The notes under the pieces: generated by a model
Seen by the model: the letters and a program-made list of their open reading frames with translations, nothing else
Databases searched by the model: none
Told to the model about the DNA's origin: nothing
Translations under genes and position numbers: made by a program
NCBI GenBank assembly: GCA_034440575.1
Contig: JAOTOL010001268.1
Coordinates: forward strand, 248,001-312,000
DNA: 64,000 nt
Reading direction: 5' to 3'
Origin: Imbricaverruca yamaguchii
Taxonomy: Eukaryota; Arthropoda; Thecostraca; Neoverrucidae
Part shown: positions 1 through 64,000 of the stretch, piece after piece
Position numbering within the stretch: position 1 is the first letter of the stretch
How the letters are laid out: every line of letters starts with the position of its first letter

Positions 1-290
1 CCAGGGTGGCCTACAGATCACAGAAAGGTCGTCAGAGTAGCCAGGATAGACTGTTGGTTATATGTATACAGATCACTAGAGCAGCCAGGGTGGCCTATAG
101 ATCACATAAAGGTCATTAGAGCAGCTAGGATAGCCTGCATGTCACAGAAAGGTCGCCAGAGCAGGCAGCGTCGCCTGCAGGTCAGTTAAAGGTCATCAGA
201 GCAGCTAGGGTCGCCTGCCGGTCACAGAAAGGTCGCCAGAGCAGCCATCGTAGACTACAAGCCACAAAACGGTCACCGGGTGCATCGCTT
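1..290. repeat. Minisatellite with acceptor plus start of the next exon
   Basis: Degenerate unit of about 43-50 bp. On the minus strand it reads ctgtgacctgcag|GCGACCCTGGCTGCTCTG. The AG is followed by codons for A-T-L-A-A-L, what the family would have after the AEETQ end of the 913-1047 exon. The true exon should lie left of base 1. Confidence 0.6.
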
Positions 291-626
291 TATATACTGT
301 TGGTGGTACCCAAGCACTACAATTACGTTTAGCACTCTTAGCTGAATAGTCTCCGAGGTAAGACGATGAGCTCCAATGAAGTGGTGTGGCCGGGGGCGTG
401 TAATTGCGTGTCGTTCTCCGGCTGATACCTTCTGAATGTGAGCGGAAATGACGCTCCGTATTTGAGTGCGCGCCGAGCCTCCAATGCCCCTCCCTGCAGC
501 CTGGTCCCTCCCAAAGCTGCTGAACATGGTGCCTGTGTCTGACCTGGCGACCTGCCTGTGCTGCTGCAGTATGTGCGCCAGCATCACCTGGGTCTTCTAT
601 GAGCACCATGTCCACCTGAGTCTCCT

Positions 627-912
627 ATGAGTCTCCTTCGGACGTTCCAGCCTCAGAGCCCCCTGCGAGCACCAGCCCCACCCAGGTCTCCCGTAGGTTT
701 GTCGGCCTCACCTGGGCCTTCTGTGAGCACGAGTCTCACCTGGGTCTCCCTGTGTTTCTCGGCTTCACCTGAGCCCCCTATGAGCACCATCCCCACCTTC
801 GTCTCCCTTGTGTTTCTCGGTTTCACCTGAGCCGCCTGTGAGCACTAGCCCCACCTGGGCCTCCCTCGAGTCTCTCAGCTTCACCAGAGTCTCCTGTGAG
901 CACCAGTCTCAC
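627..912. repeat. Donor-side minisatellite of the 913-1047 exon
   Basis: Degenerate tandem units of about 50 bp whose minus strand repeats the exon end and donor (GAGACCCAG|gtgagact), followed by gtgctcacag. Confidence 0.75.
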
Positions 913-1047
913 CTGGGTCTCCTCGGCCAGGGCCTGCTGTTTCTCGGCCTCCAGCGAGTGCAGTTCGCGGCGATGCTTGTCCTCCAGTTCGGCGATGATG
1001 CGTCGGTGCGAGTTCTCCATGGCAACCAGGCCCTTCTCACACAGCGC
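913..1047 (-). CDS. osp: osp exon, coiled coil with family signature
   Basis: Phase 0-0 exon of 45 codons, from ALCEKGLVAMENSH to EKQQALAEETQ. Acceptor is gtggccag|GCG and donor is CCCAG|gtgaga. The pattern of a Cys-Glu-Lys-Gly start, a Met-Glu-x-Ser-His step and a Leu-Ala-Glu-Glu-Thr end is the MPRIP/TRIOBP C-terminal coiled-coil signature as I recall it. This is the most 3' exon visible. In those relatives the next residues are of the type Ala-Thr-x-x-Ala-(Leu/Ile)-Glu, which agrees with the coding content of the array at 1-290. Confidence 0.9.
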
Positions 1048-1489
1048 CTGGCCACGGCAAAACGACAACGTCAGCATACAGACTTCTACCCATATAGGCT
1101 CGCATACACACAGCGCGAGTTCTCCATGGCAACCAGGCCATTTTCACACAGCGCCTGACAACAGCCAAACGATTACGTCAACACACAGACACCCACCCAT
1201 ATACACGGTGAGCGACGCACAGAAATAACACCCTCCATTCTCATCAATATATCTATGGGACAAAGTATCTTAGACAGACAAGAGATTCCCCCAAAAGAAG
1301 ATGTGTTGACGTCAAGAGGGAGATGCACAGGGAACGCACAGAGACAAACGACAAATGCACAGGGAAACGAGAGACGACCAGGGGTGATGTCTGCACCTAC
1401 TGAGGTCAAAGAGGATTTCAGATGCTTTACAATGGAGGGTAAAACCAACATGTTGGATAAAGGATGCTCTTACAGCAGGCTGTGCATAA

Positions 1490-1815
1490 GAACTGTTGTA
1501 ATCACAGCAATGAGCTCACCACCTCCCGCCGGGTGCATACAGTAACCATTTGACCACCTCCTGCAGGATACACAAAGCAACCACCACAACACACAAAGTA
1601 CACCCAAGGTACACACAAAGTAAACGCACACACACAAAGTAAACACAAAGTGTACCAAAGGGTACACAGCAACCACTTCACCACCATCCCGACAGGGTGC
1701 ACACAATAAGCACCTCACCACCACCCCCACAGGGCGTACACAATAAGCACCTCACCACCACCCCCACAGGGCGTACACAATAAGCACCTCACCACCACCC
1801 CTGCGGGTGGTAGAG
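1490..1815. repeat. Intronic minisatellite, about 38 bp unit
   Basis: Repeats of caccaccacccccacaggg with gtacacaataagcacctca; no splice site involved. Confidence 0.7.
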
Positions 1816-1989
1816 ACGAGTGTACTGCTGGATAAGATATTCCACAGAGCTTACTCATATGCCAATCAGTCATCGATAGAACAACCACCCTGCCAAATAT
1901 AAAGCGCAACATAACAAGTTATTTCGCACTTTAACATCTGTGTTCGCACCAAGTCCCTGCCGCCCCGAGCGATTACCTCAGCTGTCCCG

Positions 1990-2480
1990 ACACCCCGCTC
2001 GACATCATACCGCTGTCCCGACACCCCCACCCGACCTCAACCCACGGTCCCGACACCCCCACCCGACCTCAACCCACGGTCCCGACACCCCCACCAGACC
2101 TCAACCCACGGTCCCGACACCCCCACCAGACCTCACCCCACGGTCCCGACACCCCCCACCAGACCTCAACCCACGGTCCCGACACCCCACCAGACCTCAA
2201 CCCACGGTCCCGACACCCACGACCCGACCCCACCCCCGACCTCAACCACGACACCCCCACCAGACCTCAACCCACGGTCCCGACACCCCCACCAGACCTC
2301 AACCCACGCGACCCCCACCGGACCTCACCCCACTCCCGGCACTACCCCCCCGACCTCAACCCACGGTCCCGGTACCCACCGCCAGACCTCACCGCACGGT
2401 CTGGGTACCGCCGCCCGACCTCACCCTCAGCTGCTGGTACCCCCAGTCAGCCCCACCCTGAGCTGTTGGTATACCCCGGC
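1990..2480. repeat. Donor-side minisatellite of the 2486-2698 exon
   Basis: About 32-bp units (cgacacccccaccagacctc). On the minus strand the units nearest the exon read GCTGAGG|gtgaggtcgg, like the true donor. More distant ones decay to gttgaggtct. Confidence 0.7.
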
Positions 2481-2485
2481 CTCAC

Positions 2486-2698
2486 CCTCAGCTGCTCGAT
2501 CTCGGCCTGGTATTTGCGGCGGATGCCCTCCTCGGCCAGCGCCTCCTCGGTGGGCCGCTGTCCGGAGGCGGCAGACTCGTACTGGTCGCGCAGGGTCGAG
2601 ATCTGCGCCTCGTACTCGGTCTCCAGACTCTCCAGCCGACGCCGCAGCAGGTGCACCTCGCTGGCCAGCGCCTCCTTCTCCCGCTCATACGTGGCCGT
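2486..2698 (-). CDS. osp: osp exon, coiled coil
   Basis: Phase 0-0 exon of 71 codons, TATYEREKEALASEV through RRKYQAEIEQLR. Acceptor ctgacccccag|ACG, donor CTGAGG|gtgagg. The join EIEQLR + ALCEKGL to the next exon fits the family. The exon's first 20-45 bases and its acceptor are repeated about 40 times in the array immediately upstream (2699-4915). Its donor is repeated in degraded form in the array downstream (1990-2480). Confidence 0.9.
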
Positions 2699-4915
2699 CT
2701 GGGGGTCAGTCACCTCGCTGGTCAGGGCCTCCTTCTCCCGCTCATACGTGGCCGTCTGAGGGTCAGTCACCTCGCTGGTCAGTCTTCTCCCGCTCATACG
2801 TGGCCGTCTGAGGGTCAGTCACCTCGATGGTCAGTCTCCTCCCGCTCATACGTGGCCGTCTGGGGGTCAGTCACCTCGCTGTGTCTTCTCCCGCTCATAC
2901 GTGGCCGTCTGGGGGTCAGTCACCTCGCTGGTCAGTCTTCTCCCGCTCATACGTGGCCGTCTGGGGGTCAGTCACCTCGCTGGTCAGTCTCCTCCCGCTC
3001 ATACGTGGCCGTCTGGGGGTCAGTCACCTCGCTGGTCAGTCTCCTCCCGCTCATACGTGGCCGTCTGGGGGTCAGTCACCTCGCTGGTCAGTCTTCTCCC
3101 GCTCATACGTGGACGTCTGGGGGTCAGTCACCTCGCTGGTCAGTCTCCTCCCGCTCATACGTGGACGTCTGAGGGTCAGTCACCTCGCTGGTCAGTCTTC
3201 TCCCGCTCATACGTGGACGTCTGAGGGTCAGTCACCTCGCTGGTCAGTCTCTTCCCGCTCATACGTGGCCGTCTGGGGGTCAGTCACCTCGCTGGTCATC
3301 CCCTCTCTCCCGCTCATACGCGGACGTCTGGGGGTCAGTCACCTCGCTGGTCAGTCTCCTCCCGCTCATACGTGGCCGTCTGGGGGTCAGTCACCTCGCT
3401 GGTCAGGTCTCCTCCCGCTCATACGTGGACGTCTGAGGGTCAGTCACCTCGCTGGTCAGTCCTCCTCCCGCTCATACGTGGACGTCTGGGGGTCAGTCAC
3501 CTCGCTGGTCAGTCTCCTCCCGCTCATACGTGGCCGTCTGGGGTCAGTCACCTCGCTGGTCAGTCTCCTCCCGCTCATACGTGGCCGTCTGGGGGTCAGT
3601 CACCTCGCTGGTCAGTCTTCTCCCGCTCATACGTGGCCGTCTGAGGGTCAGTCACCTCGCTGGTCAGGGCCTCCTTCTCCCGCTCATACGTGGCCGTCTG
3701 GGGGTCAGTCACCTCGCTGGTCAGTCTCCTCCCGCTCATACGTGGACGTCTGGGGGTCAGTCACCTCGCTGGTCAGTCTCCTCCCGCTCATACGTGGCCG
3801 TCTGGGGGTCAGTCACCTCGCTGGTCAGTCTCCTCCCGCTCATACGCGGACGTCTGGGGGTCAGTCACCTCGCTGGTCAGTCTCCTCCCGCTCATACGTG
3901 GACGTCTGAGGGTCAGTCTCCTCCCGCCCATACGTGGACGTCTGAGGGTCAGTCACCTCGCTGGTCAGTCTCCTCCCGCTCATACGTGGACGTCTGGGGG
4001 TCAGTCACCTCGCTGGTGTCTCTCCTCCCGCTCATACGCGGACGTCTGGGGGTCAGTCACCTCGCTGGTCAGTCTCCTCCCGCTCATACGTGGCCGTCTG
4101 GGGGTCAGTCACCTCGCTGGTCAGCCTCTCCCGCTCATACGTGGCCGTCTGGGGTCAGTCACCTCGCTGGTCAGTCTCCTCCCGCTCATACGTGGACGTC
4201 TGAGGGTCAGTCACCTCGCTGGTCAGTCTCCTCCCGCTCATACGTGGCCGTCTGGGGGTCAGTCACCTCGCTGGTCAGTCTCCTCCCGCTCATACGTGGA
4301 CGTCTGAGGGTCAGTCACCTCGCTGGTCAGTCTCCTCCCGCTCATACGTGGACGTCTGGGGGTCAGTCACCTCGCTGGTCAGTCTTCTCCCGCTCATACG
4401 TGGCCGTCTGGGGGTCAGTCACCTCGCTGGTCAGTCTCCTCCCGCTCATACGTGGACGTCTGGGGGTCAGTCACCTCGCTGGTCAGTCTCCTCCCGCTCA
4501 TACGTGGACGTCTGGGGGTCAGTCACCTCGCTGGTAGTCTCCTCCCGCTCATACGCGGACGTCTGGGGGTCAGTCACCTCGCTGGTCAGTCTCCTCCCGC
4601 TCATACGTGGACGTCTGGGGTCAGTCACCTCGCTGGTCAGTCTCCTCCCGCTCATACGTGGCCGTCTGGGGTCAGTCACCTCGCTGGTCAGTCTCCTCCC
4701 GCTCATACGTGGACGTCTGGGGGTCAGTCACCTCGGTAGTCCTCCCGCTCATACGTGGACGTCTGAGGGTCAGTCACCTCGCTGGTCAGTCTCCTCCCGC
4801 TCATACGTGGACGTCTGGGGGTCAGTCACCTCGCTGGTCAGCGCCTCCTTCTCCCGCTCATACGTGGACGTCTGGGGGTCAGTCACCTCCCTGGTCACAG
4901 GCTCCTTCTCCCGCT
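2699..4915. repeat. Acceptor-side minisatellite of the 2486-2698 exon, about 40 copies
   Basis: The unit on the minus strand is ctgacccccag|ACG(G/T)CCACGTATGAGCGGGAG followed by gactgaccagcgaggtga: the exon's acceptor and first codons. Copies at both ends are 57 bp and in frame (TATYEREKEALTSEVTDPQ). Most of the middle copies are 52 bp. Confidence 0.92.
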
Positions 4916-5184
4916 CACATGTGAACGTCTCGGTGCCACGATCACTAAGTCAAACATACCAGTCTGCACTCACAGACCATCTGGTCACATGCTGCCCATA
5001 CAAGAAAGAGGCAGGTCACAGATGTTCCGCCACCGGGCCATCCCTTATATGAGATTGCCTATAGAGAACATGATCGTAAACTGTAGCAAATGCACAGATC
5101 GTTACGATGTGCGCAATTGAGATATTTCGCCTGCCTATTGAGGCGCCAGATCAGCGCTCCGGGCCGTCATCAATATGGCGCTGT

Positions 5185-5346
5185 GGGGACGAGTAGCCTA
5201 GGGGTAAGTTGCTCGTCTCACAATCGAAAGGTTGTGGAATCGAGTCCCACCTGTCGCTACTCTTCGCCCGCGACCAATCGGCGTGAGAGATTGGCGACGC
5301 TGCATGACTCAACGGTCAATGTGTCGTAAAACCAATAACCAACCAG
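5185..5346 (+). mobile_element. tRNA-derived SINE (family A) with 11-bp target-site duplication
   Basis: Begins ggggacgagtagcctagggg (A-box-like) and has a B-box-like tggaatcgagtccc. The body cgaccaatcggcgtgagaga is shared by all family A copies. It is flanked by tatggcgctgt at 5174-5184 and 5347-5357. Confidence 0.88.
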
Positions 5347-5364
5347 TATGGCGCTGTAACGTAC

Positions 5365-5467
5365 CACTTTGTTGACCTCCGAGGTCATCTCGCGCCGCAG
5401 CTGCTCCAGCTCAGAGTCCTGCACCTTCCGCAGTGCCTTCAGCTCCGACGTGTGCTCCGACGAGATC
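5365..5467 (-). CDS. osp: osp exon, coiled coil
   Basis: Exon of 103 bases: one leading G, then 34 codons, ISSEHTSELKALRKVQDS to REMTSEVNKV. The G completes an ACG (Thr) codon begun by AC at the end of the exon at 10804-10922. Acceptor gcgtccag|GATC, donor AAAGTG|gtacgt. A SINE with clean target-site duplications has inserted about 17 bp beyond the donor (5185-5346). Confidence 0.88.
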
Positions 5468-5479
5468 CTGGACGCAGGA

Positions 5480-5820
5480 ATTACCCACTAAATCAGTCAC
5501 GGCCCGGGTAATCAGTCACGGCCCGGGTAATCAGCCACGGCCCGGGGAATCAGCCACGACCCGGGGAATCAGCCACGGCCTGGGTAATCAGTCACGGCCC
5601 GGGTAATCATACACGGCCAGGGCAATCAACCACATCTAGGGTTATCAGCCACGGCTCGGGTAATCAGCCACGGCCCAGATAATCAACCACATCCATGGTA
5701 ACAAGTCACGACCCGGGTAATCAGCCACAGCCCGTGGAATCAATCAACCAGAGCCCGGGTAATCAGCCACAGTCCGGGTAATTAACTACGACCCGGGTAA
5801 TCCGCTACAAACCGGGTAAT
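5480..5820. repeat. Minisatellite, roughly 20 bp unit
   Basis: Degenerate repeats of cggcccgggtaatcagccac. It lies upstream of the 5365-5467 exon acceptor without including it. Confidence 0.75.
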
Positions 5821-7022
5821 CAGCAACACCCGATCACTCAGTGACGCTTCGCAAAGTGAACCGTCACTGATTGAACCGTGTGTGTGCCGCGGTATGGCCG
5901 CCAGTAGCTGTAGTTGGTCGATGGAGCGGTACTGATGTGTAGCTGTGGCTGGTGGGTAGTAGGTTGGTCCGGTTTGCACACTTTTTGCCAAAATCGATAG
6001 CAGCTCCCCCTCATTTGATGCATTTTGGGCCGCTGAACACGATGGAAGCATCAGAAATGGAAATTTCGCACATCTTTTGATGGCTCCGGCCACATGAAGA
6101 CTTTGGCCGAGACCAAATTTTTGACATTTCTGCATCTCATAAGCAGACTGGTGGGAAAATGAGTCCGTTTGAGCATTATTGTTTGAGCATCGTCGAGGAA
6201 ATTCCTTTTCGATCAATTGGCACCGTTTCCAAGATTCTAGCTGTCTTATTACCACAGATTTCGCCTTCTGAAGTATGGAAGGTTCAAGCGGTTCCCTGGG
6301 CTGCCAACAGATGGCAGGCTTAGCGAGCCCGGCTGCCTTCCAAATGCCTTATGACGGACGCGTTTATACCTTCCACCAAGCGCGGTTTAGCGTCTTGATG
6401 CACTGGTACTGTCTCAACTAACTTATCGGTTATGCTTTATGTGAATTAGAGATGCAAATACACAAAAAAGGTAACAGATTCTACTGTGAAATAATCGCAC
6501 ATATTGGTTGAACAGAGGTGGTACTGCGCAGAACATGCCCTGCGAACCCTGGCCGGAATCACAACAAGGTAATCAACATGAAACCAGCGTCACCACTCAT
6601 ATCTGTATGTATTTTGTAAAAGGTGTATTCTATGTATTCCGTCAGATCATCTGTCATCACCATTCCGCCGCCACCACCGGGGCACGCCGCAACAGCCCGC
6701 CGCGCTGAGACTCGCCGCAGCGGCGCTCACCCACTCACTGGCCCGGAACCGGCGACGGAAGGCCACTTTATTCAGGCTATAGCCGCCCTGGCGGCCCCTG
6801 CCGATGACAGCCGCCGACGGCTCCATGGTCAACTTTACACCTCGCTCCGTCGTCTGCGTGTGGCAGGGGATGCCAGCACCGTTGGGATGTAAACGCCCAC
6901 AACGTACAATGAAAGCGTCTGCAGCTCGGCACTGGGGGTCTGTTGGGCCATGTAGACACGCAACAGTCTACTCTGCGCGATGTACCACAGCGCCATACTG
7001 AGCTAGCCGTTAACACGCAGCG

Positions 7023-7550
7023 CTACTTCTTTCCATCGCCCGAAGTCACACACTGGGCGCACTGCACCAGCAGGCGCAGATCTGAGCTCAGATTGCGTCT
7101 GACATCATCTGACAGCAGCGGCAGCTCAGCTGTTGTCGGGGGCTGGAAATGAGCGACAGGCAACTGGTGTACCGGGCCCGACAGCAGCTTGCCGATGGGA
7201 ACCGAGAAGCTGGATGGACTGGTGTTCGCCCCATCGAGCCTCTTGAAGAGGGCTATGTAAGGCAGCTTGGCCTGATGGAGGAGGCAGGCTGCCCGGGTCA
7301 GCGGCCGGCCTAGCAGCTTTTCCAATTGGGCCATCCAGCCGCCTTGTCAGGCCACCTAGTTAGTCCCATCGCCTCCCATCACATGGATAGCAGTGGCCTG
7401 TGTGCCGCGCTCAACCAGAAAGCACAGCAGCTGCTTGGCGATAGTCGCTCCGGTGTGCCGCGCTTCGCAGTTAAAGTGCCCGACAAATACATCGCCCGAG
7501 TGGGCGTTCACGGATGTGTTGTGAACCTTTTCGTGTCGGGTCCCTGCCAC
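7023..7550 (-). pseudogene. Decayed transposon-type ORF, minus copy
   Basis: Reads AGTRHEKVHNTSVNAH, ATAIHVMGGDGTN, then in another frame EKLLGRPLTRAACLL, ALFKRLDGANTSPSSFS and SSDLRLLVQCAQCVTSG. It is broken by a stop and frameshift near 7340-7375. Function unknown. Confidence 0.55.
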
Positions 7551-7559
7551 CAGGGCCGT

Positions 7560-8098
7560 GTCGGGCCGAGCTGCCCTACAGAGCCCTCTTCAAGAGGCTC
7601 GATGGGCCGACCACCAGTCCCTCCAGCGTCTCGGGTCCCATCGGCAAGCTGCTGTTGGGCTCGGTGCACCAGTTGCCTGCCGCTCAGTTCCAGCCCCTGG
7701 TAACGGCTGAGCTGTCGCAGCTGTCAGATGATGTCAGACGCGATCTGAGCTCAGATCTGCGCCTGCTGGTGTAGTGCGCCCAGTGTGTGACTTCGGGCGA
7801 TGGAAGCGAAGTAGCGCAGCGCGTTCACAGCTAGCTCAGTATGGAGCGGTGACACACCGCACATAGACTGTTGCGTGTCTACATGGCCCAACAGACCCCC
7901 AGTGCGAGCTGCAGACGCTTTCATTGTACGTTGTGGGCGTTTGCATCTCAACAGTGCTGGCAGTCATACACCGTCCGAACCTGGTGGAGGCGCCGCACCA
8001 CCTGTACGACCAGCTCGAGCGGCAGCGCCGCCATATGACCGACGACGATCTGGCCGAAATGCAGAGGAGACTGCGGGAACGCCATGATGGCGCGCCCT
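7560..8098 (+). pseudogene. Decayed transposon-type ORF, plus copy
   Basis: Inverted, diverged copy of the previous ORF: RAELPYRALFKRLDG, SVSGPIGKLLLGSVHQ, a stop after DLRLLV, later LVEAPHHLYDQLERQR, ending at a stop inside the 8087-8142 palindrome. Confidence 0.55.
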
Positions 8099-8142
8099 GA
8101 GGCAGTCGTCCTCGGTTGGACGACTGCCTCAGGGCGCGCCAT
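8087..8142. repeat. Perfect 25-bp inverted repeat with 6-base loop
   Basis: Arms 8087-8111 and 8118-8142 (atggcgcgccctgaggcagt and its complement, extended by five bases) flank tcggtt. It marks the right edge of the insertion. Confidence 0.9.
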
Positions 8143-10803
8143 AGGACGGCGTGGTACTGATGTGTAGCTGTGGTTGGGGGTAGGACGGAACGGTACTGAC
8201 GTGTAGCTGTAGTTGGTGGGTAGGACGGCGTGGTACTGGTGTGTAGCTGTGGTTGGTGGGTAGGACGGAGCACGGGCTTACTGACGTGTAGCTGTGGTTG
8301 GTGGGTAGGACGGCGTGGTACTGATGTGTAGCTGTGGTTGGTGGGTAGGACGGAGCGGTACTGACGTGTAGCTGTAGTTGGTGGGTAGGACGGAGCGGTA
8401 CTGACGTGTAGCTGTAGTTGGTGGGTAGGACGGACGGGTGGTATGTGTGAGCGGTACTGATTGTAGCTGTGGTTGGTGGGTAGGACGGCGTGGTACTGAT
8501 GTGTAGCTGTAGTTGGTGGGTAGGACGGAGCGGTACTGATGTGTAGCTGTAGTTGGTGGGTGGGACGGCGTGGTACTGATGTGTAGCTGTAGTTGGTGGG
8601 TAGGACGGAGCGGTACTGATGTGTAGCTGTAGTTGGTGGGTAGGACGGCGTGGTACTGGTGTGTAGCTGTGGTTGGTGGGTAGGACGGAGCGGTACTGAC
8701 GTGTAGCTGTGGTTGGTGGGTAGGACGGCGTGGTACTGATGTGTAGCTGTGGTTGGTGGGTAGGACGAGCGGACTGACGTGTAGCTGTGGTTGGTGGGTA
8801 GGACGGGCGGTACTGATGTGTAGCTGTAGTTGGTGGGTAGGACGGAGCGGTACTGACGTGTAGCTGTGGTTGGTGGGTAGGACGGAGCGGTACTGATGTG
8901 TAGCTGTAGTTGGTGGGTAGGACGGAGCGGTACTGATGTGTAGCTGTGGTTGGTGGGTAGGACGGCGCGGTACTGATGTGTAGCTGTGGTTGGTGGGTAG
9001 GACGGCGTGGTACTGATGTGTAGCTGTGGTTGGTGGGTAGGACGGCGTGGTACTGATGTGTAGCTGTAGTTGGTGGGTAGGACGGCGTGGTACTGATGTG
9101 TAGCTGTGGTTGGTGGGTAGGACGGCGTGGTACTGATGTGTAGCTGTGGTTGGTGGGTAGGACGGAGCGGTACTGATGTGTAGCTGTGGTTGGTGGGTAG
9201 GACGGCGTGGTACTGATGTGTAGCTGTGGTTGGTGGGTAGGACGGAGCGGTACTGATGTGTAGCTGTGGTTGGTGGGTAGGACGGAGCGGTACTGATGTG
9301 TAGCTGTGGTTGGTGGGTAGGACGGAGCGGTACTGATGTGTAGCTGTGGTTGGTGGGTAGGACGGAGCGGTACTGACGTGTAGCTGTGGTTGGTGGGTAG
9401 GACGGAGCGGTACTGACGTGTAGCTGTGGTTGGTGGGTAGGACGGAGCGGTACTGATGTGTAGCTGTGGTTGGTGGGTGGGACGGAGCGGTACTGGTGTG
9501 TAGCTGTGGTTGGTGGGTAGGACGAGCGGGTACTGATGTGTAGCTGTGGTTGGTGGGTGGGACGGCGTGGTACTGATGTGTAGCTGTGGTTGGTGGGTGG
9601 GACGGCGTGGTACTGATGTGTAGCTGTGGTTGGTGGGTAGGACGGAGCGGTACTGATGTGTAGCTGTGGTTGGTGGGTAGGACGGAGCGGTACTGATGTG
9701 TAGCTGTGGTTGGTGGGTAGGACGGAGCGGTACTGATGTGTAGCTGTGGTTGGTGGGTAGGACGGAGCGGTACTGATGTGTAGCTGTGGTTGGTGGGTAG
9801 GACGGAGCGGTACTGACGTGTAGCTGTGGTTGGTGGGTAGGACGGAGCGGTACTGATGTGTAGCTGTGGTTGGTGGGTAGGACGGAGCGGTACTGATGTG
9901 TAGCTGTAGTTGGTGGGTAGGACGGCGTGGTACTGATGTGTAGCTGTAGTTGGTGGGTAGGACGGCGGGTATGTGTAGCTGTGGTTGGTGGGTAGGACGG
10001 GCGGTACTGATGTGTAGTTGGTGGGTAGGACGGCGTGGTACTGATGTGTAGCTGTGGTTGGTGGGTAGGACGGAGCGGTACTGATGTGTAGCTGTGGTTG
10101 GTGGGTAGGACGGCGTGTATGATGTGTAGCTGTAGTTGGTGGGTAGGACGGCGTGGTACTGATGTGTAGCTGTGGTTGGTGGGTAGGACGGAGCGGTACT
10201 GATGTGTAGCTGTGGTTGGTGGGTAGGACGGAGCGGTACTGATGTGTAGCTGTGGTTGGTGGGTAGGACGGAGCGGTACTGATGTGTAGCTGTGGTTGGT
10301 GGGTAGGACGGTACTGATGTGTAGCTGTGGTTGGTGGGTAGGACGGCGTGGTACTGATGTGTAGCTGTGGTTGGTGGGTAGGACGGAGCGGTACTGGTGT
10401 GTAGCTGTGGTTGGTGGGTAGGACGGCGTGGTACTGGTGTGTAGCTGTAGTTGGTGGGTGGGATCGGCGGTACTGATGTGTAGCTGTGGTTGGTGGGTAG
10501 GACGGAGCGGTACTGATGTGTAGCTGTAGTTGGTGGGTGGGACGGAGTGGTACTGATGTGTAGCTGTAGTTGGTGGGTAGGACGGCGTGGTACTGATGTG
10601 TAGCTGTGGTTGGTGGGTAGGACGGAGCGGTACTGATGTGTAGCTGTGGTTGGTGGGTAGGACGGAACGGTACTGATGTGTAGCTGTTGGTTGGATGGGT
10701 AGGACGGTCGGAACGGTACTGATGTGTAGCTGTGGTTGGTGGGTAGGACGGAGCGGTACTGACGTGTAGCTGTGGTTGGTGGGTAGGACGGAGCGGTACT
10801 CAC
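8143..10803. repeat. 40-bp minisatellite abutting the 10804-10922 exon donor
   Basis: About 65 copies of ggtactgatgtgtagctgtg + gttggtgggtaggacggcgt. On the minus strand the unit has acac(g/a)tcagtaccgc, close to the true donor AC|gtgagtaccgc. The 908- and 841-residue ORFs across it result from a stop-free repeat. Confidence 0.92.
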
Positions 10804-10922
10804 GTGTCAATCCTGGTGCGAAGCTCCTCACATCGATGGCATGGCTCGCTGTCACATGGTGGCGCCGCCCTGTAGGCCTGCACTGAAACTAGCTCCTGGC
10901 GCACCTCTCCCAGCGGCACCGT
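10804..10922 (-). CDS. osp: osp exon with Cys pair motif
   Basis: Exon of 39 codons plus 2 bases, TVPLGEVRQELVSV to CEELRTRID, then AC. Acceptor tgtattgcag|ACG and donor GACAC|gtgagt. It contains Cys residues in PCDSEPCHRCEEL. It is flanked upstream by the 21-bp acceptor-bearing array and downstream by the 40-bp donor-like array, so both splice sites lie inside minisatellite sequence. Confidence 0.88.
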
Positions 10923-13300
10923 CTGCAATACAATGGCGCCAGCTTACAATACAATGGCGCCAGATTACAATACAGGGGCGCCAGCTTACAATACAGGGGC
11001 GCCAGATTACAATACAGGGGCGCCAGTCTACAATACAGTGCCACCAGCCTACAGCACAGTGGCGTCAGATCTACAATACAGTGGCACCAGTCTGCAATAC
11101 AGTGGCACCAGTCTACAATACAGTGGCACCAGTCTGTAATACAGTGGCACCAGTCTGCAATACAGTGGCACCAGTCTGTAATACAATGGCACCAGTCTGT
11201 AATGCAATGGCACCAGTCTGTAATACAGTGGCACCAGTCTGTAATACAATGGCACCAGTCTGCAATACAGTGGCACCAGTCTGCAATATGGTGGCACCAG
11301 TGTGCAATACAATGACACCAGTCTACAATACAGTGGCACCAGTCTACAATACAGTGGCACCAGTCTACAATACAGTGGCATCAGTCTACAATACAGTGGC
11401 ACCAGTCTACAATACAGTGGCACCAGTCTGCAATACAGTGGCATCAGTCTACAATACAGTGGCACCAGTGTGCAATACAATGGCACCAGTCTACAATACA
11501 GTGGCACCAGTCTACAATACAGTGGCACCAGTCTACAATACAGTGGCACCAGTCTACAATACAGTGGCACCAGCCTACAATACAGTGGCACCAGTCTACA
11601 ATACAGTGGAACCAGTCTACAATACAGTGGCACCAGTCTACAATACAGTGGCATCAGTCTACAATACAGTGGCACCAGTCTGCAATACAGTGGCATCAGT
11701 CTACAATACAGTGGCACCAGTGTGCAATACAATGGCACCAGTGTGCAATACAATGGCACCAGTCTGCAATACAGTGGCACCAGTCTACAATACAGTGGCA
11801 CCAGTCTACAATACAGTGGCACCAGCCTACAATACAGTGGCATCAGTCTACAATACAGTGGCACCAGTCTACAATACAGTGGCACCAGTCTACAATACAG
11901 TGGCACCAGTCTGCAATACAGTGGCACCAGTCTACAATACAGTGGCACCAGTGTGCAATACAATGGCACCAGTCTACAATACAGTGGCACCAGTCTGCAA
12001 TACAGTGGCACCAGTCTACAATACAGTGGCACCAGTCTGCAATACAGTGGCACCAGTCTACAATACAGTGGCACCAGTGTGCAATACAATGGCACCAGTC
12101 TACAATACAGTGGCACCAGTCTGCAATACAGTGGCACCAGTCTACAATACAGTGGCACCAGTCTACAATACAGTGGCACCAGCCTACAATACAGTGGCAC
12201 CAGTCTACAATACAGTGGAACCAGTCTACAATACAGTGGCACCAGTCTGCAATACAGTGGCATCAGTCTACAATACAGTGGCACCAGTCTACAATACAGT
12301 GGCACCAGTCTGCAATACAGTGGCATCAGTCTACAATACAGTGGCACCAGTGTGCAATACAATGACACCAGTCTACAATACAGTGGCACCAGTCTACAAT
12401 ACAGTGGCACTAGTCTGCAATACAGTGGCACCAGTCTACAATACAGTGGCACCAGTCTACAATACAGTGGCACCAGCCTACAATACAGTGGCACCAGTCT
12501 ACAATACAGTGGCACCAGCCTACAACACAGTAGGGTCAGATCACAATACAATGGCACCAGTCTACAATACAGTGGCACCAGTCTGTAATACAATGGCACC
12601 AGTCTGTAATACAATGGCACCAGTCTACAATACAGTGACACCAGTCTGTAATACAATGACACCAGTCTGTAATACAATGACACCAGTCTGCAATACAGTG
12701 GCACCAGTCTGCAATACAGTGGCATCAGTGTGCAATACAATGACACCAGTCTACAATACAGTGACACCAGTCTACAATACAGTGGCACCAGTCTACAATA
12801 CAGTGGCATCAGTCTGTAATACAGTGGCACCAGTCTACAATACAGTGACACCAGTCTGTAATACAATGACACCAGTCTGTAATACAGTGGCACCAGTCTA
12901 CAACACAGTGGCATCAGATCACAACACAATGGCACCAGTCTACAATACAGTGACACCAGTTTACAATACAGTGGCACCAGTCTACAATACAATGACACCA
13001 GTCTACAATACAGTGGCACCAGTCTACAATACAGTGGCACCAGTCTGCAATACAGTGGCATCAGTCTACAATACAGTGGCACCAGTCTACAATACAGTGG
13101 CACCAGTGTGCAATACAATGGCACCAGTCTACAATACAGTGGCACCAGTCTACAATACAGTGGCACCAGTCTACAATACAGTGGCACCAGTCTACAATAC
13201 AGTGGCACCAGTCTACAATACAGTGGCACCAGTCTACAAAACAGTGGCACCAGTCTACAATACAATGGCACCAGCCTACAGCCATCACAACCGTCAGGGC
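10923..13300. repeat. 21-bp minisatellite, acceptor side of the 10804-10922 exon
   Basis: More than 100 copies of caatacagtggcaccagtct(a). On the minus strand each is ccactgtattg(c/t)agactggtg, repeating the true acceptor cattgtattgcag|ACGGTG. It resumes at 20705-21005 beyond the inserted LINEs. Confidence 0.92.
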
Positions 13301-13576
13301 TAAAAAAGGACCCAACCTTAAAAAAATAAAAAACACTTTAATAAAATGGCACCCATTCTACAATAAAGCCACCCCGATTTAAAATACAACCACCCCAATA
13401 TAAAATAATAAAACAACCATCTAAAAAAAAAAAACAACCTTGTAAAAAAAAAGCACAACCATCAAAAATACAGGGCCAACACTCCACAACAAAGTCACCC
13501 ATCTAAAATAAAATTGCACCCATCTTCAAAAAAGTGGCCCCCATCTACAAAACAGTGGCACCAGTCTACAAAAAAG
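13301..13576. repeat. Degraded, A-rich tail of the 21-bp array
   Basis: Recognisable but corrupted units (aatggcacccattctacaat) with A runs; possibly low-quality consensus. Confidence 0.5.
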
Positions 13577-14296
13577 TGGGAATTTGTTAAATTCAGTCTG
13601 CCGCCAGGCGTTGAGGAGGAAACACGTGTTTGGTGGGGCTACTACATACGAGCTAAGTGTTGCGGAAAAGGACGGTGTACTGGGATAAATTGTGTATAGA
13701 TATTTAGCGGTTGCTTCTGAGCGTATATTTCAACAGTTTTTATCAAATAAGTATTTTTGACCAGCAAATTAGGCTATATTAACCCAGGGAGGCTGCCCAG
13801 CGCCATTTTGTTAAGTTCTAAGGGTGTTGGCTGTGTCAATTTGGTGTTTAAGTTTAAGATAGATTTTAAGACTAAGATAGTAGGCATAGCATTACACTAG
13901 GTATATCTTCATATCCTAGTGTAACTGCAGGATTGTTGGGTGTTGTGGACGGGTACTACAGTGTTTGATTCAGTGGTGTATATTTGTGTGGTGTGAGCTC
14001 TGTAGTGTGTAATTCTAGAGTGTATAATTCTATAGTGTAGGCTTCTGTAGTGAATAAGTTTGTGTCAAATTGGTGTGTAAGTTTAAGATAGATTTTAGGA
14101 CTAAAATAGTGGGCATAAATTACAGTAGGTATCTTCATATCTAGTGTAATTATACGGGATTATAGTGTATTGTAGATACTTATAGGCTATATTACTGTAT
14201 TACTGTAGATATATTACAGTAGATACTTGTAGGCTTACAAGCTTACAGTAACTAGACTTAGTACTAAGAGTAGAAAGAAAAAAAACAACAACAAAA

Positions 14297-15173
14297 ATGG
14301 AAGGAGACTGTGGGAATTGTAAGTGTGTGGGAATCATTGGGGACTTGAGTAAGAGGTTAGATATGTTAACGGGGGGAGGTGGAGCGCTTGAAGTGTTTGG
14401 TGGCGGGACCCATCATGGGAGGTGCCAGCCAGGCAACTCGGGTGCCCGAGCGGAGGACTGATGGGAGTTCGGATGGCTTGGTCCGGGATGGTGGCAGTTG
14501 GAAGGTGGCAAGGCGCCATAGCACCCGACTGGCGCTAAGGAAGGTGGACATGGGCGTCCCAATTAAAAATAGGTTTGATGCACTGGAGGAGAGGGAAGGT
14601 AATGATGAGAGGGACGGAGGTGGGGATGACCAGATGGCTGAAGATAGAGATGGAGAGAGAGAGGTTTTAGTCATAGGGGATTCCAGGGTTCGGTACATGG
14701 ATCGAACATTTTGTAGCAAGAACCCCAGCAGACGGATGCGTGTTTGCTACCCGGGAGCGCAGGTGAAAGATGTTAGGGATAGGCTGGAGGGAGTAATGAG
14801 GGGAAGTGGAGAGGGTGCAACGGTAATTGTGCAGGTTGGAGTTAACGATGTAGGAAAAAATAATACAGAGGAAACAATGAAAGCCTATAGGGCTTTGATA
14901 GGTAGTTTAGCAGGAAGTAGGAAAAGAGGAGTGGTGACATCCATCCTCCCTATGGTCCATGCAAGCATGGAGTGGTATTCGAGGGCCATTGGGCTCAATA
15001 CCAGGGTGGCCAACATTTGTAAGGAGCTTGGGGTGCAGTTCTTGGATTTGTGGGGGGAGTTTTGGGGGAGGACGGAGATGTTTGCTTTAGATGGATTACA
15101 TCTGAGCAAGAGAGGAGTGGAATTGCTCAGCAATAGGTATGAGGAGGCTCTCAACAGGAAACAGAGAAACTAG
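14297..15173 (+). pseudogene. LINE ORF1, SGNH-hydrolase-like, frameshifted
   Basis: Starts MEGDCGNCKCVGIIGDLSKR (Cys pair), then changes frame after a G run near 14370. The esterase part shows VLVIGDSRVRYMDR (GDS block), VGVNDVGKNN (GxND block) and LDGLHLSKRG (DxxH block), so Ser, Asn, Asp and His positions are present. Confidence 0.8.
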
Positions 15174-15180
15174 GCAGGAC

Positions 15181-15990
15181 ATGGGGGATGTAGCTGATAA
15201 AGAGAGAAGCATAGCAAGCAATGGAAGGAATAATGTATCATGTTTTTATGTCAATGCCAGAAGTGTTAGGAACAAAATTGGGGAACTGCATGCATATATG
15301 TTGTCTGAACAGCTAGATTTGGTGTGCATAACAGAAGCATGGGTTAACGAAAGCATGTTTGGAGACAACTTGCAAGAATTTGAATTGACAGGCTACAACA
15401 TGCATGCCTATCAAAGAGAGGCAAGGATAGGAGGTGGCATTCTCTTGTATGTTAGGCAAGTAATGAAATGTCATTCCATAGAGGATGGAGTACATAGTGC
15501 AGGAGTAGAATCTTTGTGGTTAGATATAATTCTGAAGAATGGAACAAAATTTAGGATTGGGGCATTCTATAGACCTCCAGACCAGAATGAAAACACTGAC
15601 AGGCTGATGCAGGAAGAGATAAGTAGGAGAGTACAGGAGAGAACTATTTTGTTGGGGGATTTCAACATAGCAGGATTGGGAAACAAAACAATAGGTGTAA
15701 GCAAATCAGAAAGATGTTTCATGGCTTGTTTTGAGGACAATTTCTTCTTTCAAATGATACACGAGCCTACAAGGGAAAATAAAATATTAGATCTAGTGCT
15801 TACTAATGAGGAAAATTTTGTGCAAAATGTTAACGTAGGAGAGACCTTTGGTAATAGTGATCACAACATTATACGCTTCTCATTATATGTTGGAAGGGTA
15901 GCAACCAACAGAATATTGATTCCGAATTTTACAAAAGGGAATTACAGTGAGTTCAGGAGCTTCCTAAGTTAAATTAATTGGGAAGTCATA
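15181..15990 (+). pseudogene. LINE ORF2 5' part, APE-type endonuclease
   Basis: FYVNARSVRNKIGELHAY, ITEAWVNESMFGDN, FRIGAFYRPPDQ, ILLGDFNIAG and FGNSDHNIIRF are endonuclease motifs. It ends with a TAA in place of a sense codon (15970-15972) and the nested insertion soon after. Confidence 0.85.
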
Positions 15991-15999
15991 TTGAATGGC

Positions 16000-18422
16000 T
16001 TAGATGCTTAGATGCTTTTGCCTAGGGCTAGAGCCTTCCCTGAGTGGAGCTCTAGGGCACTGGCAGCCAACGCCAGGGAAGGTAAGCTCTGCCATGAGCT
16101 AGGTTTCACCTTTGTAGACGAGTGGTGCAGGTTTTATGCATCGTGAGACCTCTCAGAGGGATGGCCTGCACTTCTCTGAGAAGGGGGTCCATGTGTTGAG
16201 TTGGCATATTCCTGAGTTGGCAAAGTGTACGAGCAAGTCCTTCATGGAAACTGGGGAATGGGGTGGGGAGGGATGAAATTGCATTGCCAACTCAGGAATA
16301 TTCCAATAGTGTCAGCCAAGGCAATAGAACCTCAAAGCCAGCAAATAGGGACAGCAGTAGTTCAAGGAGACAGAGTGGTAGTTCATCTAGTGATAAAAGA
16401 ACTCCTCAGTATGAGAAAGCCAAAGGTGGTTATGGAGCATTTGTTAAGTGTATGCTGTTTAATGCTCAGAGTATCCGGTCCAAATTTGATGAGTTCAAGT
16501 GTTATGTTGCTGAGGAGGAACCAGATTTTGTTTGTATTACGGAGGCATGGGTCAGTGAAGGGTATTTTGGAGATAACTTGCAGGACTATATGTTTTCGTG
16601 CAATAGAGGTCCAGCAATGAAAGGGGGTGGTGTAATGCTCTATATGAATAGCTTATTCAGTTTAGAGATGGTTGAGGAGCTGAGTAAGCAGTTTAAATCA
16701 GTGTTTACATTGGAAGATATGACCCATCTGCCGACCGTACACCATAGTTCAGTGACATGTGATCTGATAAATGATGTTGATATCATTGATAGTGATGTTG
16801 TTTACAGTCATATCAGGAAAATAAAGCCAAACAAGGCAGCAGGACCTGATTAAATTTATGCTAGGGTGTTGCGGGAAACTGAAAATGAACTGGCATTTTC
16901 ACTTAGTATAATATTTTGTAGATCAGTTTCACAAAATGAAATTCCAACAGATTGGAAAAGGGCAAATGTAGTTCCTATTTTCAAGAAAGGAAAAAGAGGG
17001 AAAGTTGAAAACTATAGGCCAGTAAGTCTCACATCCCTACTCTGCAAGGTACTCGAATCAATTATCAAGGATAGAAAAGTTAGTTATCTGGAAGGAAACA
17101 GATTGACTCAAGATACTCAAAGTGGGTTTAGGAAAGGACGGTCGTGTCTCACAAATCTCTTGGACTCTTTTAACTTCGCCACAGAACAATTTGATCAGGG
17201 AAATCAGGTTGATGTAGCATACCTGGACTTTAGTAAGGCCTTTGATAAGGTACCCCATGAACGGTTAATGATACAGCTTCAGGCCCATGGCATTGCAGGT
17301 AGCATCTTAAAATGGATAGAGTTGTGGCTTTCAGATAGACAGCAAAGAGTGATGCTAAATGGTACAAAGTCATCATGGCAAAATGTTCTTAGTGGAGTCC
17401 CCCAGGGGTCAGTACTGGGGCCACTACTGTTCATGATATTTGTAAATAACATTGAAAGTGGCCTAAGCAGTAAAGTTTTGAAATTTGCTGATGATTTGAA
17501 GGTCTTTAGGACAATAACAGGTCAAGATGAGCATATCTCGCTGAAAAAGACTTAGACGAACTTGTGAAGTGGTCTGAAGAATGGCAAATGAAATTTAATT
17601 TTGATAAGTGCAAAATCATGCATGTAGGTAAGCAGCATATGAAGACCCCATACTTGATGGGTGGCCAAGTGCTATCAGTAACTCAACAGGAGAAGGATTT
17701 AGATGTTATTCAAAGCACAAAATTGGGGGCATCAGAACAGACCAAGGAAGCCAGGAAGAATGCACTGAGAATGCTCGGGGCAATAAATAGGAATGCATCA
17801 TACAGAAGTGAGGAAGTCATCAGGAAGCTTTACTGTGCAGATGTCAGGCCACATTTGGAATACTGCATCCAAGCTTGGTCTCCTAGCTATGAAAAAGATT
17901 GGTGGCTTTTAGAGAGAGTACAAAAGAGGGCTACACAAATGTTTAATGGCATAAGCATCCTGGCATATGACGAAAGATGGAAGAAATTGAACATGTTTTC
18001 GCTTACGTATAGAAGGCTGAGAGGAGACCTCATCGAGGTCTTTAAATTTGTCCATGCTCTGGAGAGGGGATTCCTTGGGAAAATGTTTGAATTGAACAGA
18101 AATGATGCAATTAGAGGTCATAAATTCAAAATTAAAGTTAACCACAGCAGAACAAGGTTAAGACAGACTTTCTACACCAACAGGTGTAGTAGAACACTGG
18201 AACCAGCTGCCAGAAAACATTGTCAGTAGCAGCACATTGAACATCTTTAAAAACAGCATAGACAATCATTATCAGAATAGAGGGCTTGCTTTTCAGTATT
18301 ACCGGGAGGGCTGTTTGACAAATTTGGTGGGCGACTGGTTCAGTGTACAGAGTGCAACGAAGAAGGGCCCTTGTGGCTCATAGTTGCACTAATCTTTTAT
18401 GTCTTTATGTCTTTATGTCTAA
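16000..18422 (+). mobile_element. CR1-like LINE (copy 2) nested in copy 1, 5'-truncated
   Basis: Begins in the ORF1 esterase C-terminus (HELGFTFVDEWCRFY). The endonuclease is partly deleted: DNLQDYMFSCNRG runs into MEGGG-like sequence, then VEELSKQFKSVF. It then has an RT with VDVAYLDFSKAFDKVPH, SGVPQGSVLGPLLF and FADDLK. RT is broken near 16854 and 17550. Tail is (tttatgtc)n. Confidence 0.85.
16866..18229 (+). pseudogene. Reverse transcriptase of LINE copy 2
   Basis: Palm motifs A (FSKAFD), B (GVPQGS) and C (FADD) are intact. A frameshift near 17550 splits off the C-terminal part (YCIQAWSPSYEKDWW, RRLRGDLIEVFKFVH). Confidence 0.85.
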
Positions 18423-20421
18423 ATGTGGACAATGATAAAAGATAAGCTATTTCAGGGTCAGGATAGGTTCATTCCCAGTAGGCAAATTAGATCAAACAGG
18501 GTTAAGCACCCTTCGTGGCTGACTAGGGAAGTTAAGCAATTACTGGACTCAAAGAAACAAGCATTCAAGAAACTAAAAGATACTAACTCTGGGTTAAACC
18601 TAGAATCATATAGAATAGCTAGAAATAAAGTTAGGAGGTGTGTTAGAGCATCTAAAAGACTTGCTGAAATCAACTTTGCTCGAGAATGTTCAGCAGGTAA
18701 TGCTAAGAGATTCTTTAGCTTCTATAAATTTAAGGCTAAAAAGTGTAGTGTAGGACCACTGGAGGTAGATGGGGAAATAGTGGTTGATGATTGCGACATT
18801 GTGGAATCCCTAAGCAAGCAATTCTCATCAGTCTTCACTAAAGATAATTCTGGTACAATAGGAACATCTGTAGGCCATGCCATGGCAGGTGATATGCTGG
18901 AGGATCTTACAATAACTACAGAAGCCGTAGAGAAGCAGTTGCAGAATATAAAACCTAATAAAGCTTCCGGACCAGATGAAATATATGCTAGGATCTTAGT
19001 AGAGTGTGCTAAAGCTTTAGCAACTCCCCTAGGTATCATTTTCAGGCGATCTATGGAGTATTCAGAAGTACCTGAAGATTGAGAAATGCAAGTGTAGTAC
19101 CAATTTTCAAAAAGGGAAATAGGAAGAGTGTAGGAAACTACAGGCCAGTCAGTTTGACCTCATTAGTTTGCAAAGTACTAGAAAAGCTGGTTAAACAGAA
19201 TGTTCAGATTCATCTTGATAGGCACAACCTTTTAAGGGATACTCAACATGGATTTCGATCTCAAAGGTCTTGTTTAACTAACCTATTGGAGTTCATTGAG
19301 TATGTTACCAAAGAAGTAGACAATGAAAGCAGGATGGATGTTGTGTACTTGGACTTTAGCAAAGCTTTTGATAAAGTTCCACATGGAAGGTTAATTCATC
19401 AATTACAACAACATGGGATTGTAGGAAAAGTTCTACATTGGATTGAAGCATGGTTGCAGGGAAGGAAACAAAGGGTAGTATTGAATGGATGTAAATCTGG
19501 TTGGAAAGATGTTCTGAGTGGAGTGCCACAGGGCTCTGTTCTAGGGCCCCTCCTCTTTATCATCTTTGTGAACAACATTGAAGTAGGGCTGAGGAATAGA
19601 GTGTTCAAATTTGCTGATGACATCAAGCTGGTAGGAGTGGCTAACAGCAGAGATCAATCTAGTAATATTCAACTAGATTTGGACGACCTAAAAGAGTGGG
19701 CTGATCAATGGCAGATGACTTTCAACTATGATAAGTGTAAGGTTATGCATATAGGGTCTGCAGGCGAGACATTCAGTTATAAAATGGGAGGGAGGGAACT
19801 GGATGTTATTGAAGAGGAAAGGACTTAGGTGTGTTGGTCTCAAAAGACCTTAAAGCAGAAAAACAATGTATCTCAGCTAGAAATAGGGCACTCAGAATGC
19901 TGGGACTCATTAATAGAAGTGTGAAATATAAGAGCAGGGAAGTCATGAAAAAGCTGTACTTAGCATATGTGCGGCCCCACTTGGAGTACTCTGTACAAGC
20001 ATGGAGCCCCTACCTAGAAAAGGATATAGATATGTTAGAAAGAGTCCAGCGCAAAGCCACTAGACTCGTCAGTGGATTAAGTAACTTAGAATATGGAGAA
20101 AGGCTTAATGCATTAGATATGTACTCACTCAAGTATAGGAGATTAAGGGGAGACATGATTGAAATGTACAAAATTGTTAGAGGGCTAGATCAGGTCAATT
20201 TGAATGATGCTCTGCAGTTTAGAGTATCCCATAGGGGTCATCAATTCAGGTTAGACAAAATGAGGTGCAGGACAGTTAAACGACAACAGGTCTTCAGTCA
20301 AAGGGTTGTTGACCAATGGAATAGGCTGCCTGCTGATGCAGTGGGGAGTCCCTCATTGAATGTCTTTAAAAGTAGGGTGGATAATTTTTTTAGACAGGAA
20401 AATGTTGTTTTTGAATTCTAA
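18423..20421 (+). pseudogene. Reverse transcriptase part of LINE copy 1
   Basis: Resumes with MWTMIKDKLFQGQDRF after the nested element. Contains KPNKASGPDEIYARIL, then TGA for Trp at about 19079 (VPED*RNASVV), palm motifs YLDFSKAFDKVPH and FADDIKL, and a one-base loss near 19824. Ends SRVDNFFRQENVVFEF. Confidence 0.88.
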
Positions 20422-20704
20422 CTTGTGATGCATGGGATATTGAGTATTTTCACTAGCTATATAGGGTATAACATTATGCTAGTATTATGTTGTACTATAT
20501 GGGGTGTACCTAGCAGTGGATTTGGCAACTTCCTTTGCGATGTCATACAGATGAGATTGGCTGTGGTGGCACAGGTGGAGGGATTGCATGGGTTTGGAAT
20601 TGATAGGTGTGAACATGTACTTTCTAATATCTTCTAGACAGGCTTGGCCCAGATGGGCCCATTGTGGCCCTTATTAAGCCTTAACACTTTATGACTTTAT
20701 GACT

Positions 20705-21005
20705 TTATGTAATACAGTGGCACCAGTCTACAATACAGTGGCACCAGTCTGTAATACAATGGCACCAGTCTGTAATACAGTGCCACCAGCCTACAACACA
20801 GTGGCGTCAGATCACAATACAGTGGCACCAGTCTGCAATACAGTGGCACCAGTCTGCAATACAGTGGCACCAGTCTACAATACAGTGGCACCAGTCTACA
20901 ATACAGTGGCACCAGTCTGCAATACAGTGGCACCAGTCTACAATACAGTGGCACCAGTCTACAATATAGTGGCACCAGTCTGTAATACAGTGGTACCAGT
21001 TTGCA
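20705..21005. repeat. Continuation of the 21-bp array
   Basis: Same unit as 10923-13300, directly after the LINE tail. Confidence 0.9.
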
Positions 21006-21361
21006 TGAACACGGCTCTTGAGTTATAGCACCCGGGACACAGGGGCATTACGCCTTCCCGTAAATCACGCAGCTGGACCATAATGGTGGAGACATCGTCG
21101 GTAAAGGAACGACTATAAATAAGCAGGCCGGTTTTCATGGTGATAGTTCGGCTGTGCAAATAGCACACTGCACGTTGTACTTGCAAGTGCGCATTCACCT
21201 GACCCATGTGAGTGGCCTAGAGGTCAATGCTGTTAGCTTAACCCACATGATTGATCCAAATGCAACAGCTGTTGACCTGACCTACGAACTGACCTGAAGG
21301 CCAAGGCTGTCAGCCTGATCCATGTGAATCGCCTACGGGCAACCGCCATCTACGTGCCCAC

Positions 21362-21604
21362 ATGTTTCCTCACCCGAATGTCACAGCTGTTGATCGTGTG
21401 CCTGACCCGAAAGTCACAGCTGTTGATCATGGGCCTCACCTGAATGTCACAGCTGTTGATCATGTGCCTCACCCGAAAGTCACAGCTGTTGATCATGGGC
21501 CTCACCTGAATGCCACAGCTGTTGACCATGGGCCTCACCTGAATGTCACAGCTGTTGATCATGTGCCTGACCCGAATGTCACAGCTGTTGACCATGGGCC
21601 TCAC
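21362..21604. repeat. 33-bp donor-side minisatellite of the 21605-21727 exon
   Basis: About seven units. On the minus strand each is ATCAACAGCTGTGACATTC(A/G)G|gt, equal to the exon end and donor. The period is 11 codons, so the exon frame stays open through the array (INSCDIQVRPM). Confidence 0.9.
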
Positions 21605-21727
21605 CTGAATGTCACAGGTGTTGATCATGCCGGTGATGTCGGAGACGCGTCGGCGCGACTTGTCCACGGAGCGAGGTCTCACGCGTACCCGCCGCAGAGA
21701 CTCCACCTCCCGCTCCAGGGTGCGCAC
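21605..21727 (-). CDS. osp: osp exon, coiled coil then Arg-rich
   Basis: Phase 0-0 exon of 41 codons: VRTLEREVESLRR, an Arg-rich stretch PRSVDKSRRRVSD, then ITGMINTCDIQ. Acceptor tgtcgccag|GTG, donor ATTCAG|gtgagg. The last eleven codons and the donor are tandemly repeated downstream with a 33-bp period that keeps the frame. Confidence 0.88.
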
Positions 21728-21779
21728 CTGGCGACACAGCGGAGGGGCTCGCACGCCGCGCAAACGTCTCCGGACACCG

Positions 21780-22460
21780 GGGAGTACGGCGGCAGTCGGT
21801 CACAGTCACAGTCACGCACACATACACCTCCAGACACCGGGGAGTACGGCGGCAGTCGGTCACAGTCACAGTCAGCTACAGTCACACATACACCTCCAGA
21901 CACCAGGAAATACGGCGACAGTCGGTCACAGTCACACACCTCCAGACACCAGGGGTACGGCGACAGTCGGTAGTCACAGTCAGTTACAGGCACACATACA
22001 CCCTCCAGACACCAGGGAGTACGGCGACAGTCACAGTCACAGTCACAGGTCAGTATCTAAGCAGTGCGAGCACATACACCTCCAGACACCAGGAAGTACG
22101 GCGACAGTCGGTCACGGTCAAGTAACAGTCACAGTCACAGCTACAGTCAGTCACAGTCCAGTCACAGTCACACACACCTCCAGACACCAGGGGTGGGCTT
22201 AGCGAAGTCAGTCACAGTCACAGTCACTGTCACTGTCACAGTCACAGTCACAGTCACAGTCACACACACACCTCCAGACACCAGGGGTACGGCGACAGTC
22301 AGTCACAGTCACAGTCACAGTCACTGTCACTGTCAGTCACAATCACAGTCACAGTCACTGTCACTGTCACAGTCACAGTCACAGTCACAGTCACAGTCAC
22401 AGTCACAGTCACAGTCACAGTCACAGTCACTGTCACAGTCACAGTCACAGTCACACATAC
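21780..22460. repeat. Minisatellite grading into (cagtca)n
   Basis: Units with cacctccagacaccaggg-tacggcgacagtcggtcac, then a long agtcac hexamer tract (22200-22450). Confidence 0.85.
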
Positions 22461-22629
22461 ATCACAGCACCCCGACTCGGCCAGGCTATGGAAGCAAATC
22501 CTGGTGCACAGCTGATCGATAAACAGACGGAACCAACCAGATGTCCCTTCCCCTCCCCCCAAAAAAAAATCCTCTCGAGAAATAAAGCATCTGCAAAAGC
22601 ATAGGATCACACTGATAGCAGTTGTGAGT

Positions 22630-22790
22630 GGCGGTGGTGGCTATTTGTTTTTCGACGCGTCGACTGTTTTGGGTCACATACCGTCGCCAATCTCGCACAC
22701 CGATTGGTCGCGAGCAAAGATCACGACATGCGCGACTCGAACCCACAACCCTGTTGGCAAACGGGCACCTTGCCCCTTCAGCACTCTCTT
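22630..22790 (-). mobile_element. Divergent SINE family A copy
   Basis: Shows cgtcgccaatctcgcacacc and gcgactcgaacccacaac on the plus strand, i.e. a minus-strand copy, strongly diverged. Confidence 0.6.
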
Positions 22791-23317
22791 CCTCCCACAA
22801 AAAAATGCTGCAAGGCTGCAGCTTTTGCAAAGCTGAGTGCGGGAAAGCCGAGCGTTCTATTCACTTAAAGAGTCCACCATGAGATGCAGGTCTAGAGAAA
22901 ACGGCGGTGTTAAGACAACACATCAATTAGTTAAGTGCAAGTGACAGGTTCAAATATTATTTGCCAAATGGGTTGGTGGTGGCGAATTTTAACAAACAAA
23001 AAACGCCATACAAATTTCCGATTCGGAGAGCATCGCTTTTGCGTGCAGTTTAAGAAAAATGTTTTGAAGTAGATGGATAGATTGATGGATACGTTATTAA
23101 AACAATGAATTTTCTTATTCAAAATATACCTACGTCAACACATGAAGGCCCCACTAACAAGAATTTTCTTCCGAAAGTCCGTGGCAGCACAGTTGCGCCC
23201 TGCCGCTGCTGCTGTCTGCGTCAGCCGCTGTCTGCGTCAGCCGCTGTCTGCGTCAGCCGCTGTCTGTGTCAGCCGCTGTCTGTGTCAGCCGCTGTCTGTG
23301 TCAGCCGCTGGTGTGTC

Positions 23318-23372
23318 ATTGATTGATTGATTATTTGGGCTTTGGGGCGCATCAACGGCTACTGGTTATGTC
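23318..23372 (-). mobile_element. Short dispersed element with (tcaa)n tail
   Basis: attgattgattatttgggct + ttggggcgcatcaacggcta. The same sequence as the bounded insertion at 55619-55673; diverged relatives at about 44822-44870 and 50230-50280. Confidence 0.6.
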
Positions 23373-23472
23373 AGCGCCCACCGCTGGTGTGTCAGCCGCC
23401 GGTGTGTCAGCCGCTGCCTGTGTCAGTCGCTGATGTGTCGGTGTGTCAGCCGCTGGTGTGTCGGTGTGTCAC

Positions 23473-23649
23473 CTGCTGACGGTGCTGGGCTCGCTCCTGC
23501 TGCAGCTGGCTGTCACACTGGGCGCGCACGGCGGCCACAGTCTCCTGGGTGCGCCGGCAGAACTCGTCCACCGTCTGGCCGGTGGGCAGCGCCACTCCGA
23601 AGTCGGCCAGCTCGGTGCGGCACTGTTCCATCGCAGCTCGGAACAGGTG
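23473..23649 (-). CDS. osp: osp exon, coiled coil
   Basis: Phase 0-0 exon of 59 codons, HLFRAAMEQCRTELADF through QLQQERAQHRQQ. Acceptor gtcggccag|CAC, donor CAGCAG|gtgaca. The upstream region (23650-24240) has repeated variants of the acceptor (ttgaccag|cacctgttg). The downstream region (23200-23470) has short repeats of the type cagcggctgacaca resembling the donor context. Confidence 0.88.
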
Positions 23650-24240
23650 CTGGCCGACACAGCACAACACAGCGTCAACAGGTGCTGGTCAACACCAAAA
23701 TACAGTCAATAGGTACTGGTCAACACAACACAGTACAGCACATCAACAGGTGCTGCCCGACACAACAACGCAGCGTTAGCAGGTACTGGTCAACACAACA
23801 CAACACAACGCAGCGTCAAGAGTTGGTTATTGGTTTTACGACACATCGACCGTTGAGTCATGTAGCGTCGCCAATCTCTCACGCCGATTGGTCGCGGGCG
23901 AAGAGTAGCGACAGGTGAGACTCGAACCCACAACCCTTTGATTGTGAGACGAGCAACTTACCCCTAGACCACTCATCCCCCAGCGTCAAGAGGTGCTGGT
24001 CAACACAACGCAGACCATATGTGCTAATTAACACAACACAACGCAGTGTCAACAGGTGCTAGCTGACAACACAACACAACGCAGCGCCAACAGGTGCTGG
24101 GCAACACAACAGAGAGTTGAGAGGCGCTAGTCAACACAGAACAACACAGTCAAGAGGTACTGGTCAACACATCACAACACAACGCAGCGTTAGTAGATGC
24201 TAGCCGACAACACAACACACAGTCAACAGGCGTTGGCCAA
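23650..24240. repeat. Degenerate acceptor-side repeats of the 23473-23649 exon
   Basis: Variants of caacaggtgctggtcaacac; the minus strand gives ttgaccag|cacctgttg, as at the true acceptor. Confidence 0.65.
23823..23980 (-). mobile_element. SINE family A with 12-bp target-site duplication
   Basis: Flanked by cagcgtcaagag at 23811-23822 and 23981-23992. B-box-like gactcgaacccacaac in complement. Confidence 0.88.
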
Positions 24241-24289
24241 TGCCGCGCAGCACAGTGCAGACAGGCGGCGCTGCAGCCGGTGTACCGGC

Positions 24290-25062
24290 CAGACGTTGTG
24301 TTGTGCTGATGTGTTGTGCTGGTGTGTTGTGCTGGTGTGTTGTGTTGTGCTGGTGTGTTGTGCTGTGCTGGTGTGTTTGTTGTGTTGGTGTGCTGTGCTG
24401 GTGTGTTGTGCTGTTGTGTTGTGCTGATGTTTTGTGCTGGTGTGTTGTGCCGCTGTGTTGTGCTGGTGTGTTGTGTTGTGCTGGTGTGTTGTGTTGTGCT
24501 GGTGTGTTGTGTTGTGTTGTGTTGTGCTGTGTGTTGTGTTGTGTCGTCTGCTGGTGTGTCGTGTTGTGCTGGAGTGTTGTGTTGTGTGTTGTGCTGTGTT
24601 GTGTTGTGCTGTGTTGTATTGTGCTGGTGTGTTGTGTTGTGCTGTGTCGTCTGTTGGTTTGTTGTGTTGTGCCGGTGTGTTGTGTTGTCGTCTGTTGGTG
24701 TGTTGTGCTGGTATGTTGTGTTGTGTTGTACTTTGTGTTGTGTTGTGTTGTACTGTGTGTTGTGTCGTGTGTTGGTTTGTTGTATTGTGCCGGTGTGTTG
24801 TGCTGGTGTTATGTTGTGTGTTGTATTGTGATGTTGTGTTGTGTTGTGTTGGTGTGTTGTGTTGTGCTGGTGTGTTGTGCTGTGTGTTGGGTTGTGTCGT
24901 CTGCTGGTGTGTTGTGTTGTGTTGTGCTGTGTTATGCTGGTGGGTTGTGTTGTGCCGGTGTGTTGTGTTGTGATGGTGTGTTGTGTTGTGCTGTGCTGGT
25001 GTGTTGTGCTGTGCTGGTGTGTTGTACTGTGTGTTGTGTTGTGTTGTGTTGTGTCGTCTGTT
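24290..25062. repeat. GT-rich tandem repeat (tgttgtgctggtg)n
   Basis: Long irregular array; ORFs of only C, V, L and W across it are spurious. Confidence 0.9.
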
Positions 25063-25066
25063 GGTT

Positions 25067-25510
25067 TGTTAGACATAAAGACATAAAGATTAGTGCAACT
25101 ATGAGCCACAAGGGCCCTTCTTGGTTGCACTCTGTACACTGAACAAGTTGCCCACAAATCTGTCAATCAGCCCTCCCTGTAATACTGAAAAGCAATCCTC
25201 TATTCTTATAATGATTGTCTATGCTGTTTTTAAAGATGCTCAATGTGCTGCTCCTGACAATGGTTTCTGGCAGGCAGTTACAGTGTTCCACTACCCTGTT
25301 GGTGAAGAAAGTTTGCCTTAACCTTGTTCTGCTGTGGTTAACTTTAATTTTGAATTTATGACCTCTAAGTGCATCATTTCTGTTCAATTCAAACATTTCC
25401 CCAAGGTATCCCCTCTCCAGACCATGAACAAATGTAAAGACCTTGATGAGATCTCCTCTCAGCCTTCTATATCTAAGTGAAAACATATTCAATTCTTCAA
25501 TCTCTCCTAT
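25067..25510 (-). mobile_element. CR1-like LINE 3' fragment
   Basis: Minus-strand reading RRLRGDLIKVFTFVHGLE and KIKVNHSRTRLRQTFFTN, with the octamer tail (agacataa)n at 25067. Same family as copies 2 and 3, 5'-truncated. Confidence 0.85.
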
Positions 25511-25744
25511 AATACCAAGGTTATTAAACCATTAAACATTTTTTTTACTTTTTTTTTTTTTTTAAAAAAACAAAAATTTTTTAAATAGAGAGGACAAAAA
25601 TGTATGATATAATAATAAATGTGGCCCGACGTATGCACAGTAAAGCAGCCTGATCACTCCTCACTTCTGTATGCTACATTCTATTTATTGCCCCGGCTAT
25701 TTATTGTTGTGTTGTGCCGGTGTGTTGTGCTGCAGCCGGTGTAC

Positions 25745-25844
25745 CTGCAGCTCCGCCTGGTCGGTGGCCTCCTCGGCGTCTCCGAAGAAGACGGCCAGCG
25801 CAGAGTCGCGCTGCAGCGCCGCGTCCAGGGGCACCACCTCCCAG
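25745..25844 (-). CDS. osp: osp exon (5' boundary uncertain)
   Basis: Open coding sequence WEVVPLDAALQRDSALAV to ATDQAELQ, donor CTGCAG|gtacac, phase 0 at the 3' end. The start given uses acceptor accccag|C, the only one whose phase fits the preceding exon (28464-28652). The frame stays open and coding-like further upstream (GIIEEDPS, to about 25887), where another acceptor (gacgag|CC) would leave a phase conflict. Either the shorter start is right or a small exon is missing. Confidence 0.62.
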
Positions 25845-25887
25845 CTGGGGTCCTCCTCGATAATGCCCAGCGGCGGCTCGGGCCCGG

Positions 25888-26600
25888 CTCGTCACACGGA
25901 CAGGTAGCTGCCGGAGCGCAGTCACGTACGTACGTACGATACAGGCATGAGTTAGCCAAATCACGTACGTCACATATTACTGCTAGGGGAGCTGGCCACG
26001 TCCTCGTCACCGATCACGGACAGGTAGCTGCCGGGGAGGCGCCAGTCACGTCAGGTACGTCACGTCACGTCACGTCACGTCACGTCACAGATTACAGGCA
26101 TGAGTTAGCCAAATCACGTCACGTCACATATTACTGCCAGGTGGGAGCTGGCCACGTCCTCGTCACCGATCACGGAGAGGTAGCTGCCGGGGAGGCGCCA
26201 GTAACGTCACGTCACGTCACGTCACGTCACAATTACAGGCATGAGTTAGCCAAATCACGTCACGTCACATATTACTGCCAGGTGGGAGCTGGCCACGTCC
26301 TCGTCACCGATCGCGGAAAGGTAGCTGCCGGAGAAGCTCCAGGAACGTCACGTCACGTCACATATAACTGCTAAGTGGGAGCTGGCCCCGGTCACGTCAC
26401 GTCACGTCACAGATTACAGGCATGAGTTAGCCAAATCACGTCACGTCACATATTACTGCCAGGTGGGAGCTGGCCACGTCCTCGTCACCGATCACGGACA
26501 GGTAGCTGCCGGGGAGGCGCCAGTCAGGTCACGTCACTGACTGCTGGTGTGAGCTTGCGTCGTCACGTCACGTCACGTCACAGGCTACCGGTGTGAGTTG
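25888..26600. repeat. Minisatellite upstream of the 25.8 kb exon, with (cgtca)n
   Basis: Roughly 110-bp units with cggacaggtagctgccgggg and runs of cacgtcacgtca. The unit resembles sequence 5' of the exon (cggcagctacctgtccgtg, gacgag). Confidence 0.75.
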
Positions 26601-26749
26601 GCCACGCAACACCACTCATTACTGATGTGAGCCAGTCACGTAAAGTTGCGTTATATCATTAACCACATACCGCCATATTATCAACATAAATCTCCTCATT
26701 GACAGGAGCCATCTATAGCCACGTCACGCACAAATATACGCTTCCTTGT

Positions 26750-26911
26750 TGGTTGGTCATTGGTTTTTACGACACATCGACCGTTGAGTCATGTAGCGTC
26801 GCCAATCTCTCACGCCGATTGGTCGCGGGCGAAGAGTAGCGACAGGTGAGACTCGAACCCACAACCTTTCGATTGTGAGACGAGCAACTTACCCCTAGGC
26901 TACTCGTCTCC
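26750..26911 (-). mobile_element. SINE family A with 14-bp target-site duplication
   Basis: Flanked by atacgcttccttgt at 26736-26749 and 26912-26925. Confidence 0.9.
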
Positions 26912-27252
26912 ATACGCTTCCTTGTCAGCCGGGGTCTATTCTGTTGTAAATCCTCAACTGCGAAGTGTTTTGTCCGGAGTACGGATGGAGCACTCTCTCG
27001 TCCACAAAATGGTCGCGTTGTTCGCCCACAACGACCATTTGAGTTCGGCGCAGGCTGACTACCAACACCGCCGGCTGACCGATGATCGGCATGTCGGTCA
27101 AACACACAGCGCCGCGTCCGTGTCACCACCTCAGAATCAGAGATGAGGTGTTCCCGTCGTGGCGCAGCTCAACACGCGATACAACACGTACGTTACCACT
27201 GCTGCCGCCCTACACTCTCGGGCCAACTCGGGCTCGCTCCCGCACTTGTGGG

Positions 27253-27400
27253 GCCGCGGTGGCGCAGTTGGTAGAGCGTCGGACTCTTGATCGCAAGATT
27301 GTGGGTTAGAATCTCACAGCCGACGACATTACCGAGTCCACCCGCGACCAATCGGCGTGAGAGGTTGGCGACGCTATATGGCCTAGCGGTTCAATAAGTC
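27253..27400 (+). mobile_element. SINE family B, tRNA-like head, shared core with A
   Basis: gtggcgcagttggtagagcg is A-box-like and gtgggttagaatctc a mutated B box. Body cgaccaatcggcgtgagagg is shared with family A. Confidence 0.75.
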
Positions 27401-27965
27401 TTAAAAGAACCCAATGGAACACTCGTCCATCTGTCTCCCACCCCACGCCCACTCCAGCACGATCAGTCCACTTCCTCCTCAGTCCATCCACTCCGCCACT
27501 CCGCCGTCTATCATTGTAGCCGCTCATCAACTCAATCACACTCAGTCAGGATTGGAAGAACACGCTGAGCTTGCATCTATATTATCCAGAACAGTATCAT
27601 CTCCAGAAAATTATCCTCTCATTTTCTTCATTTGGAGTTTCAATGGTGCGGTTTGACAGGTATCTGCTCTGTGCAAAAAAAGTGCTCAAGATTCACTGAA
27701 ACGTGCAAACCGACATTCTGGTGTCACAGATTTGAAGCTAAATATCATCTCCGTACTCGATTATCGGAATCACCGGATCATCAGAACACCGTCCTCTCCT
27801 CATTCCAGGATCGCGAAGTGCAAATACAACCCTGCACTCAACCCCCATCCCCATCAATCCGTCCATTCGCCCACTCCTCAGCCAGCTGCACGCCTGCCCG
27901 GCCCATCCCAGCACCGCACAGCGCCCACACCCGGACCGGATCGTGACTTTACGACGCACTCAGCG

Positions 27966-28081
27966 GCTGAGGTCATACGACGCCGCCCACCTCTTACCCT
28001 AGCAGGAAGGACGACCATCGCGGGAATCGAGCTCCGTACCTCCGGCGTGCCAGACGCTCAGCTTGCCCACTGAGTTACTGA
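27966..28081 (-). mobile_element. SINE family D copy
   Basis: Minus strand has ggaggtacggagctcgattc; same layout as 28328-28452. Confidence 0.6.
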
Positions 28082-28262
28082 GGGGCGGGGATGGCCGAGT
28101 GGTTAAGGTGTCAGGCTCTGGGTACCAAAGATCCCGAGTTCGACACTGGCGCCGTTCAGGACATTTCCCAATCCCGCGGCCCACCGGTGAAACAGTGTGG
28201 GCGGCGTCATTAGCCGTGAGTGTGCATAAAGTGCGTCGTGAACCACCCAATAAACAAACAGC
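28082..28262 (+). mobile_element. SINE family C, Leu/Ser-tRNA-like head
   Basis: ggatggccgagtggttaagg (A box of class II tRNAs) and cgagttcgacactgg; tail accacccaataaacaaac. The tail segment is duplicated at about 28258-28326. A second copy is at 30417. Confidence 0.8.
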
Positions 28263-28327
28263 TGGGCGGCGTCATTAGCCGTGAGTGTGCGTAAAGTGCG
28301 TCGTGAACCACCCAATAAACAAACAGC

Positions 28328-28452
28328 AGCTGAGGCCATACGACGTCGCCTGCCCCTCACCCTGGCAGGAAGGGCGACCATAACGGGGAATCGAACCCCG
28401 CACCTCCGACGTGTCGGACGCTCAACTTAACCACTGAGCTACCGACACCCCC
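28328..28452 (-). mobile_element. SINE family D, tRNA-like
   Basis: Minus strand tcggtagctcagtggttaag and gcggggttcgattccccg are good A and B boxes. Confidence 0.7.
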
Positions 28453-28463
28453 GGCGTCCTCAC

Positions 28464-28652
28464 CCGTCAACGATGGCCTTCTGCGCGACCACGTCGGCCA
28501 GCTCGGCCAGCAGCGTGTCGGCCTGGTCCGGAGGCGGCGGCGGCGGCAGCGGCCCGGCCCGCAGTCGCGTCAGCGCCTCCTCGTACAGTCGACTCAGCGT
28601 CATCACCGCCTCCTCCATCTCCGTCTGCAGACTCTCCGTCGCCACCGTGTAC
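28464..28652 (-). CDS. osp: osp exon, coiled coil with Pro run
   Basis: Starts with one base completing AGG (Arg), then 62 codons, YTVATESLQTEMEEAV, a Pro run GPLPPPPPPDQ, ending VVAQKAIVD plus GG. Acceptor accgccag|GTAC, donor GACGG|gtgagg. Its 5' join to the 29736-29863 exon is phase-perfect. Its 3' join to 25.8 kb is the one weak point of the model. Confidence 0.85.
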
Positions 28653-28984
28653 CTGGCGGTCCGGTCAGAACAGGTCAGGTCTGGTCTGGCCAGGTCAGGT
28701 TATCAGGGCTCAACAATCCTTCCTACTTCCTACGACGTATCCGGACGTATTCAAACTCCCTACACCGACTACTGTAGGAGCATGGCAGATGACAGATAAC
28801 AGATGTAGGAGCATGGCTATAAACACAGTTACTGGCGCAAAACAACCTCGACAGTCGACGCGCCCCGAAACACCACCCCAATATAATCCGACTAGCCTTC
28901 GCTCTGGTGACACAGTACAAGGTCCAAACAGATCGCCGTGCTGCACGTGTCGACAGCGTGTGTCGCTCACGTTGAAAATCCGAC

Positions 28985-29705
28985 AGCTGCCGCCACAGTT
29001 ATCGCCACAAAACACGGCCGGGCGGCCGCCACAGTTATCGCCACAAAACACGGCCGGGCGGCCGCCACAGTTATCGCCACAAAACACGGCCGGACGGCCG
29101 CCACAGTTATCGCCACAAAACACGGCCGGACGGCCGCCACAGTTATCGCCACAAAACACGACCGGGCGGCCGCCACAGTTATCGCCACAAAACACGACCG
29201 GACGGCCGCCACAGTTATCGCCACAAAACACGGCCGGACGGCCGCCACAGTTATCGCCACAAAACACGGCCGGACGGCCGCCACAGTTATCGCCACAAAA
29301 CACGGCCGGACGGCCGCCACAGTTATCGCCACAAAACACGACCGGGCGGCCGCCACAGTTATCGCCACAAAACACGGCCGGACGGCCGCCACAGTTATCG
29401 CCACAAACACGGCCGGACGGCCGCCACAGTTATCGCCACAAAACACGGCCGGACGGCCGCCACAGTTATCGCCACAAAACACGACCGGACGGCCGCCACA
29501 GTTATCGCCACAAAACACGGCCGGGCGGCCGCCACAGTTATCGCCACAAAACACGACCGGGCGGCCGCCACAGTTATCGCCACAAAACACGACCGGGCGG
29601 CCGCCACAGTTATCGCCACAAAACACGACCGGGCGGCCGCCACAGTTATCGCCACAAAACACGACCGGCGGCCCACAGTTATCGCCACAAAACACGACCG
29701 GGCGG
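28985..29705. repeat. 36-bp minisatellite
   Basis: About 20 copies of cgccacagttatcgccacaa + aacacggccgggcggc. It follows the 29736-29863 exon donor but does not carry it. Confidence 0.92.
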
Positions 29706-29735
29706 CAGGCACACAGCGCAGGCCCAGGGTCTGAC

Positions 29736-29863
29736 CTGCGCTCGGCCGCATCCTGCTGCGCCTGCACCAGGAAGAAGCAGTGCTGCCGGTCCACCTCCAG
29801 GTCGCGCTCGTACAGCTCCACGAACTTGAGCATCATGTGCGACATCTCGGCCTGCACCAGCTC
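29736..29863 (-). CDS. osp: osp exon, coiled coil
   Basis: Exon of 42 codons plus AG: ELVQAEMSHMMLKFVELY, then ERDLEVDRQHCFFLVQAQQ, ending DAAER. Acceptor ctgcggcag|GAG, donor CGCAG|gtcaga. The frame is also open a few codons upstream (VRSRLRQ), so an alternative start is possible. The 36-bp array (28985-29705) follows the donor but does not contain it. Confidence 0.87.
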
Positions 29864-30416
29864 CTGCCGCAGGCGGGAGCGAACTCGTCACGTCACGCCA
29901 TGCCACGTCACGCCACATCACATCACGTCACGTCACGTCACGTCACGCCAAACAACGCCATGCCACGTAACGCTTGTCCAGCCCAACCAGCCTTGGCCGA
30001 TCTACAGCGCGCCACATGATACCGGTGCCCAGTCAACCTGGCCCCGCCGTGAGAAAGGCGCGTCCTAAGAGGAATGGCGAACGTTCCGCACGTAATGCAA
30101 CACATTAATATCCAACTCCCCTTCAACAGCCAAAAGCATCACAGCCTTGTGACTGAACAGCGCCGCCCGTAGCAAAATAAAACAAGCCATCGCATTCCCC
30201 GCCGATGTCTATACTTCTGAACACCACGCCCACGGCACACAGCATGCTTACTCCAAGTAGGGGAATAATATGGCGCCGGATAGATGTCGGCCTTTCAATT
30301 GCCCAGCATCCGTGATGCGCAGTCTTGGCATCCGAATTTCACGCGTACCGACACTGATCTATCCTTGCGTTGACATACACCTTGACCTGACCCAACACTG
30401 GTCGACCAACAGCTGT

Positions 30417-30598
30417 GGGGCGGGGATGGCCGAGTGGTTAAGGTGTTGGGCTCTGGATACCAAAGGTCCCGGGTTCGACACTAGCGCCGCTCGGGACATT
30501 TCCCAATCCCGTGGCCCGCCGGCGAAACAGTGTGGACGGCGCCATTAGCTGTGCATGTGTATAAAGTGCGTCGTGAACCACCCAATAAACAAACGACC
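30417..30598 (+). mobile_element. SINE family C
   Basis: Full copy of the 28082 element with the same head and accacccaataaacaaac tail. Confidence 0.82.
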
Positions 30599-30651
30599 AA
30601 CGGCAGAAGAACAGCCGACGTAAGAGCCAGCCGGGAGGACAGGTGTCGTAC

Positions 30652-30819
30652 CTGGCTGATGGTATCCTGCGCCATGTTCCAGGCGTCGCGCACTTTGACC
30701 TCCTCCAGCAGCTGGTCATCGGACGGCGGTGGCAGAGACCCCAGCACGGTCTCCGCCGCCAGGGACTCGGCCAGTCGTCTCAACTTGTCAGACTTGAACG
30801 ACGTGACCGCCGCCGTCAC
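30652..30819 (-). CDS. osp: osp exon, coiled coil
   Basis: Phase 0-0 exon of 56 codons, VTAAVTSFKSDKLRRLAES through VRDAWNMAQDTISQ. Acceptor ggcgcccag|GTG, donor AGCCAG|gtacga. The acceptor context (tgtgg-cgcccag|gtgac) recurs about 15 times upstream in the 30820-31420 array. Confidence 0.88.
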
Positions 30820-31420
30820 CTGGGCGCCACAGGTCAGAGGTTAAAGGGGCTGGTCGCCTGGGCGCCGCAGGTCAGAGGTCAGAAGGGTCAGTCACCTGGA
30901 CGCCACGCGTCACAGGTCGGAGGTTAGAGGGGCCGGTCACCTGGACGCCGTAGTTCAGAGGTCAGAGGGGCCGGTCACCTGGGTATCACAGTTCAGAGGT
31001 TACAGGGGCTGGTCACCTGGACGCCACAGTTCAGAGGTTAGAGGGGCTGGTTATCTGGAGATCACAGTTCAGAGGTTAGAGGGGCTGGTTATCTGGGCAT
31101 CACAGTTCAGAGGCTAGAGGGGCTGGTTATCTGGGCATCACAGTTCAGAGGTTAGAGGGGCTGGTTATCTGGGATCACAGTTCAGAGGTTAGGGGGGGCT
31201 GGTTATCTGGACATCACAGTTCGACTAGAGGGGTGGTTAGCTGGGCACCACAGTTCAGAGGTTAGAGGGGCGGTTATCTGGACATCACAGTTCAGAGGTT
31301 AGAGGGGCTGGTTACATCACAGTTCAGAGGCTGGTTATCTGGGCATCACAGTTCAGAGGTTAGAGGGGTTGGTCATCTGGGCGCTACAGTTCAGAGGCCA
31401 GAGGGGCCCGTCACCTAACA
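30820..31420. repeat. Acceptor-side minisatellite of the 30652-30819 exon
   Basis: About 15 units of roughly 38 bp. The minus strand repeats ctctga(a/c)ctgtg-cgcccag, the true acceptor context. Confidence 0.82.
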
Positions 31421-31439
31421 ACTGGCACACGGCTCACCT

Positions 31440-31720
31440 GACAACTGGTAGAGAGGTACAGAGGTAAATGGGTCACCTTCTCACTGGAGTTATACCTCAT
31501 CCTGATGGCGGTATATCTTACCTCAGCCTGGTGACACTGGCATACCTCACCTCAGCCTGGTGAGTGTTATACCTCACCTCAGCCTGGTAAATGGGTTACC
31601 TTACCTCACCTGGATGTTATACCTCACCTCACCTGATGAGCGGTATATCTTACCTCAGCCTGGTCACTCAGCCTGGTGAGTGTTATACCTCACCTCAGCC
31701 CGATGACCGGTATATCTCAC
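31440..31720. repeat. Donor-side repeats of the 31721-31891 exon
   Basis: Minus strand repeats caggctgag|gtgagatatac, the true donor. Confidence 0.78.
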
Positions 31721-31891
31721 CTCAGCCTCCTGGCGCAGCAGGCTCTGGTGCAGCTGCTGCAGCTGGCGGTCCTGCTGGACGACGGGCGCCCTGCGGGCTG
31801 GCGGCGGTCTGGTCTGGCGCGTGCGCAGTCCGACGGCCGCCTCCTCCAGCGAGCATAGCCGATCCGACAGCAGCGCCGAGAACGACTCCAG
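31721..31891 (-). CDS. osp: osp exon, coiled coil
   Basis: Phase 0-0 exon of 57 codons, LESFSALLSDRLCSLEEAA through QLHQSLLRQEAE. Acceptor tatcaaag|CTG, donor GCTGAG|gtgaga. Fragments of its first 20 coding bases (ggagtcgttctcggcgctg) recur three times upstream (31920-32090). Its donor recurs downstream (31500-31720). Confidence 0.88.
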
Positions 31892-32090
31892 CTTTGATAC
31901 CCCACAGCGACACACACAGGCGAGAACGACTCCACCATCTGACGACCGGGGTCACTGGTCAGATAGCCACCCGAACAGCGCGAAACGACTCCACCACGCG
32001 AGGGGGGGAGGACTGGTCTGATAACCCACAGCCGATCATCCGACCACACAGCGCCGAGAACGACTCCACCATCTGACGACCGGGGGTCCC
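31892..32090. repeat. Acceptor-side partial exon copies
   Basis: Three copies of ggagtcgttctcggcgctg-like sequence (start of the 31721-31891 exon) with gatgaccggggtc-type spacers. Confidence 0.75.
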
Positions 32091-32189
32091 TGATCTGATA
32101 ATCACCACAGCACACCACATACCAGGTTGGACCATCCACTCGAAGCGTTGCATTGAGTGGCGCTGTGCTGTCAATTAGATTCAACCTGA

Positions 32190-32480
32190 TGCGGTCATGG
32201 GCTCAATCTCTTGGTCGGACAGCCTTACACATTAATTTACAGTGTTGCTTCTAATTTAAATGTACACAAAATTGAGATATGCACTTAATTAACTAGTGAT
32301 TTCCGAGCATATAGTCGCTTATAGACTAGAAGTCCTAAATAGATTCAGAAATAGTTTGGAAGTTACGTGCGACTTTAACCGTAGCAAATATGACACCAAA
32401 TGGTGCAGGAAATGTGCGTACTATGCGCTACTGAACAGATGGCTCCCAAGTCCGCACCCCACTGAACCTTCCCCTCACTG
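32190..32480. other. Unique intronic sequence, nothing seen
   Basis: Non-repetitive sequence with no credible exon, SINE or RNA gene. Confidence 0.5.
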
Positions 32481-32499
32481 GTACATGCTGGACAGTCCC

Positions 32500-33412
32500 C
32501 ACGCTCGTGCCCCGCCGGACAGACCCCATAGAAGAGAGACCCCAGGCACGTAACCCACCGGACAGTCCCCAGACGCTTAACCTTCAGGACAATCCCCAGA
32601 CACGTACCCCGCCGTCCCACTCCCCGTCCCCACCGACACGTATCGCAGCACGCCCATCCGTACCCCCCGTCTCCTCCCCAGACACGTACCCCCCGTGCCC
32701 AGACACGTACCCCGTCCCCGAATCACGTACCCTCCCCCAGACACGTACCCCGCCGTCCCCGCCCAGACACGTACCCGCCGTCCCCAGACACGTACCCCAC
32801 CGTCTCCCATCCCCAGACACGTACCCCACCGTCTCCCATCCCCAGACACGTACCCCACCGTCTCCCATCCCCAGACACGTACCCCACCGTCTCCCATCCC
32901 CAGACACGTACCCCCGCCCCCACCCCAGTCACGTACCCCACCGTCCCTCCCAGACACGTACCCGCCCGACACGTACCCCGCCGTCCCCAGACACGTACCC
33001 CGCCGTCCCCGTCCCGGGACACGTACCCCGCCGTCTCCCCCCCCCCAGACACGTACCCCACCGTCCCCCAGACACGTACCCGCCGCCCCCAGACACGTAC
33101 CCCGCCGTCCCCAGACACGTACCCCACCGCCCCCCCAGACACGTACCCTCCCCACGCCGCCCCCACCCCCAGACACGTACCCCGCCATCCCCCGCCCCAG
33201 ACACGTCCCCACCCCACGACACGTCCCGCCCCACCCCAACACGTACTCCGCCGTCCCCAGACACGTACCCCACCCGCGTACCCCGCCGTCCCCAGACACG
33301 TACCCGCCGCCCCCAGACACGTCCCCGTCCCCAGACACGTACCCAGCCGCCCCCAGTCACGTACCCCACCGTCCCCCCAGACACGTACACCGCCGTCCCC
33401 CCAGGCACGTAC
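32500..33412. repeat. Donor-side minisatellite of the 33413-33637 exon
   Basis: About 40 units of 20-24 bp. The minus strand is gggg|gtacgtgtctggggac, repeating the true donor GGG|gtacgtg. Confidence 0.9.
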
Positions 33413-33637
33413 CCCGCTCGAGACGTTCTCCACCAGGCCGGTCTGCAGCCGGTGCCGTAGCGTGCCCATCTTGCGGTGTGTCTCGAGCAGCTCGCGCAGC
33501 TTCAGCTGGCGCTCGAACGGCTCCGGCTCGGCGGCTGCCTGCAGCGCCTCCGACAGGCAGGACAGCAGCACTGTCTGGTACGCCAGCTTCTCGGCGGCCA
33601 GCCGGCGGCGCTCCTCGGACGTCCACCGCCGGTCCGC
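33413..33637 (-). CDS. osp: osp exon, coiled coil
   Basis: Phase 0-0 exon of 75 codons, ADRRWTSEERRRLAAEKL, AYQTVLLSCLSEALQAA, then LRELLETHRKMGTLRHRL to ENVSSG. Acceptor gtgcctcag|GCG, donor AGCGGG|gtacgt. Both sides are minisatellite: a gtacgtg donor array downstream (32500-33412) and a 50-bp acceptor array upstream (33638-34480). Confidence 0.9.
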
Positions 33638-34480
33638 CTGAGGCACAGAGCGACGGGTCACTGGACACTCGGGACACTGCCTGACGGACAGGGCGACACG
33701 TCACTGGACACGTCACTGGACTCGTCACTGGACACTCGGGACACTGCCTGACGCACAGAGCGACGTGTCACTGGACACTCGGGACACTGCCTGACGACAC
33801 ACAGAGCCACACTGCACTGGACACTCGGGACACTGCCTGACGACACACAGAGCCACACTGCACTGGACACGTCACTGGACACTCCTCATCGGGACACTGC
33901 CTGACGAGACACAGAGCGACACGTCACTGGACACTCGGGACACTGCCTGACGAGACACAGAGCCACACTGCACTGGACACTCGGGACACTGCCTGACGAG
34001 ACACAGAGCCACACTGCACTGGACACTCGGGACACTGCCTGACGACACACAGAGCCACACTGCACTGCTCGGGACACTGCCTGACGACACACAGAGCCAC
34101 ACTGCACTGGACACTCGGGACACTGCCTGACGACACACAGAGCCACACTGCACTGGACACTCGGGACACTGCCTGACGACACACAGAGCCACACTGCACT
34201 GGACACTCGGGACACTGCCTGACGAGACACAGAGCCACACTGCACTGGACACTCGGGACACTGCCTGACGACACACAGAGCCACACTGCACTGGACACTC
34301 GGGACACTGCCTGACGACACACAGAGCCACACTGCACTGGACACCAGCGTGGACACTGGCCCTTGGACTTTTGGACACACAGAGCCACACTGCACTGGAC
34401 ACTCGGGACACTGCCTGACGACAACACAGAGCCACACTGCACTGGACACTCGGGGATCACTGTCCCCTGACGACACACAG
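33638..34480. repeat. 50-bp acceptor-side minisatellite of the 33413-33637 exon
   Basis: Minus strand ctctgtgtgtcgtcag|gcagtgtccc resembles the true ctctgtgcctcag|GCGG. Resumes at 37595-37715. Confidence 0.88.
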
Positions 34481-34489
34481 AGCCATTAA

Positions 34490-37400
34490 TTAGGAATACA
34501 TTTTTTTTTGGTCATCTGTGGCACTTGGAGGAGGCAGGACTGGAACCGAAAATGAGATGCCAGCCAGATTGGAAGAATATCAGTTTGCTAGCATGCACAA
34601 GTACAACATATGTCAATGGATGGCAAAATATGGATCAGTGCAGTCTGAATATGATCTTTATGCCACTGAAAATTCCCTATTTTACAAAATTTTACCTTCC
34701 TTTTCTTTCCTTAAAAAAACATTTTTTTTTTTTAATTTTTTTTTGTGGGGGGGGAAATAAAAAAAAAAAAAAAAAAAAAATATTTATATGTTTTTTTTTT
34801 TTTTTTAAAAACAAAAACAAAAAAAAAATAAACACCAAAAAAAAAAAAGAATGAAAAAAAAAAAAAAAAGAAAAAACCACACAACTGGTAAGCCACTAAA
34901 GTGTAGCACTTCCCCCAAATCTCCAAAATACTGGTGGATATGAGCCATGTTTTGCTACAGCATAGGAATTGTCATGGGCACTATTACTTTTCCACACATG
35001 TTTTACTCACATTTTGCCTACATGAAGCATACAAAGTAATTAGGTTTGGCTAAGTTATGCTATTTTTTTTTTTGTAAGTTATCCATTTATCAAATTCCTT
35101 TCGGAATCATTCAGGATTATAAAAAGTTTTTGAATTTACAAAAAAACACTCGGGCTAGCATAGGCTGTTTGGTTAGATTAGGCCATTTACTTTTAATTTG
35201 CTAAAGGAAAATATTGCTTAGAAAATTTGTATTAAAAAAGGCTTTCTTGCATCCAGTTAGGCTGCAGTTTTTTCTTCATTTTTAACATCACATTTCATGG
35301 TATATTTCCCAACCAAACCTGAGCCACTTTTTTGTTGTCATTTTGCTACCCAACTGCACTTCCCAAAAAAATGTGGTCACATCATGTAAGTACCTACATT
35401 ATGAACATATTCATAATCATTGCACGAAAAATAAATTTCAAGAAATCAAATCACCTTAAACTGCAAATTTGTCCATTCAGAAAGTCACAGACCAGAAATG
35501 TTAAAAGTATAATGGTATTCAATGGAGAATGGGGACAGGATGCATCTAATAATTCCTGAACATTTCATGAATGCACAAATAATGCTTGAATGCATGCATA
35601 TCTATAATATCTGCAGTCAATGTGCACTGAAGAGGCCCAACCCCAATTTTGAAAGAAAAACATACACGCTTCAAAATGTGGTAAGTGAAAACAAGATTTT
35701 CCAGACAAAAGCAAAGCAATCAGTTTTGTTCATTTTTACGCTTGTCGGCAAAACATCGCAGCAATTAATATTATCATGTCCTGCTCCTTGTATTATCTGA
35801 AGATATCCTGTCACACAACACAAGCTTACAGCTTTGGTTTATCCAAATCAATAACTCGAATTGCCGCGAAGATATTTGATATAGGTAAGTAGGTAGGTAC
35901 CTACATAGTCAGATAACACAAACTCTCATACCTCGAGCCAAACACGCAGTCAATTCCATCCGGATAGCAGCCAGAGCTTTAAGAAAATCCTTCGTGAATA
36001 AAACCACTGGACGCTCCGCTAACCAAATATAGGAATTCACCTTCACCAGCCCGACCGCGTTCTTGGATTCAATGAGTTCACCGCTCTCCATCTGGCCACT
36101 CCGGCCGGAGCTATTTGAACCATTGCCACGAAAAGCCATGGGAAAGGCACTGTCCTTGGAGAATGATATGTCTGCATCAATTGGACGAATAGAACCCATA
36201 TTTTATTATTGCAGTCAGGAGCGATATACATAAAGATACGGAGGATCCCTGAAAATTGCCCGAATGGTACCAAGCCTAACCTGTACACTTTGCCTAAAAT
36301 GAAGACCCATAGAACCAGAAATTTACCTCTCGATTTCATGACTTTTATATTTTTTTTCAATATTACAACAAAAAGAGAAAAAAGTATCCTTCCCCCTCCC
36401 ACCCCCGAGGTTTCCCCCCCCCCCAAACAATTTAAATTTTTTTTGACTTTACTCTACCCCCTATTATCCTTACATTCTTTCCCAAAAATAAATTTTTTCC
36501 TCCAAACCTCTTTTTTTTTATAAAAAAAAAAAATAATTCATTTAATTGTTTTTTTTCTAGGTTATTTTTAATTTTTTTTTTTTATATTTTAAATGCCCCA
36601 AAAGGGGAAATGAATAAATTAAATCGTCCCGGAATCTAGTTTATTTTAAAAATTAAAAACCCAATCCAACCCCCAATCTTTTCCCCACTCATCCCTTCCC
36701 TCCATTTAACAAACCTACCAAAAACTAAAAAAAAAAAAAAAAAAAAAAAAATAAAAATTAATAATAATAACAAAAAAATATTTAAATACTTTTTTCAATT
36801 AAAAAAAAAAAAAATTTCAGAGAGAAAAAAATAATATAAATAAAATGTTTAAATTAAATTTAAAAAACCTTTAAATATTCCAAAACCCAAAACCCAAAAA
36901 AAAAATTAAAACCCTCCCCCTTTAAAATCCAGGCGGGGCGGGAAACCCCCGTTCTCCGGGAAAAAAATTGTAAATTTTTTTAAGTTTTGTGGGTTTTGTT
37001 CCAAGGGGGGGGGGGGGAGATATAAATATATAAAATATTTATTAAGCATATATTTAAAATTCTTTTATCATTTTTTTCTCTACTTTTCTAAAAAGAAATT
37101 TAACTAACAATTAATTCACCTAAAGAAGATGCCTACGAAAAACGGTGGTTGATGTAACCCCTTTATTTGTAACAAACAAACAAAAAAAAAAAACTAATAA
37201 ATTAAAGAAAAAGAATTTTTTAGTTAAAAAAAAAAAAATTTTATTTTAAGTTTCCATAAAACCCCAACAAGTTTATCAAACCCACCCCACTATAACCAAC
37301 CCATTGGGGGTGGGGGTACAAAAAAAACCCCCCCGCCCACCTAAAGTAACCCCCCCCCCCCTCTAATTTTTACCCCACCCCCAGTATTATTTTTTTTTAT

Positions 37401-37594
37401 TTAAGACACCTCTCTATTTTTTAAAAATTAAAAAATTCCTTAATTTAAAAAATATATATACTCTTAATTAATTGGTAATTAAAAATACAAACCATTAAAA
37501 AAAAAAAAAAAATAATACACACCCCATTTTTTAAAAAATCAAAAAAAAATACCTCCAAAATCCAAAAAAAAAAAAAAAAAAAAAAACAAAAACA
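34490..37594. other. AT-rich island splitting the 50-bp array, part low quality
   Basis: Composition differs sharply from the rest. 34720-34870 and 36330-37590 are dominated by A, T, C and G homopolymers. 34880-36200 is ordinary AT-rich sequence with one exon-like ORF (35932-36199). The same 50-bp repeat flanks both sides. A genuine insertion, contaminant or assembly artefact are all possible. Confidence 0.7.
35932..36199 (-). CDS. Unrecognised exon-like ORF in the AT-rich island
   Basis: MGSIRPIDADISFSKDSA, then SGELIESKNAVGLVKVNS, ERPVVLFTKDFLKALAAI, ending TACLAR plus one base before a donor-like GAG|gtatga. It looks like a first coding exon but I do not recognise it. Codon use is less GC-rich than in the osp exons. 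Confidence 0.4.
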
Positions 37595-38050
37595 CTGCAC
37601 TGGACACTCGGGACACTGCCTGACGACACACAGAGCCACACTGCACTGGACACTCGGGACACTGCCTGACGACACACAGAGCCACACTGCACTGGACACT
37701 CGGGACACTGCCTGACAGCGATATTCGGCTGTTCGGTGAGACAAACTGAGAGCATTTCTTTTGAAAAGCGTGCTCTTGATTGTGGTCGCTAGATTGCCCC
37801 TAGAGTCAAGATTGCGGTCCTTAAATTAAACATGACAAATCTAGAGCAGCCATCTTTTTCTAGCGCTGGTTCATCGCACCATACCGAAGGAAGTGAGAGC
37901 ACAATACGACATCTGACTACGCCACAGTCCAGCTAATCGCGTCACAGTTCAGCCGACTGCGTGAAAGGTTAACTGACTGCACCATAATTCAGCTGACTGA
38001 GTCACAGTTCAGCTGACTGCGCCACAGTTACCATCCGAGCCGCGCCTCAC

Positions 38051-38206
38051 CTTGAGCTGCGCCTGCGCTTGCGCCTGTTCGCGCGCCTTCCTCAGCAGAA
38101 GCAAACGGATTCGCTCGACCAGAGCGCGCATGCCTTCAGGCGCAGGCGGCCGCTGTCCGGCCAGGCTGTCTGCCGCCTCCGTCAGGCGCGTGCAGACGGA
38201 GGATAC
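38051..38206 (-). CDS. osp: osp exon, coiled coil
   Basis: Phase 0-0 exon of 52 codons, VSSVCTRLTEAADSLAG through RALVERIRLLLLRKAREQ, ending with Gln-Ala repeats and LK. Acceptor tggtcgccag|GTA, donor CTCAAG|gtgagg. No junction array is present here. Confidence 0.87.
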
Positions 38207-38653
38207 CTGGCGACCAGAGGGGGAGATACACAAGTGGCAGAGATCCCTGGCAATCAGGCGACAATGAGAGACCGTGCCCACGAAGCGTATCACAGGGCCG
38301 AACGATCTGCTTAAAGGAGGATCACAGCCGCGAACTGGATGCCGCGGGTGCCGGTATCGACCCAGCTGGAAAAAAGCCTGCCACAGGTGATACTTAAATC
38401 CAAGATCTCCCTCACTCGAAACATACTCATTAGTCGACAGGGCAACAGACAAGTAAGGCATTGGCCAGCATAGCTAAAATGTCTTGGCATCACCAAACAT
38501 AGCAGGCTTCAAACTAAGGCTGGTAATGAGTGAATTCATTAAGTTCAACACCAGACAACCAGCTGAGCGACATGGACTGGCCCTGAACTGACCCGGCCAA
38601 CGGGCGGGTGACATGGACTTGATCAATTGCGTGAGCACAACGGCAACACTGAC

Positions 38654-38725
38654 CTGAGGTAGATCGGTGGCTTGAAGTTCACCAACACAGCACTCCAGCT
38701 GATCCCGCACCTGGCGCACCAGACT
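38654..38725 (-). CDS. osp: osp small exon
   Basis: Phase 0-0 exon of 24 codons, SLVRQVRDQLECC to VGELQATDLPQ. Acceptor gtcctcag|AGT, donor CCTCAG|gtcagt. It is short, but both sites match consensus and the phase fits both neighbours. Confidence 0.82.
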
Positions 38726-39088
38726 CTGAGGACACGGGAACACCAGGCGTTACCGCGCTGGTCCGAGGTGGTGCGCATGGACGAGGCCATAACAGAGCCG
38801 ACCAGAGAGGAGACCAACAAAGAATAGACACAGCTCATTCACTCCTCGCTGTGGTGGGGGCACCGCCGTTGACACTGAAATCAGCACACTGTTCGGCACG
38901 AGAGACAGACAGAGGAAGCAATCCAGTCTCAGCCCTGTTTTCAAAGCCATTTTGAACGAAACAACAACGGTTTGACCATCATTTTTCCCGAGACGTTCAT
39001 GAATAGCACGACGATGACAACGAGCAGTGACAGTGACCCAGGCGGCAGTGCGCAGACAGCGTCCGTCGCCGACGCGCGCCACCATTAC

Positions 39089-39725
39089 CTCCAGCTTCTT
39101 GAGCCGCAGTCGCACGTCGCCCCGGACGGCGCGCTCGTCGGCCCTCTCCGGGGAGGCGGAGCGCTGCTCGGCCGAGCGGGCGCGCACCTTGCGCACGGGC
39201 GCCGGCGAGCGGCGCGGCGGCGACGGCGAGTTCTTGGCGCGGCACGCCACGCGCGCCTCCAGCGAGTTGACGCGCATGATGACGCGCAGCGCGTCCTGCG
39301 ACGTCACGCCGTCCAGACTCTTGCGGCGCATGCGCGACGCCTTGGTGGATTCCTCGAAGCTGCGCGAGCGGCGCGCGCGCGAGTCGGCCAGCTGCGCGTC
39401 GTCGGTCGGGGCTGTGGACGGCGCTGTCTTTGCGCTGGCGTCCGAGCTGACTGATGACGGGCCAGCTGCGCCTGCCGCGCCTGCCGCGCCTGCCGCGCCT
39501 GCCTGCGCCTGCCGCGCCTGCTGCGCCTGCAGAGGTGGTGACCAGTCGAGGTGTCTCCGCCACCGCGCCAGGCACGCCGTCCCAGGCGGCCACGCGCGCC
39601 TCCAGGGCGGCCAGCTTGGTCTCCAGCTCGGCCGGGATGGAGAACGACTCGCGGCCCTTCAGCGACGAGGTGCGCCGCCGATCCCGCGCGTCACCTTTGC
39701 TCAGCTTCTGCTTCAGCTGGCGCAC
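39089..39725 (-). CDS. osp: osp largest exon; one-base frameshift in Ala/Gly repeat
   Basis: Starts VRQLKQKLSKGDARD after acceptor cgatgcag|GTG and ends RLRLKKLE before donor CTGGAG|gtaatg. It carries Ser/Arg-rich segments (RRTSSLKGRESFS, RMRRKSLDGVTS, SPSPPRRSPAPVR) that look like basic phosphorylation sites. The frame shifts by one in a 9-bp Ala-Ala-Gly repeat near 39480-39530: one unit has 10 bases, with the extra base at about 39504. Without it the exon is 636 bases (212 codons), phase 0-0, matching both neighbours. A sequencing or assembly slip is the simplest reading; a real polymorphism is possible. Confidence 0.85.
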
Positions 39726-40357
39726 CTGCATCGCAGAATGTCAGTAGTGACAGCCAGCAGCTACAACAGAGCAAGCAACGCCTCCAGGTATTCAAAAGCT
39801 ACCCACAGCAGTGGTAACGGAAGTCAACAGCTGATTCAAAACGTGGTCATCGTAGCACTGTGGCAAATAAACGCACTCAAAGCAACTATGGTACCTCACA
39901 TTACAATTTAAAAAAAGCAAATAGGGCACCCCGTCAGCGCAGGACACTCAATAAACATCCCAGCTCGCTACCTACACTTACTTAATAAACCCCAGGTGAA
40001 ATACAGACATCCAAAATAACGTTCGGTTTGCAATATCTGTCACCAAAGTGAAGATGTGACACTGATAGTACAACCGTTGGCCGGTCAGCCAGGCGCCGGA
40101 TCCGCTCCTGGTGATGTAAACGTCACCAGCGCACCAGACTGCGCCACAGGCCATGGCGATCCCAAACCGACACCTCGTACTAGGGGATATCTCAACAAGT
40201 AAATATAGGAACTGTATCATCATCAGTGGATTTCGCAGTGGAGAACCCATCAATCAACACGTAACAGACGCGCCTGCTATGCTGCTGTCAGTTCAGCTGG
40301 TCGGCGCAGGTGAACTACACCACGTGGTCGCGATCTGATTGTTGATCTCATTCTGAC

Positions 40358-40447
40358 CTGCTTCTCTGACGAAGCCAGCTTGGTAGTCAGATCCTGGAGC
40401 CTGTCTTTCATCAGGGTCGCCTCTGAAGTGCGCGTCTCCTCCTGTCC
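40358..40447 (-). CDS. osp: osp exon, coiled coil
   Basis: Phase 0-0 exon of 30 codons, GQEETRTSEATLMKDRLQD then LTTKLASSEKQ. Acceptor cctggcag|GGA, donor AAGCAG|gtcaga. The join SSEKQ + VRQLKQKL continues the heptads. Confidence 0.87.
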
Positions 40448-40929
40448 CTGCCAGGTCACAGGTCACAGGTCAGGTCGCAGGCCACGACATACCTGAGAGC
40501 TATGTCAGATAGTTTGGGCATCACATCAGTACATCGTATTGCACGTGTATCGAGTATCATATAATATATATGATAATATGATATAAAATAGCATAACAGA
40601 AACACTGTCTCAACACTGTCTCTGGGTCACGAGTGCCGACACAAAGCGCACCACAACACCAGTATTATGAGACCTGCGCATGTGAAGGGTACCGTGGCGG
40701 TATACGGGTTCGTCCAGTTATCCACGAAAGGCGCATCGGTCGTATTTTATAATTGTGAAAATGAAAGTAGTGTGGTGCGTGTCATCCTTGTGAGACCTGC
40801 AAGTCTGCGCATTTGCCACCTGGTTTGGAGAGTAGTGTTATGCGGCTTAACTGGAGATGTGATCCCCGGCGGGGATCACAATCCACCACTGCAGCACATA
40901 CATCAGCTCCTTAGCAGGCCATCTATGTT

Positions 40930-42115
40930 TGCATGTGTATGTGTGTGTGTGTTTGGCTCGTGGGTGTATGTGCTTGACTCGTGGGTGTATGTGGGTTGTG
41001 TGGGTGCATGTGTGTGTATGTGTGTGGTATGTATGTGTGGTATCTGTGTGGCACGTGTGTGATATGTGTGTTGTACATGTGTATGTGTTTGTGGGTGTAT
41101 ATTTATGCTATGTGTGCGGTACGTTTGTGGCATGTGTGTGTTTATGGGTGTATATTTATGCTATGTGTGTGGTACGTTTGTGGTATATGTGTGTGCGTTT
41201 GTGGGTGTATATTTGTGCTCTGTGTAGTATGTGTGTGGTATGTGTGGTATGTGTGCTTATGTCTAGTGTGTGTGTGGTATGTGTGCTTATGTCTAGTGTG
41301 TGTGTGGTATGTGTGCTTATGTCTAGTGTGTGTGTGGTATGTGTGCTTATGTCTAGTGTGTGTGGTATGTGTTATGTGTGTGTTGTGTGTGGTATATGTG
41401 CTTATGTCTAGTGTGTGCGGTATGTGTGGTATGTGTGCTCATGTCTAGTGTGTGTGGTATGTGTGGTATATGTGCTTATGTCTAGTGTGTGTGGTATGTG
41501 TGCTTATGTCTAGTGTGTGTGGTATGTGTGGTGTGTATGTGTGTGTGTGTGTGTGTATGTTGTGTGTGTGTGGTATGTGTGTGTGGTTATGTCTAGTGTG
41601 TGTGTGGTATGTGTGCTCATGTCTAGTGTGTGTGGTATGTGTGGTATATGTGCTTATGTCTAGTGTGTGTGGTATGTGTGGTGTGTGTGTGGAGTGTGTG
41701 TGGTATGTGTGTGGTATGTGTGTGGTATGTGTGTGGTATGTGTGTGGTATGTGTGTGGTATGTGTGTGGTATGTGTGTGGTATGTGTGTGGTATGTGTGT
41801 GGTATGTGTGTGGTATGTGTGGTATGTGTGTGTATGTGTGTGTATGTGTGTGGTATGTGTGTGTATGTGTGTGTATGTGTGTGGTATGTGTGTGGTATGT
41901 GTGGTATGTGTGTGGTATGTGTGTGGTATGTGTTGGTATGTGTGTGGTATGTTTTAGTGTGTGTGGTATGTGTGGTATGTGTGCTCATGTCTAGTGTGTG
42001 TGGTATGTGTGTGGTATGTGTGGTATGTGTGTGGTATGTGTGTGGTATATGTGTGGTATGTGTGTGGTATGTGTGTGGTATGTTTGTGGTATGTGTGCTT
42101 ATGTCTAGTGCGTGT
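40930..42115. repeat. GT-rich tandem array (gtgtggtat)n
   Basis: About 1.2 kb of tgtgtggtatg units mixed with cttatgtctagtg segments, right after the 42132-42276 exon donor. Confidence 0.92.
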
Positions 42116-42131
42116 GTGCCACGCGCCTCAC

Positions 42132-42276
42132 CTGTAGCTCGGAGTGCAGTCGAGCCCACTCCAGCTCGGCCTTGTCTTGGGCGGCATGCACCTCGCGCAG
42201 CTGTCGCTTCAGGGCGCGGATCTCACTGATGGCCTTGTCGAACCTCTCGCGCAGCGAGTCGTACTCCTCCACCAGT
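42132..42276 (-). CDS. osp: osp exon, coiled coil
   Basis: One base completing AGA (Arg), then 48 codons, LVEEYDSLRERFDKAISEI through KAELEWARLHSELQ. Acceptor gtgtgacag|ACTG, donor CTACAG|gtgagg. Immediately downstream is the roughly 1.2 kb GT-rich array. Confidence 0.88.
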
Positions 42277-42769
42277 CTGTCACACGGCCGAACGCCATTG
42301 AACGCGTCGTGCACAACCGAATACGCAACCTTGCAACCTAAACTACTTTTCGTGAACAAGTCTGACAGTTAATTTATTTACTTTTCACCATTCTTCTCCG
42401 TACCAGATGAGACTGATCAGCTAAACTAAGCAATCTAAGGAGTACGCGAGTGGCACGCATCGCCCTCAATCGAAACCAACCGGTGAAAAAGTGCGTTTTG
42501 TGGCACCAGGGAAAGCAAATGACCTCAGATATTACATAGCCTTTTTACACTTTGGCCAAACAATGCCACTACCGGGCATGTGAAAGGCATCTTCTTCCCC
42601 ACATGTCGTAAGCTACACCGTACCCGGAAGCAATACGAGATGACTATTCTCTAACAAACCACCACAGTAGCTTCTAACCAAACACCATGACACGCACGCG
42701 CACACAAAGGCCACGGATAACTGAGCCAGTGCTAACGTGCTTATAAGGTCAACACGAGTCGTGGCTGAC

Positions 42770-42874
42770 CTGTGGCGACTCAAGCCGTCCGTGTCGACCT
42801 GTACTCCGGCCGTCAGGTCGCTGAGAGACTCGATCCTGCACACCTGCAGCTGTCTTCGCGACGAGAATCGCTCC
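42770..42874 (-). CDS. osp: osp exon, coiled coil
   Basis: One base (G), then 34 codons, ERFSSRRQLQVCRIESLSD to GVQVDTDGLSRH, then AG. Acceptor gcccgccacag|GGAG, donor CACAG|gtcagc. The phase matches the 44.6 kb exon only with this start. A second acceptor, ctgcag|GTG at 42843, would begin at VCRIESL and break phase. Confidence 0.8.
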
Positions 42875-43439
42875 CTGTGGCGGGCAAGTCGTGCGGGTCA
42901 AAGTCGGGTCACAAGGCTCACTGGGATGTGACACGGGCAGGTCATCAGGGTCTAGGGCACTCTCGTGCATATCACGAAGAAGAAAAACAAACAGCGGAAT
43001 ATCGGTAGACGTGATGTAGGGCTGAGAAGTGGATGGGGGAGGTACGCTCCAAGTTGTTTCTTGACGGTCGACGCCGTATGCACTATACTATTTTATTTGC
43101 TTTCCATGAGATCTGCTGGCGGTCGTAAACTGCCCGTCCATCCGCCTTTTTTGGGCGAGGGGAGATATCTCTCAGTCACATCCAGCCATCAGCTGACACG
43201 CACCCAGCTCGTCTTCCAACGTCCAAAGTCCGAACACTGGCAGCAGTGGTCTGGGGAGTTGGCCAGTCGGTCGTCCGACCGGTCTAGCAGTGGTGCCATC
43301 AGTGCGGGGGGGCGACGGTCAGGGGCGATCGTTTCAACAGGGATGAAGGCGGAACTCAACATCCTGGAAGTGCCGCTAAATCGGGAGTTGGAAGTGCCGC
43401 TAAACCCGGAGCCTGGAAGTGTCGATAATTCGTCAATAA

Positions 43440-44584
43440 CCTAGAGGTACCCAGAGCTGGACTGTACTGACCTGGAGGTACCCAGAGCCGGACTACACTG
43501 ACCTGGAGGTACCCAGAGCCGGACTGTACTGACCCGGAGGTACCCAGAGCCGGACTGTACTGACCTGGAGGTACCCAGAGCCGGACTGCACTGACCTGGA
43601 GGTACCCAGAGCCGGACTACACTGACCTGGAGGTGCCCAGAGCCGGACTGTACTGACCTGGAGGTGCCCAGAGCCGGACTGTACTGACCTGGAGGTACCC
43701 AGAGCCGGACTGTACTGACCTGGAGGTACCCAGAGCCGGACTGTACTGACCTGGAGGTACCCAGAGCCGGACTGTACTGACCTGGAGGTACCCAGAGCCG
43801 GACTGTACTGACCTGGAGGTACCCAGAGCCGGACTACACTGACCTGGAGGTACCCAGAGCCGGACTACACTGACCTGGAGGTACCCAGAGCCGGACTGTA
43901 CTGACCTGGAGGTACCCAGAGCCGGACTGTACTGACCTGGAGGTACCCAGAGCTGGACTGTACTGACCTGGAGGTACCCAGAGCCGGACTGTACTGACCT
44001 GGAGGTACCCAGAGCCGGACTACACTGACCTGGAGGTACCCAGAGCCGGACTGTACTGACCTGGAGGTACCCAGAGCCGGACTGTACTGACCTGGAGGTA
44101 CCCAGAGCCGGACTGTACTGACCTGGAGGTACCCAGAGCCGGACTGTACTGACCTGGAGGGTGTACCAGAGCCGGACTGTACTGACCTGATGGAGGTACC
44201 AGAGCCGGACTACTTGTCTGACCTGGAGGTACCCAGAGCCGGACTCCGAATGACTGGAGGTACCAGAGCCGGACTGTACTGACCTGGAGGTCCCAGAGCC
44301 GGACTGTACTGACCTGGAGGTACCCAGAGCCGGACTGTACTGACCTGGAGGTACCCAATGCCGGACTGTACTGACCTGGAGGTACCCGGCTTTTTGACCT
44401 GGAGGTACCCAGAGCCGGACTGTACTGACCTGGAGGTACCCAGAGCCGGACTGTACTGACCTGGAGGTACCCAGAGCCGGACTGTACTGACCTGGAGGTA
44501 CCCAGAGCCGGACTGTACTGACCTGGAGGTACCCAGAGCCGGACTGTACTGACCTGGAGGTACCCAGAGGCGGACTGTACTGAC
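43440..44584. repeat. 31-bp donor-side minisatellite of the 44585-44752 exon
   Basis: About 35 copies. The minus strand unit is ccggctctgggtacctccag|gtcagtacagt, i.e. exon end plus a strong donor. Confidence 0.93.
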
Positions 44585-44752
44585 CTGGAGGTACCCAGAG
44601 CCGGACTGGCCGTCAGAGCCGGGTTGGATCTCAGCTCCCGCAGCTGTGTCGTCAGCGACTCGTTCTCCTCGATGCCCTGCTGCAGTCTGGAGCGGACCGT
44701 CTCCAGCTCCTGACGCACTCCAGCCAGCTCCTGACGGGCCTCCCGGGCTTCC
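44585..44752 (-). CDS. osp: osp exon, coiled coil; donor lies in a tandem array
   Basis: One base completing AGG (Arg), then 55 codons, EAREARQELAGVRQELE, ENESLTTQLRELRSN, ending PALGTS plus AG. Acceptor gctccag|GGAA, donor CTCCAG|gtcagt. The last 20 or so coding bases and the donor belong to a 31-bp unit repeated about 35 times downstream. The 3' end given is the first copy; later donors are equally good. Confidence 0.8.
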
Positions 44753-45328
44753 CTGGAGCGGTACACGATGTCAGTGCTGGAATTGTACTGCGATGATCGG
44801 ACTCCAGACTGATCTCCGCCTTTGTTGGCTGTTTGGACTCAGGGGCACATCGACAGCGTTTTCACCGTGGAGTAGCTATCTCAATGCTAACTCACTCAGA
44901 TACCATCTGGTACATCGACAAGTCAGCCAGCTCGAAGCGCGACACGTGACCCAACACCTGACACGATCGGCCACGCACGTGACACGTGACCTCACCGGAC
45001 CTATCGCACGGCACTTCATCTCACGCGACCTGGCACGTGACACAAGGTCACTTGACCTGACGTGACCTGCCACGTAGCACGCAGTCACGTAACACAGTCA
45101 CGAGACACTTGACCTGACACGTCCTATCACGTGACACCTGACCTGACACTATCTGTCACGTAACACGTTAAGTTCACGAAACACTTGACCTGCCGCAACC
45201 TGTCACGTAACACGCAACGTCACACAACACTTGACCTGACGCGACTTGTCACGTGACAAGGAGTCACGTAACACTCGACCTGACGCGACCCGTCACGTGA
45301 CACGTCGTCAGCGTGTGACCAGTCCCAC

Positions 45329-45480
45329 CTGCGCTGTTTCTCCAGCTCCGTGCTGCGGTCCTCCAGCAGGGAGCGCAGCTCGTGCACCAGATCCTTCAGC
45401 TTGTACACCTCAGACTTGTCCTGCTTGATGGCGTCGCGCTTGCTCTGCTGCGTCTCCAGCTCCGCGCGCAGCCGCGCCAT
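45329..45480 (-). CDS. osp: osp exon, coiled coil
   Basis: 50 codons plus AG: MARLRAELETQQSKRDAI, KLKDLVHELRSLLEDRS, ending TELEKQR. Acceptor gaccgcacag|ATG, donor CGCAG|gtggga. The acceptor and first five exon bases occur a second time 65 bp upstream. Confidence 0.9.
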
Positions 45481-45605
45481 CTGTGCGGTCACGCGATCAT
45501 GCGGTCATGTGCTGCAACCTGCGGACTTGTTTGGGGAGTCGCCATCTGTGCGGTCACGCGATCATGCGGTCATGTGCTGCAACCTGCGGACTTGTTTGGG
45601 GAGTC
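45476..45605. repeat. 65-bp direct duplication including an exon acceptor
   Basis: Two copies (45476-45540, 45541-45605), each with acceptor cgcacag and the first five bases (ATGGC) of the 45329-45480 exon. Confidence 0.9.
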
Positions 45606-46135
45606 GAGTGTCACATTAAGTGTGATGGTGTTGGTAGGGGTGACACCGGGGACCATGGGGTCGCAGTCATAGTGGTCATAGTGGAGGATCACGAGGGCAA
45701 TATCAGGGACTGTGATGAATCGGAGTTAAGGAGCGCGTCGACTGTCAGGGTCATCTTTCTCATGGACTGTATGGCGCCAAATGGGTGTGTGGGGAAGGCA
45801 GGCGCGGGGGGGGGGACATAGAACGGTTAGGTGGCAGGGCCGTAGGGGGCACATGAGGGACCATGGGGCCACAGCAGCAGGCCGCGAGGGTCATATCACG
45901 GACTGTACGGTGTCACAAGTGTGTGGGAAGGGTGAGTGAACGCAGAACAGGTGGGCGGTGGGGCCGATGCGGAGTCTGATGCGTACCCGTAAGCCCAGTT
46001 TCCAGGCAGGCAGTGAGGTCCAAGCTGAGATTGCACCAAGCGACTGTGTGGCCGACAACAATAGCACGCGGGTGACGTTGGCTAGCTGCGGTGACCCTGG
46101 CCGGCTGCGGTGACCTTGACCGTCGCGCCACTGAC

Positions 46136-46237
46136 CTCCGTCTCGCAGGTGGAGACCTGTTGCCGTAGCTGGCGCACCTCCTGTTGGCGGGAACACTGCG
46201 CCACCTCCACCTGGTCCGCCAGCGAGCGCATCTGAGC
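46136..46237 (-). CDS. osp: osp exon, coiled coil
   Basis: Phase 0-0 exon of 34 codons, AQMRSLADQVEVAQCSRQQ then EVRQLRQQVSTCETE. Acceptor gctgccgcag|GCT, donor ACGGAG|gtcagt. A 52-bp array begins about 20 bp upstream of the acceptor. Confidence 0.88.
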
Positions 46238-46254
46238 CTGCGGCAGCACGCGAC

Positions 46255-46710
46255 GTCAGTCGACGTGTTGCGTCACGTAACGTTACCGGACGGACAGTGC
46301 CACGTCAGTCGACGTGTTACGTCAGGTAACGTTACCGGACGGACAGTGCCACGTCAGTCGACGTGTTGCGTCAGGTAACGTTACCGGACGGACAGTGCCA
46401 CGTCAGTCGACGTGTTGCGTCAGGTAACGTTACCGGACGGACAGTGCCACGTCAGTCGACGTGTTGCGTCAGGTAACGTTACGGGACGGACAGTGCCACG
46501 TCAGTCGACGTGTTGCGTCACGTAACGTTACCGGACGGACAGTGCCACGTCAGTCGACGTGTTGCGTCACGTAACGTTACGGGACGGACAGTGCCACGTC
46601 AGTCGACGTGTTGCGTCAGGTAACGTTACGGGACGGACAGTGCCACGTCAGTCGACGTGTTGCGTCACGTAACGTTACGGGACGGACAGTGCCACGTCAG
46701 TCGACGTCAT
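46255..46710. repeat. 52-bp minisatellite
   Basis: About nine copies of cgtcagtcgacgtgttgcgt + caggtaacgttaccggacgg + acagtgcca. Confidence 0.92.
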
Positions 46711-46859
46711 GTGACTGACGTGTCCACTCCAGCAGGCCACTGTAGTGGACACGTTCGCGAGAGAATCGCAGCTGTCCAGATACGACAATGAGAGTCATCG
46801 CAAAGAACTTCTTGAAGCGAGAAGGCATTCATATCCGACACCCGGTCCGTGGTCGCTGG

Positions 46860-47300
46860 CACACGACGCCGACAGGTGACCGGAACACACCGCCACCGCC
46901 GCACAGTCTGTGGGTCACGGCACCCGGGGCGGCACGGTCTGCCTTCACCACGGAGTCGACACACAGCCGACAGGTGACCGGAACACACCGCCACCGCCGC
47001 ACAGTCTGTGGGTCACAGCACCCGGGGCGGCACGGTCTGCCTTCACCACGGAGTCGACACACAGCCGACAGGTGACCGGAACACACCGCCACCGCCGCAC
47101 AGTCTGTGGGTCACGGTACCCGGGGCGGCCGGTGCCTTCACCACGGAGTCGAACACAGCGACAGGTGAACACACCGCCACCGCCGCACAGTCTGTGGGTC
47201 ACGGCACCCGGGGCGGCACGGTCTGCCTTCACCACGGAGTCGACACACAGCCGACAGGTGACCGGAACACACCGCCACCGCAGTCTGTGGAACACGGCAC
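46860..47300. repeat. About 98-bp minisatellite
   Basis: Four to five copies containing cacagccgacaggtgaccgg and cagtctgtgggtcacggcac. Confidence 0.85.
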
Positions 47301-47470
47301 CCGGAGCGCTACAGTCACCAGGAAGCATGCAGCAGAGGATGACGCAAGTACTTCCGACCCGCAGCCGGCACGGTGACGCCGTGACGCCTGGTCTGGCCGA
47401 TTATCGCGTGCGGCGGAGCGCCACCGTCAGAGGCATGCCCAGGGTGTCCAGGACCGCCCGAGGCGTACTG

Positions 47471-47634
47471 GCTGGTCGTTGGTTTTACGACACGTGGACC
47501 CTCGAGTCATGTAGCGCCGCCAATCTCTCACACCGATTGGTCGCGGGCGAAGAACAGCGACAGGTGGGACTCGAACCCACAACCTTTCGATTGTGAGACG
47601 GGCAGGTTACCCCTAGACTACTCGTCCCCCCAAC
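47471..47634 (-). mobile_element. SINE family A
   Basis: Flanked by imperfect target-site duplication (cccgaggcgtactg / cccgaggggtactg). Confidence 0.85.
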
Positions 47635-47795
47635 CACCCGAGGGGTACTGTTCGGCAGCAACGCCTGGGGCTGGTGGGGAGCGCCGGGACGAGACAGATA
47701 GATGTTATACGCCTGTCTGGAGGTGCACCATGTTGCTGCCGTACCTCGGGTCGCTGTGGAGCGCCGGAACGAGACAGATCAACAGGCACGCTCAC

Positions 47796-47937
47796 CTCTG
47801 CCTGCCGCAGCTGCACAGTGAGCTGCTGGACGGTGCGGTCTGTCTCGGCCTGCGCTTCCTGAGTCTCCAGCAGCTGCCGCAGCCGCTGCTCGGTACTGGC
47901 CAGCTTCTGCTCCCACTCTGCGTGGTCCTTCAGATAC
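47796..47937 (-). CDS. osp: osp exon, coiled coil
   Basis: One base (G) completing AGG, then 47 codons, YLKDHAEWEQKLASTEQRL to TVQLRQAE. Acceptor gcggtgcag|GTAT, donor GCAGAG|gtgagc. A roughly 37-bp array lies directly upstream. Confidence 0.88.
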
Positions 47938-48105
47938 CTGCACCGCAGACGTTCACTGCGCGTCAGGACAGCAGTGACCCACCGGAAATGGTCACTGCGC
48001 GTCAGGACAGCAGTGACCCACCGGAGGCAGTCACTGAGCGTCAGGACAGCAGTGACTCACCGGAGACTGTCACTGCGCGTCAGGACAGCAGTGATCCACT
48101 TTACT
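47938..48105. repeat. 37-bp repeats upstream of the 47.8 kb exon
   Basis: Four units of cactgcgcgtcaggacagca + gtgacccaccgga. Confidence 0.8.
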
Positions 48106-48144
48106 GAGCCTAGATGGTCCACGTATGTATGCTGTAATGTTCAC

Positions 48145-48605
48145 GCGCGTGGGCTGCAATGATCACGCGGTGGGCTGCATGTTCACGCCGTGGTGAGATG
48201 CGTGGGCTGCATGATCACGCGCGTGGGCTGCATGTCACGCGCGTGGGCTGCAATGATCACGCGCGTGGGCTGCAATGATCACGCGCGTGGGCTGCAATGA
48301 TCACGCGCGTGGGCTGCAATGATCACGCGTGGGCTGCATCAATGATCACGCGCGTGGGCTGCAATGATCACGCGCGTGTGGGCTGAATGATCACGCGCGT
48401 GGGCTGCAATGATCACGCGCGTGGGCTGCAATGATCACGCGCGTGGGCTGCAATGATCACGCGTGTGGGCTGCAATGATCACGCGCGTGGGCTGCAATGA
48501 TCACGCGCGTGGGCTGCAATGATCACGCGTGTGGGCTGCAATGATCACGCGCGTGGGCTGCCATGATCACGCGCGTGGGCTGCAATGATCACGCGCGTGG
48601 GCCGT
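48145..48605. repeat. 22-bp minisatellite
   Basis: About 20 copies of gatcacgcgcgtgggctgca(at). Confidence 0.92.
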
Positions 48606-48931
48606 GATCATGGACGTATGTGGGCTGCGATGGTGGAAGTTTTTTTTGTTTCTCGACAGTTTGGTCTCCAATGATCCCTCAGCTGTTGGTAGGCACCGAG
48701 CACGTGCATTCCCTATGTGCATCCCTGCGTGCATCTTTGAATACAGCTGAAGCAAAACACCAGAAATTCCTGCAAGGGGCATCAGCTTCGATTATGGAAG
48801 CTACTGCCTTTTGTGACACATAATATTTGAAAATAAATGAAAAGCATGTTATTTACAAGACCATTGCCTATGCGACGAGTCACAAACTCAGCACAAGGTG
48901 AACAACTACTTTAACTGCTAAAATAAATTGG

Positions 48932-49088
48932 TGATTGTTGGTTTTACGACACGCCGACCGTTGAGTCATGTAGCGTCGCCAATCTCTTACGCCGATTGTT
49001 CGCGGGCGAAGAGTAGCGAGAGGCGAGACCCGAACCCACAATCTTTCGGCTGTGAGACGGGCAACTTACCCCTAGACTACTCGTCCCC
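48932..49088 (-). mobile_element. SINE family A
   Basis: Shares ggttttacgacacgccgacc and the actactcgtcccc end; taaataaatt-type flanks. Confidence 0.82.
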
Positions 49089-49195
49089 TGTTTAAATAAA
49101 TTAAGTCGTACTGGAGAGTTGGCAGCTCTTCCGCCTGCGATGACTTCACCGCGAAGTGTTGTATGCGACACACGGGAAGGTGGCGCACTACCCAC

Positions 49196-49300
49196 CTCTC
49201 CTCGAGCTTCTCGTAGTGTCGGCGCCACTGGTGACCGTCGGTCGACGCGTCCGTCTCGGCTGCCCGCACCTGCTCCGAGCGCGCCAGCAGCTCGTGGTAC
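49196..49300 (-). CDS. osp: osp exon, coiled coil
   Basis: One base (G), 34 codons, YHELLARSEQVRAAETD to HQWRRHYEKLEE, then AG. Acceptor ctgccgcag|GTAC, donor GAGAG|gtgggt. Joined to the 47.8 kb exon it gives YEKLEERYLKDHAEW, an unbroken coiled coil. Confidence 0.88.
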
Positions 49301-49394
49301 CTGCGGCAGAGGCCGAGCAGCCCTCAGGGCCGGTGGTACGGCATGCAGACCCGGCTTACACAGTGAGCGCACGCTGAACACTGGATACAACACT

Positions 49395-49785
49395 GGTATA
49401 CTTGTCAAGCTCCAACCACTGTCTGTGGTGCGGAGGTCTGGAGCTCCAACCACTGTCTGTGGTGCAGAGGTCTGGAGCTCCAACCACTGTCTGTGGTGCA
49501 GAGGTCTGGAGCTCCAACCACTGTCTGTGGTGCAGAGGTCTGGAGCTCCAACCACTGTCTGTGGTGCAGGGGTTTGGAGCTCCAACCACTGTCTGTGATG
49601 CAGAGGTCTGGAGCTCCAACCACTGTCTGTGGTGCAGAGGTCTGGAGCTCCAACCACTGTCTGTGGTGCAGAGGTCTGGAGCTCCAACCACTGTCTGTGG
49701 TGCAGAGGTCTGGAGCTCCAACCACTGTCTGTGGTGCAGAGGTCTGGAGCTCCAACCACTGTCTGTGGTGCAGAGGTCTGGAGCT
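49395..49785. repeat. 34-bp minisatellite
   Basis: About eleven copies of ggagctccaaccactgtctg + tggtgcagaggtct. Confidence 0.92.
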
Positions 49786-50528
49786 GCCCCAGCTCACTCT
49801 GACCCGCTACACTACTCTCCTCCCCCAACCATTAGCGCTCCGTCGCACGAGGCTGCTCGCCGGTCCGTTGATCACGCCCCCATCCCACCTCCCCACAGAG
49901 CAGCATCCAATGATCTCGTCTATAAGCGTCACGCTTATGCTCACCATTACGGATCGTGATGCACGGACATCTTGTTGCACAATTACAGGGAAGATTTCCT
50001 ATGATGGAACATGATTACACAATGTATGTTTACTGTATAGGTACTTTTATCATCACCATTAATAAAGGTATTCCTATATTAGGTATATCTCAACACAAGG
50101 ACAAAAAGGTACGACTTTAAGCACGCCACGGGCAAGTTGAGTTTGAAGAAGATAAGGCACTTCAAACGACATAGCTTCCATGGCGAATTTCGACATACTA
50201 CTGTATTCCTTGATAAGTAACACTTAATGGTTAGTTGGTTGGTTATTTGAATCTGAGGGCGCATCGACACGGTTTGGCCATTTAGAGCCCAGAAACACTG
50301 AATGAAAAACGATTAATTTTAACAGTTACTACTACTACCACTGCTACGACTACTATCACTACGACTACAAATGCTACTACCGCCACAGCCGCAACCGCCA
50401 CCGATATCCCACTGTGCCTTCCACTGGTCACAGTAAAGCACTGTTCTCAACAGAACCGTTCTCCATTTCTATCGCCGTCAAGACCCAAGGACAGAGCACG
50501 GCATCAGGTTCCGTCCGTCCGACCTCAC

Positions 50529-50665
50529 CTGGTCTCCAGTTGCTGCAGATGCTGCGTCTTCTCGGCCAGCTCGCGTTCCTGCCGCTGCAGCTGCAGCAGC
50601 AGCTTGCTTACCTCTTTCCCCAGGCTGCCGGCCCCCCCCCCCCCTTCTTCCTCCCGCCGCGGCTC
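50529..50665 (-). CDS. osp: osp exon, coiled coil with poly-G tract
   Basis: 45 codons plus AG: EPRREEEGGGGAGSLGKEV, KLLLQLQRQERELAEKTQ, ending HLQQLET. Acceptor gtcccccag|GAG, donor ACCAG|gtgagg. A run of 13 G in the coding strand (50632-50644) encodes the Gly tract. The acceptor belongs to the array unit upstream. Confidence 0.78.
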
Positions 50666-50702
50666 CTGGGGGACACCGTGACACTGGTGACCGGCACGCG
50701 GC

Positions 50703-50766
50703 CTGGCAGCAGCAGCTGGCTCAGCTGCTGCTGCAGGCTGTCGGCCCGCTGTCGCCACTCGTCCAC
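50703..50766 (-). CDS. osp: osp candidate exon inside acceptor array, boundaries unclear
   Basis: Reads VDEWRQRADSLQQQLSQLLLP, clearly coiled coil. It lies 37 bp from the next exon, too close for a normal intron, and no good donor follows. Two readings are possible: a separate exon whose acceptor is one of the gtcccccag|GAGAGCCGCGG copies, or continuity with the 50529-50665 exon if the 13-G run were one base longer. Confidence 0.45.
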
Positions 50767-50779
50767 TGTCGGCCCGCTG

Positions 50780-51590
50780 TCGCCCCCGTCCACCTCCCGA
50801 CCGCGGCTCGGGACACCGTGACACTGGTGACCGGGCCCTACACTCCCGACCGCGGCTCTCCTCCCGCCGCGGGGGGACACCGTGACACTGGTGACCGGGC
50901 CCTACACTGTCGGCCCGCTGTCGCCACTCGTCCACCTCCCGACCGCGGCTCTCCTGGGGGACACCGTGACACTGGTGACCGGGCCCTACACTGTCGGCCC
51001 GCTGTCGCCACTCGTCCACCTCCCGACCGCGGCTCTCCTGGGGGACACCGTGACACTGGTGACCGGGCCCTACACTGTCGGCCCGCTGTCGCCACCCGTC
51101 CACCTCCCGACCGCGGCTGGGGACACCGTGACACTGGTGACCGGGCCCTACACTGTCGGCCCGCTGTCGCCACCCGTCCACCTCCCGACCGCGGCTCTCC
51201 TGGGGGACACCGTGACACTGGTGACCGGGCCCTACACTGTCGGCCCGCTGTCGCCACCCTCGCTGGGGACACCGTGACCTGGTGACCGGGGTGGCCCGCT
51301 GTGCACCGTCACCTCCCGACCGCGGCTCTCCTGGGGGCCCGTGACACTGGAACTGTCGCCCTTCGTCCACCTCCCGACCGCGGCTCTCCTGGGGGACACC
51401 GTGACACTGGTGACCGGGCCCTACACTGTCGGCCCGCTGTCGCCACTCGTCCACCTCCCGACCGCGGCTCTCCTGGGGGACACCGTGACACTGGTGACGT
51501 GGCCCGTTGCCTTACACTGTCGGCCCGCTGTCGCCACCCGTCCACCTCCCCCCCCCCGACTGCGGCTTCCCTAAGGGACACCGTACCATC
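50780..51590. repeat. Acceptor and exon-fragment minisatellite, about 80-90 bp
   Basis: Each minus-strand unit has acggtgtcccccag|GAGAGCCGCGG then GTGGACGAGTGGCGACAGCG. Reads ESRGREVDEWRQRADS: acceptor plus part of the 50.5-50.8 kb coding sequence. Confidence 0.85.
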
Positions 51591-52214
51591 TCAATAGAGT
51601 CTGGCGCCCGTCCCCTGCACTGAACATGTCCTCACCAGTACGGATGATGATCAGTGATCAGTAATATTCTGCATGATATTGAAGAATTGATTCCGTTTGC
51701 TGCTTTCTCTTGAAGCTTTGGACCCATTTGGTTGCATGTTAAAACTTTTCAAATACCAACAACCACGCTCGTTAATCATCGGACGTGTATTGCACGTGGT
51801 GATTTATCTAGCAGGCTGAAGGAAACCACCGATTATCGGTTAGTCGCTTCACTAAACTTCCCAACAGTCTTCCAACAACTTGAATGTTCTCCTCAGCTGT
51901 GCTTACCCACGGTACGCTTTCTCCACATCATGGCTGTGCAATAATGGGCACGGGGAAAGGAGGCGCTGTGGCTGGTGGTGCCAACTTTGGTGCTGATGGA
52001 GGAGTTGGGGCAACAATGAAAGCCAACCCCATTTGTCCTAGGTTCTCGGAAGAAAAACATGTTTCAGAATGAGATAATTTCTGTTCGAATTATAATAGAA
52101 TAGACTGTCGAATTACTGTTTGATTTACACGGCACACTTAATAGAAAGTGTCGATTAATGCGCCTTGATTCCAACAAAAAGTGAGTACAGCTAGTATCAG
52201 GGAATATCAGTCAG

Positions 52215-52500
52215 TGGTCGGGGAGTCAGTAGCCAGGGAGTCAGTAGCCGGGGAGTCATTGGCCGGGGAGTCAGTGGCCGGGGAGTCAGTAGCCGGGGAG
52301 TCGGTGGCCGGGGAGTCGGTGGCCGGGGAGCCAGTGGCCGGGGAACAAGTTGTCGGAGTATCTGCTGCAGATGGAATGTCAGCGGGTCAGGAGTGCCAGT
52401 GGATCAGAAGTGCCAGTGGATCAGAAGTGCCAGTGGATTAGGAGTGTCAGCGGATCAGGTGTGCCAGCGAGTCAGGAATGCCAGCGGGTCATGAGTGCCA
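52215..52500. repeat. Two short arrays downstream of the 52511-52672 exon
   Basis: ggccggggagtcagt units (52215-52345) and cagtggatcagaagtgc units (52380-52500). Confidence 0.8.
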
Positions 52501-52510
52501 GCAGCAGTAC

Positions 52511-52672
52511 CTCTGCGGCAGTGGCGCGGCGAGCACTTCTCTCGGCATCCCGCTTCTCCGTCTCAGCCGTGTCCAGACGGTGGCGCAGCCTGGTGATCTC
52601 ATGTGAACTAAAGCCTGCAGTGTCGCCGCAAGATGTCGCCCCCGCTCCCACGGTGCGCAAGGACGACCGGAG
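52511..52672 (-). CDS. osp: osp exon
   Basis: Phase 0-0 exon of 54 codons: LRSSLRTVGAGATSCGD, FSSHEITRLRHRLDTAETE, ending RSARRATAAE. Acceptor cgttttcag|CTC, donor GCAGAG|gtactg. The coiled coil starts in its second half. Confidence 0.87.
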
Positions 52673-52679
52673 CTGAAAA

Positions 52680-54160
52680 CGAATCGATGACTTGTTAACT
52701 TCACAACCGCGCCATAAACAAGCCACTTCTAGGCGTCAATATTATGCCATCTGTTATGGGCGCTGTATAACCACTGCAGTTGATTAACTTATACCATCTG
52801 TTGCATACGAAATATAGAAAGAGATTCTGTAGTTGTCGATGGTGCGGTGCATAATTCTCACCACTTCCCACTCACTTATTACTGACATATATCTGACTTA
52901 TCATTCATTTCTCTCCTCATGAGACATCAGAACAGAGAGGCTGACCGTGCCACAGGATGTCCGGCTCTGGCATGGCCAGCGCCGGTGGCATCCGGTCCAC
53001 GGGCATCATCCGCCTTGGAACAGATACTTCGATCTGGGGGCATGAACCTGAGCAGACCTCTGTTCTCCAGGGCGAGAAATCGGGATAGCTCCTTCGAGAG
53101 CACGTGCTATGGCGGATAATCTGAGAGCGCGAGCGTTAAGATGAGGATGTCGAGGAAATGGGATCTCTGCCTTGTATTGGATTACGTCAAACCTTCCCAA
53201 GTTGCATGACGTGATATATAGACGATTGTAAAAAATGATCATGGTTTCTTGGAATTCCCAAGGGTAAACTGGAAGCTGAATTCGAATCTCTGTTGCAGAA
53301 ATGTTATGGAATGCGACTGCACGACAAAATGCCGACACGCTAGGTAACGACCGCAAAATATCAACACGCAGAATATCGATAGCAAAATAATAAGCCCGCA
53401 ATGGACACGGAAAACATCGATTTGGAAACTCATCGTCTGACAACGTATAGTATAATGAAAGACAGCACATTAACTGGAAAATATCAACGATAATGACAGC
53501 AATTCCCCTCGTCACCTCACTCAGCTCGGCCAGGCACTCCAACGGTAAACCATAGGTCGGATATCATTAAACTTCCGTTGTGGAATCTCACGGAGGTCGG
53601 TGTGGGTCACAAACCCCTGGCAGCTCTACAATGGTTGCCCATTGACGGTAAAATGGGTATGTTCTGTAGAGGAGGTGAAATGTTCCTCAGACATTCACTT
53701 AAGGCTTGCCGTTCATATTTACATACTTCTCGTCACACATACACGACATTGGCCGACAGCGTGGTCTGGTGGCTTATACCCGGGCCACTGGACACTGAAT
53801 ATCAGTGGAGAATGTCTTCGTCGGCGATTCCTCCATAAACATGGGTTGTCGCATCTGCTTCATAAGAATAAGAGCTGAACCTACACTCGGCTAGATAAGG
53901 TAGCATGTGCATTAAAGAAGTCGAAACAAACGACAGAGCCTTGTTGTTGCCTTCAAGAGTGCGTTACTGCTGGATACATTACATTGCATTACTGCTGGAT
54001 ACATTACATTACATTACCGCTGGATACATTACATTACATTACCGCTGGACACAGTAAATTACATTACTGTTTATTTACATTACATTACTGCATTGGATTA
54101 CTGCTTAATACAACGAACAATGGCTCTTAAGTGCTCCTGGGTTTTCGACATTGCGTGAGA
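52680..54160. other. Unique intronic sequence, nothing convincing
   Basis: No exon with supporting splice sites. Short ORFs look random. A cattacattacattac-like simple repeat lies at 53970-54110. Confidence 0.5.
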
Positions 54161-54166
54161 CGAAAT

Positions 54167-54389
54167 GTACGACCCTCAATATCGGAGGTGCTGAGTTTCA
54201 TAAGTAGCGTTAGGGATTATGCTATATTACTAAACGTTTCGGCCAGGGGCCATCGTCAGGAGACAGATGATCGTCACAGATCGTCACTCATGACGATGGC
54301 CCCTGGCCGAAACGTTGAGTAATATAGCATAATCCATAACGCTACTTTTGATGTAAACTCAGCACCTCCTGGTATATTGAGGGTCGTAC
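54167..54389. mobile_element. Foldback / MITE-like hairpin
   Basis: Imperfect inverted arms of about 92-98 bp (54167-54258, 54291-54389) sharing gtacgaccctcaatat, gattatgctatattact and aacgtttcggccaggggcca. Confidence 0.8.
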
Positions 54390-55618
54390 TTCCGATGTTG
54401 TTTTTGATGTTGCGCAGTAATGCAACATCGCGTTGCATTACTGCTGCATGTGTACAGTGTTCCCATCGTAAGATTCCAAGAATCAACGGTCCACCGGCTC
54501 GCCAAAGGACTAGTCGAGGACTGCTGAGAGGACTGCCTGGGACCTCTATCAGAGGGATGGCCTGCACTTCTCCGAGAAGGGGGGCCATGTGTTAGACAAA
54601 GTGTATGAGCATGTCCTTCAGGGGAACTAGGAAATGGGGTGGGGAGGTATGAAATTGCATTGCCATCTCAGGGATATTCCAATAGTGTCAGCCAAGGCAA
54701 TAGAACCTCAAAGTCAGCAAATAGGGACAGCAGTAGTTCAAGAAGGCAGAGTGGTAGTTCATCCAGTGAAAAAGAACTTAGCATGGAAAAGCCAAAGGTG
54801 GTTATGCAACATATGTTAAATGTATGATGCTTAATGCTCAGAGTATCCGATCCAAATTTGATGAGTTCAAGTGTTATGTTGCTGAGGAGGAACCAGATTT
54901 TGTTTGCATTACGGAGGCATGGGTCAGTGAGGGGTATTTTGAAGATAACTTGCAGGACTATGAGATCCAGGGATACAACATTTTTCGTGCAATAGGGGTC
55001 CAGCAGTGAAAGGGGGTGGTGTAATGCTCTATGTGAATAGCTTATTCAGTTGCTAAAAAGTAGCAGGTGGGGATAAAAATGTGCCTGTGGAGTCAATTTG
55101 GCTTGATGTCGCTGTGGAAAAAGGCAACAGCAATACACTGAGGATAGGAGCTTTCTACCGATCAGGAACCCTGCCACATTCTCAGCAACTGGAGCTTGAT
55201 AAGGTGACTTATGAGGAAATCAGTAGAAACTTTCAGAGGAAGTGCCTTATTCTTGGTGACTTTAATCTAAAAGGATATGGAAACGTTGGTGTTGGCTCCC
55301 CATCATGCAAACTGTTTAGGAAATGCCTTGAAGAGGACTTGTTCTTACACGAGTTTGTAACGGAACCTACTAGGCATGGTTCATTTTTAGACCTTGTATT
55401 CTCGGATTTAAGTGACTTGGTTCAAGACTGTAGGAGAAACTCTGGGAAGAAGTGACCATAACATAGTTAGATTCAAGGCACATGCAGTGGAAATTATTAA
55501 GGATAATTTGGTAAAGGTTCCTAAATTCAACAGAGCCGACTGACTGCATGTGAGCGGCTTTAAGTGCCATAAGATGGGAAGAAGAATTATCCGATTTAAA
55601 TGCCTGTGAAACGTGGGA

Positions 55619-55673
55619 TTGATTGATTGACTGATTGATCATTTGGGCTTAAGGGCGCATCAACTGCTACTGG
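55619..55673 (-). mobile_element. 55-bp element with 14-bp target-site duplication
   Basis: Flanked by tgtgaaacgtggga at 55605-55618 and 55674-55687. Minus strand ends in a (tcaa)n-type tail. Confidence 0.85.
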
Positions 55674-56867
55674 TGTGAAACGTGGGAAAAGTTCAAATCT
55701 TACATGAAGGAAATTAAGATTAGACATGTCCCCCAAAAGCAAAGACGGAAAAGAAGGGTAGGAAAGCCAGGATGGCTTACACCAGACTTGATAAAAGCAA
55801 TTAAGGCTAATAAAGCTGCATTTAGAGTGTTTAAGGAAGCTTCAAATATCGTAAGTCTAAAGGCGTATCGAAAAGCAAGACACTGAAGCAAAAAAAAAAC
55901 CAGAGCAGCAAAGCGAGCAAAAGAACTGGATTTGGCTAGGAACTGTAATGGGGGCAGCAAAACGTTCTTTAGTTTCTACAAGCTGAGTAAAGTTTCTAGC
56001 ACAATTGGTCCACTGGAAGTAAATGGGACTATATTGGGTCAGGATAGTGAGATGGTTGAGGAGCTGAGCAAGCAGGTTAAATCAGTGTTTACATTGGAAG
56101 ATATGTCCAATCTGCCGACCGTACACCATAGTTCAGTGACATGTGATCGGATAAATGATGTTGATTTCATTGATAGTGATGCTGTTTTCAATCATATCAG
56201 GAAAATAAAGCCAAACAAGGCAGCAGGACCCGATTAAATTTATGCTAGGGTATTGCGGGAAACTGAAAAGGAACTGGTATGTCCACTTAGTATAATATTT
56301 TGTAGACCAGTTTCACAACATGAAATTTCAACAGATTGGAAAAGGGCAAATGTAGTTCCCATTTTCAAGAAGGAGAAAGAGGGAAAGTTGAAAACTATAG
56401 GCCGGTGAGTCTCACATCCCTAGCCCGCAAGGTACTCGAATCAATTATACAATAATCAAGTATCAAATAGTTAGTTATCTGGAAGGAAACAGATTGACTC
56501 AAGATACTCAATATGGGTTTAGAAAAGGGCAATAGTGTCTCACAAATCTCTTGGACTTTTTGAACTTCGCCACATAACAATTTGATCAGGGAAATCAGGT
56601 TGATGTAGCATATCTTGACTTTAGTAGGGCCTTTGACAAGGTAGCCCATAAACGGTTAATGATGCAGCTTCAGGCCCATGATATTGCGGGTAGCATCTTA
56701 AAATGGATAGAGTTGTGGCTTTCAGATAGACAGCAAAGAATGATGCTAAATGGTACAAAATTATCATGGCAAAATGTCCTTAGTGGATTCCCCAGGGGTC
56801 AGTACTGGGGCCACTACTGTTCATTATATTTGTAAATAGCATTGAAAGTGGCCTAAGCAGTAAGGTT

Positions 56868-57701
56868 TTGAAATTTGCGGATGATTTGAAGGTCTTTAGG
56901 GCAATAACAGGTCACAATGAGCATATCTCGCTGCAGAAAGACTTAGACGAACTTGTGAAGTGGTCCGAAGAATGGCAAATGGAATTTAATTTCGGTAAGT
57001 GCAAAAACATGCATGTAGGTAAGCAGCATATGAAGGTTCCATACTTGATGGGTGGCCAAGTGCTATCAGTGACTCAACTGGAGAAGGATTTAGATGTTAT
57101 TCTAAGCACAAAATTGGGGGCATCAGAACAGACCAAGGAAGCCAGGAAGAAAGCACTGAGAATGCTTGGGGCAATAAATAGGAATGTATCATACAGAAGT
57201 GAGAAGGTCATCAGGAAGCTTTACTGTGCATATGTCAGGCCACATTTGGAATACTGCATCCAAGCTTGGTCTCCTAGTTATGAAAAAGATTGTTGGCTTT
57301 TAGAGAGAGTACAAAAGAGGGTTACAAAAATGGTTAATGGCATAAGCAACCTGGCATGTGAGGAAAGACTGAAGAAATTGAATATGTTTTCACTTAGATG
57401 TAGAAGGCTGAGAGGAGATCTCATCGACGTCTTTAAATTTGTCCATGGTCTGGAGAAGGGATATCTTGGGGAAATTTTTGAATTTAACAGAAATGATGCA
57501 ATTAGAGGTCATCAATTCAAAATTAAAGTTAACCACAGCAGAACAAGGTTAAGACAGTCTTTCTTCACCAACAGGGTAGTAGAACACTGGAACCAACTGC
57601 CAGAAACCATTGTCAGTAGCAGCGCATTGAGCATCTTTAAAAACAGCATAGACAATCATAAGAATAGAGGGCTTGCTTTTAAGTATGACAGGGAGGGCTG
57701 A
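56868..57701 (+). pseudogene. C-terminal RT region of LINE copy 3
   Basis: 277 codons open: MKFADDLKVFRAITGH (motif C), YVRPHLEYCIQAWSP, RRLRGDLIDVFKFVHGL, NRVVEHWNQLPETIV. Motifs A and B lie upstream in broken frames. Confidence 0.85.
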
Positions 57702-57799
57702 TCGACGGATTTGATGGGCAACTGGTTGAGTGCCCAGAGCGCAACCAAGAAGGGCCCTTGTGGCTCATAGTTGCACTAATCTTGTATGTCTTTGTTTTT

Positions 57800-58010
57800 A
57801 TGACTGCTGTGAGGAATGCTGTGTGGACTGTTGTGAGGACTGTTAGGAGGACTGTTGAGAAGACTGTTGAGAGGACTGCTGTGAGGACTGCTGTGAGGAC
57901 TGCTGAAAAGACTGCTTAGAGAACTGCTGATAGAACTGCTGAGAATATTGCTGAGAGAACTGTTGAGACGATTGCTGAGAGAACGAGTGAAAAGATCCGA
58001 CAGATACTGA
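57800..58010. repeat. Short repeats (gaggactgctgt)n
   Basis: Irregular 12-15 bp units; minus strand reads SSQQ/SQQF repeats. Similar gaggactgctga sequence lies just left of LINE copy 3 (about 54513), so the LINE may have entered this array. Confidence 0.75.
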
Positions 58011-58019
58011 TGTTTTCGA

Positions 58020-58290
58020 AATTGCAGGATTAAATACGATCAGGGGCATTGAAGAAGCTTCCGGGTTCAAACTCAGACGCTTTGGGTCCATAGATACGTT
58101 GATTCGTACGTTGCGAACCAGAAGCACCCCGGTCGGGCACATGACGCAATCACAGGTAATCCAAGTGCAGCAGACCGTGCAAAACGGCCGGCAGGTGCCA
58201 TTATCCGAGTCAAACAGCGCGCAAGCCGCCAGCCCATCACATTCACACTGACGTTCCCCACAGACGGACCGAGACACGTCACACAACCAC
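58020..58290 (-). other. Cys-rich open reading frame, unrecognised
   Basis: Reads CGERQCECDGLAACALF, GTCRPFCTVCCTWITCDC, MCPTGVLLVRNVRINVS, LIVFNPAISKTSVSVGSF. Regular Cys spacing suggests former or actual coding sequence. The adjoining 71-bp array repeats its CGERQCECDGLA part. Confidence 0.4.
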
Positions 58291-59490
58291 ACTGAGTCGC
58301 CAGTCCATCACATTCACACTGACGTTCCCCGCAGACGGACCGAGACACACACAACCACACTGAGTCGCCAGCCCATCACATTCACACTGACGTTCCCCGC
58401 AGATGGACACGTCACACAACCACACTGAGTCGCCAGCCCATCACATTCACACTGACGTTCCCCGCAGACGGACCGAGACACGTCACACAACCACACTGAG
58501 TCGCCAGCCCATCACATTCACACTGACGTTCCCCGCAGACGGACCGAGACACGTCACACAACCACACTGAGTCGCCAGCCCATCACATTCACACTGACGT
58601 TCCCACAGACGGACCGAGACACGTCACACAACCACACTGAGGCGCCAGCCCATCACATTCACACTGACGTTCCCCGCAGACGGACCGAGACACGTCACAC
58701 AACCACACTGAGTCGCCAGCCCATCACATTCACACTGACGTTCCCCACAGACGGACCGAGACACGTCACACAACCACACTGAGTCGCCAGCCCATCACAT
58801 TCACACTGACGTTCCCCGCAGACGGACCGAGACACGTCACACAACCACACTGAGTCGCCAGCCCATCACATTCACACTGACGTTCCCCGCAGACGGACCG
58901 AGACACGTCACACAACCACACTGAGTCGCCAGCCCATCACATTCACACTGACGTTCCCCGCAGACGGACCGAGACACGTCACACAACCACACTGAGTCGC
59001 CAGCCCATCACATTCACACTGACGTTCCCCACAGACGGACCGAGACACGTCACACAACCACACTGAGTCGCCAGCCCATCACATTCACACTGACGTTCCC
59101 CGCAGACGGACCGAGACACGTCACACAACCACACTGAGTCGCCAGTCCATCACATTCACACTGACGTTCCCCGCAGACGGACCGAGACACGTCACACAAC
59201 CACACTGAGTCGCCAGCCCATCACATTCACACTGACGTTCCCCGCAGACGGACCGAGACACGTCACACAACCACACTGAGTCGCCAGCCCATCACATTCA
59301 CACTGACGTTCCCCGCAGACGGACCGAGACACGTCACACAACCACACTGAGTCGCCAGCCCATCACATTCACACTGACGTTCCCCACAGACGGACCGAGA
59401 CACGTCACACAACCACACTGAGTCGCCAGCCCATCACATTCACACTGACGTTCCCCGCAGACGGACCGAGACACGTCACACAACCCAACT
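58240..59490. repeat. 71-bp minisatellite
   Basis: About 17 copies containing cacactgagtcgccagccca, cacattcacactgacgttcc and gcagacggaccgagacacgt. Confidence 0.94.
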
Positions 59491-59524
59491 TGGAGCGGTG
59501 TGACGTCACGGCCGGCCGACCCAC

Positions 59525-59614
59525 CTTGGAGCGGTCCAGGGCGCTGGTGTAGGCGCCCCGGGCGTCCAGCCGGTCAGACAGCATACTGTCACGGAGAGAC
59601 GAGCGCAGCGAGTC
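59525..59614 (-). CDS. osp: osp most 5' confident exon
   Basis: Phase 0-0 exon of 30 codons, DSLRSSLRDSMLSDRLDA then RGAYTSALDRSK. Acceptor cggttccag|GAC, donor TCCAAG|gtgggt. The end cgctccaag recurs once about 30 bp downstream, ahead of the 71-bp array. Confidence 0.83.
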
Positions 59615-59639
59615 CTGGAACCGGGCGGATACACCGTCA

Positions 59640-60030
59640 GTAGTCAGTGGTCAGCAGTCAGTAGTCAGTAGTCAGTAGTCAGTAGTCAGTAGTCAGTAGT
59701 CAGTGGTCAGGTCAGAGTCAGTAGTCAGTGGTCAGTGGTCAGGGTCAGTGGTCAGTAGTCAGTGGTCAGTGGTCAGTGGTCAGTGGTCAGTGGTCAGTGG
59801 TCAGTGGTCAGTGGTCAGTGGTCAGTGGTCAGTGGTCAGTGGTCAGTGGTCAAAAGTGGTCAAAAGTGGTCAATAGTGGTCAATAGTGGTCAATAGTGGT
59901 CAATAGTGGTCAATAGTGGTCAATAGTGGTCAATAGTGGTCAATAGTGGTCAATAGTGGTCAATAGTGGTCAATAGTGGTCAGTAGTCAGTGGTCAATAG
60001 TCAGTAGTCAGTAGTCAGCAGTCGTCAGTC
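59640..60030. repeat. Simple repeats (cagtagt/cagtggt)n and (caatagtggt)n
   Basis: Short-period array directly upstream of the 59525-59614 exon acceptor. Confidence 0.92.
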
Positions 60031-60374
60031 ATTAGTCGTCAGCACACGCTGCAGCCAATACATTTCGGACGAAAAAGAAGAGCGATGATGTGAAGTTTTG
60101 AATCCAACAATTTCGGACACGATGAATCCAGAAATTGCGCCATCAAAACCTGCATTTGCCGCAGTTGTTTTACATCTGCATATATAACTTTCGCATCAGT
60201 TCCGGTGTAAAGTCCAGTTTACTGTGCACCATGGCAACACGCGTGCAATGCAATGAAAGTGCTGATAAATCAATTCCCGAATAACTACAATCTGATAAAA
60301 GAAGTATTCAAATCGCAATTAGGTATTGATTGTGGGGTAGTCGAGGAGGAAGAAGGGGACAACCACTCTTTTCG

Positions 60375-60830
60375 CTCCTCCTCGCTATCAACACCGGTCC
60401 CCTCCACCAACAACACCCGCTCCCCTCCGCCAGCAACACCGGTCCCCTCCGCCAGCAACACCGCTCCCCTCCGTCAGCAACACCGGTCCCTCGCCCCACC
60501 CTCCCCCGCCCAACACCCGCCGCAACACCCCCTCGCCAGCAACACCGTCCCTCCGCCAGCAACACCCGCTCCTCCGCCAGCAGCACCCCTCGCCAGCAAC
60601 ACCGCTCCCCTCCGCCAGCAACACCGTCCCTCCGCCAGCAACACCGCCCCCGCCCCCTCCACCAGCAACACCCGCTTCCCTCCACCAGCAGCACCCGTCC
60701 CTCCACCAGCAACACCGCCCTCGCCACCCCCCCCCTCCCAGACGCTCCCTCCGCCAGCAACACCCGCTCCCCTCCGCCAGCAACACCGCTCCCCTCCGTC
60801 AGCAACACCGGTCCCCTTCCGCCAACAGCC
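60375..60830. repeat. Minisatellite (cccctccgccagcaacacc)n
   Basis: About 20 irregular units; ORFs on both strands are spurious. Confidence 0.88.
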
Positions 60831-61014
60831 TCACTCCCACGTAATTCATCCGTGCATCTGTTCTGGTGTAATCCAGACGCTGAGGCCGGTTATCGGCTCC
60901 GTGACGCGTCGACCGCCGAGTCACGTGACGCCGCCGGCTGCGGAGACCCAGCTGCCGGTCCCGTTAGGTGCGATGCCGAGTGTGCATCTGTTGCGGTATA
61001 ATCCGGCCGGCGGT

Positions 61015-61185
61015 GGCCGGTGGTTTTACCGTTGCCGGCCTCACGACACGCAGAACGTGGCGCCGCACGGTGTCGCCAACCTCTCACGGCGATCGGTCGC
61101 CGGCGAGCAGTAGCGACAGGTGAGACTCGAACCCAGAACATGTCGATTTGGAGACGGGAACCTTACCCTTAGACAACTCGCCCGG
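61015..61185 (-). mobile_element. SINE family A, diverged
   Basis: gtcgccaacctctcacggcg and gagactcgaacccagaac on plus; ends acaactcgccc. Confidence 0.75.
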
Positions 61186-61549
61186 CTATACCCCAAACGG
61201 ACACCGCGAAACCGCACGAAAATGGGTCCTCATGTCTCATTACTGTACAAAGTCATGGGCAGCAGTGTTTCAAGATTTCAATTTCAAAATTTAGGGAGAG
61301 ATTTAAGAGAGTTTCAAGATTGAGGGAGAGAAAACCACCACTGAGCGATGTATTTTCTTTTTCCTGGTAATCTATTCACGACGGCTATTTCCAGATTTTG
61401 CTCAGATTTAGCACATATTCGGACCGGACGCTTTCGAACAACTGTGGGAGCAAGTTCGCTGCAACTTTCCCTCGCCACTGATCCACGACTACATCTACGC
61501 CAAGTCTCACAGCCGCTTCAGCCGAGCTGCCGGGGCCGGCGGCTGCATC

Positions 61550-62520
61550 CATTGCTCGGTCTGCAACTGCAGCCAGTGCTGGGTCTGCAACCACAGCCAG
61601 TGCTCGGTCTGCAGCCACAGCCAGTGCTGGGTCTGCAGCTACAGCCAGAGCTGGGTCTGCAGCCACAGCCAGTGCTGGGTCTGCAGCCACAGCCAGTGCT
61701 GGGTCTGCAGCCACAGCCAGTGCTGGGTCTGCAGCCACAGCCAGTGCTGGGTCTGCAGCCACAGCCAGTGCTGGGTCTGCAGCCACAGCCAGTGCTGGGT
61801 CTGCAGCCACAGCCAGTGCTGGGTCTGCAGCCACAGCCAGAGCTGGGTCTGCAGCCACAGCCAGTGCTGGGTCTGCAGCCACAGCCAGTGCTGGGTCTGC
61901 AGCCACAGCCAGTGCTGGGTCTGCAGCCACAGCCAGTGCTGGGTCTGCAGCTGCAGCCAGTGCTGGGTCTGCAGCCACAGCCAGTGCTGGGTCTGCAGCC
62001 ACAGCCAGTGCTGGGTCTGCAATCACAGCCAGTGCTGGGTCTGCAGCTACAGCCAGTGCTGGGTCTGCAGCCACAGCCAGTGCTGGGTCTGCAACCACAG
62101 CCAGTGCTGGGTCTGCAGCTACAGCCAGTGCTGGGTCTGCAGCTACAGCCAGTGCTGGGTCTGCAGCCACAGCCAGTGCTGGGTCTGCAGCCACAGCCAG
62201 TGCTGGGTCTGCAGCCACAGCCAGTGCTGGGTCTGCAGCCACAGCCAGTGCTGGGTCTGCAGCCACAGCCAGTGCTGGGTCTGCAGCCACAGCCAGTGCT
62301 GGGTCTGCAGCCACAGCCAGTGCTGGGTCTGCAGCCACAGCCAGTGCTGGGTCTGCAGCCACAGCCAGTGCTGGGTCTGCAGCTACAGCCAGTGCTGGGT
62401 CTGCAGCCACAGCCAGTGCTGGGTCTGCAGCTACAGCCAGTGCTGGGTCTGCAGCCACAGCCAGTGCTGGGTCTGCAGCCACAGCCAGTGCTGGGTCTGC
62501 AGCCACAGCCAGTGCTGGAG
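61550..62520. repeat. 24-bp minisatellite
   Basis: About 40 copies of tgggtctgcagccacagcca(gtgc), period 8 codons, open in several frames (VLGLQPQP plus; ALAVAADP minus). Confidence 0.93.
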
Positions 62521-62735
62521 CCAGTGCTGCCTCAGCAGCACAGCGCCACTGCCCAGACGTCAGTCGGAGCAGCACATCGCGTGACGGCTGGTGCTGACCC
62601 TAGCCCCTAGTCAGTCCCTAGTCCCAAGCTAACTCCCAATCCCCGGGGAAGACATGACGTAATGTTTCCACCAGGGCTGCCGGTGGGTAGTCCAGTGGAG
62701 CGGTTTATCGGGCGGAATTTGGTGGACCGGTTTAC

Positions 62736-62814
62736 CTAGGCCGACCAGGCTCTGTTTCCGGCGCATCGCGTCTGGGAGGCCATGAGCCGACAGCGTGTCT
62801 CGGGTGTCCTCCGT
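62736..62814 (-). CDS. Possible further upstream osp exon
   Basis: Open 26-codon stretch, TEDTRDTLSAHGLPDAMRRK then QSLVGL, with acceptor gcgtag|ACG and donor CCTAG|gtaaac. Its end phase (1) does not match the 59.5 kb exon, so another exon would be needed between. Weak. Confidence 0.25.
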
Positions 62815-62879
62815 CTACGCCTGGTGACCGCTCTGTGCCGCCTGGTCCGCCGCTCTGTGACCGCTCTGACGCTCGCTGA

Positions 62880-63115
62880 TACCAATTCTACACCCAGCCC
62901 GTAACACCAACTCTGCACCAAGCGCAGTAACGCCAATCATACACCCAGCCCGCAACATCAACCCTACACCCAGCCCAGTAAAACCAATCATACACCCAGC
63001 CCGCAACACCAACCCTACACCCAGCCCAGCAAAACCAATCATACACCCAGCCCGCAACATCAACCCTACACCCAGCCCAGCAAAACCAACTCTACACCAA
63101 AGACGACACCAGCAT
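62880..63115. repeat. Minisatellite, about 30 bp unit
   Basis: Units of aaccaatcatacacccagcc + cgcaacatca. Confidence 0.8.
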
Positions 63116-63579
63116 TCCAGCACCAGCATTCTTAGCCGCATTCTTGGCTAATTTCACCATAACGCTAATTTTGTCATGACCTGACGATCATACACCGAGG
63201 TTGTGGAGGCGACTGTAGTACCCATGTACATCAGTAAGCGAATCGTTATTTGATGATTCTCATACGTTCAATTCTTCTTATTTCAGCAATGTCGTGCTGA
63301 CAAAATAAAGAATTGGTTCTTGAAACTGCTGTGGGAAGTGCAGTTACTTATCACCGCTGATATACCTATCAATATATCAGGTTCGTTCGCTCTATCTTGC
63401 TGCTGAACCCGCGCGATTTGGGAGCAAAAATCAGCCGAAAACACGGCATGAGATAGACGGAGACGGAGAGAGGTGGGGCACGCGCCCAACCTCTTCAGTC
63501 CCGCTCTCCTCAGGGAAATACCTCGGTGCGGGCAGAGCTCCGCAGGCACGGCACAACGTGTGTCGCTGCCTGGTCATCG

Positions 63580-63740
63580 GTTGGTTATCGGTTTTACGAC
63601 ACATCGACCGTTGAGTCATATAGCGTCGCCAATATCTCGCGCCGATTGGCCGCGGACAAAGAGTAGCGACAGGTGAGACTTGAACCCACAACCTTTCGAT
63701 TGCGAGACGTGCAACTTACCCCTAGACTACTCGTCCCCCA
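63580..63740 (-). mobile_element. SINE family A
   Basis: ggttttacgacacatcgacc to actactcgtcccc; flanks share acgtgtgtcgc. Confidence 0.85.
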
Positions 63741-64000
63741 ACACACGTGTGTCGCAGGCGCCACCATGCACTCAAGTGTTCCCTGGGTCTGCACACCCAC
63801 TCAACACGCCGTCACGCGCAGCGCTCTTCCCATCACGTCACGTCACGTCACGTCACGTGCGCACCTCTGCACCGTCGGCGGCCGACTGGCGCTGGCGCAG
63901 CGACCGACCGCCCGAATCCCGGCCCCGGTGACGTCACTAGTTTTCAGCTCTGTCCGTGGGCGGCGTACTGCGCTGGTCTCCCCTGTCCTGACAAGACAGG

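Follow-up and report, generated by a model that had tools for sequence, protein, structure and literature searches.

The 64,000-nucleotide stretch of Imbricaverruca yamaguchii DNA analyzed here (the window) carries on its minus strand 26 exons of outspread, a gene of the MPRIP family, running from 59614 to 913. We built the exon model by alignment to the Pollicipes pollicipes protein P0001, independently of the repeats, with several borders placed by eye; a draft of the exons, 1321 residues long, is 69% identical to this protein across its whole length. P0001 is annotated as plectin-like; outspread is the name given to P0002, P0003 and most of the named insect hits, and the coiled-coil region of the gene is homologous to barnacle and insect outspread. 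For the N-terminal PH domain(s), residues 1–392 of P0001 and 1–640 of P0002 had no minus-strand match in the window at an E value of 0.01; the N-terminal part of outspread presumably lies upstream of the window. Most exons have open frames that can be aligned to Pollicipes; donors are GT and acceptors AG, with the nominal exon 3 acceptor as the sole exception, and exons 3, 16 and 20 have uncertain 5' ends. An Rfam scan gave no match at gathering scores. The exons and tandem arrays on which the argument draws are as follows (exon borders from the Pollicipes alignment unless stated):

654..922 (minus): array of a 58-bp unit, 4.6 copies, across the exon 26 donor (913); score 21, GT in 6/6 copies.
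913..1047 (minus): exon 26, the 3'-most in the window.
1008..1203 (minus): 107-bp tandem duplication, 1.8 copies, across the exon 26 acceptor (1047), including 40 bp of coding sequence; score 20.
2015..2496 (minus): arrays of a 32-bp unit up to the exon 25 donor (2486); score 14, equal to the threshold, GT in 3/3.
2486..2698 (minus): exon 25; donor from the alignment, acceptor by eye, in frame with P0002.
2678..4930 (minus): array of 52- and 57-bp units (n = 43), exon 25 acceptor plus codons TYEREKEALASEV; score 32, AG in 43/43.
5368..5467 (minus): exon 24, borders by eye; no duplicated junction detected in the own-intron comparison.
8142..10807 (minus): array of a 40-bp unit flanking the exon 23 donor (10804); score 15, GT gone from the consensus and present in 11 of 63 matched units.
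10804..10922 (minus): exon 23, donor by eye.
10911..13280 (minus): array of a 21-bp unit, 113 copies, exon 23 acceptor plus about 12 coding bp; score 17, AG in 50/58; resumes at 20711–21000, past a LINE.
21368..21629 (minus): array of a 33-bp unit, 8 copies, exon 22 donor (21605); score 30, GT in 8/8; 7/7 further copies read ..INSCDIQ where the exon reads INTCDIQ.
21605..21727 (minus): exon 22.
23473..23649 (minus): exon 21; its donor side adjoins a diverged 23-bp array (23381–23479; GT in 0/3), not scored as duplicated.
23642..24120 (minus): array of a unit of about 33 bp, exon 21 acceptor plus CACCTGTT; score 18, AG in 8/9; the TRF call covers 23642–23800, with more copies up to about 24111.
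25745..25907 (minus): exon 20; at its exon-proximal start YLSV is followed by an in-frame TGA.
25921..26537 (minus): array of a unit of about 141–181 bp, exon 20 acceptor; score 18, AG in 4/5; copies read YLSVIGDED (by eye).
30815..31416 (minus): array of a 38-bp unit, exon 17 acceptor (30819); score 16, AG in 4/4.
31494..31730 (minus): array of a 27-bp unit, exon 16 donor (31721); score 18, GT in 6/6; TRF stops at 31664, the remainder by eye.
31876..32100 (minus): diverged copies of the exon 16 5' edge; 13 against 10 for the best other, under the fixed cut-off; distal copies read cag|ATGGTGGAGTCGTTC (MVESF, same in Pollicipes; by eye), the exon-proximal copy differs.
32540..33417 (minus): arrays of 22–29 bp units, exon 15 donor (33413); score 19, GT in 6/11.
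33650..34485 (minus): array of a 46-bp unit adjoining the exon 15 acceptor (33637); weak, score 14, equal to the threshold; resumes at 37592–37716.
43439..44608 (minus): array of a 31-bp unit, about 38 copies, exon 8 donor (44585) plus about 20 coding bp; score 30, GT in 34/34.
44585..44752 (minus): exon 8; alignment, borders by eye, in frame with P0001.
45475..45606 (minus): 65-bp duplication, 2 copies, exon 7 acceptor (45480); score 18, AG in 1/1.
50738..51550 (minus): array of an 84-bp unit, exon 3 acceptor plus codons ESRGREVDEWRQRADS (by eye); scored at the nominal acceptor position, the exon-proximal edge being rearranged.
59525..59614 (minus): exon 1 of the model, the 5'-most exon in the window.

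At a fixed cut-off with a false rate of 1.4% among 500 random other-intron trials, 17 of the 52 splice junctions (8 donors, 9 acceptors) recur within their own intron as a copy that spans the junction, which bears out an earlier sequence-only reading that twelve or more exon boundaries lie in arrays built from their own edges. That reading labeled exons by their low coordinate (its “30652 acceptor” belongs to exon 30819–30652), and all 12 edges that it cited, in 10 exons, are among the 17; the exon 15 acceptor is nevertheless weak, the exon 25 donor lies at the threshold and the exon 3 site is nominal. The exon 15 acceptor scored 14 where the best other intron reached 12, and a search for copies by alignment found none. 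Ranked differently, the own intron outscores all 26 other introns and flanks at 18 of the 52 junctions (about 1.9 by chance). A strict ungapped test finds only 7 of 52 duplicated, and 4.3% of 600 exon-interior controls pass the fixed cut-off.

A tandem-repeat finder combined with permutation of array ends, the check that had been suggested earlier, was run within this gene and gave a clear pile-up: 15 of 50 array ends lie within 10 bp of an exon edge and 25 of 50 within 50 bp, against 1.6 and 7.4 in 5000 shuffles, with similar results under two other array definitions (exon overlap is zero in this null by construction and was left out of the evidence). Arrays occupy 54% of the non-LINE intron sequence. 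Their unit sequences differ among loci and both 5' and 3' exon edges are hit, so that these are many independent cases with unrelated units and not one spreading repeat family, as had been proposed from the start; retroelements, which interrupt or adjoin the arrays, were also rejected as the source of the units. Unit lengths run from 21 bp, as first described, to about 141 bp (up to about 181 in the exon 20 array) and not to about 90. GT or AG is present in the copies of most arrays, in many but not all units. The units hold codons that are also present in the Pollicipes orthologue, which identifies the exon edge as the founder.

How much of this needs a special attraction to exon edges depends on the null. 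We therefore used a founder null, in four settings, that allows surviving junction-spanning duplications and weights array starts to GC-rich DNA; its weights presuppose that non-array intron sequence is ancestral, and in its “all TE” setting the intervals were set by hand, reducing intron 23 to 42 bp. Founders are biased toward GC: the founder-level duplication rate in deep introns climbs from 2% (below 35% GC) to 25% (above 70% GC), arrays begin mostly in GC-rich sequence, and junctions have a GC content of 65–67%. In the non-strict settings, 12 arrays overlap exons where 5.8–6.7 are expected (p 0.006–0.023), an excess of about 2-fold, and 23–27 arrays lie within 50 bp of an exon where 13.5–15.3 are expected (p 0.0003–0.006); with strict arrays the second comparison holds (17 vs. 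11.7, p 0.025) but the overlap does not reach significance (8 vs. 5.6, p 0.16). GC content and tolerance thus explain roughly half of the arrays that overlap exons without special targeting, and the proposal that a recurring process amplifies exon edges keeps a significant overlap excess in the non-strict settings only and is weakly supported as a dedicated process. A simpler account is that GC-rich exon edges were duplicated and the duplications tolerated; even so, the residual 2-fold excess, together with 17 duplicated junctions against 10.1 expected from GC matching (p 0.016, or 0.028 minus the nominal exon 3 site), means that something beyond tolerance and GC may be involved.

Ordinary intronic minisatellites (VNTRs) are likewise tandem and GC-rich, with a similar size range; unlike them, the barnacle arrays include, at about one third of junctions, both coding sequence and a splice signal in the founder unit. 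Their closest counterparts are the “mirages” of lancelets, minisatellites across exon-intron boundaries described, in the accessible text of the reports, for Adh (Adh3), globin (BflGb6, BflGb9), TnC and PGBD5 (PMC3087553, PMC3902484). Boundary-spanning tandem units at 5' or 3' exon edges occur in both systems, and the features given in those texts are matched here: units of 10 to about 160 bp, AG/GT in many but not all copies, and, in the exon 25 array, ends left unhomogenized. The barnacle case differs in its host, in the 17 of 52 edges affected in a single gene, in arrays of more than 100 copies at most, and in being genomic sequence of one haplotype. Among the matches listed in a literature search, with most subscription papers beyond reach, there were no reports of mirages outside lancelets.

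We consider it probable (roughly 0.6) that the outspread arrays are mirages: tandem duplications that fell by chance across exon-intron junctions and later grew into minisatellites. Short tandem duplications would occur throughout the gene, more commonly in GC-rich DNA; those within coding sequence would be purged, while intronic or junction-spanning ones would survive, the latter, we propose, because exon-proximal splicing leaves the mRNA unchanged. The survivors would then expand and be homogenized, through slippage or unequal exchange starting in the middle, so that exon-edge copies move outward and introns swell from about 0.5 kb to several kb at most, and the copies would drift afterwards. 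The exon 25 array, the one array examined in this respect, retains an older unit form at both ends: the 57-bp form stands at 2680, 2737, 4853 and 4910, with one of the five interior (3679), and the other units are mostly 52 bp, so that the terminal units were spared homogenization, much as cluster boundaries in lancelet globin mirages are reported, in the text available, to be excluded from it (PMC3087553). The five array-free introns measure 363–788 bp and the collapsed introns have a median of 555–595 bp across the four settings; tiny ancestral introns are for this reason not favored as a full explanation. Use of the exon-proximal splice site and neutrality of the copies are what we infer; RT-PCR in lancelets suggests, as far as the consulted text of PMC3087553 goes, that splicing is undisturbed by mirages. 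Exons 3, 16 and 20, where the exon-proximal edge is damaged and distal copies are apparently intact (partly by eye), fit poorly with simple proximal-site use, unless the assembly is wrong there.

A possible but distinctly less likely explanation is that features of the junctions raise the rate of tandem duplication, so that introns grow from their edges. The excess in three of the four null settings and the GC-matched junction count point that way, as do the 19 of 20 array-bearing introns in which an array comes within 40 bp of an exon. The strict-array overlap does not, and position-level duplication shows no edge peak: it is about 29% at the edge and 50–62% more than 30 bp into introns, which counts against a special role of edges. 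With the same 1/copies weight, moreover, the junction founder rate comes to 9.5% and does not exceed that of deep introns; the excess depends on taking the junction copy as founder (a choice that homology backs), 34 (own-intron ranking) or 35 (fixed cut-off) of the 52 junctions have no duplication signal at all, and the evidence comes from one gene. Under such seeding the trigger could be microhomology provided by the CAG/GT-rich signal, a break, or a co-transcriptional structure. Slightly more doubtful still is the broader idea that, in this barnacle lineage, splice junctions act as seeding points for minisatellites whose arrays store older exon edges and could supply new mini-exons; the exon 22 array retains a Ser codon, also found in Pollicipes, at a position that is now Thr in the exon.

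That the copies are kept by selection, as spare or competing splice sites, seems improbable from the sequence. GT/AG does persist in most arrays, and by a simple weight table devised for this analysis introns 8 (32 vs. 1.3), 15 (27 vs. 4.5) and 16 (6 vs. 0.1) hold more donor-like sites that equal or exceed the native score than expected. Intron 23, however, has 0 sites at the native score against 7.6 expected, with GT lost in 52 of the 63 exon 23 donor units, and introns 22, 25 and 26 have only 3, 1 and 1; signal columns are not visibly better preserved than adjacent ones (by eye), homogenized copies are not independent, and the Adh and TnC mirages of lancelets reportedly yield no aberrant mRNAs (PMC3902484). 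Equally hard to credit is that collapsed or duplicated noisy reads made or distorted the arrays: the damaged edges of exons 3, 16 and 20, an AT-rich low-complexity stretch around 36.3–37.6 kb and indels among units would suit it, but the arrays are many, unrelated and carry diverged variants, each from its own exon edge, beside exons whose frames are mostly open and alignable. Assembly error may affect copy numbers and those three edges, not the phenomenon.

The phenomenon itself is known; what is new here is the arthropod host and the density of affected junctions. In having splice signals copied in tandem, the arrays resemble intron gain by tandem genomic duplication (e.g. PMC4974935, PMC2891723), except that the barnacle arrays enlarge existing introns; the rearranged edge of exon 3 could be a candidate for such a gain. 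That about one third of the junctions in an arthropod gene are affected suggests a process which may occur generally where minisatellites abound. Such arrays would provide a natural experiment on spliceosome choice among dozens of near-identical sites and a route to intron growth, possibly to intron gain.

The gene in the window is coded on the minus strand, and a 1321-aa draft protein, joined from its exon translations, matched the plectin-like P0001 of Pollicipes pollicipes at 69% identity over 100% of the draft, followed by P0002 (outspread-like, also Pollicipes), the Amphibalanus amphitrite "Protein outspread" P0003 and then mostly insect outspread proteins (protein search; of 7987 proteins scored, 22 fell below E 0.001). 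By these matches to barnacle and insect outspread proteins, we identify the gene as outspread/myosin phosphatase Rho-interacting protein and the source organism as a barnacle. Using tblastn and junction alignment to P0001, we placed 26 exons, numbered here in gene order from 59614 down to 913; borders 7/8, 8/9, 10/11, 19/20 and 23-25 were set by eye from these alignments, and exons 3, 16 and 20 have doubtful 5' ends. P0001 and P0002 share 92.6-99.5% identity along most of their length; both gene models look faulty, since past the exon 23 region each carries a stretch resembling an intron.

In a permutation test, which the sequence-only reading had suggested, array ends coincide with exon ends in this one gene far more often than expected. 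Compared with 5000 shuffles of the arrays inside their own introns (LINEs discounted), arrays came within 10 bp of the exon at 15 of 50 intron ends, where the null gives 1.6 (sd 1.2), and within 50 bp at 25 of 50, where it gives 7.4 (sd 2.2). No shuffle attained these counts; two alternative array definitions gave 17 against 1.9 and 12 against 1.1 expected within 10 bp. An array lies within 40 bp of an exon in 19 of the 20 array-bearing introns, and the five array-free introns (of 25) are 363-788 bp long.

Tandem Repeats Finder returned 150 overlapping rows for the window. For the junctions themselves, 32-bp windows were centred on 52 junctions, counting the outer borders of the first and the last exon among them, and each was aligned both with its own intron and with 26 further introns or flanks. 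The own intron outscored every other at 18 of 52 (about 1.9 by chance); at a fixed cut-off of 14, 17 of 52 had a copy in their own intron, the exon 15 acceptor and the exon 20 and 25 donors being at threshold and the exon 3 acceptor nominal in position, and a strict ungapped criterion retained 7 of 52. Among control windows, a copy in a neighbouring intron turned up for only 4.3% of those inside exons (n = 600 sampled), and a match to a random other intron for 1.4% of intron windows (n = 500). The particular edges cited earlier as lying within array units are correct, provided that exons are named by their low coordinates.

Junctions with a copy in their own intron (score 14 or above; minus strand) and splice signals in the aligned copies; the last three lines are further rows of the copy alignment
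Exon 8 donor: GT in 34 of 34
Exon 15 donor: GT in 6 of 11
Exon 16 donor: GT in 6 of 6
Exon 20 donor: no junction-spanning copy in the copy alignment
Exon 22 donor: GT in 8 of 8
Exon 23 donor: GT in 11 of 63 array units
Exon 25 donor: GT in 3 of 3
Exon 26 donor: GT in 6 of 6
Exon 3 acceptor: AG in 0 of 8, meaningless because the acceptor position is nominal
Exon 7 acceptor: AG in 1 of 1
Exon 15 acceptor: no junction-spanning copy in the copy alignment
Exon 17 acceptor: AG in 4 of 4
Exon 20 acceptor: AG in 4 of 5
Exon 21 acceptor: AG in 8 of 9
Exon 23 acceptor: AG in 50 of 58
Exon 25 acceptor: AG in 43 of 43
Exon 26 acceptor: AG in 1 of 1
Exon 21 donor: GT in 0 of 3
Exon 16 acceptor (weak): AG in 0 of 2 as aligned
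Exon 1 donor: a single short copy, with TT at the signal

Introns 8, 15 and 16 hold an excess of donor-like sites at least as strong as the native one; introns 22, 25 and 26 hold few (3, 1 and 1) and intron 23 none. Drift in homogenised arrays would produce such a pattern, which is uninformative on selection either way.

The source of the units is the exon edge, because they hold codons also present in Pollicipes (exon 25, TYEREKEALASEV; exon 8, PALGTS; exon 26, ALCE.GLVAMENS). At the exon 22 edge, 7 of 7 further copies encode Ser; the exon itself has Thr and Pollicipes Ser. A long older form persists in 5 of the 43 exon 25 units (two beside the exon and two at the opposite end of the array, with one inside), a layout that agrees with the interior homogenisation described for lancelet globin mirages in the available portion of PMC3087553. 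Three exon-proximal 5' edges are altered: exon 3 is rearranged, exon 16 has a weak acceptor and exon 20 an in-frame TGA after YLSV. Distal array copies of these edges look intact, partly by eye; at the exon 20 start (25880-25907) the array copies encode the conserved YLSVIGDED despite the TGA. Possible explanations are unequal exchange that damaged the edge, mis-assembly of the array, or genuine reliance on a different site.

Whether exon/intron edges are amplified by a recurring process of their own, as had been claimed, is a separate matter, and three points temper the case. Duplication as such has no peak at the exon edge: it affects about 23% of positions just inside exons, 29% at the junction and 50-62% more than 30 bp into introns. 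The fair comparison is per founder (the original unit), because each array has one: intron positions (2500 sampled) gave a rate of 11.4% and junctions one of 33% (p = 3.7e-5), where the 33% treats every junction copy as founder, a choice that protein homology supports; given the same 1/copies weight, junction positions fall to 9.5%, not above deep introns. Finally, the founder rate climbs from 2% below 35% GC to 25% above 70% GC and junctions are GC-rich, so that 10.1 of 52 junctions are expected after GC matching, against 17 seen (binomial p = 0.016; 16 of 51 with exon 3 left out, p = 0.028).

In a placement null that let units straddle the junction and weighted positions by GC, exon-overlapping arrays numbered 12 against 5.8 expected with LINEs removed (p = 0.006), 12 against 6.7 with all recognised TEs removed (p = 0.023), 12 against 6.2 with laxer arrays (p = 0.008) and 8 against 5.6 with stricter arrays (p = 0.16), the last giving 17 against 11.7 within 50 bp of an exon (p = 0.025). 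Tolerance and GC therefore predict about half of the junction effect. What stands of the proposed edge-amplifying process, on one gene and one haplotype, is a residual 1.4- to 2-fold excess, with overlap non-significant in one of four settings.

Other repeats share the window. Copies of one non-LTR-like retroelement family (13281-20710, 54538-57801 and 25055-25704; identity 85-92% over the main stretches and 74-78% over two short ones) are each found within or next to a minisatellite array, with units of 21, 12 and 18 bp, and a fourth insert (34486-37591) lies within the array of 46-bp units. Insertion into arrays may be preferred, or just tolerated. The very AT-rich, low-complexity 36300-37590 looks like poor sequence or mis-assembly. 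A dispersed repeat of about 160-170 bp, which by eye looks like a tRNA and lies in either orientation, occurs at 5176-5348, 22635-22797, 23822-23988, 26750-26912, 47466-47632, 48928-49088 and 63579-63740. In intron 23, a segment repeated at 6871-7275 and 7561-7962 (by eye an inverted duplication) is probably a decayed transposable element. Upstream of exon 1, a 24-bp array of 40 copies (61549-62518) leaves several frames open on both strands, with ORFs up to 421 aa.

Among barnacles, repetitive DNA is put at 58% of the Sacculina genome (PMC9582164) and repeats at 3.53% of that of Capitulum (PMC8416341); the available portions of both papers do not mention exon-edge minisatellites. Minisatellites spanning exon-intron boundaries were named mirages in amphioxus Adh3, and globin, TnC and PGBD5 genes carry them as well; the accessible parts of these reports state that mirages do not disturb splicing, consider cryptic use possible and put forward an intron-gain model (PMC3087553, PMC3902484). 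As far as those parts describe them, the barnacle arrays agree with amphioxus mirages in all four features examined: boundary-spanning units, locus-specific units at both edges, AG or GT in many but not all copies, and unhomogenised terminal units (exon 25 array).
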